Assembly: GCA_022661535.1 (NCBI GenBank)
Contig: JAKULF010000004.1
Span: 806,001 to 870,000 of the forward strand
Direction of reading: 5' to 3'
Length of the DNA stretch: 64,000 bases
Source: Eutypa lata
Lineage: Eukaryota > Ascomycota > Sordariomycetes > Xylariales > Diatrypaceae
Below are positions 1 to 64,000 of the stretch, piece after piece (the first letter of the stretch is position 1; the number at the start of each line of letters is the position of its first letter). The position numbers were made by a program, and so were the translations under genes. A model generated the notes under the pieces. It saw only the letters and a list, made by a program, of their open reading frames with translations, was not told where the DNA came from and did no database searches.

Positions 1-882
1 GTCCATCATCAGGACCTGGCGCTGCGTGTGGCGCATGGCGATGCTGTAGGGGTGGCTCCGCGCGCAGCCGCTGATGGAGACGACGCGGCCGACGCGCGCC
101 GGGAACAGCACGCCCGCCGCCAGCGACTGCATCCCGCCCATGCTGGACCCCACGCTGGCGTAGAGCCGCGAGATCCCCAGGTGGTCCAGGAGCCGGAACT
201 GCCCGCGCACCATGTCCTCCATTGTCAAGATCGGGAACCGCGTCGCGTACCGCTGCCCGTCCGCCGGGTCCACGCTGCTGGGCCCCGTCGACCCGAAGCA
301 CCCCCCGATCACGTTCGTGCAGATCACGAAGTACTTGTCGGTGTCGACGCAGCCCCCCGGCCCGATGAACTTCTCCCACCACCCGGGTTGTGGGTTCGTC
401 GGCGTCGACCGCGCGTGCGATGATGCCGAGAGCCCCGTGTGGAGGAGGATCGCGTTCGAGGCGTCTGCGTTCAGCGTCCCCCAGGTTTCGTACGCGATGT
501 CGAAGGCGGGTAGCGTGCCGCCCCAGTCGAGTTGGAGTGGCTCTGAGCATCGGTATACTTCGGTCGCTCCTGTCGTGTAGGTCGGTTCCGGCCCCGTCGA
601 GAGGGAACGAGCTTCTAGTGTCGCGGACTTGGTCTCGATTGCGTCGAGGCAGGGAAATGCCATTGCGGGGTTCGACGAGGCTTCGGCTGCCGTCTGCGAC
701 TGGGCGGAGCGTCGCGCGGGTTGTGAGTGTAGTCTACGAGTACCATGGTGGTGATGGTGTGACAGTGATGTCGGTGTCGCTATCTGTGTTCGGGAATACA
801 GAAATAACTCGCTGGTGTTCGGACGGACGAAGGTGGAAGAGATCTGGCGCAAGGCTTTCGTGCCATAAGCCTGTGCCTTCAT
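1..882 (-). CDS. cysA: Serine O-acetyltransferase, CysA type, mitochondrial (5' part, runs off the left edge)
   Basis: Alpha/beta-hydrolase acyltransferase of the homoserine/serine O-acetyltransferase family, which makes O-acetylserine for cysteine synthesis in fungi. The first 294 codons are present; the gene continues beyond base 1. Seen: a GCYGSTGPS-like stretch reading [17 protein letters not shown], then the nucleophile elbow GSSMGG with its serine near residue 247, then [21 protein letters not shown] chose the ATG at 882 because the frame is open from there and the first ~80 residues are rich in Arg, Ser and His with almost no acids, as in a mitochondrial presequence. The ATG at 663 (MAFPCLD) would drop this leader. 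The N-terminal FPCLD motif and leader favour the fungal serine enzyme CysA over cytosolic Met2-type homoserine acetyltransferase. No intron is needed. The His/Asp of the triad lie outside the window. Confidence 0.85.
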
Positions 883-1648
883 GGTGAAATACAAGTGCGA
901 TTGGAGGGTCTACTCATCCAGGAGTAGGAGCAAAGACGCAGCTGGGACTCATGGATATTTATTAGGTCCATGGTTTTTCGAGGTTTGTAAGCGACCACCG
1001 GATATTCTCTCGAAAAATTTACTGACTAACTAGAGGGAGCTCCCGCATCATTAGCGGATCCGATCGGTCGGAGGGGTATGGCGCAATTTTGGCCACTCGT
1101 TAGTGGTCCGATGAAAGGCGCTAGGGCATTAGGTACATACAGATATGTAGTACAACTTCTTCGAGTTACACCTTAGGTAATCGTCTGAACTGTTAGTCAA
1201 GGGTTTGTATACAATAATAATGGATGATGTCACGTCAAGTCAAGTCAAAAACTTAATGGAGTATCTAGTTGCACAATGTGTTAGCTGTAGATTATGCACG
1301 AATATATAATTGAATAACTATGTAAAGGTAGTAGGAAGTAGATTGGCAGGTTGGCGATACGTACATGTAGTAACTACATAAAGAACCTCGAATTAAGTTT
1401 CTGGATCACCAGGCAGCCGTTCAAGACAACGAGCAAATCATACGTCATTCCACGAATCCGCTACGTCAACACCACACACACCCATTCCAAGTCAAGCAAC
1501 TCAAATCTCCCCAATGTCTATATCTCTAGAGCAGCTCAGCTCTTTTCCCCTCTTCCTCTGTACAATCCTTTTTTTATTTCTCCTCTACCTAGACCCCATA
1601 ACCAGATTTACTAGAACAGCAACTAGACCAATCAACAACAACAGCAAC
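883..1648. other. Intergenic, divergent promoter region of cysA and the next gene
   Basis: No gene recognised. A short ATG-led stretch at 1514-1648 is in frame with the downstream gene and would add a hydrophobic leader (SFPLFLCTILFLFLLYL). I treat it as 5' UTR. Confidence 0.4.
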
Positions 1649-2877
1649 ATGCCTCTTATTATCAACCGTCGTGGGGGCGCTCGCTTGCCTAATCGCAGAA
1701 TCCCCGTAGTCCCACCTTTTCCGCGTCCTGACCCCCAGGAGCAATCCAAGGCACCGGAGGCGGAAAAGGAGGAGGCGGAAGCCTCCGTATCGGGTGCATC
1801 AGAGAGCGAAGAATTTGGTCCGAATCCCAAAGATGTATACGACGTCAGGCTCATTCTAGAGGAAGCCGGGAACTTTCCCCCAGAGGTGGCGGATATGATC
1901 ATCGATTACGCCGAGTACTGGGCGTGCACCACCACCATCGCCGACTACCGCAGCCTGCAGGGAGGTCATCTCACCATCCGCGGCGGCCGGCCCGGTGAGG
2001 ACCGATTCCTAGTAAGTCTTTCTTTCATCCCCACGTTTGGGTTTTAAATGAGAACGGTCGTGATTAACATGAGATGTTAGCTCCGCACCGAACCCATCGC
2101 GCTCGCTCACTGGAAACCGGCCAGCCAGGAGCTCTGGCGACGGGAGTCGAAACCACGAGTCGTCGACCCAGCGGCCGAGGAATCTGACTTCGAGTACCCG
2201 CAGGCGACGCTCGAGGCGCTCGCCGAAGAGCCGCTGCCGGACCTCGAGCGCCCGGTCCGGAAGGTCGTGTTCGACATCACGAGTCGTGATCAGGGGTGGA
2301 GTAGCGAACCCAGAAGCGATATCGCGTATCGCAACTCGCACACGTGGTTCGATGCCGGCCTCGAGCGCTTCGACCGCACCATCACATGTGAGTATATCCA
2401 TCCACTCAAATAAGTAAATTCGTACTAACTCATCACCCAGGCCCAGAGGACTGCCCCGACCGCCAAGACCCCGACTACGCCTCGTGCAACATTCCTACAT
2501 GCGCGCTCCGGCCCCTCTGGCCTCCCTCAGTAGCCGGCGTGGCTGGCCCCGAAGCGCCCACTGCTGCTCCCGCACCTGCGCAATACGACCACGTGCTACA
2601 CCCAACACCGGACCACTGCATCCAGCTCAACAAGCTAGCAGATCGCACATCATGCCATCACCGGGTGGAATGGCGAGCAGACGACGACATCGTGCCCGAC
2701 ACCCCCGATGCAGAGGAGAAGTTGGCAGCGATAGGAAGAGGCCCGTCCACCGGAGATGGCGAGTTCGTGCGCAATCTGAAGCTGGGCGATGTCATTACGG
2801 TTTGGGGACGCGCGAGGTATCCCGGCTGGGCGAATCATGTGGAGAGGGTTGAGGTTAGGGTTTTTTGGGCGGTTTGA
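1649..2877 (+). CDS. Hypothetical fungal protein, three exons, 368 aa
   Basis: Exons 1649-2011, 2081-2387 and 2441-2877 join in frame; both introns have GTRAGT donors and CAG/TAG acceptors. I do not recognise a catalytic domain. The N-terminus is basic (NRRGGARLPNRR), followed by a Glu/Ala/Ser-rich acidic stretch (about residues 35-60), then a middle segment with FPPEVADMIIDYAEYW, which resembles the start of an F-box-like helix. Two short Cys pairs follow (CPEDC, CNIPTC). The C-terminal 25 residues (LGDVITVWGRARYPGW, then NHVERVEVRVFWAV) resemble a conserved ending I know from many uncharacterised fungal proteins. The start at 1649 gives a soluble protein. The in-frame upstream ATG at 1514 would give a signal-anchor form and cannot be excluded. 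Function unknown. Confidence 0.75.
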
Positions 2878-3443
2878 GAGATTGAGAGATTCATTAATGG
2901 ATGGGGTTCTTTGGTAATGATGCGTCGTTTTCTTCTTGGCACTTGGTTGTAATCAGGCGGGAGGTGTCTAGACATAATGAATATTCATTGGTACATAATT
3001 AATGTGAAGAAATTGTATGTTTAACTTGGTAACTGTGAACTCGCTTACCAGATATTTATATTGAAATCGAGTTTGAATCAAGAATGTAAAGGTCTTTACC
3101 GGTGTAGTTAACAGGCCACTAGGTAAGAACTTGAGCAAACAAAATATCTTGCCAGGAATGCCGATCGACATGCCTAAAAATGACTACTTGTTTCCTTGAA
3201 ATGCAACTTGGTTACACGAAATGTGCGTGGCATGATCACATAGTGAAGGAGCAAAGAATTTATATCCGACGAAACGAACCTAGACCGCCTTTACTCATCT
3301 CTTACTCTACTATCAACGTCTTCCACGCATCTCATCACCACTTCCGAGATTGGGTACATAACAAGCAACAGCATATACGCAGCCCCAAACACACCTTAAC
3401 CCTAACAACATATACCGGCTTTAGAGCATCCCGCTAGAGAATC
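2878..3443. other. Intergenic, AT-rich
   Basis: No gene or RNA recognised. The last 150 bases hold the likely promoter and 5' UTR of the next gene. Confidence 0.4.
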
Positions 3444-4502
3444 ATGACTTCCGGACAAAAGAGAAAGGCGACCTCACAGCTCACCCCCGAGCTGACCTCC
3501 GAGCTCACCTCTGAACATCCCTGGGATAGAACGGGGCTGTCATATTTGAAAGCTCGCCTCGGAGAGTTCCCTGAATGGAGACTCGAGAATTTCAAACGCT
3601 TCTGGAAGTCATCTGACACCCAAATCGGTGTAATGCATACACCATCTTCGGACCCAATCTGGTTAGCGCGGATGGCTGTATTCCCGCTCCTCGCAGACAA
3701 GATGGAAAAGGTTACAGCCACGACTGAGTACGAAGTTACGACTACGGATTTCTTTGATGCTTGGCCAGCCTGTAACCCAGTCATCTTAATACGCTCACCC
3801 CGTGATGAGAGTCTCTCCCCAGAAAAGCAATTGACCACCATGATTAGAGACGCTATGGTGGTCCTCAGACGTCACTTCCCAGGTCTTGAAGTTCCAAAAC
3901 CTCCAAAAGTTCCAACCTCCGATTCACCTACGGGCGACGCCAGTAAAAAGTCCGATACATCTACAGGCGGCCCCCTTAAAAATACCGATGCATCTACAAG
4001 CGACGCCGGTAAAAAGTCCGATGCATCTACAAGCAACGCCGGTAAAAAGTCCGATGCATCTACAAGCAACGCCGGTAAAAAGTCCGATGCATCTACAAGC
4101 AACGCCAGTAAAAAATCCGATGCACCTGCAGGCGACCCCCTTAAAAGTCCCGATGCATCTGCAAGCGACGTCCTGAAAAGTCTCAAAGACTTAATAAACC
4201 ACCTGCCGAAAATTCAGTTGAAATCTAACGGCAATCAGGATCAGCTTCTCTGTGTGCTCGTCGCCATCTATCTCGTCATTGACGATGAGACTAAGGATAA
4301 GACAATGTCTGAAGTATTACATACCTTTATGAGCCTCCTATGCCATATATTCATAGGCGCTAAGATAGGGAAGTTTGTCTTCGTTGGCTCTACGAAAGGC
4401 AACATAATCCTTGATGTTCTGATGGATGAAATGTGTAAGGGCGGATGGAGAGACGGGAGACTTTATGCAATCAAGCATGAAAATTTGCAGCTTAAGACTT
4501 AG
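3444..4502 (+). CDS. Unrecognised paralogue-family protein 1, with an internal 11-residue repeat (352 aa)
   Basis: First of five related genes between 3.4 and 10.3 kb. Shared blocks: a FxxFW helix followed by IGVMHT (about residues 50-65); a hydrophobic strand then a charged turn and LTTMIRDAM (about 115-140); and a C-terminal block QDQLLCVLVAIYLV, a helix, then GKFVFVG (about 265-320). Between the second and third blocks lie eight 11-residue repeats (SDASTSNAGKK type) absent from the relatives. No signal peptide, no clear membrane segment, no catalytic motif I recognise. The C-terminal block (hydrophobic strand, helix, second strand after GK) resembles the Walker-B/sensor part of STAND/NACHT P-loop NTPases, but there is no GK[ST] loop. 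That resemblance is inference only. The model is a single exon with the first ATG. Confidence 0.7.
   Translation: MTSGQKRKATSQLTPELTSELTSEHPWDRTGLSYLKARLGEFPEWRLENFKRFWKSSDTQIGVMHTPSSDPIWLARMAVFPLLADKMEKVTATTEYEVTTTDFFDAWPACNPVILIRSPRDESLSPEKQLTTMIRDAMVVLRRHFPGLEVPKPPKVPTSDSPTGDASKKSDTSTGGPLKNTDASTSDAGKKSDASTSNAGKKSDASTSNAGKKSDASTSNASKKSDAPAGDPLKSPDASASDVLKSLKDLINHLPKIQLKSNGNQDQLLCVLVAIYLVIDDETKDKTMSEVLHTFMSLLCHIFIGAKIGKFVFVGSTKGNIILDVLMDEMCKGGWRDGRLYAIKHENLQLKT
3918..4181 (+). repeat. Coding minisatellite, eight units of 33 bp
   Basis: Tandem 33-bp units encode SD(A/T)(S/P)(T/A) followed by variable residues and KK or KS. The central four units are nearly identical; the outer ones have diverged (SPTGDASKK, PAGDPLKS). 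The unit length is a multiple of three, so copy-number changes keep the frame. Two other reading frames are also open across the array. Confidence 0.9.
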
Positions 4503-5115
4503 GAGTCTATGGATAGGTAACCAATCTTCTCGAGACAATGGATCTTTGGAAAGACTGTGAGGATTGATTAGTCAGTTGGCTAGTTATTTGCAATTGAGTG
4601 ATTGGTATTATCAAATTGAAGGGCCTTGGGAAGTCCTTTCCTTTGTTCTAGGTAACTCTTGCTTTCTGTAATTAATATCAAATCCAACGCTATGGCAGTG
4701 TTGCCTCTCGGTACGGTAGGATTGGTAGAACAAAGAGACCTGCATATCTTATTATAAGCCTCTGGTAGTAACTTGAACGAGCAAATGCATATCTAGGAAT
4801 GCAAGAAGTGACAACCGTGGCCTCAAATAACTAGCCATTACACAACTAACCCTAGAAATTGATTTACCAACAAAACACGGTGGATCAAACCTTTGTTGTT
4901 CTACTAAGCAATTAGTATATGAGGAGCGTGCTTCGCCATCAAAACTCTAGCTATTCCCATTTCCTTACTAATTATTATTTCCGTGAGAAATGCCGTCTTG
5001 AAAGCAAAGGCATACGGTGCGACAGTTTGTGCCAAAAGTTCCGAGCATACCGAAAACCAAATCACCTATAAAAAAACTACCGATGTCTAACTCTAAGAGC
5101 TGCTCTATAAACACA
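4503..5115. other. Intergenic, AT-rich
   Basis: No gene recognised. It contains the 3' end of paralogue 1 and the former promoter of the pseudogene downstream. Confidence 0.4.
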
Positions 5116-5960
5116 ATGCCTCCCGGGAGAGATGGGGAAGGGTACTCACCAGATATCCAAGGAAAGACCCCACGAGACGAGATCAAAAGTAGGGGCTTCG
5201 TTTCCCGTGTAGCTCTGTTTTGAAGGGATGTGTACTACAATCTACCGGGAAAACTCTCGACCCTGCAGAATATGAACATGGTGTGGGAAAAGCTACCCCG
5301 AGAGCAAATACAATCGTTTGATGACTTTCGGGACAGTCCGAATCACGCATCGGTGTCATATCCTCGTCAAACCCGTCCGCAGCATCTGTTCCATATATCA
5401 CCCTGGTACGAGAGAAGCTTAAAGAGCTGAACGAAAGCAACTCCCATGTTTTACTCAACGCCGAGAAACATTCCAAGAATAATCCAGTTATCTACGTTGC
5501 TTGGGACGACGAGGATGTAGCTAAAGAAGTTGCGTTGCAAACTATGATTGAGACTACTTTCTGTCAACTCGAATTGATCCTCGAAAAGAAATTGACACTT
5601 CGTCTACATTCCAGGGGCTCAGAGGACCTCCTCGACGCCATCCAAGATGCGATTCCACATGTTATGGACACTCCATTCCCCTGTCAAGACAATCAGTGGG
5701 GAATGATTTGCATCATTACCTGTATTGAGCGTGTGACTAACGACAAAACTATCAACACGGTGTGGCGCTTTGTCAGACTTCTAGAGCATATATTCGTGGT
5801 GAACAAGAAGGGCAAGATGATATTCGTTGGCGACAAGAATTCTGAGGCTCTCAAGTGTCTAGAGCATTTGGATACAAACGAAGTAAAGGTACTCTACGAG
5901 GACAACGCAAATGACTACGATAATGTACAATATATCGGCTGGTGGGACATCTTTACCTAG
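5116..5960 (+). pseudogene. Paralogue-family member 2, broken by a stop codon and a frameshift
   Basis: The family blocks are readable but not in one frame. From 5116 the frame runs to a TGA at 5221-5223. The same frame resumes with an N-terminal region ending in QSFDDFRDS (the FxxFW block). Between about 5330 and 5350 the reading frame must shift for ESRIGVISSS (the IGVxHT block) to follow. From there one frame runs to 5960 and holds NPVIYVAWDDED, LQTMIETTF, GMICIITCIERV and GKMIFVGDKNSEALKCLE. The C-terminal half is well preserved, so the decay may be recent or the 3' half may still be under constraint. A sequencing error could explain the frameshift but not the stop as well. An intron removing both lesions was not found. 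Confidence 0.75.
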
Positions 5961-6390
5961 TGGTCTGCAGTTTGAAGATCCCCAAGGTTCCAGAGAGAAG
6001 AATTAGAAAGATGTATTTAATTTAATTACAGCAAGTGTGAACTCCGATAGCTCCTATCAGTTAGTACCATTACACACTACAACAACGAGATTATAATTGC
6101 TTGAGTTACACTACACGCTCTCTAGATGAAGAATACCGAGTTACTGTGCAGTGAGATCGTTTGATTGAAGGCCTTCTCGTAATATATATCGTTGACGAGA
6201 CTTCCGAGGAAATATAAGTCATATAAAACAATTCATATATTTGTCTGTTACTTTCTAGGGTGTAACTTTATCGTATTGAATTTCACAGCCCACACCATCG
6301 TTCTTCGAAGCCTATTTATCCACACTAAACTAATCTACCCATCAGCCGGTGTACCCCTAAACTTCACCCCTTCGATGCTCTACATTCACA
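5961..6390. other. Intergenic between convergent family members
   Basis: No gene recognised; AT-rich 3' flanks of the pseudogene (plus) and paralogue 3 (minus). Confidence 0.4.
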
Positions 6391-7197
6391 CTAGTCTCCA
6401 TAAATATGGACCAACACACGCCCCTGTTCGTTTACTTTCTCTTCTAACTTCTTGATAGCCCTGTTGTTCTCCCCGTTACCCACGAACACCATCTTTCCCA
6501 TCTGCGACCCCACAAAAAGTACAGCCAGCAATCGCAAAAATTCGTCCACGAAGTGGCTTACGCTATCGTCATTGCCGTGTTCGATGCCGACAATAACACA
6601 TACCTTCTTATTCAGACTGTGAACAGGTACGTTCCCCCCCTGTAAGTAGAAAACGACACCTCTGAGAGCACAGAGAAGATCTTCTATGCCTTCCTTCTTG
6701 GGTGATGGCTGGTCAGCTGGATAATGCAAACGACCGCTTGGAATGAAGAGTTCGAGCGGTCTGAGAGCTTGTCGGATCATAGATGACAGGGCGGCCTCTG
6801 CTGGAGCCTGGTTATCCCAACGGGCATAGATGAGCGGATTGAGGGGAGTGTGGATATCGAACTGAACAGGACTATCATCCTCCGGTATGTGAAGCTCGCA
6901 CTGCTTCAGCCTCTCATGTAGCACCAACAACAAGATGGCGTTTCCTTGGCTGTTCGAATTTTGATGTGACGTCGAGACTACACCGATGCTGGCCGTAGAA
7001 TTATGCCAGAAGTTATCGAACGCCTTAAGCTGCTCAGATCCCCGGTTTAGGAGAGGTTCAATAGACAACGCTGTCAGGAATGTGCCTCCCCTAAAACTAT
7101 CTATGTTATGTAAAAGATATGCTTTAAGATGTTTCAAGAGACTTTGCGAATCGACTATGCCTCGTGACGGCTTTTCACTACTTTGCCGGGAAGCCAT
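6391..7197 (-). CDS. Unrecognised paralogue-family protein 3 (268 aa)
   Basis: Intact single-exon member on the opposite strand. Blocks in order: LKAFDNFWHNS followed by IGVVSTS (about residues 57-76), a strand NPLIYARWD, ALSSMIRQAL (about 134-146), a Lys/Pro-rich linker (PADQPSPKKEG), VCVIVGIEHG (about 195-204), DEFLRLLAVLFVG, and GKMVFVGNGENNRAIKKLE near the C-terminus. No transmembrane or secretion signal. Length is similar to members 4 and 5. It lacks the 33-bp repeat seen in member 1. Function unknown. Confidence 0.7.
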   Translation of the reverse strand: MASRQSSEKPSRGIVDSQSLLKHLKAYLLHNIDSFRGGTFLTALSIEPLLNRGSEQLKAFDNFWHNSTASIGVVSTSHQNSNSQGNAILLLVLHERLKQCELHIPEDDSPVQFDIHTPLNPLIYARWDNQAPAEAALSSMIRQALRPLELFIPSGRLHYPADQPSPKKEGIEDLLCALRGVVFYLQGGNVPVHSLNKKVCVIVGIEHGNDDSVSHFVDEFLRLLAVLFVGSQMGKMVFVGNGENNRAIKKLEEKVNEQGRVLVHIYGD

Positions 7198-7798
7198 GAT
7201 TTTGTCAAGTCTTCTTGATTTGATGTCCGGTAATTGGTATCTATGATTGATGTCTGTTCATTCGTTCTCGCTTATGATATGTTCTAGAAGTGGCGACTAT
7301 ATTTTAAGAGTGATAGTTGGTAAAGTAGTGGGAAATGAAATAATACTGTTTGCGGTTGTGTATATTGTTGCAAATTTATACGTGGTGGATCGTACAGTCG
7401 AATCAAAAGGTTGAATTGCCGAGATACTGGATGCCTAATAATTCCTAGGGCTGGCAATGCGAGGAGCGCAAATATCGGGAGCACAAGGCTTTTACTTAGT
7501 CATTCTTATCGCATTCCTCAGAAAATAATTCGGAACCGCAGGAGATTCCAGCATATTTCAACCCTTTGTCTTGACCGAGCCTCGAAGTAACACCAAATAA
7601 GTTACTAAGTTTAGTAACAGTCCGCAGAGACCAACGATAAGGAGCGAGCAACAAAGAACTCGGGCTGGCCTACGGACTCGATTTAATAACCCTGACTCAC
7701 TTCTTCGATAATATTGTCGACGTGACATGGCAAACAACAAGAAAGAACGGCGGTTTCCATGAGTCAGATAGAGGTTGTACAAATGACGGTACAAATTG
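7198..7798. other. Intergenic, AT-rich
   Basis: No intact gene. Likely promoter of paralogue 3 at the left end. Confidence 0.35.
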
Positions 7799-7945
7799 AT
7801 CATCCCAATGTTTCGAGCTTTTCTCATTCAACATGTCTTCCAATATCTTGTCAGCCTTTAATCCCACCGCAGCCACCGACCCAGAGGGTTTATATCGAAG
7901 GAGAACGGCTAGGCAGACCAGATAATAGGAGCGTACAACTTCACC
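7799..7945 (-). pseudogene. Possible remnant of a sixth family member (C-terminal block only)
   Basis: On the minus strand an open frame contains GEVVRSYYLVCLAVLLRY, SGSVAAVGLKADKILEDML and a KHWDD ending. This lines up with the last block of paralogue 1 (SEVLHTFMSLLCHIFIG, GKFVFVG, a Leu/Met helix, GGWRDG) at matching spacing. Upstream of this block the frame runs into the antisense of the next gene and no family N-terminus is visible. The match is short and weak. Confidence 0.3.
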
Positions 7946-8008
7946 CAATAGGCCACATATGCGCCAACCAGAGAGAAAACAAGACTCGAGAACCGCGAAA
8001 AGTGCCTT

Positions 8009-8848
8009 ATGGCTTCTGAACGAAACCTGGCAGATATTCCACGGTCCAGGTGGAGTACGAATGATTACTGCAATAGCCTGAAGCAATTCTTCAAGGATCC
8101 AATAGATCATACATACGCTACATGGAGAGTACATGCATTCGACAGGTTTTGGTGCCAGCGTGACTCTCTTATTGGCGTCATACATACCACTAAATTGGAT
8201 CCAAATAGTGCAGCGGGAATCATCGTTCGTCATATATTAGTTGAGAAGCTAGGGCCGCCGGGGAATGTCAGGATTCCGGGCCCTGCAGGCTACTACCACC
8301 CCCCCTGGTCTCCGATCGTCCGTATTGTCTGTAGAAGGGAGGACCTGCACAAATCCCCCGAACATAATCTAGCATCTATGATCGGGCAAGCCGGAGATGC
8401 CATCAGCTACAGCATCATGGGAAAGAGTTACATCTACAACAATACCCCTGCCGATGGGACCGAAGAGTTGGATCGGGAACTAGAATACCGTACCGCCATC
8501 CTCCGATCATTCGAATATGCGCTTGAAAGGCAGTCAGATTCCCTCTCATTCCCCTACGAGGACAACGTAACAAAGATGATATGCCTTGTCATTGGAATCG
8601 ATCTGGTGATGACCGCAAAGACAGCCACCGAAAAAACAGCCCAAATTGTTAGAATGTTCATCAGGATCCTAGAGAATATCTTCGTGCTTAAGGGGAAGGG
8701 AAAGCTGGTATTCGTCGGCAACAAGAACTCCGATGCCATTAAGTGCCTGAGAGATGCGAATAAGGTGGTGCAGATTTATGATGATGATGATGGAAGTTGT
8801 CATGGTTCGAATGCGATTTTCCACGAACATCGGCACACAAGCCCCTAG
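8009..8848 (+). CDS. Unrecognised paralogue-family protein 4 (279 aa)
   Basis: Intact single-exon member. Blocks: AFDRFWCQRDSLIGVIHTT (about residues 39-57), a strand PIVRIVCRRED, HNLASMIGQAGDAI (about 122-135), a long linker, MICLVIGIDLVMT (about 190-202), RMFIRILENIFVLKGKGK, then LVFVGNKNSDAIKCL (about 230-245), and an acidic tail with DDDDG. This is the best reference sequence for the family because all blocks are present without insertions. The strand-helix-strand end (VIGIDLV ... GKLVFVGNKN) is the part that recalls a degenerate P-loop NTPase. No P-loop is seen. Function unknown. Confidence 0.72.
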   Translation: MASERNLADIPRSRWSTNDYCNSLKQFFKDPIDHTYATWRVHAFDRFWCQRDSLIGVIHTTKLDPNSAAGIIVRHILVEKLGPPGNVRIPGPAGYYHPPWSPIVRIVCRREDLHKSPEHNLASMIGQAGDAISYSIMGKSYIYNNTPADGTEELDRELEYRTAILRSFEYALERQSDSLSFPYEDNVTKMICLVIGIDLVMTAKTATEKTAQIVRMFIRILENIFVLKGKGKLVFVGNKNSDAIKCLRDANKVVQIYDDDDGSCHGSNAIFHEHRHTSP

Positions 8849-9594
8849 CGACGGAATAATGAGGTGGAAGGGATTGGATAACCGGTTGGGTTATTGGTAA
8901 CTTTTAAGGTTTAATTTTTACAAACCAGGCCACAAAAAAAAAAAAAAAAAAAAAGAAAGGGGGGAGGGGGGTGGGAATTGGGGGTTACAAAACAAAATAT
9001 TAATTAGACTACGATGTAAATATTCGAGTGTAGTTTAGTTAAGTAGTAGTAACATATATACAAAAGACAATATGTTTAAGTTCATGATATAGATATCGCG
9101 AGTGACCCTTTGACAATTTAATGAAAAATAACCATGTCGACTCTCTCCTCCTTTCTACCTCTCTACATGAGTTTGATTTTTATGGAGGACCATTTTGTCC
9201 ACATATTACCCCTTATCAAAATGTTGCAAGAAGGGCAATGTTGATTTTGTCATAACATGGTAATCATGCTAGCCCCGTCACACACAGGTCACACAGCATT
9301 CTATGCCATCCACTTCATTCTTGATATGACATTATCATTACTAGGCTTTCTGGATTCGGCCTGACTGAATCACATACCGAATTTCTTGTGATTCACACTG
9401 ATGATATGCTGTAGTTCAATTATTCATTGACATAATTTAGTAGAACCGTCAATGTAACACTTGAGCCAAACAAGAGTATATAAATATCCACCAAGCTATT
9501 TCTCAACCAACCTTGTCTTTTTAATTCCCACAAATATCTCCATATACTGACATTTACACACCTTTTCTTTTACATATAAATCTTTAAAGGCGCT
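8849..9594. other. Intergenic, AT-rich, with a low-complexity tract
   Basis: No gene recognised apart from the A/G tract listed separately. Likely holds the promoter of paralogue 5; pyrimidine-rich 5' UTR just before 9595. Confidence 0.4.
8934..8985 (+). repeat. Poly-A tract followed by G-runs
   Basis: A run of 21 A is followed by GAAAG and four runs of four to six G. It lies about 85 bases after the stop of paralogue 4. It could form a G-quadruplex on this strand, or it may be slippage-prone simple sequence. Confidence 0.85.
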
Positions 9595-10302
9595 ATGGAG
9601 ACAACAACAACGACTAATTTCCGCAATGAGGGTCGTGAGGAGCTAGCAACGAGCAGAGGTTGGAAGCAGCAACTGGATGCAATCAATGACTTTTGGTGTG
9701 ATGCAGACTCCCACGTTGGAATTTTTCGAGCGACAGGGCGAGCAAGTGCCCCAGAACATGCAGTAACGGCAATGCATGCGGTGCTGACGAGAAAAACGTG
9801 GCCAAAATCTGGTAATCATGGCTCTCAACACCCCGAACCCCCGGTTGTACTCTTGTCAACCGAGCAACCCAACAGGACTGGCTCGACGGACCCGGTGGAA
9901 GGCATGTTCAAAATAACCCAGGCCACAGCGACGAACCTCGACTTTATTCTCAACTTGGGCCAACACGTCTTTTCTTCTTTTTATTCAGTGATTCCCTCCG
10001 CCGAAAATATGCCCGCATTCACCAATGGTGTCATCAGTGCCATGGAAGAAAGACTTCTGTATATTGGAGGAGCTGGGAGCGGGAACCCGAAAGTGCTGTG
10101 TCTTGTTGACATCGACGCAGCGTTCAAAGACGAGGGAACTGTACAGCCCGGCCGACTTATAAGGATCCTGGAGTACATCTGCAAAGTCAAGGGGAATGGG
10201 AAGATTATCTTCTTCACTGGTAGTGGGGATTGTAAGGCCGTTGAGCAACTGTACAATTCGCATGGTGTGAAGGAAATTTGTCATGACGTAAGGGATGAAT
10301 AG
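9595..10302 (+). CDS. Unrecognised paralogue-family protein 5, most divergent member (235 aa)
   Basis: Intact single exon. Blocks are recognisable but drifted: LDAINDFWCDADSHVGIFRA (about residues 25-44), strand PPVVLLSTEQ, a longer middle without the TMIRDA motif, VLCLVDIDAAF (about 165-175), RLIRILEYICKVKGNGK, and IIFFTGSGDCKAVEQL. The hydrophobic-Asp pattern VLCLVDID is the most Walker-B-like version in the family, and IIFFTGSG is the most sensor-like strand. No GK[ST] loop, signal peptide or membrane span. Function unknown. Confidence 0.7.
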   Translation: METTTTTNFRNEGREELATSRGWKQQLDAINDFWCDADSHVGIFRATGRASAPEHAVTAMHAVLTRKTWPKSGNHGSQHPEPPVVLLSTEQPNRTGSTDPVEGMFKITQATATNLDFILNLGQHVFSSFYSVIPSAENMPAFTNGVISAMEERLLYIGGAGSGNPKVLCLVDIDAAFKDEGTVQPGRLIRILEYICKVKGNGKIIFFTGSGDCKAVEQLYNSHGVKEICHDVRDE

Positions 10303-11015
10303 GGGATATAGGCCGTTGCAAAGGCCGTGGAAGATTGATTTATCCCGTAGGTCGACTGGGATTTCTTGGTTGGTTGCTACTGCTATTAGTCGGGTAGTTC
10401 TGGCAAGGGGAAAGGGGAAGAATGATCATTTAGGGAACTATCGCTAGCATATTTAGCTTAGCTAACAATTGGATGCGTTGTTTAACATCATGCTAGCCAA
10501 TCAAAGTTGATTTGGCAGTGTCCACAAGCAATATTAATGCTAGTTCTGGTGACCATGATAGGTTCTTCTAGCTAGAGCAATATTCTTCGGATTAGTAGAA
10601 GTGATGCCCACCTGATTGTAATAATGGACACATCAAAGTTATTTGCATCTACCGACACTCCCGCTTATAAGAATTCGTCTCATTCAGTAGTGATGATTCA
10701 ATTATCGGTAGTCATGAGCTCTCATGGCACTTCTATGCCTCCAATAATATAAAGCCATGATACTAGCTCTTTGATTATGAGTTGTCCACTAATCATCCGT
10801 GATTCGATCTCCCTATGTCATTTGCCATATCTCCAGCTTTCATTAGAGTTTAAATTATAAGCATATCTTCGTAAGGGTATCGTGATCCTCTATCGTTACA
10901 GATAATGTACAATCCTCAGAACCCTGCCCCGTTCAGTAATCCGTGACCTGCAATGCCCACCCTCATGAACTCCGATATTTCTTTTGCCGTGCACCCCAGT
11001 TGATTATTTCCCCTA
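10303..11015. other. Intergenic
   Basis: No gene or repeat recognised. Confidence 0.4.
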
Positions 11016-12635
11016 TTATTCGTACTGCACTGTGACAGTCTTAGTTTGAACGATCTGCGAGTTTTCCATGATCGCTTTGTCGCTCCGGTCGTCGTCTCCG
11101 CTTCCCCTCCCAGTGGCGATCTCAACAGTCATCGCTCGTTCGCCGTTGGCCCGTACGCGCCCCGACATCGCGTATAGCTCGTTACTATCGCCGAATTTTT
11201 CGTACTGTTTTCGATGCTTCCGAGGCCCATACAAGTTGGCCGTGGCTCCGTGGGAGTTAGGGTGGGTGTTTGAACTTTGTCCGGTGTCTGCTTCGCTGCC
11301 GCAGAGCTTCGGCGCCGCGTGCCGGAAAAATCTGCGCATCGTGGGAATGGAGCCACAGATGATAAATAGGTTTGCCTCTACGAAACTGCAGTGAAGGAGC
11401 TGTATGTTAGAGTCCAACACTTGTGTACAGTGACGGAGTACGAGAGGCTGAGTACTTACACCCACAGGCTCGCCGGGGCAGTATCCCACGGTTGGTCTGT
11501 GCTAGAGAGAAGAGGCAAGAGCAACACAAGCCTAATAATAGATGTTGCGAAGGTCCTAGGATCATGTCAGTGTGTTGCGACCTGGACAAGATAGGGGTAT
11601 AATGCCTCCTACATTGACCCGACAGCAAATACGAAAACCGCGACGGCTTTTTGAGACCATTTCATTCGGAGACCCATAACCATCTTGATCGGAAGGCCGC
11701 ACATTATAAGGTCGGTGACGATATTCGTAACGGCGGTAGCGATGTATAAGGCGGTGCGGTCGATACAGGAGCCCTCCATCATGCTCATATCCCAGGCCTT
11801 TTGTATCGGCTGGCAGCCGAATATGAGCAAGAGACTGATGATTGGCGAGTAACAGACCACAACCCCAATGGTGGCCCATACCGAATATCGAAACCATGTT
11901 TGCGGCGATATTTGGAGATAAAAGGTGAGTAGGGACAATTTCGCGAACCCGTTACACATTGCGTATGTTGGTGCGGACGAATACATGCTCTTTACACATC
12001 GTATTATGTAAGTATTTCCACCATTCATTGTCTCATTGACTTCAAGCACTTACAAGTGTAAAGAGATTATATCTCTCTATTGGCATCTCCCACGCATGCA
12101 CTCCTAGGCCGTCGAAGCCCAGAGACCCTGCAACGAGGTAAGCTTCAAGCCACTTTGTAATTATTTCTGGTAAAGAGCAAAGCTTACATGTATTTATCCC
12201 TTGTGTCGCCATAGCAAACAGCTGACCGGTGTGTGAATTAATGATGTGTTCTTGTATGACCAAAGTCGATATGTATGTTGGGACTGAAAACTCACCCATG
12301 CTAAAATTAAAAATGCTACGACAAGTCAGCTGGTTGGTCTTCAATCCCAAACATTGAAGCAAGAGGGACTCGAGTACATGAAGACAAGGTGGGAAATTGA
12401 GGTTTTTTTCAGGTAAGATAAGTTACATACCATCGTCAATTTGCAGTCCCTTCGTCAGACACAGTTTAGTATACAATCTCTGTGCTAGAGCAAGACATGC
12501 TAGAAAGCCCCCGATAGCGAAAAGCCAGTAATGCTGAATATGCAGGTTTCTTTGTGGATTATCGAAATCGACCTCGTAGCCCTCCGGCGGTGAACTGAAT
12601 GTCACGACGCCATTCGTCGTTGGGAACTCAGCCAT
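11016..12635 (-). CDS. Fungal rhodopsin-domain (PTH11/SAT4-like) seven-helix membrane protein, 391 aa
   Basis: Seven exons (minus): 12635-12431, 12315-12296, 12221-12188, 12127-12054, 11989-11613, 11555-11460, 11385-11016; they join in frame. Two exons are only 20 and 34 nt. Family hallmarks seen: an extracellular N-terminus, then TM1, then DDAFLILAW, GLGVHAWEMP, FAKLSLLTFYLQISP, FGCQPIQKAWD, a Cys before the VTNIVTDLIMCGLPI helix, and TFATSIIRLVLLLP with TDQPWDTAPASLW. This is the standard order for the fungal rhodopsin domain (Pfam Fung_rhodopsin). The cytosolic tail is about 110 residues, polar and charged. No CFEM domain, so it is not a full PTH11 receptor. Role unknown; members are often near secondary-metabolism or host-response genes. 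The ATG at 12635 begins MAEFPTTNG. Upstream in-frame codons look non-coding. Confidence 0.85.
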
Positions 12636-15267
12636 CTTGGTTTGGCTAAGGTTGTAAAGTGGGTTCGGCGAGATCGAGTGGAACTGAGAAAACCGACCAC
12701 CTGGACACACGACCATATATTTGAGTTCTTGACCATTGGAGGTGAGCGATCGTCGGTGCGCCGCTGTGACGGTGCAGCTGAATGGTCTGTGCAATAGGGA
12801 ACCCGTGGTGAATGTTATGTAAAGTCTCAGATGAGGCGGCCATCTCTATCTCTATCTAAGAAAGTACTTACGTTAGATGAGATGAAGACTTGACACCCTG
12901 ACACCCTAGCGTTCTTTGCATAGCAAACAAGCGAAGTGAAGCAATCAGGGTTCTTACTTGGCAGTTAAGGGAAACCCTTTGCCGAGCGGCTTGATCTACC
13001 CCTAGAGAATACGTGCAAATAATAATGTTTTGCTTTACGATCTATTAGGATTTTTCTCCACAATACGACGAGGACCATACCAACTAGGCCCTGAACAATT
13101 TGGAGTATCCGAGTATGTAGGCTTACCTAACGTGTTCATTGATGGGAATATCCACGGGCACGGAACCCAATTGAATCCATAGTTCATCGGACGAAGTGCA
13201 TTAGATCCCGCTTAAAAAAAGTGCGTGACCCCAACGGACCGAAGATAAGGTGGGCGGTTTAGGTAAATATATGATTTAAATGACGCGAAATTGCAGATAA
13301 TTGATGTTATACTCCAAGATTCCGAGAACCACCATTAATATTCCAATCTATGCCATCGCTGTTTAATTGTCCGAACGGCAGTTAGACGCGTGACGCTGTT
13401 ACGGTGGTAGCATGTAACCCTCCATGCAGCATTATACAATGCTACCTAGGGCTGGCTACATGTATTGTGCTGGCTAGATCCCGTATGCAGTTTAACGGGA
13501 TCCCGCTGTCAGTGCTGCGGGAGGGTTCCGGTGATAATGACCAGCCAGCTGGAGAACCCCGGTTAAGCGAAGTTAGAACTTGCATGATCGGCGACAGCGC
13601 TGCCCCATTTGAACCCTGAACATTGACAAGTAGGCATGGTCTCCCCCGGTATTTTCTAGACTATTGCTTAATAGCCAACATGCCTTGAAGAGCAGGTAGC
13701 GGCATCAAAGACCTGAATTTAGACAACGACCGGATCTCCTCCAGAGCTGAATAAAACGCGAATAAAACTGATTCTAGTTAGTAGCATTTGGCTTTCGGAG
13801 AATGCTCTTTTAAGAAGAAGATACGGACTTTATTTATATATACTTGGGGAATTGTAAACTCCAATATCCTGATTAATCCGGGTTTTCGATACTTGACTTT
13901 TAGCTGATGACGCGGCAGGTACTATGATAGTATTCCAGGAATTTCTTGGAAGACTAAGTGTAGAGGACAGCAAGTATTTTTAAACCACATATGAAAATAG
14001 AATACAAATATATATTCTGAAAGATCGACTATCTACGAATTGGATGCTTGAAGATCACACAATAGTCTTGAAATCGATGAGTAAGGGATTTGTATAGTCG
14101 CTTCTAGTTAAGGGGGGCCGCATTGCAGTACTGGCCTAGGCACAAATCGTCATATATACGTTGTATTTGTAATAGTATTGCATTAACCGATAGTGTTACA
14201 GACCATTGGTATTATAAAACTGCGATGCTCAAACTCTCGTCTCAGTATAAGCACATACGTATCCAGAGACACAAAAGAAGTCAGCCTCAATCATCAGTGT
14301 TTGAAAGCCATTGAGCTCCTCCAGCTTTTCCGGGAGTGTCGGTCGGCTTGTGGCTTGACGACCCGAAGCGTACCCGTCCCCGCGTTTTGGGCTGCAACCC
14401 ACCCCATATGCAGGTCATCTGAAGAGGAAGGTGGTCATTAAATCAGAAACCGGGATCCCTTGCTAAACCTACCTTGGCAGTATTTCTTCGAAGCGGCTTT
14501 TCCTCCCCGTTCGATATTCATAGCATCGGCATGGTTTCTCTCACGGCGGTCTTGGTGTCCAAGATGAAGACATCTAGACCACATATGATACGTATATCTA
14601 TATATATATCATCAAGCAACCCGCTCGTATCACCCTGTACGGTTGCACCCTTTCCTGTATTTCGCTCCCCTCCATTCGCCTTTATAGCCCACTATAACTA
14701 GACCCATGTATAAATGTTTACATGCTTGTAACATAGCGGGAGGGATTTCCATTGGCGGTTTAGCTGCATGGCCACTGCGTGTGCTCTAACCATATTCTTC
14801 GAATCCAGCGATGATCCTTCAATTTCGGGCCGCTGAGGGGACATATCATACACGGAAAACGCCAGCTTTTATCGTACGGAAGTCAGTTATTAGTTAGTCA
14901 GGACGGATGGTCTCGGTGGCGAAGGTCTGGTTCGGCTCACCTTTCTAAATATGCACACAGGTGCCCGGCAACTCCACGTCGCTTACGCAAAGGAGGCTGG
15001 GAGGCTGAGGAGGGGCAGCTGCATATCATAGAACTAATATCTATTGGTTGGGGGCGGAGCTCGTCGAGGCCTTTCTCAATTCCCTTATAGATGCCGCCGA
15101 TCGCCACGTTGTGAGGTTGTATTTCGAGTAGGTAGTGATACTCTGCGGTCTTGACGCACCTGTTGTAAGAGAATTTGTAAAGCTCACGCATTTGCGCTTA
15201 CCCCTATCTCCTTGTACTCTTGGTGTCTGAGTGGCCAATCGATATTCGAATCCTTCAGCCACAAACA
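12636..15267. other. Long gene-free stretch (2.6 kb)
   Basis: No protein of recognisable family on either strand and no tRNA. Open frames are under 95 codons and lack family features. It may hold decayed sequence I cannot recognise. Confidence 0.4.
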
Positions 15268-17055
15268 ATGAAGCAGCCTGGCTACCTTGCGATTGGCGCC
15301 TTGGCGGCAGCACAGATCGCCTGCGCGGTTCGAGCCAGACAGAGTGCCCTATGCGTTCGTACTAACCCAAGATCCCTTCCTCGAGCTCCCGTATCCATGA
15401 CTAACAACTTCATCAGTGTGATGCATTGGCACAAGTCGAGAGCCTCACTGGCAAGGTTGTATATCCCGACAACAACACCTACGATGACCGACTAGACTCC
15501 TACTGGTCTAAGAGTGCAGCTCTAGCACCCTGGTGTATGGCCCTACCCTTGACGGCAGAGGATGTCTCCTCAGTTGTGAAGACCCTAAAGGAGAACCAAT
15601 GTCCCTTTGGCATCCGGAGCGGCGGACATAGTCAGTTTGCCGGCTCCAGCAGCGTAGATGAAGGTGTTACCATTGACTTAGGTACGTTTAGAGCACACTA
15701 CATGACACCCATATACAACGATCACAGAATATTAATGATTACAACAGGTTACTTGAACGCTACTTCCTACGACACCGACACGAAACTTGCATCAGTTGAA
15801 CCTGGCGCTAAGTGGAGGGATGTTTATGATGCGCTGACACCACACGGCGTAACCACTACGGGTGGTCGAGCCGACCTTGTGGGTGTCGGTGGTTTCATCA
15901 CAGGCGGTGGTTATTCGTTCTACCATGGAGCTCACGGGTTCGCCTGTGATAATGTTCAGAACTTCGAGGTCGTCCTCGCCGATGGTCAGATAGTCAATGC
16001 TAACGCGAACGAGAATGCCGACCTATGGAAGGCCTTGAAAGGCAGTTCTGGCAACCTTGGCTTTGTCACTCGTTTCGATCTGAGTGAGTAACTACCTACG
16101 TAGCGACCACTGACAGACGCGCATCATATCAACTCTCTGTTTTCTACTTGCATGACGAGCAAATGCTAACCTGGTACAAAAAAGACATCATTGAATCGAT
16201 CGATATCTGGGGAGGTGCCACGTTTTATGACCTGAGCCAGAAGGATGCGGTTTTTGAGGCATACGTCAACTTTGCTGATAACACGGCGGAGGACGAGGAC
16301 AGCCAGTCCATTTTGCATCTGCCGTACGCAAGTGGGGAGTTCCTCCTCAAAACCATATTTTCTAACGGCGCAGCTGTCGCCGATGCTCCCGCCTTCGACG
16401 CATATACTTCCATCCCAAGCACGTCGACCACGGTAAGGTCAACCAACATCTCGGACCTTACCCTCGAAAACAGTGGTAACCAGCCAGTTGGTATCTAGTA
16501 CGTTCCCCCTTTCGTTTCGATTATTCAGTTTGGAACTAACCCCCGACTCTTAGTGCCGACTGGTTCGTTGGACTGTACAAGAACGATATTCAGGTCCTGA
16601 AGTTTGTCGACGAGAAGCACTCGGAATACGTCGCCAAGATGGAGGCAGCTTTACCTTCCGACTCTATCGTGGAGACACTTTGCCAATTCCAGCCCCTCAC
16701 GCAGTCAGCTATCAACCACAGTGAACTCCAGGGCGGCAATGTCATGGGTCTCGAGCCTCTTGTCCAAGACGGCGCAACCCAAATGTGGCTTTTCACCATG
16801 CAGGTGTACAACGCCGAGGACGAAGCGAAGGCTATCCCGATCGCAAAGGAGTTCCTGAACGAGGTGGACGAATACGCCACGTCGATTGGAGCTAACCTCG
16901 ACTGGCGCTACCTGAACTATGCGTACAAGGATCAAGATCCCATCGCGTCTTTCGGCAGCGATGCCATCGACACCATCAAGGCCGCTGCTTCGAAGTATGA
17001 CCCGAATGGAGTGTTCCAGAACCTACGGCACTCTGGCTTTAAGATTCCGGCGTAG
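15268..17055 (+). CDS. Secreted FAD-linked oxidoreductase, BBE-like (500 aa)
   Basis: Exons 15268-15354, 15417-15681, 15748-16083, 16185-16497 and 16554-17055 join in frame. An N-terminal signal peptide (YLAIGALAAAQIACAVRA) is followed by a cysteine pair, then the FAD_binding_4 domain: IRSGGHS, whose His is the usual covalent flavin site, GVTIDLG, PGAKWRDVY, GVGGFITGGGYSF, and GNLGFVTRFDL. The C-terminal end, with its LNYAYKDQDP segment and a final YDPNGVFQNL, matches the BBE motif. Family members oxidise sugars, alkaloids or polyketide intermediates using oxygen; the substrate here is unknown. The apparent stop at 16497-16499 is spliced out: donor GTACGT at 16498 restores the frame. Its nearest neighbour downstream is a decayed tyrosinase, so the two may once have worked together outside the cell. 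Confidence 0.88.
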
Positions 17056-17668
17056 GGAATGATAACGGTGATTTGACGATTATGAGAGATCTGTGTTCTG
17101 CGTATCCAGGCGTTCTGAGATGTACGAGTCGTTTAGCGTTGTCAACTTGTTCAATCATTATTACCATACCCTTCTTGGCGCAGGTCACTGAAACTAACCT
17201 ATATCTAACTGATAATAAGAACTGACATATAAAATGACATACATCAATACCCATGTCCGATTAGAGTCAGGCTTATTTGTGGAATTATTCTGCTGCGCCT
17301 CTCGACTGTATGATACGTTCTAGAAGTAGCCCATTCCCTCGATCTCTGGTGTAGGTAGTTACTCCGCATAGTAGCCAAGAATACCTATTGACTCGTAAAT
17401 ACTAGTAGAAATGCATAGGCTTGCATTGTCCGTGTAACTACATAGAATGTAAGATATTTCGGAGGGTCATAGTAGACTAAAAGCAGGATTTCGACAACAA
17501 GGTTTCCTCTGGCGGCAACACAGTGAGGTGAATAAGCACCTGGTTATATAGGATATTAGGCAAAGAAAGGGACAACTAGATGCTCCATATTGTGATCGTT
17601 CCCAAACAAAATGGGGGTTTTTTTTATTACTTTAGGAGTTTTCCGAAACCCTGGTAATGCGATCCCTT
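17056..17668. other. Intergenic
   Basis: No gene recognised; flank of the tyrosinase pseudogene. Confidence 0.35.
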
Positions 17669-19000
17669 ATGTCAAAGCTGATAAGCACATTCCTAGCAGC
17701 CGTAGTCCTTGTATCAGCGGGCTGTGCCGATAACTAAGTCTCAGCGGCTAGCATGGTCAGGGGCCCCATTGCCTCGAGGCGACGGAATTGCAATTAACGC
17801 GTGTCTTTAGGTACACCCTTACTAATGCCCAAAGGTTAGACTATATTGACGGGGAGCTATGCCGCATGTCGCCGCCAGCGAAACATGGGATCTCCGGGGC
17901 TGTAAGTTTGTACTAAGACGAGCTCCAATACCCTCCTCATATTTGCCAGGGGGCATAGTTACTTATATCTACGGTGTGTTAAGTAACCATGTTCCAGGTC
18001 TCTTATGACGTCAGGGGAACAGAATTGAGTCCTGCTAGGCAGCATTCCTACATAGTTACGCTCCCACCGATTATTCGTTACGCTACAAGAACGACTCCTA
18101 AGGCATGAATGTGATTATAACCACCGGTCTTCTGCCGTAAACAGTCTCACATCTAGAATCAAGAACGAACACCGTCGTCACTGACTAAGTTACCTTCTAT
18201 AGGTCCTGGGACGAGTCGCTCGATCTCAGTGGCTTCGCCGCTTCTCCGGTCTTCGATCTGGTGCACGGATATGGCGGTGATGGTGTTGGCCCGAGCGGCT
18301 GCGCCTCGGACGGCCTGTTTGTAAACTTGACGCTACGCTACGCTTCAAGTCAGACCTGTCGGTCTCAAAGTACTGTTTTTCTCACAAGCTGAAATACATC
18401 ACGTTTTCAGCAGCTGACCAAGAAAACATCGACGCCTTCCTCGCAGAGACCCCGTTCGTATCGCATCCCCTTGGCGTTGCGTTGAGGGATATTCGCATTC
18501 GGCCGGGAACAGTGGCGTGTCTAGACTTGTGAGCGAAGACTAACTATTCGTTTTAAGTCTTGTGTGGCTTGTTTCATAACACCTGAAGGGGAGTCTTAAC
18601 TAACTAATTAACCACCGATCGTCCGTATAGATGGTCAACACTCTCTTAGCCCCCGATGATCCCCTATTCTACCTACGCCACACTTGCCTCGACAAGATTT
18701 GGTGGGAGTGGTAATCTCGGGACCTGTCCGCACGCCTGGCCGAGATTGGGGGTACTATTAATATCTATACCAGACAGTCCGAGCTTGCTTCTTGGCATTG
18801 ACTTGATGCAGTTCGATCCTGCTGACTTGGTTGGGCTTGGTGGTACGCCCATCACAGCTATCACAAATAATTTCAATGATAGCGGAAACATAACAAGTTT
18901 TAATCGTACGCTTTGATCTGCAGGTATTATGAGTAACTTTACTATTTCTGGTGTAATGACCGTCGGAGGTAATTTGGTCTGCGCGGAGTATTCTCAATGA
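17669..19000 (+). pseudogene. Secreted tyrosinase-like copper oxidase, decayed
   Basis: Pieces of one tyrosinase can be read in order but across several frames. They are: a signal peptide (SKLISTFLAAVVLVSAGCA) at 17669; YTLTNAQRLDYIDGELC near 17810-17870; a HRLFVTLQERLLRHEC piece of the CuA region near 18070-18120; SWDESLDLSGFAASPVFD with HGYGGDG near 18200-18270; DGLFVNLTLRY near 18310; NIDAFLAE near 18430; the CuB block APDDPLFYLRHTCLDKIWWEW near 18650-18705; and a C-terminal GIMSNFTISGVM with GGNLVCAEYSQ ending at 19000. Lesions: a TAA after WWEW where Gln is usual, a TGA near 18914 where Trp is usual, and several frameshifts. In CuB the first His of the usual HHT is Arg. Two stops fit C-to-T or G-to-A changes, as repeat-induced point mutation would give. 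Normal enzymes oxidise phenols to quinones. Confidence 0.85.
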
Positions 19001-20314
19001 TATGCTAGAAAGGTTATACGAGTATTTATACTCTCCAGAGTAAAAATGTAATATCTAAGAACCCAAAGGAGCACGGGTGACTGAATGACTCATGAGAGAA
19101 AGGCTTCTCATACCAAAAATTAGCACTCGAAGTGCACAGTCAACTCACTTTTAAATACCATCTTTCTTCACGGTCTTTGACCACTGCGGTTTGTGTCCAA
19201 TGCCGCCAGTTATACTCGGTCCCAAATAGGAGTGTTAAGTTAGAACTAATATACCGTACCTATAGGTAGTTAGAGTGTCTCGCTAAGTAGTCTTGTCTTA
19301 ATCTTCTATATGGTATGGTATATCACCCTATTTGTATACACTATTATGACAACGTGTTCAATTCATTTATTAGATTTCAAATTCCATTGACATGCTTAAG
19401 AGATATTTAGCCTGTAACATTGAAGTTCTACTTTACATCTCGTACTACTACTCATCTAGCAAGTCCCTATCTAATACGACTTGGTCTGACTCACTCATCA
19501 ACGTATACATCCAAGCAGTAAAGCAGTGCCTACATAACTTCGGACCCTTGATTCATTGGCATGAACCTATCCCAGAGCTGGTCTAAAAGCCCTTGGTGCC
19601 AACGGGGCGTTAACTTTAGGAGTGAGACCAAGTAAATCGGCTATGCACCGAATATCTCTCTGGGTATGAAGGTTAAGAAGCGCGGCCTAGTTGAACATGT
19701 ATAAGTTCCAACCAATGCTGACGGAGCTTCAATGTTAGGTATCCGTAGAAGTTTAGAATAAAAATGATATCCTACTGACGATACGGATACTTTCTACAGT
19801 TTAGGTGGTAATTCGGGAACCTTACGGCGTAATTCCATCACATGATATCGTCGTCTTATAGACCTAACCCGGAGTCCGGTGTCATCTGGTAGGTCGGCCG
19901 GCGATTTTTTCTTGTCGGCATTATAAGTATGACCCGGGCTTTCCCCCCTGCGGACGGAATAGACAATCGAGCGTCTTCAAGCCGACAGCCAATCAGGATA
20001 AGGGGGGATGCCATCTTGTAAGTGCCATATTAAGCTTATCAAACGGACCACCACTAACAACTCCACTCAGGCACATCTCCGCTCTTGGTAAGTACCACAG
20101 TACGGAGCCTGCACAGTACGATACTATCATAACTGGACCCACCCCCACTCTTGATAGCCGCCTCGTATAGTTAAGTAGTGGCAGTTATATATGCTGATAG
20201 TTATATACATTTTGGTAGTTATTATGAACGATTCGAAGGACCGTTGGTAGAATCGGGCTCTGCTTATTGCTCACAAGGCTACGTACAAAGTAGGTCTCAT
20301 GACATTCCGACACA
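19001..20314. other. Gene-free stretch and promoter region of the Rieske oxygenase
   Basis: No gene recognised. GATAAG sites (AreA-type) occur at 19997-20002 (plus) and 20035-20040 (minus). The cluster element at 20143 is listed separately. Confidence 0.45.
20143..20153 (+). promoter_or_regulatory. Cluster element, exact copy (CCCCACTCTTG)
   Basis: Exact match to the 11-bp element shared by hxn promoters, 162 bases before the Rieske ATG. Proposed HxnR operator (inference from placement and from the RAEHMHR recognition helix of HxnR, a type that reads GGG). Confidence 0.6.
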
Positions 20315-21673
20315 ATGCTGCGCTTCCTCGGATTCGGCCCTGCCGCTGACAAAAGCGCCAAGCCGGAGCCTGCACGGAGCCTCCCGGCCTCATGGTACCG
20401 GTCGCCCGAAATGTACGAGCTGGAGCGACGTGCCATTTTCTCGCGCCGGTGGATGCTCGTAACGCACTCAATGCGCTTCGCCCAGGCCGGCGACTTCCAG
20501 TCATACACATTGGCGGGATTCCCCGTGTTCCTGGTGCGGAGCCGCGAAGGTGACATCCGTGGCTTCCATAACCTGTGCCGCCACCGTGCGTACCCCGTCG
20601 TGCAAGCGAAGTGCGGTACAGCTAGTATCCTGAGCTGCAAGTACCACGGCTGGTCGTACGGCTTCAAGGGCAATCTTGCTAAGGCCCCGCGCTTCGACAC
20701 GGTCCCGGGGTTCGACAAGAGCCAGCACGGTCTGCTGCCCATCCACGTGCATGTCGACAAGACCGGCTTCGTATGGGTGAATTTACAGGCCGGTGAGCCT
20801 GACATTAAGTGGGACGACGAACTGGGCGGCCTGGATCAGCGGCCGCGACTACTGAAGTTCGATTTCGCTAACGAGTTCACCTACGATCACACCTGGGACA
20901 TGGAGCTGAACGCTAACTGGAAGGGCCTGATCGACAACTACAACGAGTGCTACCACTGCCCGACGTCACACCCGCTCATCGCCGGCGTGTCTGACCTGAC
21001 TAAGTACAAGGTCGAGCCCAACAAAGGGAGCCTCGAGCACGAGATTGTCAACAAGGAGCAGAAGGAAGACGACAACTTCCGGCGATCCATCACTTTCTTC
21101 TACCCGACTACCTCGGTCACGATAACGTAAGTTAACCCTAACCCTGACCTAACCCTAAAGCTGATGATGATCTTCGATGGACGCAGTGACAACTTCTTCT
21201 ACTTTCAGCGCATGATCCCCGTAACGGCGACGAGGAGCATCATAGAGAACGAGGTATACCGCCATAAGAACGCCACAGATGAGGAGTTCGCCAACATCAA
21301 TGCCTTCTACCGGCAAGTCCTGGATGAGGACAAACAGCTCTGTGAGGGGGCGCAACAGAACCTGAGCAGTCGAGTATACATCAACGGGGAGCTGCACCCG
21401 GAGAAAGAAAAGGTACGTTGAAGGCTGGCGGCCACCCACTTTTGTCGAGTACACTAACATTGAAAGGGCCCAATTCATTTCCAGAATATCGTACGGAGAG
21501 ACGTCATGGAGCACCGGAGGAAAGAGGAGCAGCAAGGGGGAAGGGAGATCTGGCCCGCCGAGGCCCAGGTCGTCGGGGAGATGAAGACGGCGAAGCTGGA
21601 GGAGGAAGAGGAATTTTGTGCGAGACTTGAGGCCTCGGGCTGTGCGGCCAAAAGAGAACAACTGGCGTGGTAG
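20315..21673 (+). CDS. Rieske [2Fe-2S] non-haem iron oxygenase, choline-monooxygenase-like (414 aa)
   Basis: Exons 20315-21126, 21187-21412 and 21467-21673 join in frame. Rieske domain: CRHRAYPVV at about residues 89-97, then CKYHGW after an 18-residue gap (the C-x-H and C-x2-H ligand pairs). The catalytic domain has [13 protein letters not shown] near residues 208-220, carrying the two histidines of the mononuclear iron site. The tail is charged and continues GPIHFQ and EEQ-rich helices as in fungal choline-monooxygenase-like proteins. Family members hydroxylate or N-demethylate betaines and related quaternary amines, using electrons from a separate reductase. No such reductase is encoded in the window. 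The gene starts 0.13 kb before the 3' end of hxnR and carries the cluster element in its promoter. That suggests it acts in the same pathway, although it is not in the hxn set known to me. Confidence 0.9.
21133..21158 (+). repeat. Interstitial telomere-like repeat inside an intron
   Basis: Three CCCTAA-type units with one variant (CCCTGA) lie within intron 1 of the Rieske gene (21127-21186). The fungal telomere unit is TTAGGG, seen here as its complement. Confidence 0.85.
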
Positions 21674-21804
21674 ATCATATTCCCAACAATACCTAGTCAG
21701 AATTGAACTTCCTTCACGGGCGTGTTTCCTAAGTCTTGACTGAAGACAAACAAATACTTGTGACTATAGCTAGCTAGGCATTCTCCCTCGTCATACCATC
21801 ACAC

Positions 21805-24800
21805 TTACAGAGGCTCCTCATACCTGTTAATCATCCGCTGCGGTACTAAACCCCGCAGAACAACAACACCGGAATGTATGATGCCCCAGCGCACCTTGGT
21901 CAGCTCATCGGCCATGACCCACACGAGCCCGGCGGTCGACCGCTTTCCCAAGGCCAAGAACTCGTCGCGCCGCCGCGTCCGCGCCATGCTCGCAACCAGC
22001 CCGCGCATATCAGCTTCGGGATCCCAGATGATGTCGTCGTCCTGGTCCATTTCTAACCCAATTATTCCTCGTGCGCTACTACTACTACCACTACTTTCTG
22101 AATACCCTCCTCGTCGCCGTGGCCGTGCGTGGTGCACTGCCCAGCACGTCAGCGTGGCCAGGAAAAGACACCAGGGCACGTGGAACAGGCCCATGGCCTC
22201 AGAAGAGTCCAGCAGGTCGTGGTTAATAGCTTCGAGCAGGAGCCGCGCCGCGTGCCAAGCTGCGGTCCCCGCAGGGGCCGGGTCCAGGTCTCTTCCATCA
22301 TCTTCTTGTTCTTGACATGAACTACCTCCATCACGAGTATTGTTATTATTATTACTAGGGTTATCGTGGTTATGATCACTGTCCTTATTACCAGACCATA
22401 AGTCGGCAGCCCAGCGTCTGATGACCTGGCTTGACCGCAGGTAGTCCCGCTGCTGGACGGGTCGGCCCAGGATGTGGCGGGCCCCGGCGTAGATCTGCAC
22501 GTCGAGGAACTCCATGTGGAGAAGGGCCTGGGCCGCGTGGTATACGGTGCTGTAGGCCGCGGCGAAGGCGTCCATTTCCCTTCGCTGCGCTGCCAGGTCC
22601 TCCTTCTCCTCCTCTTCTCCCATATTCCCATCCTCTGGCAAAACAGCTTCCCGGGAGCGAACGTGTGCGTCAAAGTCGGTCTTCCAGACATCATAGGCAG
22701 CGCTGATGACCCGGCGCCATCTCCCTCCCGTTGCTGATGGGCCCGCGACGCCGAGGGCCGTCTGCTCGCGCCGCTGCATGTCCCAAGCCACTGACATTAG
22801 CCCGTGGAGCAGCAGAACGCGAGACAGGCCCGTCAGCCGTGCCGGCCGGGGAACCTGCGGTGTCAGGTACGACTTGAGGGCCGCGAGGAACGGGATGCTA
22901 CTATCGTCGTCGCTGTCTGTTATTGGTGGTGGCGATGGTAGTGATTCTCCGCCGCCACTACCTCTCGTCACCACTGCTGCTGCTGCTGCTTCCGCTGTTC
23001 GCCGCCATCTCCTGGCCCACGATGCCGCGTTGGGCGCTTCCCAAGTGCTCTGGCTACAGGGCAGGGCGACGCGCAGCTCAAAGGCCGACATGCAGAGGCT
23101 CTGGCAGAAGAGCACAGCGTGCTGTGTGTCGCACATGAAGCAGATGAGGGCGAGCCTCTTCTTCTGCTCAGCCTGCGCCCAGCGCCGCCACGACTTCTCC
23201 TCTTCCTCTTTCTGCTGCTGCTGCTCATCGACACCCCTTTTCGATAGGGGGGGAGGACCTTCTGGTCGCACCGACTGGCAGTCCGACCTCCGGATCAGGT
23301 TGATCAGCAGACCGTGGAACAGGTGGCTCATGTCATGCTGGGTCTGGCCGGCGCGTGACTTGCCGAAGCACTCGACCAGCAGGATGGTCTGCAGGGTCCA
23401 GAGTTCCGGGCGCGCCGAGAACCCCGCGTGCGCGAAGATGCTGGGCCGAATGACGTCGTGGACGCAGACGGCGAGCTGGTGTGCTTCCTTCGACAGGTAG
23501 GTGGCGCCTAGCAGCAGCGCCGAGAGCAGGAGCAGGGGCTCGACGGTCCGCAGGTCGAAGGTGGGGAGGTGGAGCAGGGGGTATGCCGTGTTGAACTGAG
23601 TGAAGTAGAGCTCGAGATAGGTGTTGAGGGAGGTGAGTGACAGGAGCGGGTGTTCCCGGACCGGACAGGACGATCCGGGGACCTGCGGATTGGCCATCTC
23701 AATGACGTTGATGAGGCGTTCGCGTATCTCTTGGTCTATCTGAGGGATCCGAGTGGACCGATCGAGCATTGATAGCGGCCTCTCCCGCTCAGGGGTTAGA
23801 GGCGGCCGAGGCCCGGGGGTTGTCGTGGTAGCAGCAGGAGCATAGCCCTGCGACCCCCTCGTCCGGGTCTGTGGACTCACTCGGTGAGCCACTGCTTCGA
23901 AGCCGTGTCGAACCCTGCTGCCGGAGGACGGGGTCATGGATTGCAGTGGAGATGACGATGGTTCGCTTGTTTGGGATCCGAACGTGCTGCTGTTACCCTC
24001 TTCAAATGTCTGCTGACACTGCTGCTGTACCCACAGGTCTGCAACGCTGTCCAGTGATTCAGGGGGAGTGGGAGCCGTGATGAAGGGTCCTGGATCGCAC
24101 ACGCCTTGACCGTATATATCTGTCGGCAGGGTCGACGTCTCTTGCACCGCGCCCGTACGTATCAAAGTGTCGTCTAGATTGTTGTTGAATAACCAGTTGT
24201 AATCAAGTGCCGTAGTATACGGCATATTAAACGAGCTCGCTGTATCTGGTTGGAATATCTGATCATATTCGAGAGCGGCGAAGTTGTGAAAACTGCTGTT
24301 ATCCGCTGCCCAAGGTTGTTGCTGCTGGGAGTCTCTTGCTGTGTATGCGTCCTCAGGTTCATCAGAGATGGCTGGCACTCCAGAAAAGCGGTCAATTCCT
24401 ACTGAAATATGTTGTTGTGGTTGCGGAATGGCTTGTTCCCCTTCAACCCGAGCTCCTTGACGAGTTTGGGTCGGGGAAGTTCCTGGCTGCTGCTGCTGTT
24501 GAGAAGAAGAAGCCCTCTCACGGCTAGGCGCCGCTGCCAGTGGGGCGTAAGGCCGAGTTTCAACGATGGCGCCGTCGATAGTCTTCCAAGACCGTTTCCG
24601 AGTGTTTAGAGCACCGACGCCGCCGGTTCGATTCGCCTCTAGATCCCTCTGGCGATGGCGGTTCACGTGCCGGCCTGTCAACTTATCATCAGCTTACGTA
24701 GGGTCATGACCGATACAAAGATTATAGACAGACATACGCAAAAGGTCTGGACGCTTGAAGTGGGCCCGGCACTCCTGGCATGTGTAATCACCCGACGTGT

Positions 24801-24924
24801 GGTTCAAGGCATGGCGGTGCATGTGCTCGGCCCGGGTGAAGCGTTTATTGCATCCGGGGTAGGAGCAGGGAAACCGCTTCTCTGTGACATGGTCTGTGTC
24901 CATTGTGCTAGTAGTGGTCGTCAT
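21805..24924 (-). CDS. hxnR: C2H2 zinc-finger / Fungal_trans transcription factor, HxnR-like (1018 aa)
   Basis: Exon 1 is 24924-24738 and exon 2 is 24674-21805; the 63-nt intron interrupts the second finger. Two fingers lie near residues 19-71: C-x4-C with FTRAEHMHRH, and C-x2-C with KRPDLLRRHVNRH. A long low-complexity region follows (poly-Gln, Ser/Thr/Pro, acidic patches with FNMPYTTALDYNWLF), which probably activates transcription. From about residue 375 comes the Fungal_trans middle-homology domain (TYLELYFTQFNTAYPLLHLP). The last third has loops of Gly, Ser and Asn repeats. This architecture matches HxnR, the inducer-responsive activator of the A. nidulans nicotinate regulon. The gene lies inside the matching gene set and diverges from hxnX. 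It is longer than I would expect for the Aspergillus protein, mostly through simple-sequence insertions. Finger helix RAEHMHR is of a type that contacts GGG, which fits the G-rich cluster element. Confidence 0.85.
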
Positions 24925-25086
24925 ACCTGATAATCACTGGTTAATTCTAAGCGTGTCTGAAGCCTGAAAGAATGGGATGGACAACATCGAGGGTGGAGGG
25001 GGAATGGGGGTAAATCACAGAGCTTGCCCCAGTGATCCTCGCCGGGATATCTCCGATAAACCCCACCCTTCCGCACTTTCAGGGGT

Positions 25087-25097
25087 CAAGAGTGGGG
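25087..25097 (-). promoter_or_regulatory. Cluster element, exact copy
   Basis: Reads CAAGAGTGGGG on the plus strand, the exact complement of CCCCACTCTTG. It lies 163 bases upstream of the hxnR ATG and about 600 upstream of hxnX. Confidence 0.6.
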
Positions 25098-25149
25098 TGA
25101 GAGGTTCCACTTAGTGTTAAGCCGGTGCCGTGTCGATCCATCGGAACAT

Positions 25150-25168
25150 GATAAGAGATCTCTTTATC
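25150..25168. promoter_or_regulatory. Inverted pair of GATA sites
   Basis: GATAAGAGATCTCTTTATC: GATAAG facing the complement of GATAAA around an AGATCT centre, palindromic but for one extra T. GATAAG is the core of the fungal nitrogen regulator AreA. Binding is inference. Confidence 0.45.
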
Positions 25169-25695
25169 TGGCCCAGCGCCGGGACAGCAAGCAGATAGGA
25201 CCAGTCTGGTAATTAAACCGCTTTATAACGAAGATAGTATCTCATGAACTGTTTATATAGGATATCCTTTTATAATGTACATAAACCGTTATATCAAGAT
25301 TGCAGCGAACTTAGGGCGTTAACCGTTGTGCCGACTACGTCGGCTTATATATGGTTTATATCGCCGATATATGTTGTGAGACATGCGAACCAGTAGATGA
25401 AAAGGGTGGTGCCAGGACGAATGTGACGTATTCGGCCGGATATTATGCGCCATACCACCTGGCATAAGTGGGCTGCTACATAACACAGTTGAGCCTGTTC
25501 AATTGCTTATATAGGGGTGTCAATTTACTATTCAAGTTGAACACATTTATAATGATCACAGGGGCGGGTTTCTAGTTATTCATTATATCAAGGTCCACAT
25601 CTACTCAGGTATATTGGGGACGCATTAGGCGATCGGTTAGGCGTCTTGAGAATCTCGAGTAGGCGGTCTTAGCTCTACACCCTTCGCCTCTTCAC

Positions 25696-27200
25696 ATGGC
25701 CTCACCAAGCTATACCGAGTTCTCCCGCCAGGGCCAAGAGAAGATGGAACGGGATGACCAGAACAAGTTGAATGTGAGTCTCCTGTCCTCCTTCCCGCAG
25801 CTTTGTTCTCTGACAATTAGTAGGTCATCATCGTGGGTGCCGGTCTGGGCGGTCTCGGCGCCGCGATCGCTATTCTTCTGGCGGGGCATAATGTGACCAT
25901 CCTCGAAGCCGCGCGCGAGATTGGCGAGGTTGGTGCCGGCATCCAGGTCCTCCCCAATGCCGCTAAGGTCCTCTTCTCCTGGGGGGTGGAGGAGCAGCTC
26001 AACCGCCACGCCACAAGGCCGCGTCAGTGCAACTTCCTCGGCTGGAAGGGCAACCATCTGTCCAAGATGGACTACCACGGCTATGCGCGTGCCGCCGGTG
26101 CCCCTTTTCTCGATTTCCACCGCGCCAACCTGCATAGCTGTCTGCTGGACCGGGCCGTCGAACTGGGCGGCAACATTATGACCAATGCCCAAGTGCAGAA
26201 CTTCGCTATATCCGAAGACGACACCACGGCTAGCGTCCTGCTTGCTGATGGGCGCGTGCTCGTCGCTGACCTCATCGTCGGCGCCGACGGCATTAACTCG
26301 ACCTTGCGCGAGGTCTTCCTGGGAAGACAAGACCCGCCACAGCCGACGGGAGACTTAGCTTACCGCCTCCTCCTTAACACGACGGATATGCTTGATGACC
26401 CAGAGCTGCGCCCCATGGTGGAGAGCCCCCAAGTGAACTACTGGGTCGGCCCGGGCGCTCACGCCGTGAGCTACGTGCTCAGGGGCGGCGAGTTTTTCAA
26501 CGTGGTCCTGCTCGTCCCCGACGACCTGCCGCCTGACGTGGCCGCAAACACAGCTGCAGGTGACGTGGCTGAGATGCGCGCGCATTTCGCGGGATGGGAC
26601 CCGCGCCTCCGCAAGCTGGCGTTGCTGGGAAGCGGCGAGAAATCAACAATCCTCAAGTGGCGGCTGTGCATCCGGCCGGGACTGGACCCCACCTGGTCGC
26701 ACCCATCGGGCGCCTTCACAATGCTGGGCGATGCCGTTCACGCTACGCTTCCGTACCTAGCCAGCGGGGCGGGCATGTCGCTGGAGGACGGCGGCGTCCT
26801 GGGCCTCTGCCTCGGGAGGCTGGCCGACAAGTCGCCCACATCGAAGCAACGTGCACTGAGAGCGTACGAGGCGTGCCGGCGGGAGAGGACGGAGAAGGTT
26901 GTCGAGAGGGGAACGTACAACCAGTGGATATACCACCTTCCCGACGGACCGGAGCAGGAGGACCGCGACAGGCGGTTTCGCGCCTTCGGGGAGTCGGATC
27001 AGCGGTGGTTGGCCGAAGGGTCTCCCGTGCTCCCCGAGTCGCAGGAGACGGGTGATGATCCCTTTCCGTGGCGCTATCACGGCGTCGCTCGGTGGCTGCT
27101 GACATATGACATGTGGAAGGATGTCGAGGCAAGGTGGTCGCAGTACGCTCTGCCGCTGCCGGTTTCTGATCATCCCCATCCGACGAGGCCGAATCTTTAA
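25696..27200 (+). CDS. hxnX: FAD monooxygenase, HxnX-like (6-hydroxynicotinate hydroxylase type), 484 aa
   Basis: Exons 25696-25773 and 25824-27200. Class A flavoprotein monooxygenase of the salicylate-hydroxylase type. Seen: dinucleotide fold VIIVGAGLGGLGAAIAILLAG at the second exon start (about residues 27-47), GAGIQVLPNAAKVL, the DG motif LIVGADGINSTLRE (about 178-191), and the second flavin motif GDAVHATLPYLASGAGMSLEDG (about 340-361). No membrane segment. By homology and context it is HxnX, which hydroxylates 6-hydroxynicotinate to 2,5-dihydroxypyridine. In bacteria the analogous step is made by NicC. It diverges from hxnR and probably shares its promoter. Confidence 0.85.
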
Positions 27201-27649
27201 TTATTTACGTGGTATTATTAAACATATGTATCAAAAACAAGAAGTTTTATTTGCCACTGCGAAATTTGTGATTAGCTTTACTAAGTTCCGTTTCAACAAG
27301 GTCTGACCATAAGCATGGTAGCCGTGCAAGTAGCCGTAGTTAGTCACCGTAGCTTGAGATAGCCTGGGTATCCCATCGCTCTCTTGTGTACTTTCGTATG
27401 TAAGTGCTACATACATCTATATGTGTTTGACGACCGTTATTATTCAGGTAGTGTCGGTCTACGTCAGTGTTTGGGTCACTCCCTATTCGCTGTCTATATT
27501 TTTCAATGAGATGTTTGCGGGCCTCTGGTGCGACACGCAAAGTACTTTAAGCTGAACTATTATTCTAATACATCAATTGACTGTCTGGTGTCTGCACCTA
27601 GATCCTTGAGATAACCCATCTCTAAGGAAATATTCGGTACCATCGCTCA
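27201..27649. other. Intergenic between convergent hxnX and hxnT
   Basis: No gene recognised. Confidence 0.4.
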
Positions 27650-29103
27650 TTACGCCCCATTTTCTACAGCCTTTAGCTGGTCATAGAAGGGGTAGTCGTT
27701 GTACCCCTTTTCTGGTGGCTCCGCACCGTAGAAGGTTGAGCGGTCATATTGGTTGAGAGGCCACCCGTTCTTCAAGCGCTCCACGAGATCGGGGTTGGCG
27801 ATGAAGAACCGTCCAAACACAATCAGATCCGCTTCGCTCTTCAACTTCGGTACGGCGTTGTCTCGCTGGTAATTTCCACAGGCGAGGAAGTGGATGCCAG
27901 CCGGCTTCAAGATGTTGCGGAAGGGTACCAGTGAGTTCTTCTGTGTCTTGGCCGCTGGGGTCGATGTATACTCCGCCAGGGCTGCCAATTTCTGATCCTC
28001 GTCAAGAACCTCGTCGAAGCGTGGCTCGACCCTGCGTACATAATCAGATTCTACACGTCTCATCAAAAAGGGGGAACTAACATGTGTACGTAGATTGGGC
28101 GCTCGGTCGAAGGGAGGTTAGCGAGTCTGTCGCACAGGTAGGCCCAATGCCTGTTCGGATCGCTGTCCTTGGTATCCTGAAAGAAGTTGTACGGGGACAG
28201 ACGGAGCCCAACCCGCTCGTGTCCAATGGCATCACTGACGGCCTTGACAACCTCGAGCAAGAATCGACACCGGTTGTCGACTGAGCCACCATAGTCATCC
28301 GAACGAGTGTTGATATTGTCATGGAGAAACTGCTCCAAGAGGTATCCATTTGCTCCTTTTTAAATAAGTCAGAGTTTGTCATAAATTTCAACTGAACTCC
28401 GAAAAAGAGAAAGAGAAAGAGAAAAAGGACAAGGGGATGAGGCGAAAAGACATACCATGGATCTCCACGCCGTCAAAACCGGCAACATCCACCGCCCTCT
28501 TGGATGCAGCTGCCCACTCATCAGTCAACTCGTGGATCTCAGGGACCGTCATGGGACGGGGCGGGTTTTCTGCACAGTCGGTCCCGTCCAGGTACTTCCC
28601 AGTCATCGGCTTTTCGGTTGATGAAATGGGCTGCTTGCCGCCTCGCATGCCTACAGACGATGCCCTACCCGTATACCACAGCTGGCAGAAGATGTAGCCG
28701 CCCTTGGCGTGGACAGCGTCGGTCACCTTGCGCCAGCCCTGGAGCTGGCTGTCGGTGAAAACACCCGGCACACCAGGGTACGCGCTAGCATCGAGGCAGA
28801 TGTCGGTGGCCTCGGATATCTGCAAGCCACCAGCGCTTGCCCGGTCCCCGTAGTACTTTATTACCGGGGGCCCGGGCACGTGAATACCTCGGGACTCAAA
28901 GTCACAGCGCATGCGAGTGTTTGGTGCCTATATATACACGTCGTCTCAGTCATGACCGAGCGAGTAATCGGTTCGCCTAGTGCACTTACCTGTACGACTC
29001 GATGCAGAAGATTCAGGTTTCCCAACTTGAAGCCGCTGAACAAGGGCGTCTCTTTGAGAGCGGCGAGCGCCGTCGACGTTGTTGTTGTGGTGGCTGCCGG
29101 CAT
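27650..29103 (-). CDS. hxnT: NADH:flavin oxidoreductase, old yellow enzyme family, HxnT-like (413 aa)
   Basis: Exons (minus) 29103-28990, 28927-28456, 28355-28082, 28031-27650. TIM-barrel flavin enzyme. Seen: TPLFSGFKLGNLNLLHRVV at the N-terminus, CQLWYTGRAS, and the active-site stretch GVEIHGANGYLLEQFLHD with the His/Asn pair plus Tyr of the family. Then NTRSDDYGGSVDNR and, near the C-terminus, a phosphate-binding VFGRFFIANPDLVERL. The intron at 28455-28356 has a long AG-rich tract (28402-28430) near its donor. Family members reduce activated C=C bonds with NAD(P)H. In the hxn pathway HxnT is the ring-reducing enzyme. The model depends on hand-chosen splice sites, all supported by the continuity of conserved blocks. 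Confidence 0.85.
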
Positions 29104-29912
29104 GGTCGAGGACTTGGGGGGTGGTGGGGGCGGAAGAAACTGATCTTGATGACTAGGAAAGGCTAAGCTCAGTCGAGATTATCTATGCTATTCTATTCGA
29201 GACACGGTTCTGAAGGTAGGTAGATGTTCTTGTAACATGCGATCTTATCTACCTGAAATACCGAAAGCAATAGAGCCAAGGTGCTGTAGACCATCGTCTA
29301 CCCCTGACCGAGTCCCACCTTTGCGCGCCCATATATACGTCGTTCCAACTCCCGTGGGTGGGAGCATGCCGTGTGGCTATCATCCCCACCCCTAGCTTGT
29401 GGTTTGGTCGTAAGTGGGGGTTGCCCTATCGTGGGAGGCATTTCATCATCAGCCTTGGACTGTTAACCCACATGGCCACCCCCAGTCTTGGCTAGCCAGG
29501 GGCAAACCTCCTAGCATGCACTAGCTCCATCTCTGGGATGTGTCGATCGCTCCTTAATCTATGATATTGGTACCCCCAAGTTATTCGATCGAATAAGCAG
29601 CCCCCGCCTAGACAAATTTAGCCAGTCGTCAGGCTCTTCCGGGAAAGGCAAATCTGTGAGGGTATTGGTTTCGACTTTTTATACATAGTCGTAGAATTCA
29701 GAGGGTGAAGCAGTGAAGATAGAATCCCTTACATTTCTAAAGCATAATATTAGGGGCTTTTAGCGCAAACCTTTCTCTACAGCTAAGTGTAAGTCTATAG
29801 CGCCTCATATCCCATCTCAAAAGACCACCAAAGTAAGCTTATAACTCGGAAGGGTTTATTGATCATTATCTTGTCCGACTTTCACGTCACTCTGTCTCTT
29901 GATGTGAGCCTC
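29104..29912. promoter_or_regulatory. hxnT promoter region
   Basis: No gene. Element-like CCCCAGTCTTG at 29480-29490 (one mismatch), plus CCCCACCCCTA near 29384. Confidence 0.45.
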
Positions 29913-31828
29913 TCAAATAGATGCATGGCCTCGTGTTTCGTAAGGTAGGGCTAAGCAGAAGATACCGACGACTATCCACAGCCCGGCACTTGCATAAATA
30001 GGCACCGTCGTGTATCCTCCGTAAGTTGAGATTAACGAGGCCACTAGACCGCCGATCCTGAGAAGCGTAGATGCCATGCCGGTCCCCGTACCCCGCACTG
30101 GTCCAGGAAACGACTCGGGCGTGAAGGCATACATGATGGCATACTCTGTTTTGTTGCGCCTCGTTAGTCCAAAGTCGCGTACAAGACACGATATACACAT
30201 TATTGATGCTGGGGATCTACATACCAAAATTGCCTAGAATAGCGGTCGCACATTGAAACCCAATATCGGCCGCTCCAGTTTCCACCGTGGTGTAAGCGAA
30301 CAGAAACACCCCGGTAAGAATCGCCGAGGCGGCCATCATCCATCGACGACCGAAGCGCGTCTCTACGGCGAACCCGGCCGCGATGGGTCCCAGGACCCCT
30401 ACGACGGACACAATGCAGTAGACCATATATGTGTAGTTTGAGGACGATGTCGCCGAGTAGGATGACTTAGTCTCGAGGTATGACGTGATGAAGGCGAAGT
30501 ATAGCGGGTAAGCGATTCCGACAGTGAGCCAAATCAAGAAAGTGACGCTGCTATGCTGTGCCATCTTCCGGCCCGCGAAAAGCTTCTGATAGCTGTTCGT
30601 ATTGTAGTCCCTGAAGCTCTCGCGTAATATTTCTATGTATGACATGAGACGAGGGCTCCTCTCCGCTATGGTAGCTGCAGGAGCATTGATGTTCTCGGCT
30701 GGCTGGACAGCCAGGTGGCCTACCTGTTGCTGTTGGTCGATATACTGGAGCATTTCTAGGGTCAAAGTCTCGGGCCTGCCGTTATAGCGACATATGTAGT
30801 TGACCGCCTCCACGGCATCAGCATCCCGGCCCTTGGAAAGCAGGTAGGCGGGCGATTCGGGGATCTTGAAACAGAAAACGCGGATCAGGCCAAAGGCCAA
30901 GGCGATGCCACCGAGTGTGATCATGAGGTAACGCCTAACCGAGAAGTCATATTCAGTAAGCATACACAAGTCATCCTTCTCGTTCTTCTCGCGCGGAATT
31001 GGGGATGTGCAAATACTCACCATCCCATGTTGTCCTGAATAGAACAAGGCGCGTCATTGGCAGAACAAGAATAGTTGGTAGCCAGAAAAGCCCACGACAG
31101 GAGAGACACGACGAGCTGTCCGAGGCTCCACCAAGCAGACATGCTCACCAATAACCACTGATGGGTCTGCGGTACAAATTCTAGGAATATACAGCTATCG
31201 ACCGGGACGTTGCCGCCGGCTGCGGTGCCGATGCAGGCCCAGATCGAGCAAAAACCGACGAAATTCTGGGTCCCAGCCACAGCGCACCCGAAGATGCCGC
31301 CGATGAAGAGTGTGGCGTTGAAGGCGGGCTTGCGGCCGATAAGGTCGGCGGAGGTGCCCCAGAACGAGGCACCAAGGATCAACCCGACATAGTAGGCGAC
31401 GGAGCTGAAGCTGAGATATGATATGTCGGTAAATTCATTCGCAACGGCCGGGCGGATGGCTGTGATCCCCTGAGACCAGAAATTGTCCACCAGCCAGCCG
31501 AAGCCACTGACGACGAAAAGCATGCACTGGAATCTAGTGCCAGCGACAATGCAAAGTCAGCTATACCCTGATGATGTATAAAGTAACTAAGACTATTTAC
31601 TACTCACTTCCCCATGCCCAGCTCTGCAATATGACGTGCCACGAGCTCCGACTTGAGTCGGTACGTGTCGCTGACGGCACCTGCGTAAAATTCGTGGACT
31701 GCCTCGTCGCCCAGAATCTTGGTCTCGCCCTCCTTCAGGGCCGAGGCGGCAAGGCTCGGTGTTTTCTCTAGATCCATGCCGGGTGCCTTCTGGATGGCAT
31801 CACCGTTTTTACTCTGGCACGACGACAT
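29913..31828 (-). CDS. hxnZ: MFS transporter, sugar/phosphate-porter type, HxnZ-like (558 aa)
   Basis: Exons (minus) 31828-31608, 31533-31021, 30934-30225, 30145-29913. Twelve hydrophobic segments. Seen: GMGKFQCMLFVVSGFGWLVDN before TM1, the loop-2/3 signature GTSADLIGRKPAF, FLEFVPQTHQWLL, IPESPAYLLSKGRDADAV in the central loop, ETRFGRRWMM, and YTPES-like FTPESFPGPVRGTG. These are features of the sugar porter/SV2-like branch. It lies between hxnT and hxnV, both minus, with its own promoter. I assign it to HxnZ because it is the second, non-Dal5-type transporter of the set; which of HxnZ and HxnP corresponds to which subfamily in Aspergillus is from memory. Substrate probably nicotinate or a pathway intermediate. 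Start at 31828 (MSSCQSK) preferred to 31876. Confidence 0.78.
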
Positions 31829-32583
31829 GATGGTCCGAAGAGGTTCCGAAAGTGTGAAAAGAATAGCTCTACTCAATCGACGCTGGCTGATGTTACTCGA
31901 TAAAAGATTACGAGGTTGAAGCGAATTGTGCTCTCGCGATTTTTATTATCGGTAGACAAAGAAAGAGAGTTCCATGCGCTCCGCAGCGCTCGGTATAGTC
32001 ACATACCTCCTTGGCTAATCGAACAGCATTGAAGTCATTCATAAGCGTTCGCATCATCACTATCACCTCCCTTGTCTCGGGCGTTATCTATCTCTTCTTT
32101 ATCAGCTTGGATTCCTCCCCCACCCTTAGATAACCAGCCAAACGACTCGCACTAGTTACTATGGCTGGCCTATTAGATCAACACATTGGTGGCGTGGTGG
32201 TCCAAATTTTGCAAGGTGGACTATCGAAAGCATAATAAGTCATACAAACCTGGTCGTTGTCTATTTCATTTAATTTTCATTCTGAAAATATGTTAGATAA
32301 CCCGAAGTCGTTGCTAATTGTAGGGCGCCTCCTATTTTATACGATGTAACAAAAATCTTGTATGAGATAAGCGGTATTCTAAAATCTTCTAAAATTTGCT
32401 TTTAGTTGGTTACGTATACTTGAGACTACTATACTTGAGTGGTAGTAGAAATACCGTAACGTGGGTTAATTAATATCACCCGCGCCTGACTTATACGTGT
32501 TCGTCGTTTCATAGGAACTGGGGAGTCGGAGTGGCTTGTCTCGGAAATCTCTTGTAAGAATGTCAAGTATTGAAACCTCCGAA
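31829..32583. promoter_or_regulatory. hxnZ promoter region
   Basis: No gene. Element variant CCCCACCCTTA at 32118-32128, with GATAAC next to it. Confidence 0.4.
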
Positions 32584-34547
32584 TTATGCGGCTTGCAGAA
32601 ATCCGCCGTAATACGTATCAAGCCACTCGGCCGCGGCCTCGCCGGATTCTCCCCCTGCCGCGTTCCATCGTCCAATAGAGCCGACGTAGCCGTCCGGGCG
32701 AACATTAACAATGGTGACCTGACCAGCCTCCAATCTCCCGAGCCACTTCTCCGTGCAGGATAACTTCTTAGTGTCTAGATAAGCTACGTCATCAATATAG
32801 ATCGTCCACCTGCTCTCGGAAAATAGGTGAGGCAGCGAGCTAATTTCAAAACTGCTCTTGTCCGAAGACGCTGTACGATGGCAACACAGTTAGTACGTCA
32901 AGAGAGGGAGTCCATTGTGCGGGTCTTCGGCTGATACTTACTGATGAGAGCGAATGTGAACAGTGGGCTTACTGTCTCGTAGCGTTGCACCTGGAGAAAC
33001 TCGTCGCCTTCCCTCTTTGGTCTCGGTTTTTTCTGATAAGAAATCGAAGCCGCCCTTGATACGCGGCTGATGAGGGACGACTTGGATTCGATACCTCGGC
33101 TCAGAGCGTCGATGAAAGTTGTTTCTGCTGTGCCGGTGATATCGCCCACCACGACGTAGATGCGGAACTGGCCAAGCATAGGCACATCTAGCTGGACATC
33201 GACTGGGTTGGCGTCGATGTACCGCGTTACTTTAGCTGGAGGAAGGTTGCTCCCTGGCTTGGCCTCTCCCAGAGCTTCCTCATCGCGCCCCTGGTTGAGT
33301 ACACTCTTCCCATAGACAATGCCCACCCCGGAAATGAAACGGGTGTTAGTCCGGAAGTTCTCCGCTAGTCGCTCTATATCACCCCCCGCAATCTCGTTGG
33401 CATGCTCGAAGTCGAAGTCAATCAGGTCGTGGGCCACCTTTTTCCGCTCCGTCTCATAGCTCTCCAAGAGGCTGGCTCTGGCCAAACCCCTAGCTGCCAG
33501 GTTCAACTTCCACCCTAGATTCCACGAATCGTGCATGCTCGTGTTCATGCCTTGTGCTGCCTTGGGGCTGTGTGAATGGCTCGCATCGCCGGCAATGAAG
33601 GCACGCTGGTCGGGGCTGGCGAAACGGGCCGCCACACGCTGCGCAACTTGGTAGTTACCGAACCACTCGACGGAGCGCCATTCCACTCGATACGGCGCGA
33701 GGATCAGACGCGCCTGCTCCATCACGAACTCTTGGCCCAGGTTCTTGGACGAGGAGGAGGACTTCATTTCGATGTAGAAGCGCGTCATGTTCCGCTCACG
33801 GGGGATGATGAGGATAGAACCGTACTGCTCGGAGAAGACGACAGTTTTACTCCAAATGTCCGGGAAGTCGGTATCCAGTTCGCCGTCCAGCACTCCCCAG
33901 AAGGACTCGTGAGGCACGGCGTCGGCGTGCGTGTTGGGGATGGCTTTTCTAACCCGAGACCGGGCGCCGTCACAACCCACGAGGTAGTCGGCTTTGGCCG
34001 TCGCCTCGATATCGCCGGGCTGGGTGAAGTGGACTTGTAAGGCCGAGGAGCGACCAACATCGTCGTAGCTCGAGAACAAGCTATCGCGCTGCACCTCGGT
34101 GCCGCTTCTGCGCAGATCTTCCAACAGCGTCCCCTCCACCATGCCCTGGTGGCATAGCAGGATATAGGGCTGCAAGACGTCAACGACAGAAGCCGGGTAG
34201 TGCACCTGACGGCTGATGCGCCCCAGCGCGCCCCCGTTGCTGCGCCGCCACATGCAGATGTCGTAGACCTTAACGCCTGTTCGGAGAAGCTCGTCGCCCA
34301 ATCCGAGCATTTGGAGTGTCTCGATCGTCTTTGGTTGGATTCCGTCTGCGCGGCCAACCGTCGTCTGATCTGGCCGCTCGTCTAGAACTTGAATTTTGAG
34401 TCCTAACCTTGCTAGTATGACACTGCGTCGTATCAGTATGGTGATTGAAAATGAGCCCGGCCTTACTCACGCCAATGTCAGCCCGGCTGGCCCGGCCCCG
34501 ACGATGCAGACATCGTGCCTCTCACCGTCGACAGAGGCGTGTGGCAT
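32584..34547 (-). CDS. hxnV: FAD monooxygenase, phenol-hydroxylase family, HxnV-like (614 aa)
   Basis: Exons (minus) 34547-34471, 34422-32942, 32870-32584 join in frame. Seen: VCIVGAGPAGLTLA at about residues 13-26, ARLGLKIQVLDER closing the fold, GRADGIQPKTIETL (about 53-66), the DG motif LVGCDGARSRVRKAI, and FIAGDASHSHSPKAAQGMNTSMHDSWNLGWKL split here as GDASHSHSP and GMNTSMHDSWNLGWKL. The C-terminal thioredoxin-like domain ends VRPDGYVGSIG followed by AEWLDTYYGGFLQ. The first exon is short and outside the longest open frame, so a naive call would start about 40 codons late and lose the FAD motif. It shares a 418-bp divergent promoter with hxnN. It corresponds to the second flavin monooxygenase of the hxn regulon. 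Confidence 0.87.
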
Positions 34548-34965
34548 GCTGTTGCTTTGTGAGTTCTGTAGGAACAGATGCTATAGCAGGTTGGATCGTC
34601 GTCGCGGATCTGGATATATGATGCCAAGTCTCACCAAGATGTAGATACAATACGGATAATAGTCGTTTATGAGCTTCTTCATACCATACAATGTGATAGG
34701 ATAACACATCTCCATTCTTGGCGTCGCTCCCGGCCAAACCCCCACTCTTGCAGGTTCCACTCGAGATTATAGCTACCTAGCTCTAGTAGTACTTAGTATA
34801 TTACCCCAAAATGGTACTATCTGCTGGCGTGATTGGCCCCCGGTTGCGTCGTACTTGGGTCATTCAGATCGCCTTTACCATCCTCGTCCGAGTCAACTAA
34901 ACCCTTCACACCTGTTCCAGGCCGTTTCTGTCCGTTCGTCTGTCTCTCTTTCTATCTCGCCGATT
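34548..34965. promoter_or_regulatory. Divergent promoter between hxnV and hxnN
   Basis: 418 bp without a gene. Contains one exact cluster element at 34740-34750 close to its centre. Confidence 0.6.
34740..34750 (+). promoter_or_regulatory. Cluster element, exact copy
   Basis: CCCCACTCTTG, 193 bases from the hxnV ATG and 216 from the hxnN ATG, so it could serve both. Confidence 0.6.
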
Positions 34966-36958
34966 ATGCAGGGAAGACGGAACTGGGAGGCCATTGCCGC
35001 CCAAAAGAGGCAAGAGCAAGCCGCGCACCTGGAAGCCGCACTGAGTACCGCAGATACTCATTCGAATGAGAATGGCAATAGCCTAGGGGCCCAAGAGGTT
35101 ATCCGCAAGGTGTCATCGGGCCAACTCACGGCCAAGTCCGTTGTTCATGCCTACATAGCCCAGTCAGTAATGTCGAGGCCGGCATGGCCCTTTACCCCGG
35201 TGTTGATACTACATATTGACACAATATTTGGAGCAGGGCTTGCGATACTCACAGAAAGGTATGGACTCCGCTGGTGTACTTGCTGTTAATGAAACGTACT
35301 GAAGGGGGTATTTATCTAGACCAACTGGTATACCCCTAATCCGCATTTGGGACTCGGCTGTCGCTCATAGTACTTGTAGCTTAACAGAGATTATGTTTGA
35401 CGATGCGATCAAAGATGCAGAAGAGCTTGACCGTTACTTTGTGCGTCATGGAACTACTATCGGTCCTCTACACGGCGTGCCTGTCACCCTCAAAGACCAA
35501 TTCAACGTGAAGGGGTTTGACTCGACTATTGGCTACGTAGGCAGGGCATATCAGCCGGCTCAAGATGACTGCGCTCTAGTCAAACTCCTACATTCGTTAG
35601 GGGCCGTCGTCATAGCCAAGACAAACCTCCCTCAGAGCATCATGGTGTGTAGCCCTAACCCCCCCCTGCCTGCCTAACTCATGAATTGTCCCCTCGCTTT
35701 TACAGTGGTGCGAAACCGACAACCCCCTTTGGGGTCAGACCACAAACCCCATAGACCCAAGGTACACACCTGGTGGCTCGACCGGCGGTGAGTCAGCCAT
35801 GCTCTTCTGTGGTGCCTCTATGTTGGGCTGGGGCACCGACATAGGTGGGAGCATTCGCATTCCATCTCACATGATGGGACTTTACGGATTTAAGCCCAGT
35901 GTATGTCAATTCTGCACTGCATTTTAAGTGACTGTCCCCCACTCTCACCCTCTTGCTAACCAGTCTGATCCCGAAATTAAAAGAGCGCACGTCTACCCTA
36001 CCGTGGCGTCCCCGTGTCCACAGAAGGCCAGGAACACGTCCCGTCGGCCGTCGGGCCCATGGCTCGCAGCTTAGACATGATTCAACTTGCCGTGGAATCT
36101 GTCATTAGCAAACGGCCGTGGGACTTTGACGCACGATGTGTTCCGATGGGGTGGAGAGATGACATATACGCGTCAACCTGTACGAGGCCACTGACCATCG
36201 GTGTGCTGCTGGATGACGGTGTAGTGAGGCCACATCCTCCCATTACGCGCGTACTACGGGCCGCCATCGAGGCCCTTCGGGCAGCCGGCCATCACATCGT
36301 CAATTGGGATGCGCGGCTCCATGCCGAGTGTATCGAGGTTATGGTAAGGGTCCGAACCAATTGGTGCGCCTGACTTACATGCGTCACTGTTTTTCTGATT
36401 CGTCTTGTATAGGATCGCTTCTACACGGCGGACGGCGGCGAGGATATCCGGACTGCTATCGCCGCGGGGGGCGAACCCTTCATCCCTCACGTAGAGCGGC
36501 TCGTCAACCGCGGGCAGCCAATCTCCGTATATGAGTACTGGCAGCTTAACAAGCAGAAATGGGAACTGCAGCAGGCCTACTTGGACAAGTGGGACTCGAT
36601 TCGCTGCCCCGAGACCGGGCAGCCAGTCGATGTTGTCCTGATGCCGCCCATGCCACATACAGCGGTGCCTCACGGAGGGTGCAGGTGGGTAGGCTACACG
36701 AAAGTTTGGAACTTCGTTGACTATCCTGCCTTGGTGATACCTGGAGGTGAGGTAGAAATAGGGGATGTATCTGAGCCGTGGGAATATCCCCCCAGAGGAG
36801 ATCTGGACGAGTGGAATCAGAAGCTTTGGGTGGACAACAAGACAGACATGGCTAAGCTGAAACTCCCTGTCGGTGTGCAACTTATTGGACGAAGGTATGA
36901 GGAGGAGAAGGTGTTGGCTGCAGGAAAGGTTCTCGATGGCCTTCTGCATGATAACTAA
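34966..36958 (+). CDS. hxnN: Amidase, HxnN-like (530 aa), seven exons including an 8-nt micro-exon
   Basis: Exons 34966-35162, 35237-35258, 35320-35327, 35380-35644, 35706-35900, 35984-36343, 36413-36958. Amidase-signature enzyme: TLKDQF supplies the Lys of the Ser-cisSer-Lys triad, TPGGSTGGESA the first Ser stretch, and GTDIGGSIRIPS the nucleophile stretch. A C-terminal PVGVQLIGRRYEEE completes the family pattern. The second and third exons (22 and 8 nt) are needed to read AYIAQACDTHRKTNCLTEI, a conserved N-terminal block that cannot be read any other way. In the hxn pathway HxnN removes the amide nitrogen after ring opening (alpha-hydroxyglutaramate to alpha-hydroxyglutarate), releasing ammonia. 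No signal peptide. Start at 34966 gives the usual NWEAIAAQKR opening. Confidence 0.87.
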
Positions 36959-37177
36959 TTACTGCTCTCTTGTCGTATTTCTATTCATGATCACGATAAG
37001 TCTCCCCAAAAGATAATATCTATCACCTTCTCACAGGCAAGCCTTGGGGACATCCTACTACAGTGACCACAGATATATATACACACAAATAACTGCAGGT
37101 ATAGAAATGCTACATTGCAAGTTAAAAAAGAAAGGCCGGTTACATATGTAAAAGATTAATTATACTACGAAGTTATT

Positions 37178-38466
37178 CTACGCCTTGGTATCTCTGTACC
37201 TTTTCATCACCTCATCGGCCGCTACCGGCATCAATGCATCAGGCGGCGGGGTGTTCTTGCTCTTGAAATAGTCGCACATCTACCACACAGAAAGTTAGCT
37301 GTCTATCTCAGTGTTACCGGTCCAGATTTATGTTCTGTCTCCACTCACCTCGGCCATCGTAACCCATTCTACCCCTTCGTGCTTGTTGATGTGCTCAATA
37401 ATGCGCTCGTGCATCAGGAGAACATGTGGTCTCCCTGACACGTCCGGGTGGATAGTCATAGGGAAAATGAACTCATCTTAACCCGAGACACAATTAGCAC
37501 GCGCACGTAAACCTGGTGATGGGTGAGAAACACGCATACCATATTCTCTGTAGAAATAGTCAAAGTGGTCTCTCCAGATATCCTCCACGTCCCTGTAATC
37601 CATTAATCAACACCTTGAAACGAAGTGGGGGGATCTCTGATCATCCTGTGCTATGCTCACCTAGGGTTGACCCAGCCATGTGAATTGGCAGAGTTCTTCA
37701 TGAACATCATGGGTGGCAAGTCATCAATATACCAAGACCCCGGGATCTCAACGAGCCCCGTTTCTTTCCCCTTAACCAGGGGCTTCATCCATTCCTCGGC
37801 CTTCTTCGAGTAGTCAATCTTGGTCCAGGAATCGCCGGTGCGGAGCCAGTAGGCCTGGCAATCGTGATGCGACATGGAATGGTCGTACTCGATGCCGTAG
37901 CTGAGCAGCAGCTCGGTACCCTCCTCGCTGGTCTCCCACCACGGAGCGACGCTCCCTCGCGGCGGCTTCCCGCAGAACTCGGTCAGGAGCTTCCACGTCT
38001 TGTCGAGCACGTCTCTCTGCTGCTCCATGGTCATGTCTGCGGGGTTCTCATGGGTGTAGCCGTGCAACCCGATCTCGTGGCCGGCGTCGCGCACCATGGC
38101 GCATTCTTCCGGGAACGTCTCCAGGGTGTGTCCGGGGATAAACCACGATGCTTTGATGTTGTACTTGTCAAATAGTTTCAGTACGCGGCGTGTCCCGATG
38201 GTGCCAGCCCAGAGGCCTACACGTAAAGCAGTCGGCAGTCAGCAGTCGATCAGTCATCTACTTTGGCCGCACAGAGCAACGGAGGAGCTCATACCTCTGC
38301 TGATGTCACTGGTGCTGTCCTCGCCGCCGTATGAACCCAACCAGCCCGAGACGGCGTCAATATCGACACCATAGCTATGTTCCAATTTCCTAATTAGCCC
38401 ATCCCTCGGAAATTGGTGACAGGGTAGTAGAGCACCCACCATACCAAGACCTTTTTCTTGCCCATT
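37178..38466 (-). CDS. hxnM: NodB-fold polysaccharide-deacetylase-like hydrolase, HxnM-like cyclic imidase (319 aa)
   Basis: Exons (minus) 38466-38441, 38389-38295, 38216-37661, 37592-37540, 37476-37349, 37279-37178. Seen: [18 protein letters not shown] near residues 14-31, [10 protein letters not shown], and [11 protein letters not shown], the metal-binding His motif. Then APWWE and [16 protein letters not shown] in the last third. There is no signal peptide or wall-binding domain, so it is cytosolic and not a chitin deacetylase. In the hxn cluster the equivalent protein is the cyclic-imide hydrolase that opens the reduced, oxidised pyridine ring, and the amidase next door takes over. The first exon is only 26 nt. 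It diverges from hxnW across 666 bp. Confidence 0.87.
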
Positions 38467-39132
38467 CTGACCTGAATCGCCCGAGGTATAATGTGACGTG
38501 GAGGCTTGCGGATGGGTCTCTTCTCGATGCCGGCGGTGTTAACAGGATTTTTTGCAGCAGGCCGGTTCATGAGGAGGGCCCATTTTTATGCAAGAAGGGA
38601 CTACCTCGTTGCACCACTCTTGCCGGGCGACATAACCCGCATCGGCTCCCCGTATGACCGGCGGCCGCTTCCGATAGCCATTGGGTGGTCCTTGTTGGAC
38701 ATCCCCCCATCCCCATAGGTGCCGGCATGATAGATAAACATGATAGATAATGTTCGACCCCTGCATGTGAAGTTGCATGGGAAGTGTAGTAGTTGGAGTG
38801 GATGGTTCACCGGTCTCCTCCACTCTACCCCACCCCCACTCTTCCCACTTTAGGAAATATAGATCGCATCTGATTGGACGATAAGGGAAGTTACTAACAT
38901 TTCCCTCGGAGGTACATCCGGGTACGCCCGGGGCATCCCTTGACTACTTGACGAGGACCTCGAGTGTCAAAGCCACGATGTTAGGGATGTCATGGGGGAT
39001 ATTAGCTAAGCGGACGTCCGGGGCCTTGAAGGAGCGCTCCATCGATTGAAAGACTTGGTCCTTCTCCTGTCAGATCGGATACGAGAATACCTAGGTTCAG
39101 AGGAGAAGCACAGCTGCCGAACAATATTCACA
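38467..39132. promoter_or_regulatory. Divergent promoter between hxnM and hxnW
   Basis: No gene. Element copy CCCCACTCTTC at 38834-38844 (last base differs) and GATAAG at 38880-38885. Confidence 0.55.
38834..38844 (+). promoter_or_regulatory. Cluster element, one mismatch (CCCCACTCTTC)
   Basis: Ten of eleven bases match; the mismatch is at the last position. A GATAAG site follows 36 bases downstream. Confidence 0.5.
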
Positions 39133-40142
39133 ATGTCTAAGGTAGGTCTATTCCTAATATCCCATGGACGGTTGGTCAAACTAGAGGGCTAATTAAGCTC
39201 ACTCCTGGGAATCTAGTTCTCCCTCAAAGGGCGCGCCGCCATTGTGACGGGTGGCGCCAGAGGCTGTGGTCTCGCTTTTGCCCAGGGCCTAGCCGAAGCA
39301 GGCGCCGACGTGGCAATATTTGACGTGATCCCCCCGTCGCCAGCCTTTGCACAGCTGCCGGCAGAACACGGCGTTCAGGCTCGTGCGTACACTGTCGACG
39401 TAACGTCGCTCGCTAGCCTCGAGAAGGGCTTCGCAGCTGTGTCGCACGATTTTTCAGGGAAGCTGGACATCTTCGTGGCCTGCGCCGGCGTGAACAAGCA
39501 TGTCGAGTTCCTCAACACTACCGAGGCGGACTTCGACCGGCTAGCCGGCGTCAACTCCAAGGGCGTCTATTTCTCGGCCCAGCTAGCCGCCAGGGCCATG
39601 ATTAGCAACGGCACTAGGTGTGGTAGCATAATACTTGTGGCGAGTATCGCGTCCCACATGGCCATTCGCTCGCAGTGTTCATCCGCCTACTGTGGTACTA
39701 AGGGGGGTGTTCGTGCTATGGTTGCCCCTATTGCGGCTGAGCTCAATAAGTACGGTATCCGGGTAAACTCCATTAGTCCTGGCTACGTCCGTACAGAGAT
39801 GACGGTACCGTTCCCGCATCTCCTGGAGAGCTGGAAAGATGAGATCATGAATGGGCGAGTGGCGGAGCCCGATGATATAAAAGGAGCCTGCGTCTTCTTG
39901 GCCAGTGATGCTAGCAGGTGAGACCCCCCACCCTTCTCCCTTTTCCCCCCAAACTACTTGTACCCGTCGCTCCGACTCATGAATAGAGTTGAAAGCTATT
40001 TCTTGCTCTGGAGCCTCGCTCGAAACCTGAACCAGAACCAACCGGAAAACGATTCATTCAAATACTAATTTCTACCTCATTTTCCTTTAGCTACTGTACA
40101 GGTTCAGATATTCTAGTGGACGGAGGGGTAACCAAGTGGTGA
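39133..40142 (+). CDS. hxnW: Short-chain dehydrogenase/reductase, HxnW-like (253 aa)
   Basis: Exons 39133-39141 (three codons only), 39217-39917, 40091-40142. Classical SDR: cofactor loop TGGARGCGLAFAQGLAEAG at about residues 14-32, DVTSL, CAGVNK, the catalytic SIASHMAIRSQCSSAYCGTKGG region with Ser, then Tyr and Lys in YCGTK (about 165-169), and SPGYVRTEMT. The C-terminal exon gives SYCTGSDILVDGGVTKW, the standard SDR end. Asp after the second strand (IFDVIPP) suggests NAD(H) preference. Diverges from hxnM. In the pathway it presumably oxidises a hydroxylated piperidine or hydroxyglutarate-type intermediate; which one cannot be told from sequence. Confidence 0.86.
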
Positions 40143-40528
40143 TGCAATATGTATTACTATATTCGAGGATGGACTTGAATATTAGAATTATGTAGTAATT
40201 ATATCTTACGCGAGAATTTACGGAAAACTAGTGCTTTTCATGGGTATAGTGATTGAAGCGTCTAAAAATTCAATTGTACGTGACTCGAAGTGCGATAGAC
40301 TCTCATGTCCTCGATGATCCTTTGCACAGGAAATGCCAAGGGATGGGATAGCATTGAATAAGACGGCTTCGGATTATTAAGGGTCAGACACAGGCTTCAA
40401 ACTACCTGATGACTTGAGGTACATGTGCCATCTGTCTACACAAGCACATAAGATCTCTACATATGTACCTATATAGTTGGCACTGACCCAGACACTGGTA
40501 CATGCAAATTATTTTCAATTCAGCTTTG
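40143..40528. other. Intergenic between convergent hxnW and hxnP
   Basis: No gene recognised. Confidence 0.4.
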
Positions 40529-42273
40529 TCAAACGAAGTATCTCCACTGAGGGTCCTCTTCGCCCTGGGTGAGGGTATGTGTCTCAACATCCTCCGCTCG
40601 AAGAACTACCTGCTGAAGCTTATCCCTCCGGCCGTTTTCGCGGCGCATCCACAGACCTAACCAGAGCGTGAAGCAGATACATGTCACGTTGCAACCTGCT
40701 GTGGCAACTAAAGTTGGAACATAGCGAGGAGCATAGGTGCTCCGAAAGGTGGCCGCCGACAGGATACCTCCAAGGTTCCCAAGTCCGACCAGCAGCCCCG
40801 TTGTGGCCGCCCTTGAGTTTTCGCCGAGGTTGTTATTGTTGTGCCAGCTGTGGACAAGGCAACTCGGGATGTAAGCCCCAGAGGCCAGAAGAAAACAGGC
40901 GAAGTAAGCCACGGCCGTGTTCTTAGTAGCATCAACGGCAGCCAAGACGACCAGCCCCGACAGACTCAATGTGAGGCTACCAACGATATGGAAGGTTCTC
41001 TCGCGGTTTCTATCGGAACTGTAGGTTACCGCAAGGAGAACAATAAATCCGGCCACGTTTGGGGGAATGGTCAGCAGGTTGGTCACAACCGTGCTGTAGC
41101 CGAGTGCCTTGAGAACAATGGGCAGGAAGTTCGCCGTCGTCGCGAAGGCCACAGGGTATGTGAAGCTAATGATGCACCACACCGGAAATTTCCAGTTGTT
41201 CCATTGCCGAAAGCACTCTCTAAAGTTGAAAGCTTCATCGATCTTGGAAGAGCCATCGCGTAACGACCTCAGAGGTGCGGCCTGCCGTTCAGCAGGGGAC
41301 AAGAACCAGGCCGTCTGCGGGTTGGCCGGCAGCCAAAAGAAAGCCACCACCCCAAATATCACAGTCATGGCGCCTGCCCGTGTTAAAATAGCTCAGGTTA
41401 GCAGGCTAATCCGTATACGGGGACATATGATATCACCAATTGTGCCATACCTTCGATCAAGAATAACCACTTCCACCCTTGGACGAAAGGATGGTGTATC
41501 TGGAACACGCCAAATGAAATTAAACCCGAGAATGCGCTGGCCAAAAGTGCACTCCCGAAAAATAGGGCGATACGGAAGCCGAGTTCATTGCGCGTATAAA
41601 AAAGAGTCAAATAGAATATGGCTCCAGCAAAGAAGCCGGCCTCGAAAACACTGTCAAGATTTTGTTTCGCATGTCAGTATGTATATTATGAAAAACCCGG
41701 CGAAACTCTTTTCACATGAACCTGACGGTCATAATTGAATTCTTCTTCTTCCTCTCTGTGACTTACCCTAAGATGAGACGGATTGCTAACATGCCACCAA
41801 AATCTCTGGCGGCAGCTTGGACGGTAGCCATGGCTCCCCAGCCCACCATGAGGGTAGGCAGCATGATCTTGCCCGAGAATCGCTTGGTCAACAGGTTGAG
41901 GGGGAGATCACACAGGCCATTCGGGATGTAGAACAGGAGGATCAGCAAAGAGAACTGCTGGCCAACGAAGTTGAGGTCCTTGCTCATCCCGTCAGTCTCG
42001 GCATTGCCTAGGTTGCTCTGTGTGTGTATTTTAATGTTAGATATCAGTAGACGACGGCCAGCACAATATGGCATGGGGGAAAGTTGCGTCACTACTTACA
42101 CGGTCGATGGCATTGAAGAAGTACATCAAGCTTGTGAATGGCAGAAGCCACATGTCCGTCTTGCGGACAATTGTCCTTTCAAGAACCTCATCAACGGCTC
42201 TTCCTGGCTCAACTCTGACTACCTCCTCTCCCTTCTCGGCATTTAGCGACTCTGGTTGACCCTCGAGCTCCAT
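40529..42273 (-). CDS. hxnP: MFS transporter, allantoate-permease (Dal5/Tna1) type, HxnP-like (489 aa)
   Basis: Exons (minus) 42273-42100, 42017-41767, 41650-41451, 41373-40529. Anion:cation symporter family, which includes the yeast nicotinate permease Tna1. Seen: RKTDMWLLPFTSLMYFFNAIDRSN at TM1, NFVGQQFSLLILLFYIPNGLCDLP, RLILGVFEAGFFAGAIFYL, FLPANP-like FFWLPANPQTAWFLSPAER in the central loop, and twelve hydrophobic spans. Its promoter (42274-43191) carries an exact cluster element and three GATA sites. Best assigned to HxnP, the likely nicotinate importer; nicotinate itself as substrate is inference. Confidence 0.82.
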
Positions 42274-43191
42274 TGTGATAAATCTGTCTTCGGAGAGAAA
42301 CCGTCACCAAGCTCTTCTATCAGAGAATACCTACATAATTAGCTAGTATGGGGCGCTGAATGGGGCAGAATATATATATATGAGCCAGATTAACACCTAA
42401 AGTTCATAACCCTACTTAAATTATGCGTACCTTGTCCATAATATCTACGCGCACATAGCGACCCTTGACATCAGTTACCTATCATATCACTATATCGGGC
42501 AATCCCACCTGGCGTAAATAGAAAGAAGCTCGCGCTTCACAGGGGTGAGAGCTGAAGCATCACGATAAGACCGATAAAATCGATAAGGAGTTAGATACCT
42601 ATGTAGGAATGATGACCGGGAAGATGGGGAGCCAACCAGGAGCTTAAGCTTGGTGGCACAGATGCGACTTCTCCCGACGTTGGCTTGCACCAAGAGTGGG
42701 GGAGAGGATACACACACTATGGCGCCAGTGGGGATTTATGGTGACGGCCATGAGATCACTATGCATTCAGCCAGGATGGTTTCAATCCGCAGTTGAACTA
42801 GTAAAAGTTTTGAAATAAATGTTATTATTCCATGTTGGCATTATTTTGACTGACACCCGTCTTAAGCATATATCTACTCCAGAAATTTAACGTCCCCCAA
42901 ATGGCCGGAGGAAGTGTTGAAGACACTCCCTTAGTAGGAGAAAGGGGAAGTTCACGTATGAAATAACCTATACCAAACTTGCAATGTGCCTGGAAGTTTG
43001 CAACATGCTACGACCCTACCAGTGACCAATCACAATAATATACGAGATAATACATGAGATTCATTTCTTAATTTAGTGATATACGGAGACTCTCCTGGAT
43101 AGATGGACCAATGTGGTGTGTAGCCGTAGACTTGACTTTTATCTTCTCACGGCCTAATATAGTACCCAGGTTGATATTAGTGAGGTCTTTC
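42274..43191. promoter_or_regulatory. hxnP promoter region
   Basis: No gene. Exact cluster element at 42691-42701. Three GATA motifs lie close together: GATAAG at 42564-42569 and 42582-42587, and GATAAA at 42573-42578. Confidence 0.55.
42691..42701 (-). promoter_or_regulatory. Cluster element, exact copy
   Basis: CAAGAGTGGGG on the plus strand, 418 bases upstream of the hxnP ATG and about 100 bases from the GATA trio. Confidence 0.6.
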
Positions 43192-44397
43192 TTAGGCGAC
43201 CGCAACCTGCGCGGGCTGTGTCTTTGCTGTTGCGTCCATTGCCTTCCCCATGCCCTGCTTGTACAACTGCGCGCGGCCGTACGACTCCGCATACGAGGAC
43301 GAGACGGCCTGTTCGACGGTGATGGGCTCGTATTTGGCCGGGTTCTCGGCCGACTGGCAAGTCGGGATGCACTTTACTAGGTAGTCTGGGTTTCCCGAGA
43401 CGAACATGGGTATGGAATACCGTTCCTTGCCCGACTTATTAATAACGCGGTGCACGTTGCTCTTGTATTTGTTATTGGTCCACCTCGCCATGAGGTTGCC
43501 AAGATTCACGACGAGGGCACCGCGAGTTGGCTCGACCTGCACCCGGGGGAGGTCAGTTCAGTGCTTATGCATATAGGCATTATGGCATGTTAAGGGGGAA
43601 GGCGTAAAATGGCTAAGGGCCGAGGGCTAGACTGAAACCTACATCAATCCATGTCTCGTTTCTCTGATCCCATACTTGCAGACCGTTAACATCATCTTGT
43701 AGTAGCATAGTAATAGCACCAAAATCAGTATGCGCCCCAATGCCACGGGTCAGCTTCTCATCGGCGTCCTTAGGTTGGGTCGGGTAGTGAAGAAGTCGCA
43801 TGGTTGCTACGGTGCCATCTAAGAAGGACTCGAAGTAATCCTCGTCGAGGTCGAGAGATAAGGCAAGGGCCCGCATTAGGTCTGATGCCAGGCTAAGAGC
43901 TGAGTTATAGTAGGCCATAGTCGCTACCTTGAAGGCCTCGACATCTCCAAGGCCGGTAGGCCACTGGTTGGGTCCACTGTTCAGCTTCTTGTTGACGAAG
44001 TAGGGGTGGGTCCTAGGGATGTCGGCTCCGATGTAGAAGCCCTCCTTCAGTTCCGGCCGCGTGCCTTCTTCAAGAATCTGAGACCTCAGCTGCTCGTATC
44101 CCCGGTGCCAGGTGGTGTTGTCTTTAGAGACGCGGTCTTTCTCTTCCTGTGGGAGGGCGAAGAAAGTCTTGGCCGCATCCATGACTTCCTTCTGTTCGTC
44201 AAGGGGAATTGAATGGCCCGTGATCTGAAAGAAGCCGTTGTAAAGACAGCTATCTCGAATCTGGTCCACCACTCTTCCACGGGCGGCTGCATCGGCCGAG
44301 TGGAAATCTGGAGGTTTCTGGTCAGCTCGCATGGCCAGCTAATCGAGAATATGCACTGACCGGAGATATCAATAATGGGTATCTTCAGATCCGACAT
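43192..44397 (-). CDS. hxnY: 2-oxoglutarate/Fe(II) dioxygenase, HxnY-like (354 aa)
   Basis: Isopenicillin-N-synthase-like dioxygenase. Exons (minus) 44397-44361, 44325-43643, 43536-43192. Seen: LKIPIIDIS at the N-terminus (DIOX_N domain), NGFFQITGH, and the iron/substrate core GAHTDFGAITMLLQDDVNGLQV (HxD), with the distal His in SNVHRVINKSGKERYSIP, which also carries the 2-oxoglutarate Arg. Splicing of exon 1 is uncertain: the only frame-keeping intron I find is 44360-44326, just 35 nt. The more natural acceptor (44318) would shift the frame. Either a very short intron or a single-base error is present. In the hxn regulon HxnY is the dioxygenase of the pathway. Its promoter holds a two-mismatch element and a GATA site. 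Confidence 0.8.
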
Positions 44398-45886
44398 GGT
44401 TGTTATTGTTGTTGTTGTGAGAACATCCAAGTTGACGATTGTGTGTCGTGGGCTAATTTGGGGGATGCAGGGCCGTGCTCATCAATAACCCATCCCATTA
44501 TTTAATATTGTCCGACCCGTCTGTCTGAGTGGTGTTCACTGAAATCGCCGACGTCGTCGACCCCATGGTCTGAAGCGGGTAACCCCATCATGGATCAGGG
44601 GCTAGCCAGCTATCTGAGGCTTCGCTGCCGCCTACCCCACTCTCTTATCTGTCCCGGCAGCTGCCGGGGTCCCGAACATACGGGCTCCCACTTTATTACG
44701 GTAGTTATCGACGGGGCCGACGGCGGGTTATTTCGCATACTGCGCATCAGCTCGGCAGCCGTCTTCTGCCCAAACACAGTGGGGAGGTTAGTATTCGTCC
44801 GTCCTTGATATCTAGAATAACGGGGACGATAGTAATGGTAATAATAGAGATGGTAAAATAAAAGATGGGGGGGGGAGTAAAGAGGACAAGAAAGAAAAAA
44901 GGGGCAAATGTAAGGTTTAGTATTTAAGAGTGCATGCTAATAAGGATGATGCCGAATGCGAAATGTTTGCCTTCAGGTTAATGGAGTCTACATAATATGA
45001 CTTAGAGCACCGGAATGTCCTCGACATATTCAAAGAATCCATAATTTTGCGCTTTCATGTTCTTTCAAATCTACAAAATTCTGGTAGCCGATAATAGCAT
45101 TATGTATATTCGACCAAGTGACGCTCCGTCTTCTGCGTCAGTATCATTAAAGCCATTCGGTGTCCCGGCCCGTTTTGAGTCCGCTCCGAAAGTTGAAACC
45201 CCCATACCCTTAGGTTACTTAGTTCCGTAACAGATCAAGAACAAATGCAATACACATGCAGATAGATTCAACTTTTGCACTAGTTATAATTTACTCAATA
45301 CGTAGAGGAAAAGAACATCAGCAGTGCGTCTATCAGGCAGTTCTCTCATTCCATAAGGCGGTGACGTTTAATTCGTTAGATGTATTTAGGTCCATTACAA
45401 ATTATGACGCAGCGATACGATCATCGATCTGGAGCCTGGGTAGTTGGGGTAGGAAGTACGTAATAAAAGACGTTGTTATAGCACTATACTGCCAGTATAC
45501 CACCCATCATCAATTCAAGGGGCTGGCATCAAGATGACCATTCTCGGGGCTATCTAAATCACTCAAGTAAGAAAACACACATATATATCACCAGGAGGTA
45601 GTAGTCAGGAGATTATTTATATATTGTACAGACAGCACACGGACTGTATGCCGCATTGTGTACGTTACGTATCGTTGATATTAGATTTCCTATTCAATTC
45701 GCTTCATAGGAAATGCTATGTACATACCTGCAACTTAGGCAATGCATAGAGCTTGAAAATTAAATATTTGCCCCGAAACTAGGCAAATCAATATTGTGTG
45801 AACAGCCGCACCGGAAGGTTACTCCATCATCACCTATTTATCATTAGCACCTAGTATCAATCACTACCGCCACAACCACTACCACC
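44398..45886. promoter_or_regulatory. hxnY promoter and gene-free stretch (1.5 kb)
   Basis: Near hxnY: CCCCACTCTCT at 44635-44645 (two mismatches to the element) directly followed by GATAAG (minus) at 44644-44649. Beyond about 44.9 kb no gene or element is seen; this is the likely right edge of the hxn cluster. Confidence 0.45.
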
Positions 45887-47158
45887 ATGGACAAGCTCCA
45901 AACCGGGCTCGCGACCGGCATAGCCGCGCTTGATAAGAACAAGCCGAAGCACCCGGACCCGGCCCTTGACGGGAAGAACACCCTACTTCCCCTCGGATCC
46001 ACCCCCACTGCTGCAATATCATCACGGATCAAGCTCCCAACGGCCGACAACGTGCCTGGTGGCGGACCAGCAGTTGAGGTCCCACCTATTTGCATCGGCA
46101 CCTGGTCCTGGGGCGACCATCCCGTGTGGCACTGGGACGACGAGACGCAGCTCCCGCTGCGCCGGGAGGCCCTGCGCACCCTCCTACTAGATCACGACCA
46201 CGATCAAGGGCTCAATCTCAACTTCATCGACACGGCGCAGATGTACGGCGGCGGGCGCGCCGAGGAGGTCGTCGGCGAGCTTCTGTCCGAGCTCTTCGCG
46301 GCCGGTGAAATCCAGCGCAAGGACGTCATCGTCCAGACGAAGTGGGACGTCTCGCCCACTTCGCCAAACAACATCCTCCACCTCGGAGCGGAGGCGCCGG
46401 TGCGCGCCCTAAAGGAAAGCTTGAAGCGCCTGCGTCTCGAATACGTCGACGTATATCTAGTACATGGGCACGTACACGCGCAGAGCATTGCAGCCGTAGC
46501 CGAGGGGATGGCGCGGTGCGTGAGCCTCGGTCTGACGCGCGCCGTCGGGGTGTCGAATTATTCGCCGGATGGCTGTAGGAAAATGCAGGAGGTGCTTTCG
46601 TCTCACGGAGTCCCGCTCGCTGTGAATCAGTGCGAGTACGGCGTGCTGAGGCGGCGGCCGGAGCTCGATGGTGATATCGCGGCTTATAGAAATGAGATGG
46701 GCGTTGTATTCCAGGCGTGAGTGGTTCATTACCTAACCTCATGGAGTTTCTTATTTCTACCTGAGTACCCTTGCCTGTTTAAATAATTCGCCACTCACCC
46801 TAATGCATTTCCTAGATACGCACCGCTGGCGCAAGGCCGGCTGACGGGAAAATACGATTCCAAGGACAACCGGCCGCCCGCGGCGCGTCGCTTCGCCAAC
46901 TACGATATGGAGGCTATAGAGCCGGCCGTGGCAGTCCTGAGAGAAATCGCGGAGAGGAGGGGTAAGAGCGGTCCCGCCCCCGTCGCGCTGAACTATGTCC
47001 TCTGCAAGGGCGCGCTGCCGGTCGTTGGCGTCAAGGATGCCAAGCAGGCGAGACAGGCGGCCGAGGCGCTCGGGTGGCGGCTCTCAGACGAGGATGTTGT
47101 GATGATTGATCGGTGTAGTTTAGAGGGGAAGAAGACTTCGTTTTGGCAGCAGGGGTGA
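45887..47158 (+). CDS. Aldo/keto reductase (390 aa)
   Basis: Exons 45887-46716 and 46816-47158. (beta/alpha)8 NADPH-dependent oxidoreductase. Seen: ICIGTWSWGD at the first strand, the Asp-Tyr site in FIDTAQMYGGGRAEEVVGE (about residues 107-125), the Lys in VIVQTKWD, the His in YLVHGHVH, then VGVSNYSPD, VNQCEYGVLRR, and YAPLAQGRLTGKY after the intron. All four catalytic residues (Asp, Tyr, Lys, His) are present. It has a ~60-residue N-terminal extension rich in Lys, Pro and Asp. It lies 1.5 kb beyond hxnY without a cluster element in its promoter, so membership in the nicotinate cluster is doubtful. Substrate unknown. Confidence 0.88.
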
Positions 47159-48138
47159 GGGTGGGAGACGGTGGAGTGGATCCCGTTCTCTTGGGGCTTC
47201 TATAGGTACCGCTTTGCTTGGGTGGTATCCAAGTTCACGATCTCTATTTATGGCTTCATTTTGACATCTGCTTCACTCTCGCCCCCCTTTCGCATGCAAC
47301 GCTACAAGTGGCGTTCCGTGCCCACGAATTGTAACACACCAATGATGCTCGTACACCAGGGTCCAATGCAACGCATTGGACCAACTGTAGGCCTACAAGA
47401 TTAGGCATACACAAATGTGCCTCCTTATTGGTCTCTTCCACCTGACGCCAACTCATCCAATCTCTGACCTGTTTAGGGCACGAAGTTTTTCTGCTTGGCC
47501 CCTTTTTCTCGCAATAGAATACAATGCTAACCGCTTCCACATGTTAGCTCCCTCCTTTTGTGAGACGCCGTCTCCTTTTCCCAGTCTTTTATTTTCCTTC
47601 CTCTTCCCGCATCAGACATATCCCTTCTTGATTGAATGCTCATGACGGTAGCAAGGCATCCACCGTGTTGGTTGGCGACCTTGTTGATGGGTCGGAAAAT
47701 GTGGGACTTCGGGATACATCCCTGGAGAAGATGCGGGGGAATCGTGGAGAAATCGCGGTGGGCTAGGGGGGCTGCCTGAATAGGGTAGCTTTTTTGACGT
47801 CGGTAGTTCACGGCTATTAGATTAACAAGGTATTAATAAGATGTAGTGTTTTCGTGATTGTCCATTCGGCTAATAGGCTACCAAAGCAAGAAGAAGAACA
47901 TATAGCTAAGAAATCTTCCATGACGTGTGTATCCGGCTACCACATCAAGAGGGAGAAGCATATTTCCAAGAGGGGTTGATATCTATAAATTGGAGGCACG
48001 TTCCTCGCGGAGTCGGGTTATAAACAGTATGAAGCTATTGGGAAACATAGGTGCAATATAGTCTACCTTGTCTTGTTGCAAGTACACGAATCGCGAGCTA
48101 TATTTGGACTGATTCTTGAGACGTTAAGGAGTTACAAT
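47159..48138. other. Intergenic
   Basis: No gene recognised; holds the hairpin listed separately. Confidence 0.4.
47360..47382. repeat. Perfect 10-bp inverted repeat with a 3-nt loop
   Basis: GGTCCAATGC, then AAC, then its exact complement GCATTGGACC. It lies 200 bases past the stop of the aldo/keto reductase, possibly in its 3' UTR. Confidence 0.7.
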
Positions 48139-49194
48139 ATGACGAACATCATTCCATCCATCGGCCGTATGCTGGCACTATCGCTGACGGCGACGGCATT
48201 CCATGGGATGGCAGCTCCGGCCCCGGTCGAGAGCGCATACCCAGGGACGCATAGGATTCCCGGTTCCCTTACGTATTTCGGCGAGCGACCCTCATGGTCC
48301 CCCGATGGCGGAAAGATTGCGTTCATGTCGAAGAGCTACGGCGATGCCTTCGAGATCGACCTAGAGACTAAGGATATCAAATTGTTGACGGGGACCCCGA
48401 ACCCGGGGTACCTGCGCGTCCAGTACCTGCCGAACGGCGACTACTTCCTGATCGGGGCGCGCACGTTCGAGGACGCCACCACGACCCGCGAGAACAACAT
48501 GGAGATGTGGGTACTGAAACAGGGCGAGCGAGAGCCCGTAGCCCTCGGGCACAAGATCTGGGAAGGCGTGGCCATCTCCGCCAATACGACTCGGATCGCC
48601 TGGGCTAACACCCACGGCAACTACCCCGACAGGTTCGCCGAGAACGAGAATGCCATCTCCGTTGCCGATATCGTGTATGACGATGACGGCCAGCCTGCCC
48701 TCGCCAACGAGCGCGAGGTGCTACGGGCTACGGAGCCTGAGTGTAAACTGGAACCTCAGGATTTCCGCAACAACGACACCGAGCTGACTTACACCTGTTA
48801 CGATGACACTGATTTCCCAACCGGCGGTACTTCGTCAGGTGGCAATGTCCGCGGCATTAACCTCGAGACTGGAGAGGTGATAATATACCGTCACGTCGTG
48901 GGGGAGTATAACGAGGTAGAGGGCATTTACCCCGGCGGCCGCTATACTCTCGTGGAGTCTACTAGGGACAACTGGCAGGCCAATAACGGCACTAGAGCTA
49001 TCGATCTCTGGCGTATGAGCCTAGAGCCCAATAGCACCGACTTTGTCCGCTTGACCTTCCTCGGGGACAGTCGTGGCGATAAAGCGGGAAACCCCGTCGT
49101 TAGCCCCGACGGACGCACCATGGCCTTTTCACGTGGTCGTATCGAGGACGCCGCTGGTGTCGGTTACGGGATACTGTTACTCCCACTTGAATAG
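48139..49194 (+). CDS. Secreted beta-propeller protein, TolB/PD40-like (351 aa)
   Basis: Single exon. The ATG at 48139 gives a signal peptide (MLALSLTATAFHGMAAPAP around residues 11-29). The mature part has repeated propeller-blade features: RPSWSPDGGKIAFMS, LRVQYLPNGDYFLIG, ISANTTRIAW, GIYPGGRYTLVEST, and PVVSPDGRTMAFSRG near the end, i.e. the WSPDG and D-x-x-I-A-F pattern of PD40/TolB blades. Several N-glycosylation sequons (NTT, NDT, NGT, NST) and a pair of cysteines fit an extracellular location. The protein has no catalytic residues I recognise. It may bind carbohydrate or another protein. An in-frame ATG at 48073 would hide the signal peptide and is less likely. Confidence 0.8.
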   Translation: MTNIIPSIGRMLALSLTATAFHGMAAPAPVESAYPGTHRIPGSLTYFGERPSWSPDGGKIAFMSKSYGDAFEIDLETKDIKLLTGTPNPGYLRVQYLPNGDYFLIGARTFEDATTTRENNMEMWVLKQGEREPVALGHKIWEGVAISANTTRIAWANTHGNYPDRFAENENAISVADIVYDDDGQPALANEREVLRATEPECKLEPQDFRNNDTELTYTCYDDTDFPTGGTSSGGNVRGINLETGEVIIYRHVVGEYNEVEGIYPGGRYTLVESTRDNWQANNGTRAIDLWRMSLEPNSTDFVRLTFLGDSRGDKAGNPVVSPDGRTMAFSRGRIEDAAGVGYGILLLPLE

Positions 49195-49682
49195 CTTTAG
49201 AGAAAGTTTCAGCACAACAGGATTGAGGTTACTGTTCTGAACATGTAGGAATGTAATGGTTAATTTGAGACGATAATCTTAGTGTACCTACACAAGATGT
49301 TTGGAATTAATAAAGTTCATTGGTAATCTGCATTTGGTATGATATATCTCAAGGTTGGAGAGCTCCACTCATGACTGCTTTGCAGACAATACTTTAAATT
49401 CCTTGGCAGTCACTAACTACATATCACTATGTATGTAATCATCTTGTTACAGGAACTAGAGAAGCAAGGGATACACACTCATTACCAGTAATTACAACTC
49501 TATGCGTTAACGGTAAATCTTATGAGGACAGAACGTCTAACTAGTAATGGAGTATATGTAGTAGGTGGACTGAATGTTCATGTTAAGACGTTTTATATAC
49601 CAAGATACGATCTTCTATCACAGTTCAAACAATTCTCTGTTCAATCATAGAGCTACCCACCCACAGCGTATGATATACCTAC
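49195..49682. other. Intergenic between convergent genes
   Basis: No gene recognised. Confidence 0.4.
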
Positions 49683-51422
49683 TCATCCCTGCGTTGCTTT
49701 ATCCCGCGCTTTCTGGATCTTTAAAATTTCCGACAGTAGTCCGTTGGGCGCGTCCTCGCGATCCATAAACACCTCTACCATCTTAAGCCCCCGGCTCTCA
49801 TTTGCTGACAAATCACCAAACACCTTTTCTAAGTCATCGTAAGTCCTGACCTGCGCCGTGTAAGTGTCCTCACGGGCACCGAAGAAACTAGGCGCCTGCA
49901 GGTACCGCCAGGGTGCAACGTCGTTGTAGCCCTGTTTCAAGCCGTGGATGCAGCGCTCGATTGTGTAGCCATCGTTGTTTATGAGGAACAAGACCACGTC
50001 GAGATTCAGCCGGATGATGGTACCCAGCTCTTGCACCGTCATTTGGAAACTGCCATCGCCGATGAAAAGGATCGTGCGGGCCTTCTTGATGTCGTGATAC
50101 CTGGAGGTTTCTATGAGTTCCTGCTGGGCTAGCGCCGCGCCCTGTGCTGCGCCAAGCATGTATCCGATAGAGAGCCACGTGATAGGGGCGAAGAACCTGG
50201 AATGAGGCGGCAAGGGGGTATCGCGAATTCCATAACCTGCTGTGCCCGTCTCACCCATCACAATGTCACCTGGTCGGATGAAGTTGGCGACGACGCCCCA
50301 AAGATTATCATGGGCGATGGGCTGGTCTCCGGAGACATCGGAGAATGACTTCAACTTGTCGCGTGGGAGATCAGGATAAGGCTGATAACGGCTGGCCTTG
50401 GAGAGGTCTAGCGCCTGGACAAGACGAGACACAGTGGATCGCGCAGGGATATCTCGGAAGACTTGCTCCCCTATTGTGACTTCTGTGTCGGTGAAAAGGA
50501 TGACGGCCTGAGGATTAGGGATCGCCGAATAGGCAAAAGTATTAGTCGAGCTAAAGTGGGGACCGAAACACAAGATCAGATCGGAGTCGCCGATGAACTT
50601 TTGTGTAGCTGGGTCGTGATATCTCCCTTGATATATACCGTGAACGTTTGGAATCGTTTCGTTTACTAGGCTCTTGCCGAAGGTCGTCGTCCAAGTAGGC
50701 CAGCCGGTGGACTTGACGAGGCTCTGGACATCCTCGACGATACCAAGTGCTCTAGTCTCGCCATCAACGAGGATTGTGGGTTGCTTTGCGCGGTAGATCC
50801 TATCGAGGACCTCTGACAATGCAGCATCTGAAGCTGAACTTGGTATGCCATCGGGAATGCGGATCTCAGAACTGAGACGCTCTTTTGAGACCAGTGCTGC
50901 AACCAAGTCCACAGGTACCTCAATGTATACCGGCCTACTATGGATAAGGCATTGTTGCAGCACATGGTCAATTTGAGCTGGACTCGTTCGAGGATCCCTG
51001 AGATTCGCCGAAGCGACCGTGACGTGGGCGTGCATCTGGGCGAAGCGCCGGTATTCCCCGTCATTGAATGTGTGGTGTATCAAGGACCGCGCATCCTGCT
51101 TCGCCCTGTCCGGAGTGCCCACAATGTGCACGACCGCTGCACGCTCGGCGTAGGCGCCGGCGATGGCATTGATGGCAGAGAGCTCGCCTACGCCGAAGGT
51201 GGTGATGAGTGCGCCAACGCCCTTGATTCGTGCGTACCCATCTGCGGCATACCCGGCGTTGAGCTCGTTCGCATTGCCAACCCACTTCAGGCCTGATGGC
51301 TCAACATAATCTAGCAGGGTAAGATTGAAGTCGCCTGGGACGCCATGGATGGAATCTACGCCTAGCTGTTTGAGGCGGGCGAAGAGATATTCTGCGAGCT
51401 TGATGGTGGAAGTGAAAGACAT
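49683..51422 (-). CDS. Thiamine-diphosphate decarboxylase, pyruvate/phenylpyruvate/indolepyruvate type (579 aa)
   Basis: Single exon, intact. N-terminal TPP-binding domain: GVPGDFNLTLLDY, the catalytic Glu in NANELNAGYAADGYAR, and the His-His pair in SLIHHTFNDGEY. The middle domain has VDGETRALG. The C-terminal domain has GETGTAGYG and the cofactor motif GDGSFQMTVQELGT ... NNDGYTIE. This is the full set for pyruvate-decarboxylase-like enzymes. The pyruvate enzyme usually reads HHTLGDG, while here it reads HHTFNDG, so a bulkier 2-oxo acid is possible. The gene is divergent from a decayed aromatic-aminotransferase gene; such pairs make aldehydes from aromatic amino acids (Ehrlich route). ATG 51422 chosen; an extension to 51443 would need TTG. 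Confidence 0.88.
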   Translation of the reverse strand: MSFTSTIKLAEYLFARLKQLGVDSIHGVPGDFNLTLLDYVEPSGLKWVGNANELNAGYAADGYARIKGVGALITTFGVGELSAINAIAGAYAERAAVVHIVGTPDRAKQDARSLIHHTFNDGEYRRFAQMHAHVTVASANLRDPRTSPAQIDHVLQQCLIHSRPVYIEVPVDLVAALVSKERLSSEIRIPDGIPSSASDAALSEVLDRIYRAKQPTILVDGETRALGIVEDVQSLVKSTGWPTWTTTFGKSLVNETIPNVHGIYQGRYHDPATQKFIGDSDLILCFGPHFSSTNTFAYSAIPNPQAVILFTDTEVTIGEQVFRDIPARSTVSRLVQALDLSKASRYQPYPDLPRDKLKSFSDVSGDQPIAHDNLWGVVANFIRPGDIVMGETGTAGYGIRDTPLPPHSRFFAPITWLSIGYMLGAAQGAALAQQELIETSRYHDIKKARTILFIGDGSFQMTVQELGTIIRLNLDVVLFLINNDGYTIERCIHGLKQGYNDVAPWRYLQAPSFFGAREDTYTAQVRTYDDLEKVFGDLSANESRGLKMVEVFMDREDAPNGLLSEILKIQKARDKATQG

Positions 51423-51865
51423 AGCTTCGCTGTAACAAGACAAGGAGTGTCGAAAAGGTATCAGTCTAGATTTCTGAAGTGGAAGAAGGTATGTATGTAC
51501 CTTGGAATCGATATAATGTTGGATGTTAGGCTGTTATCTCTACCTAATGTATTGAAGGGATGACCGACTCCATCACCGATGTTGCGTGAACCAACATAAA
51601 GTGGTACCCTAAAATCCAAGCTAATGCATTACTTATCCACCCCGACTACTCCGAACACGCCGACCTCTTCAGTTACGCCGATTATAGCCTACATAGTAGG
51701 TAACTACGTAGACATCAAAACGACCTCGGTATGCATTATGTATATATCATCTTACAAACACCCATACTGAAGACATGTTCACAATGAATGTATTTTTAAT
51801 TAATTTGTTTTTACGTCATTCCCAACCTGGCTGCCTGTTCCCTCAAGCATCATTTAACCAATATC
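51423..51865. promoter_or_regulatory. Divergent promoter of the decarboxylase and aminotransferase pseudogene
   Basis: No gene; no cluster element found here. Confidence 0.4.
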
Positions 51866-53417
51866 ATGTTATACCAAAGGCTTGCTGACTTGGAAAAAAG
51901 GAGGGCACATGCCAAGCCCCTTCCGGGAGGTAAGTAGCGCACCTCATGTCTCATCTGATATGTTTAGATATCACATATCAACTTCCACTCCCGATGCAAA
52001 GCGATGGAACCATCGGTTCAGCCTAGAAAGCCTTGGTCAGTCCGGGTGGGTATTTAAAGCATCCGCGCGGAATTCAAACTTCTCGGACACAATAACGCTG
52101 GGAACCGCTCGACCGACACCACAATACTATCCGTGGGAATCAATGACTATGATTTGCCCGTCTACCGGCAGCTGCGCCGCAAACGGCGCGCCTTTCCGCC
52201 CTCCTATTTCTATGATTTGCGAAAAGGGGGAAGCAGCATTTGACCTAGGCATAGCGTTGAATTACGGCTAGGCAGCTGGCTCACCACAGCTTCTTCGATT
52301 TATCACCGAGCACATCGAGCTGATCCACAAGCCGCCCTATAAGGATTGGGAGTGTATTTTGACTTGTTCAACGACATCAGCGATCAGTATCGCATTCCGA
52401 ATATTCCGCAACCGCGGCGACTACATAATCACTGAAAGCTCTACCTACTCCGGTACTCTTGATTGCGTAAGAACGCAGGGACTGAAAATCCTGAGCGTGG
52501 AAATGGACAGCTACGGACTCTGCCCCGTCGACTTAGATCGAAAGCTGCGAGACTGGGATGCGGCGATGGGGCCGAAGCCATTTGTTCTCTATACGATCCC
52601 GTCAGGTCACAACCCAACCAGTATCACTCAGACCTTAGAACGCCGCAAGACGATCTACCACGTTGCAGCACAACACGACCTCTACATCATAGAAGACGAC
52701 CCCTATTACTTCCTTCAACTCGACAATTGTGGGTCAATGGAACCGGTAGGGACTACGCATATGCCAGCAACCGACTATTTGAGTGGGCTGCTACCTTCAT
52801 ACCTATCGCTCGATGTGTCTGGCCGTGTTCTTCGCATGGATACAACCTCCAAAATCCTCGCGCCCGGACTCCGATGTGGATGGGTGACGGGCTGTTCCCA
52901 GGTTATCGAGAAGTTCCTAGCCCAGATAGACGTAAGCATTTCACCGCCTAGCGGTCCCTCGCAAGTAATGCTATATAAGCTTCTTGACCAGACTTGGGGT
53001 CACCGGGGATTCATAGACTGGCTTAACTACCTGTCTTCTTAATACTGACGGCGCCGAGATGTGCTGGTCAAGGCATGTAACAGTCATCTTCCCGCAAGAG
53101 TCTGTCGTTGGACAGTTCCAAATGTGGGCATGTTTCTCTGGATCCGACTCGAATTGACCGGTCATCCAGAAATGCAATCTGGCCAATCACCATCGGAGCT
53201 CCAGATATTGCGTCTTGGCATAGAGGAAAGGATTTACTTGAAAGCCGGAGAGAACGGGGTGATAGTGAATAGAGGGAGCTGGTTTCAACCGGGTCGCGGG
53301 CAGCTCCACGAGGTTTGTTTTCGTTTGACATTTGTGTCGGCTTCGGAGAATGATTTAGAGCGAGGGGTGGAGAGGCTTGGCCTTGCACTTCGAACGGAGT
53401 TCCCGTATATAGAATAG
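51866..53417 (+). pseudogene. Aro8-like aromatic/aminoadipate aminotransferase, decayed
   Basis: PLP aminotransferase, class I/II. The start reads QRLADLEKRRAHAKPLPGG from the ATG at 51866, then the frame must shift near 51930 to reach SSDMF. After that one frame runs to the end: KRWNHRFSLESL, LNYG, stop TAG at 52269-52271 (a Tyr or other residue precedes AAGSPQLL in relatives), TSTTSAI-like CSTTSAISIAF, PSGHNPTS, EDDPYYF, and the PLP-lysine region TTSKILAPGLRCGWV. Then come TAA and TGA near 53040-53050 in YLSS-Y-RRRDVL, and the C-terminal VGMFLWI and GSWFQPG blocks to the natural stop at 53417. At least three nonsense codons plus one frameshift make it non-functional as full length. The middle 227 codons remain open. 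It converges on the next pseudogene, 26 bp away. Confidence 0.88.
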
Positions 53418-53443
53418 ACATGATGATTGCAATCCAATGAATG

Positions 53444-55785
53444 TTATATTAAGTTCGGTGGTTCTGTTTCAGGGTTGAGTAGAAGTGGATGTCCAGCCAA
53501 ACTCAACCAGAAATCCGTCTCGAATTCCTGGTTCAGGCTACTGGCAAAAACCTCCCACTCGACCTCATTATTTGCTGTAGGAGAAGTTTCGCCTAAGTGG
53601 CCAGTTACTCATGAATTTGCCGAAAGACCCTCCGCTCCGTTGGATGCGAGACGGCTGAGGAGGGTCTTGATTGTTCCCGTGGGTCCAGATAACAAGGCAT
53701 AGTTGGCATCCCTAGGATGGACCAAAGTTTCTTCGTCTACCTCTGTAACTAAAATACTTAGATCTCGCACTACGCTTTGTACGGATGCTTGCCCCTCGAT
53801 AGTGATGGGCGACTGGTGGAGCAAGGCAAGGCAGAGGATGCCGGCAGCTGCAAGCCCATAGTATGCTACCTACATGTATTTTAGTGGGCGTTTTCCTTCT
53901 TCAAATTTCGAATAGGGGCTCGCGGAGACCACAAAGGGTATTGCAGGATAGGGGAAAGGAGGCAGCTCACCCGACAAACAATTGATGTCCCTGAGTTGGC
54001 GAGGTCATCTTTTAGGACCACGGCCTGAATGACAAGTCTCAGGATATTTGCAGAGATGGTAATCAACCGGGCGTCCGGATCTTGCATAGAACTAACTAGT
54101 GCCAAGCGCAACAGAAAGAGGACATGAAGGTGATTAAGCCTAGCGCTGACCATGAATCGCGCTCAATGGGTCGTCTATCGCAAGACATGAGATCGCCCTC
54201 GAGACGGAAGTGCAATGGCAGCTGCAACCACAATGCTTCTGCATCGGCTTGCATGATACTATTAGTTGTTAGTCAGCGTTTATATTTCGGATACGAGTGA
54301 AAGTTTTGAACTGACTATACCCTCCGAAACCTTTCACCTCGATTCTGTTCCCGATACAGATCTAGTATTTCTTCCTTGAGGACCGCACAGGAAGCAGACC
54401 ATCGTGTATCAGCCATGTAGTCAAATTTATCATCTATGTCCCATGAGGAGTACTGCCGAGGGTCATCATGCTGGTTATAGTCTGGATGAGCTTCTGCGCG
54501 ATATCGCAGTAAGTCAAGGCAACAATATTTCTGATGAATTCGCGGTGGGCGACCGAAAAATATCGAGACATTCTTGTCTGCAGAGTACACGCGTGCAAAC
54601 GCTGCCTGCCTGAGATGTTTTAAGAAAACCGGGGCTGGGGTGATGTTCTCTACTCTCTCATGGTATCCCAGAGCAAATATAGAACTGGTCACATCGCCCA
54701 AGTTTCTCCATGAAAGATGGCCTGTCTTGTGAGAATGTAGCTTATACTATGGGGATAGATAGTTTTCCACTCACTCTGATCACCGTCGATGAATGCGTGA
54801 GAAATCCAATTCTCGTACTGTAGCAGAAGCTGCAGGTCATTTAGGCAGTCGGGCGAGAGTGCTATATCTACACAGCGATCTGAGTAGTGCATAGCCAGTG
54901 TCTGGATACTTCGATGCTCTTCGTCCGAGGTATAAAGTGTCCCAGAATATTTCACGTCGATTGTAGCTCGAGCAACAACGGTGAAAAACAAGCCTAACGT
55001 TTCCCATCGAGCATTGCCTTTGCCGAAGTCGGCACAGAAACCTTCTATGGTTATGGAACCATTTGTACTCAATGGGCGACAGGAGTGTGCAAACAGGTTT
55101 CGCGCAATGTCTGTATCTTCCTAGAGTTCCTCCGATAGCTTATCTAATATGTATTGCACAGTTGCAGCACAAGAAGCCGTGAATGGCCCGGCTAGAGCAA
55201 GATTGACTCCTGTCGATATCCATGATTTTACTAAGGCGACCCAAGAAAAGACCTGTGAGGATTGGTAGAATTGCCGGATGAGCTGGGCTCCATGGGAGAC
55301 TTTCACGTCTTGTTCCGGGTTGGTTCTCAGACCAATTATCGCGGCATTGCCGTTTGTCTTGATCGGGGACATTAGCCTCGTTGCAATACGAGGTTGAAGA
55401 TGGCCAAAAAAGGTGGCATGGCTTGAAGGACCGAGATAACCATGATTGCCGCTATTCCGGGATTTGGATAGGGGTCTTAGCAGGGAGACTTCTACTTCGG
55501 GCAGACTTGGAGGCTGCTCTCGATACCTGCTGCTAAGACATTAGCGGTCTTCCGAACCTAGCGATATTCCGAGAGGGATGCAACAACCCACCCTGAATTA
55601 TCGCGTCGAACGCCGAAAGCTGGTCGGCTCCTGCGTTTTTTGAACGGCCTCGGCCGGTATGTGCAGCTAGATTCACGGTTTCGGTCGCGACATCGGGAGC
55701 ATACCGGCTGGGAATGATCACAAGCTAGTTTCGAGAATCTGCAGGGATCACAGGCAGGTAATCTTACGGACATCCTCGCATTCAA
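53444..55785 (-). pseudogene. Zn2Cys6 transcription factor, decayed
   Basis: Exons readable on the minus strand: 55785-55592 (binuclear cluster: CDPCRFSKLACDHSQPVC and CRDRNRESSC, all six Cys present), 55532-54775, 54721 onward, and a C-terminal part to 53444. The second exon holds SHATFFGHLQPRIATRLM and later an in-frame TAG at 55121-55123 between LSEEL and EDTDIARNLF. Near 54155 one base is missing between IERD and MVSARLNHLHVLF. A TGA near 53610 interrupts the C-terminus before a readable ETDFWLSLAGHPLLL ending. The blocks GDQSHLSWRNLGDV, LPLHFRLEGDL and YYGLAAAGILCLALL follow the order of Fungal_trans regulators. Probably the former regulator of the neighbouring decarboxylase/aminotransferase pair. 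Confidence 0.82.
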
Positions 55786-56327
55786 GAACCATCCGATATT
55801 GCTACCCTTTTACTTAGATATGCTTCTATGTGACATGTCACACAAGAAGGGACAATGCCGCTTAAATCCGACTATAAGATATCTGCGAAGTCGGCTTCCC
55901 CCACCTACGGGAATATTCAGCAGATCCCCCCTGTTCTTGGCATTTATACACCAGCTGACAGATGGGTCCATCGCATTATTGTGTAGCTCTCCGGATACGT
56001 TAACCAATCATGCCATTAAAAAAGAGTGATCTTAGCTGTCCAGGTGGTTCTCGAATCTTGACTAGACGTCGCTTAGGCACTGGAACTAAATCTCCACATC
56101 TAACGTTAAGTATAGCCCCCCGCTAAGCCTTATAGTCGCCATCATTGTATAGCTCAAAATCACGTAGAAGGGAGAAAAGGTTGCGTGCTCAGATATTGCA
56201 TGAGATTCGCTATGCATGAATACAGCAACCTGGAAATTAAACAGTGAAATATTATGAGCATTGGATACGATTGTACGCTCTGTAAACTAAAATTCGACAT
56301 GCCTTTTAATGATTCGTACCCGTCTCA
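55786..56327. other. Intergenic, divergent
   Basis: No gene recognised; AT-rich. Confidence 0.4.
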
Positions 56328-57452
56328 ATGGCGTCTTTCTTCAATAAGATCCCGACTATTGATCTATCTTTATCGGATAACCCCGGAACCACCCCTCAAC
56401 TACTAACTACTCTCCGTCATGCTCTCACAGAAGTCGGTTTCCTTTACGTGTCTAACCACGGAGTTCCTACCGATGTTATCACGGACCTAGTTGAGGCTCT
56501 TCCCGCTCTGTTTAGACTGCCAGATAACGTTAAGAAGTCGGTGGCGCTCGAGAACTCCCCACATTTTCTCGGCTATAGCAATGTAGGCAGTGAGACAACT
56601 GCTGGAAAATCAGACAGGAGGGAGCAGTTTGAGTTCGCGACCGAGCTGACTGAGAGCTGGCGTGAAGGCGTTCCCTTGTATGAGCGGTTGCGAGGACCTA
56701 ATCAGGTTCGTGTGCTATAGAGTGGACCTGCAATTGCAACCTTTCCATCCTGACTATGTTGTTAGTGGCCGAGTCAACATCCAGATGTTCGACCAGTTGT
56801 TGAAGCATACATCCAGGAGCTCACCCAACTTGGCGAACGCTTCCTCAGGCTTGTTGCGCAAGCTCTTTCACTTCCGCCGGAGATATTCAAATCGTTTCTC
56901 TCTGATCAGCACAGGCTCAAGTTAGTACGCTATCCTGACTTGCAGCCAGGAGATCCCGACGTCTCGACGCAGGGGGTTGGCCCCCATAAGGACTCTTCGG
57001 GCTGGTGGACTTTCCTTCTCCAAGCTTCGCCCCCTGAAGTGAAGGGCCTGCAAGCTCTCAACAAGGCCGGGGAGTGGATTGATGTCCCGAATGTGCCTGG
57101 TACGTTTGTGGTGAACATCGGTCAAGCCTTTGAAGTTGTCACCAACGGTACTTGCAAAGCGACCACTCACCGAGTTCTCTCTAGTTCGAATGAGCGCTTC
57201 AGTGTACCATTCTTCCAGGGAGTCAGGCGAGATCTCACCAAAAGGGAAGCTGTGGAGACTTTGAAAGCTCATTTCACTTCCCTTTCAGTTGGTAGAGAGT
57301 CTACTGAAGGACACGATATTGATTCTGCCTTCCTCAGGGGAAAGTACGATACGTGGGGAGAATCGCAGCTTAGGACTAAAGTGCGAAGCCATCGGGAGAA
57401 TGGCAAGAAGTTCTCCGCCGAGGTTTACGACCAATACATGAATGATGGTTGA
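56328..57452 (+). CDS. 2-oxoglutarate/Fe(II) dioxygenase (354 aa)
   Basis: Exons 56328-56705 and 56766-57452. Isopenicillin-N-synthase-like. Seen: KIPTIDLSLSD and GFLYVSNHGVP in the DIOX_N domain; QFEFATE; LKLVRYPD; the iron HxD in GPHKDSSGWWTFLLQ (about residues 184-198 in exon 2); VNIGQAFEVVTNG; and the distal His with the 2-oxoglutarate Arg in THRVLSSSNERFSVPFF. All ligands are present. It is not closely similar to hxnY. Substrate unknown. It converges with another dioxygenase 101 bp away. Confidence 0.88.
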
Positions 57453-57553
57453 CACAGGAAGATTGCGAAAGCTGGAAATGAAATGTGTAAAGTGCGCGCA
57501 TGTAGAAGATGCAGATTGAATTTTCAATATGTATATATCTGTTCATTGTCCTT

Positions 57554-58838
57554 TCAGTCGTAGTACTTTGCAGATTTGCCACCGATGATCTCCTGTTGAG
57601 CAGTCTCACTTCTCGCTTGATTTCTCGCCGTACCCCTAGCCACGCGAGCCTTTACCCACTCGCCCGCAGTGATACCAACTGCGCTATTGTCAGTGATCTT
57701 GTCGTATCCCAGTCTCTCCAGAACCTTGCTTGCGATAGGCCGCAGCTCGACGTTATCTTCCGGTCGCATGAAATACAACACGCCTAGTCGGTCGACCTCG
57801 GCTTGGTCAGGCGGGGGTGCGACAACGCGGTGGATGCTGCTCTTGAGGAAGCCATTCGTCAGAAACTCGAGACTGTCTGCTAGGTTTACCGTTATGCTCT
57901 GCGGGTAGGGCTTCACCCATTTCCACTCGTTGTCGGGCGTCCGGACCTGAAGCGCCGCGACTGGCTGGCGGAAGAGCAGGGTGAGACTTCCGAAATCCGT
58001 GTGCCCCTTCACCCACACGTTCTCGAGCACCTTGTTCTGCTCCTCTGAACGGTGGTGGTACTTCATGTACCTCAGATGGCAATCGCTCTTCTCCTCATAC
58101 CGGTGGATGTTGAGAAAGAAGTCCTCCGGTAGCTCGAGAATGATGGCGAACAGAACCAGAAGTTTACCCGCGACATGATCGTTTATATGGCGGGCGAATT
58201 CCTCGATCTCTTCCCGGTTCTTGTTGATCACTTCTGGATGCGTGCGCTCGAGGGCTGGGATAAACTTGGGGATGTTGTAGATCTCCGTGTTGTCGAAAAT
58301 CCCAGGGCGTACCTCCTATCAAAGCATTAATTGATTGCGACCATTAGAAGAAGAGGCTTCTGGTGCTTACACGAAGCCCGAGAGGTTTGTACCCGTTGTA
58401 CCCTCCGTTCTCAAGGTCAGCTCGATACTGGAGCTTCTCCTCTGTCGATAACTGGAAGACCTCCTTTCCAATGGCAAATTGGCGGTCCACTTGTTCCTGA
58501 GTCAGGCCAAAGTTGATGATGTAAAAGAACCCTATTTGCGAGACATGTTAGTTCAAGCGGCGATAAGTATACCACGGTTAAGTCAGGAGAACCCACCAAT
58601 CTTCTGAATGGCTTCAAACAACTGATTCGCAAGTCTCTGCTTGCCACCTGGCTGATCAAATTGTGACAGGTCTAGAGTTACAAGATCGGCCCAGTCGACT
58701 GTGATGCAACATTAACGAAATTGTTCGTTGGAAAGTTTCCTGCTGGCATCTCTTACGTTCATACTTGGTTTCAGGGACCTGGTTATAGGTGGGGATTTTA
58801 GGAGTGCCCTGGGGCAAGTTAGTCGCAACCGCTGCCAT
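57554..58838 (-). CDS. 2-oxoglutarate/Fe(II) dioxygenase (368 aa)
   Basis: Exons (minus) 58838-58757, 58698-58597, 58531-58371, 58315-57554. DIOX_N domain: ELDWADLVTLDLSQFDQ, GFFYIINFGL. Core: VKGHTDFGSLTLLFRQPVAALQ with the HxD iron motif, ADSLEFLTNGFLKSSIHRVV with the distal His. The usual 2-oxoglutarate Arg position is in the following strand (VDRLGVLYFMRPED), where a typical RxS is not obvious. The C-terminal tail is Arg/Ala/Gln-rich. It resembles fungal dioxygenases related to gibberellin- or thymine-type oxygenases. Substrate unknown. Shares a divergent promoter with the transporter at 59520. Confidence 0.86.
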
Positions 58839-59519
58839 GGTATTGAACTTCAGATCTAGATTTCAGATGGGGGCCGGTTCTATTAGGGTCGATGTTGCGT
58901 CGTTACCTCCTTGTTGGGATTCGACGGCGATGTCGTGATTTATGTAGCTCGCGATCCTCCATGTCTCCTCCATACAACGCGGGTATAATGCCATACCTCC
59001 AAGCGAGTACTAGATTCCCGGGGTCCGGCTGCACAAAAACGAGCGGCGGACGACGTTTCGGGCAAGACCCCCCAATTTCGTGATCATTCAGGCCGATGAC
59101 GAAATTTGAACCACGACATCTGATGGGCCCGAACAGCTCTGCAACGCCATAATCGGCGACGAGTCCCGACAAGACCCGCCGCACTCAATCACAATTACCA
59201 CTTACAATCTCCGAATTTAGGCTTATCTTCGCCTCAATTGCCCCGAGTCCTTTAGTAGATCTGGGATGTTAGGACGCCATACTGTTATGAAGGTTAGTGG
59301 TGCACATACGTGCTTTTGGCGGGGTATGAGCGTATGTTTGATGGTATAGAGAAATGTAGACCATTATTAGTTGAGTATGATTTTTTTTCTGGTTTGAGAT
59401 ATGTTTAAATGTAGAGATCCCTGTTAAACGTAATGGTTAAAATACCGTGATCATCTGTCAGATTCCTACCCTCTCCGGTTCTCGTCTGCCCAGAGCGATA
59501 GGCTTGCTCAATTCTAAAT
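58839..59519. promoter_or_regulatory. Divergent promoter of dioxygenase and transporter
   Basis: No gene; no copy of the hxn cluster element. Confidence 0.4.
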
Positions 59520-61499
59520 ATGGCGTCGACAACTACTAAGCACCCCGTTTCAACTCTTACCAATTCTTTAGGAACATCGGAAGTTTCTAGCCCGAATGAC
59601 AACTTCCACCATGTGCGACGTGGCGACGTCGCCAGCGAGCTTTCTGGCGACGAATCCGTCGACGGTTATGATGCCGAACGTATGCGGGCGAGAACATCCT
59701 TGACAGCGGAAGAAGAGAAGAAATTACTGCGACGTATTGACTGGCATCTAATGCCTCTATGCTCCATCATATTCATGTTTAAGAACCTCGACTCCGACAA
59801 TGTGGGTTGCCAATTTTACATGAATTAGTCGCAGCCAATTGAGTTGCTAACAAAGTCTCGGTAGATTTCCAATGCTCGCATTATGAATAAAGGGACCGGG
59901 CAAAATATTATGACACAATTAGGCATGACATCGGACCAATATGCCATGCTTACAATATTCTACTACGTAAGCTACCCAGTCTTACTAGAAGGCAACTGGA
60001 GCGAGGCTAACACAAATTGAAAGATACCATATATTATCGGAGAAGCACCATCCAATCTATTTTTAAAGAGATTCACTCCTTCGCGTTGGCAGTCTCGAAT
60101 TATGATTACATGGGGAATCGCACTAGCATGTCATGTGGCATGCAAGAATAAGGAAGGGCTCTGGGTTGCAAGATTCTTCTTGGGGCTGGTAGGTTTCTCC
60201 TTACTAAAGTTAGATTACCTTCTTCTAACTCCCCACAGGCTGAAGCTGGACAATTTCCAGGCGTTTTACTTCAAATGACATATTGGTATAGACCGGACGA
60301 AATGTCGTTGAGACTGTTGTACTTCTGTACGTGTATAGCATGAATCATGATTCAGGTTTCACAATTAATGATGATCTAGACATTTGTGGTAATATCGCTG
60401 GAATCTTCAGTGGTCTTCTTGCATTTGGATTTGACCATTTGTCGGGAGCTGGTGGTCTCTCTGGTTGGCAATGGTATGAGAATACGTCATCTATGCATTG
60501 GATGAGACTGGGCTAACAAATCTAGGCTATTCTTAGTTGAGGCTATCGCTACGATTATAATGGGAGTAGTCGTCTGGTTCCTGATGCCCGATTGTGAGTT
60601 ACAATGATTCAGTTTCAAAAGGCCATTGCTAATAATTCCGAGTCCCCGAGACGGCAAGCTGGCTTACAGAAAAGGAGAAAGCCTTCATTCAAGCCCGTCT
60701 GCCTCCGAATGCGCCAAGAGCTTCTGAGCAGCACTTCAAACTCGGCGAAATTGTGGAATCTCTAAAAGATAAGAGACTGTGGCTCTTCACTTTGATCTGG
60801 GCCTTCTTCACAGTCGGTACCTCAGGTGTCAGGTTCTATCAGCCTACGGTTATCTCTGATCTTGGGTTCACGTGAGTTACCTAAGCTAGCTCTGGCATTA
60901 AGTATTGCTTCGAGTATGCTAACCTGAGATGCAGGAACATTGCAACCGCTCAAATCCTCAACATCCCTATAACGGTCCTGGGCTTGATGGTTATCGGAGT
61001 GACGGGAGTGTTCGCCGATAACGGCAGGCTACCGAGACCTCTATATCCGCTCTCATTCCTCACTATCATACTGGCCTGTTACGCTGTGCTGGTAGTCTAC
61101 CCTAACAACGGGGCTGTCTATGCGGCCACAATGATCGGTAACGCCGTCACTGCGGCATGGTATCCAATGATGTGGCCCTGGAGAGTACAAACCACGAGCC
61201 GGGCGACCGGGTCTGCCTTCTCGATCGGTTTCGTCAACAGCTATGGCCAGATTGGCGGCGCTATCGGACCACAGATCTTCCGTTCTGCTTATGCGCCGAA
61301 GTATACGGTGTCTTTTAGTGCTGCCATGGGCCTCGTGGGTTGCTGCATGATTATTACCCTCATTACCTGGTGGGTCACGAGGAAAACCGAAAGTAATACC
61401 CGGAAATTGAAGCTGGCTCGAGTAGCTGCTGCAAAGAAAGGAGAGGCTATCTTGGATGATGTGGTCGATAACGATTTAGACAATCGGGGCAGGGGATAA
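59520..61499 (+). CDS. MFS transporter, allantoate-permease (Dal5-like) type (530 aa), eight exons
   Basis: Exons 59520-59801, 59865-59966, 60024-60188, 60239-60326, 60380-60473, 60526-60593, 60643-60871, 60935-61499 join in frame. Anion:cation symporter family. Seen: RRIDWHLMPLCSIIFMFKNLDSDN before and at TM1, MTSDQYAMLTIFYYIPYIIGEAPSN split by an intron, RFFLGLAEAGQFPGV, the central loop FPETASWLTEKEKAF, and GSAFSIGFVNSYGQIGGAIGPQIF in the second half. The 92-residue cytosolic N-terminus is Ser/Thr- and Glu-rich. The family carries organic anions such as allantoate, ureidosuccinate, nicotinate or vitamins. It is a distant relative of hxnP but has a different exon pattern, so it is not a recent local duplicate. 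Probably serves the two dioxygenases and the aldehyde dehydrogenase beside it. Confidence 0.86.
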
Positions 61500-62140
61500 A
61501 AATTTCGTCCCCTATCCAACCTTTGGCCACAAGGCAACACCGGCAACAATTCTCTTTAAGCGTTGGAGCGCTGAGACGGCCTGACATGTCGAATAGCTTT
61601 TACTGTGAATAATATGATTACACCAATATTTGAATTCGTGTAAGCCTTGACCAACCTGCCAATTTACCGAACTACAAGAACACATGCACTGTTGGTGAAG
61701 CTCGAGTCATATCCCTTGGCCAATTGGTTCCGGTGAAAGATCAACATGGCTAGGGCCGCTTACGTCTTGTCGTATCGTTTAATACCCGAGTGTCCAAGGC
61801 TTTCGTAAAAATCATAAATTTCATACTTCCCTTTCGTAGCCCTCACTTGTTCCAGTGCCCTGAGCAACGAGGGACACATTATAATACATCAATCAATAGT
61901 TCACTCAATTACTGTCTCCGACAAAGGTCCAAGACCTTCGGCACTGCGGACCAACGGGGACCGTATCAAGGGAGATGAAACAGGTAGCACTCGAACTGGC
62001 TACTGCACTTCACAGATAAATAAGATATGAAGATGAATTTCATTATGAAAGCCAGTCAAAAGCTGAAATCTAGAAGTTGTAACCACTTGTGCAGGTCAAA
62101 AATGTAGTAGAGCTGAACAAGCTCATCTGAAGGCAGGATA
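61500..62140. other. Intergenic between convergent genes
   Basis: No gene recognised. Confidence 0.4.
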
Positions 62141-63735
62141 CTACGACTTCCCATCCCAGGGGCTTGACCTAGACAGTGTGGTCTGAATGTTGCAATATGA
62201 CTTCATCCCTTCAATGCCCCATTCTACTCCGAGGCCGCTGTTTTTATGACCACCAAACGGATAGCTAGCACCAATTTCGGCGTGGCTATTGATCCAGACT
62301 GTCCCAGCCTGTAACTGACTTGCCATCCGTTCTGCCTGGGCGATGTCTTGTGTCCACACAGAAGCCCCAAGGCCATATCGGGTATTGTTCGCTCGCCGAA
62401 TAACATCATCCTCGTCTGTCCATTTGAGGATAGGAAGCACAGGACCTGGAAAATCAATCTTGTCAGAAATTGTAACTAGTACGTACGAGAGTTGTCTCGA
62501 TGACTCACCGAACTGCTCTTCCACGACAATCTTTGAGTCGTCAGGCGGGTTGTCGATGACAGTCGGAGCGAAGAAGTAGCCAGTATCTTCTCCGGCTCCC
62601 AGCATTGGCTTAGTGCTTCCGGCTATGACTTTAAGCCCCGTCTTTTCGACTTCAGAGAGCAGCTCTCGAACGCGTTCAAACTGCTGTCGATTGGTAAGAG
62701 GGGGAATGAAGACGCCATCCGTGAACCCATCACCTGGTTTCAAGTGCTGCAAGACACCAAGCAAGGTTGCTACGACCGTGTCATACACAGATTCATGAAC
62801 GTAAAGGCGCTTGATTCCACAACAGATTTGCCCAGAGTTGTCGAACGCAATACCCGTGATGGTAGGAATTGCCGCCAGGTCCACATCTGCGCATACGATC
62901 GCTGGATCATTGCCCCCGAGTTCGAGAGTAACCCTCTTCAGAGTTTTGCTACAACTCTCCATGACCTTTTTCCCAGTTGCAATTGACCCAGTAAAGGCAA
63001 TTTTGTCGATATCGGGATGTTCGGTCATCCATGGTCCCAACCTATCGTCACCACTAAGGGCTTGGAGAACGCCACGAGGAAAGAATCGCAGTCCCAGCTC
63101 AGCTAACTTGAGGTTGCAATAGGGAGTAAATGGTGACGACTTCAAGATCAATACATTTCCTGTCAGCAATGCAGGTGCGATCTTGCCGCATGCTAGAGGT
63201 TGCACGGGGTAGTTCCAGGGGATAATCGCCGCAACGACACCAAGGGGCGTGTAGCGCGTCGAGATCCGACGGGTGCTGCTGTCTTCGATCACTGTTTCTG
63301 GAAGCGAGAGCTGGCAAAATTCACGGAGCCACTGAACTCCAGTTCGGATCTCCAGTTGAGCTCGAGGGAACTATCGATTTGGTGATTAGTTAATACCACT
63401 CACACCCCCTATGATGGGATCACGAAATATCATACCGGCTTCCCTTGCTCCCTAGTGAGCAACGCTGCAAAGTCATCTAGTTGGGCGTCAAGAGCGGACG
63501 CGAATCCCTCCACTGCCTTCTTGCGATCTTCCCAAGGTACCTGAGCCCAAGATTCCGCCGCTATTTTGGCAGCCCGGACGGCCTTCTCAACATCCTCAAT
63601 CGTGCTGAGGGGGACATCGGGGTTGTTTTTCAGCGTTGAGGGGTTCTGCGAACAGCCCGTGGTTTCGGTGCTGGTGAGCTTCCCGTCAATGACGTTGAAA
63701 AACTCATCGAAACTGATAGGCTCAGTGGATGCCAT
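62141..63735 (-). CDS. NAD(P)-dependent aldehyde dehydrogenase (488 aa)
   Basis: Exons (minus) 63735-63436, 63370-62509, 62445-62141. Seen: IIPWNYPVQ (cofactor entry), LILKSSPFTP, FTGSIATGKKVM, the general-base Glu in LELGGNDP, the catalytic Cys in FDNSGQICCGIKR, EEQFGPVLPILKW spanning the second intron, NNTRYGLGASVWT, and the C-terminal PFGGHKNSGLGVEWG. All core residues are present and length is usual. It is of the betaine/aminobutyraldehyde or general aldehyde type; the substrate cannot be assigned. ATG 63735 chosen because the longer reading to 63753 would start at TTG. Confidence 0.88.
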
Positions 63736-64000
63736 TGCTACGTCCGAGAACAATTGTGACGTGGGTCAATCTCAATAGTGGTCGAACTGAGGTCGAACAG
63801 ACATTGGAACGCAGCCAGAGGATAAGACACGGGTGCAAAACAAATGTTTCATGGACGTTAACCCGCAACATAGATAAAGATGTGAGGAGCAAAGTTCCCC
63901 GGTGGGCATATCGGACCGGAAAATATGATATTTGATGTTGGTCTGTACCTCTCCGCCACTGATATAAACACCCCCTGCCGCACTAGCGCCCAGTTCAGAT
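63736..64000. other. Right edge, promoter region
   Basis: Upstream region of the aldehyde dehydrogenase; no other gene seen before the end of the window. Confidence 0.4.

Follow-up and report, generated by a model that had tools for sequence, protein, structure and literature searches.

Two C2H2 zinc fingers that act on a G-rich hexamer are a known arrangement in proteins of the Adr1 and CreA types. For HxnR of Aspergillus nidulans, a binding site of 5'GHGGGG, or 5'GNGGDG in a relaxed form, has been predicted (Bokor et al. 2021, PMC8478523). The prediction came from a finger-code program and not from a comparison of promoters, and according to its authors the site had not been experimentally determined in 2021 (PMC8478523). 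By architecture, the closest characterised relative of HxnR is Klf1 of Schizosaccharomyces pombe, a protein with relatives in the Pezizomycotina (PMC5746545), and no ChIP study of HxnR was found in a literature search.

The window, that is, the whole 64-kb stretch of DNA that was analysed, contains an hxn cluster in whose promoters an 11-mer, CCCCACTCTTG, recurs, and this element is probably the operator at which the cluster's own regulator of the nicotinate pathway, HxnR, acts. Its reverse strand, CAAGA-GTGGGG, includes a GHGGGG word, and it lies upstream of regulon genes that include hxnR, as would be expected of the operator predicted for A. nidulans. The likeness to that prediction extends to the hexamer (GHGGGG stands for three words, GTGGGG among them), to the regulator family and the cluster, and to the AreA HGATAR sites found alongside. 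The differences are that, at the second position, enrichment is confined to T and that the signal takes in four to five further bases on the 5' side of the hexamer. The exact 11-mer is better written as RAGRGTGGGG (5'-(C)RAGR-GTGGGG-3' on the G-rich strand). The sites and the two genes most directly concerned are given below, with gene starts and models taken from our own simple predictor and therefore rough.

20143..20153, plus strand: exact 11-mer in the Rieske promoter, 162 bp upstream of the predicted ATG
20152-20157: GATA site TGATAG, overlapping the end of the Rieske-promoter 11-mer
20315..21673, plus strand: Rieske oxygenase gene, 408-aa model with PF00355 and PF00848
21805..24903, minus strand: hxnR, encoding two C2H2 fingers, a TRKRxW basic block after them and a PF04082 regulatory domain
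25061..25071, plus strand: CCCCACCCTTC, a further site in the hxnR promoter that differs from the 11-mer at two positions and fully matches RAGRGTGGGG
25087..25097, minus strand: exact 11-mer in the hxnR/hxnX divergent promoter, 184 bp from the hxnR ATG and 599 bp from the hxnX ATG
29480..29490, plus strand: one-mismatch copy in the hxnT promoter, CCCCAGTCTTG, with CTGGGG in place of GTGGGG
32118..32128, plus strand: two-mismatch copy in the hxnZ promoter, CCCCACCCTTA, full RAGRGTGGGG match, with an AreA-type AGATAA at 32128
34740..34750, plus strand: exact 11-mer between the divergent genes hxnV and hxnN, with the two ATGs 193 and 216 bp away
38612..38622, plus strand: one-mismatch copy in the hxnM/hxnW promoter, CACCACTCTTG, without GTGGGG
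38834..38844, plus strand: one-mismatch copy in the hxnM/hxnW divergent promoter, CCCCACTCTTC, full RAGRGTGGGG match, ATGs 264 and 289 bp away
42691..42701, minus strand: exact 11-mer 418 bp upstream of the hxnP ATG, with a second GTGGGG in this promoter at 42728
44635..44645, plus strand: two-mismatch copy in the hxnY promoter, CCCCACTCTCT, full RAGRGTGGGG match, with a second GTGGGG at 44779
44645-44650, minus strand: AreA-type site AGATAA in the hxnY promoter, adjoining CCCCACTCTCT

Four exact copies of CCCCACTCTTG are present in the window, at 20143 (+), 25087 (-), 34740 (+) and 42691 (-), each where an earlier, sequence-only reading of this DNA had placed it; as that reading also stated, no further exact copy was found in the window. 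Dinucleotide shuffles predict 0.04 copies, and none of 100 shuffles gave four. A genome-wide count, which had been set beforehand as a check, showed that the word is not common: 19 exact copies in 54,524,940 bases (54.5 Mb), four of them in the window, compared with 20 for a reversed-pattern control. If the genome-wide rate is applied to the window, the P value for its four exact copies is about 4e-9, and when 19 points were placed at random, four fell inside 22.6 kb in none of 200,000 runs. The possibility of a common genomic word was rejected on this count and on that of one-mismatch copies (617, versus 693 for the reversed control). A general promoter word was likewise rejected. Of the 15 exact copies elsewhere, a single one has a predicted start codon in the 1 kb downstream of it; the ORF concerned, which starts 199 bp away, scores weakly and matches carboxymuconolactone decarboxylase. 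The remainder fall in predicted exons (eight), a predicted intron (one) or outside predicted genes (five, none of which is followed by a predicted start in the next 1 kb), all according to these rough gene models.

An unbiased word scan of the eight cluster promoters led to the same element, with CCCCACTCTTG or its shifted neighbours ranked top at k = 8 to 12 (AAGAGTGGGGG first and CAAGAGTGGGG second at k = 11). Within one mismatch, the 11-mer was present in 6/8 promoters and the 10-mer AAGAGTGGGG in all eight, while the best 11-mer count in 40 shuffled sets was 3 to 5. The one-mismatch copies in the window lie at 29480, 38834 and 38612, the last of which the sequence-only reading had left out. 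Two-mismatch copies that it had named, at 32118 (hxnZ) and 44635 (hxnY), are both present, but 32 places in the window lie within two mismatches of CCCCACTCTTG. In leave-one-out scoring, 9 of 66 control promoters equal the hxnZ site and 8 of 66 equal the hxnY site, and as 11-mers these two copies are not significant. The proposal that every cluster promoter has a copy was therefore too strong for the 11-mer, and holds in all eight promoters for GTGGGG. At hxnT a copy does exist, but its mismatch lies within the hexamer that the fingers are predicted to contact, which makes CCCCAGTCTTG a doubtful HxnR site.

The hexamer GTGGGG occurs 14 times in the cluster promoters where 2.61 are expected, and it is found in 8/8 of them versus 16/56 control promoters. 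In the same promoters, neither GAGGGG nor GCGGGG rises above background. The unextended GHGGGG is only weakly enriched (16 versus 7.8, P 0.007) and would be a poor detector if used alone. RAGR precedes GTGGGG at 8 of the 14 cluster sites (six are without it); it does so at 1 of 18 sites in the control promoters, and at 0 of 49 in a 117-kb background unselected for the motif. Counted on the same promoters from which it was derived, RAGRGTGGGG has eight sites in seven of the eight cluster promoters, 158 to 418 bp upstream of the nearest ATG called by our predictor. Two of these sites are at hxnR, where CCCCACCCTTC is inverted relative to the exact copy at 25087. The hxnT promoter has no RAGRGTGGGG; GTGGGG hexamers are present there at 29124, 29384 and 29414. 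Genome-wide, RAGRGTGGGG has 393 copies, 10 of them within these 24.5 kb. Other words are also raised in the cluster promoters: ATGGGG is found 11 times versus 3.04 expected, TGGGGG and GAGTGG stand above GTGGGG in a free ranking of 6-mers, and HGATAR sites are enriched (50 versus 22.75), as expected under co-control by AreA.

The consensus recognised by CreA/CREI is SYGGRG. A carbon catabolite repressor that acts through GTGGGG to keep the cluster off when good carbon sources are present would account for the presence of this hexamer in every cluster promoter, and even for the deviating hxnT copy, since CTGGGG fits the same consensus. In addition, GTGGGG has been treated as a CREI-binding element in work on the Trichoderma cbh1 promoter. 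However, strong enrichment is confined to one of the eight SYGGRG variants, GTGGGG (by the counts above); CCGGGG shows a weak excess (4 versus 0.87, P 0.012), and the other six stay at background level. Enrichment of the class, which was our own criterion for such a site, was not found. Nor would a genome-wide repressor explain why RAGR extends the hexamer or why the element is concentrated in one cluster, and this explanation is considered improbable.

An unlikely alternative, to which we give slightly more weight, is a composite element in which HxnR would bind GTGGGG only, leaving the RAGR/CAAGA half to a different protein, either a partner or AreA acting at GATA sites that overlap. An HGATAR site lies within 4 bp of four of the eight RAGRGTGGGG sites, compared with 18% of random positions (binomial P 0.04, post hoc), three of these HGATAR sites are directly at the RAGR end, and CAAGAG alone is slightly raised (8 versus 3.6). 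Nevertheless, RAGR is also kept at the four sites that have no GATA within 4 bp, and once the 11-mers with up to one mismatch are set aside, the cluster promoters have no CAAGAGT. Chance, or the base composition of promoters, such as pyrimidine tracts, is already disfavoured and is by far the least probable explanation: neither dinucleotide-keeping shuffles nor real control promoters reproduce the pattern, and the four exact copies in the window have the low P given above. Composition does contribute something locally, as illustrated by two more CCCCACYCTY words, one in hxnN (35937) and one in hxnW (39926), both in predicted introns rich in pyrimidines.

The element is thus very probably the switch through which HxnR turns on the nicotinate (vitamin B3) degradation cluster. 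The protein encoded by hxnR has two C2H2 fingers (PF00096 in two stretches) followed by PF04082 (E 3.8e-41), its gene lies within the hxn cluster, and some of its homologues are annotated as nicotinate catabolism cluster-specific transcription factors. The proposal of the sequence-only reading that the element is a candidate HxnR operator is supported at the level of sequence, by its fit to the independently published GHGGGG prediction (PMC8478523), which that reading had not cited, and to the finger helices of the window's own HxnR, RAEHMHR (finger 1) and RPDLLRR (finger 2). The finger contact residues are identical in 87/87 homologues that fit the two-finger pattern among the 120 matches listed, and the TRKRxW block is invariant in 34 aligned homologues; the predicted structure over this basic segment has short strands at a pLDDT of about 53 to 66. 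Finger 1 would read GGG at the 3' end of the site and finger 2 the adjoining GTG, while geometry and conservation suggest that the basic segment after finger 2 may lie over the RAGR half and help to read it. We infer that HxnR, once activated by a nicotinate derivative, binds the element, that AreA at neighbouring GATA sites helps the bound HxnR, and that the latter would switch on the catabolic genes, hxnR itself and the Rieske oxygenase gene.

Like the Adr1- and CreA-type proteins, HxnR would read a G-rich hexamer with two C2H2 fingers, and the Adr1 structure is among its solved-structure matches (2adr, E 9.1e-6). It differs from them in the conserved basic block directly after the fingers, and the element is longer than their sites and concentrated in the promoters of one pathway. 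Klf1 differs in being reportedly required for long-term quiescence (PMC5746545); in the genome analysed here, no second close match to the HxnR fingers and following segment was found, the next best scoring 36.5 bits. Since RAGRGTGGGG is precise and sparse, it opens to direct test the base requirements of the HxnR target, a possible part played by residues beyond the fingers in reading DNA, and the membership of the regulon.

The element also places an oxygenase from outside the described hxn set, the Rieske enzyme, in the predicted HxnR regulon, and the fungus that has it seems to be without the first enzyme of the pathway, the nicotinate hydroxylase HxnS. HxnS is described as having an Ala inserted between Phe and Thr, which we take to be the Phe-Thr of the GISFTA motif. 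By both PF20256 and PF02738 the genome has a single xanthine-dehydrogenase-type gene; this reads GISFTA, without the Ala insertion, and a second such gene with the HxnS insertion was not found in the genome. An exact 11-mer on contig 7 near the xanthine dehydrogenase gene was considered as a sign of a second cluster and rejected: this copy falls in a predicted exon some 7.5 kb upstream of the gene, which itself belongs to the xanthine type. A bolder and rather doubtful proposal is that HxnR may read 10 to 11 bases with only two fingers because the TRKRxW module reads RAGR, and that in this fungus HxnS dropped out of the regulon and a Rieske oxygenase was recruited to it, the latter supplying the pathway, perhaps from trigonelline or another N-methylated nicotinate; among titles and abstract openings in a literature search, nothing relevant linked a fungal Rieske enzyme to nicotinate or trigonelline.

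In A. nidulans, hxB is also under HxnR control. The presumed hxB of this genome was rejected as a carrier of the cluster's form of the element, as the 942 bp upstream of it have neither GTGGGG nor an 11-mer within two mismatches. Loss of HxnS could account for this absence, which lends no support to the operator reading. GCGGGG and GAGGGG each occur once in the same upstream region; both agree with the published GHGGGG and not with the sharpened GTGGGG form.

The gene models of the cluster came from a simple custom predictor and were later refined, with domains assigned by Pfam. The hxn (nicotinate-degradation) gene names follow the sequence-only reading and the domains given by Bokor et al. 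(PMC8478523), rather than phylogeny.

Cluster genes from left to right (predictor and Pfam)
1, Rieske oxygenase gene, window 20315-21673
2, hxnR
3, hxnX, FAD monooxygenase
4, hxnT, old yellow enzyme
5, hxnZ, transporter
6, hxnV, phenol-hydroxylase type
7, hxnN, amidase
8, hxnM, polysaccharide-deacetylase type
9, hxnW, short-chain dehydrogenase
10, hxnP, transporter
11, hxnY, 2-oxoglutarate oxygenase

The 11-mer CCCCACTCTTG is a real promoter element concentrated in this cluster, and what had been offered as a candidate operator of HxnR, the cluster's own two-finger C2H2 regulator, is most probably that, as predicted from its sequence and the regulator's. Exact copies lie at 20143 (+), 25087 (-), 34740 (+) and 42691 (-), as first read, and the whole 64 kb contains no other, compared with 0.04 in the shuffled window (at least four in 0 of 100 shuffles). 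All six copies previously listed at one mismatch or fewer are present, but a seventh, at 38612, had been left out; at two mismatches or fewer there are 32 places in the 64 kb, so such matches are frequent. The proposed genome-wide count showed that the word is not common: the 54.5-Mb genome holds 19 exact copies, four of them here. Since a reversed control pattern gives 20 exact copies, and 693 places at one mismatch or fewer against 617 for the 11-mer, the word is enriched in this window only and not across the genome. If the 15 copies elsewhere set the rate, finding four in 64 kb has a Poisson probability of ~4e-9; when 19 points were placed at random, four of them never fell inside 22.6 kb in 200,000 simulations. 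Of those 15 exact copies, just one precedes a predicted start by 1 kb or less: it is at 4996 of comparison locus L022, and a small ORF (4393-4797) with a carboxymuconolactone decarboxylase match starts 199 bp downstream of it.

Eight cluster promoter regions (6254 bp in total) were scanned using each of their own words as seed, so that the proposed motif was not favoured. At lengths 8 to 12 the 11-mer or a shifted neighbour ranked first; at length 11 the top word was AAGAGTGGGGG, followed by CAAGAGTGGGG. At one mismatch or fewer, CAAGAGTGGGG occurs in six of the eight promoters and AAGAGTGGGG in all eight, while the best 11-mer in 40 shuffled promoter sets reached 3 to 5 promoters. Under leave-one-out scoring against 66 control promoters, 34 of them unselected, six of the eight were equalled or beaten by a single control, which holds an exact 11-mer and is not one of the 34; it must be the L022 copy, a locus chosen because the word occurs there. 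The sites of hxnZ and hxnY were matched by 9/66 and 8/66 controls, respectively, so the claim that every promoter carries the 11-mer is too strong.

Read on the opposite strand, the 11-mer is CAAGA-GTGGGG. The recognition helices of HxnR are RAEHMHR (finger 1) and RPDLLRR (finger 2), and the usual code for such helices assigns GGG to finger 1 and GNG to finger 2, together GNGGGG. GTGGGG occurs 14 times in the cluster promoters, where the frequency in 56 non-overlapping control promoters would give 2.61; all eight cluster promoters contain it, compared with 16/56 controls. Against the same controls GAGGGG (1 vs 3.04) and GCGGGG (1 vs 2.17) are not enriched, and ATGGGG is likewise raised (11 vs 3.04). 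In free rankings TGGGGG and GAGTGG precede GTGGGG among 6-mers, and AGAGTGG and AGTGGGG lead the 7-mers. For A. nidulans HxnR, a finger-code program predicted 5'GHGGGG, the sites being experimentally undetermined according to the authors (Bokor et al., PMC8478523). As far as sequence can tell, the element supports this prediction and the cluster promoters sharpen it, revealing no new kind of system.

Judged from such counts, the bases 5' of the hexamer carry separate information. RAGR directly precedes GTGGGG at 8/14 cluster sites (six lack it) compared with 1/18 in control promoters, 0/49 in 117 kb of background unselected for the motif, and 0/101 in all larger comparison loci once 15 CAAGA-GTGGGG copies are removed. 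The eight RAGRGTGGGG sites fall in seven of the eight cluster promoters, hxnT alone having none, and in 1/56 controls; the consensus was derived from these same promoters, including those of hxnZ and hxnY, so its probabilities are descriptive. Its 393 genomic copies include ten in this 24.5-kb stretch, two of which, read as CCCCACYCTY at window 35937 (hxnN) and 39926 (hxnW), lie in predicted introns, where pyrimidine-rich sequence may explain them. Two sites inverted to each other at the hxnR promoter (window 25061-25097) are in keeping with possible autoregulation.

Among 120 listed HxnR homologues of 287 found, the closest with a name come from Camillea and Biscogniauxia (71% identical), and one other is 98% identical; the host is probably related to these Xylariales. 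The two-finger pattern fits 87 of these 120, and R.EH..R in finger 1 and R.DLL.R in finger 2 are present in 87/87. In an alignment of 34 hand-picked homologues, T, R, K, R and W are invariant in a block 19 to 24 residues past the last finger histidine. In a model of the Camillea homologue the finger-2 helix continues as far as residue 71, short strands occupy residues 78-80 and 85-87, and pLDDT is 53 to 66 in ten-residue blocks over residues 71 to 100. Because zinc fingers read the G strand in antiparallel orientation, this block would be positioned over the RAGR half. A genome search with the HxnR fingers plus block found no close second locus; the runner-up, at 36.5 bits, covers residues 8-42, and no weaker match goes beyond residue 71.

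Counted against an HxnR operator are the hxnT promoter, which lacks the consensus, and that of the presumed hxB, with no GTGGGG in the 942 bp inspected; the latter has one GCGGGG and one GAGGGG, both acceptable to the published GHGGGG. GTGGGG could also be a site for CREI, which binds this hexamer too, but the class SYGGRG as a whole is not enriched in the cluster promoters. HGATAR (AreA-type) sites are in excess there (50 vs 22.75 expected), in agreement with AreA control in A. nidulans (PMC8478523), and lie within 4 bp of 4/8 RAGRGTGGGG sites (P 0.04, post hoc).

The nicotinate hydroxylase HxnS appears to be absent from this genome, while hxnR and nine other hxn genes are retained, because the only xanthine-dehydrogenase-type gene (L018 3842-8082, contig C7) is of HxA type and its protein, read by eye, lacks the Phe-Ala-Thr insertion that has been published as the HxnS signature; the Phe-Thr position compared is presumably the signature site. 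Other fungi are known with intact hxnR but no HxnS.

The Rieske gene adjoins hxnR, and its promoter contains the 11-mer in exact form. The gene seems to recur in hxn clusters, since ten of the 120 homologues listed (of 1828) lie on a contig equal in length to one that carries an HxnR homologue (120 listed of 287), with 0 coincidences at eight control offsets. Both members carry the same organism name in 8/10 pairs, and locus tags are five apart in two of these, Neoarthrinium moseri and Fusarium nematophilum; for the other long contigs, a common contig is no proof of a common cluster. This gene is not among the additional hxn genes in section 2.5 of Bokor et al., whose main text does not contain the word 'Rieske' (PMC8478523). 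The best curated model for its protein, glycine betaine monooxygenase, scores far under cut-off (137.6 vs 670); that it demethylates trigonelline, or replaces HxnS, are guesses. Elsewhere, at window 3444-8848, four predicted proteins with alike C-terminal stretches (IGKFVFVG, KGKMIFVG, MGKMVFVG and KGKLVFVG) apparently form a local family of related proteins.
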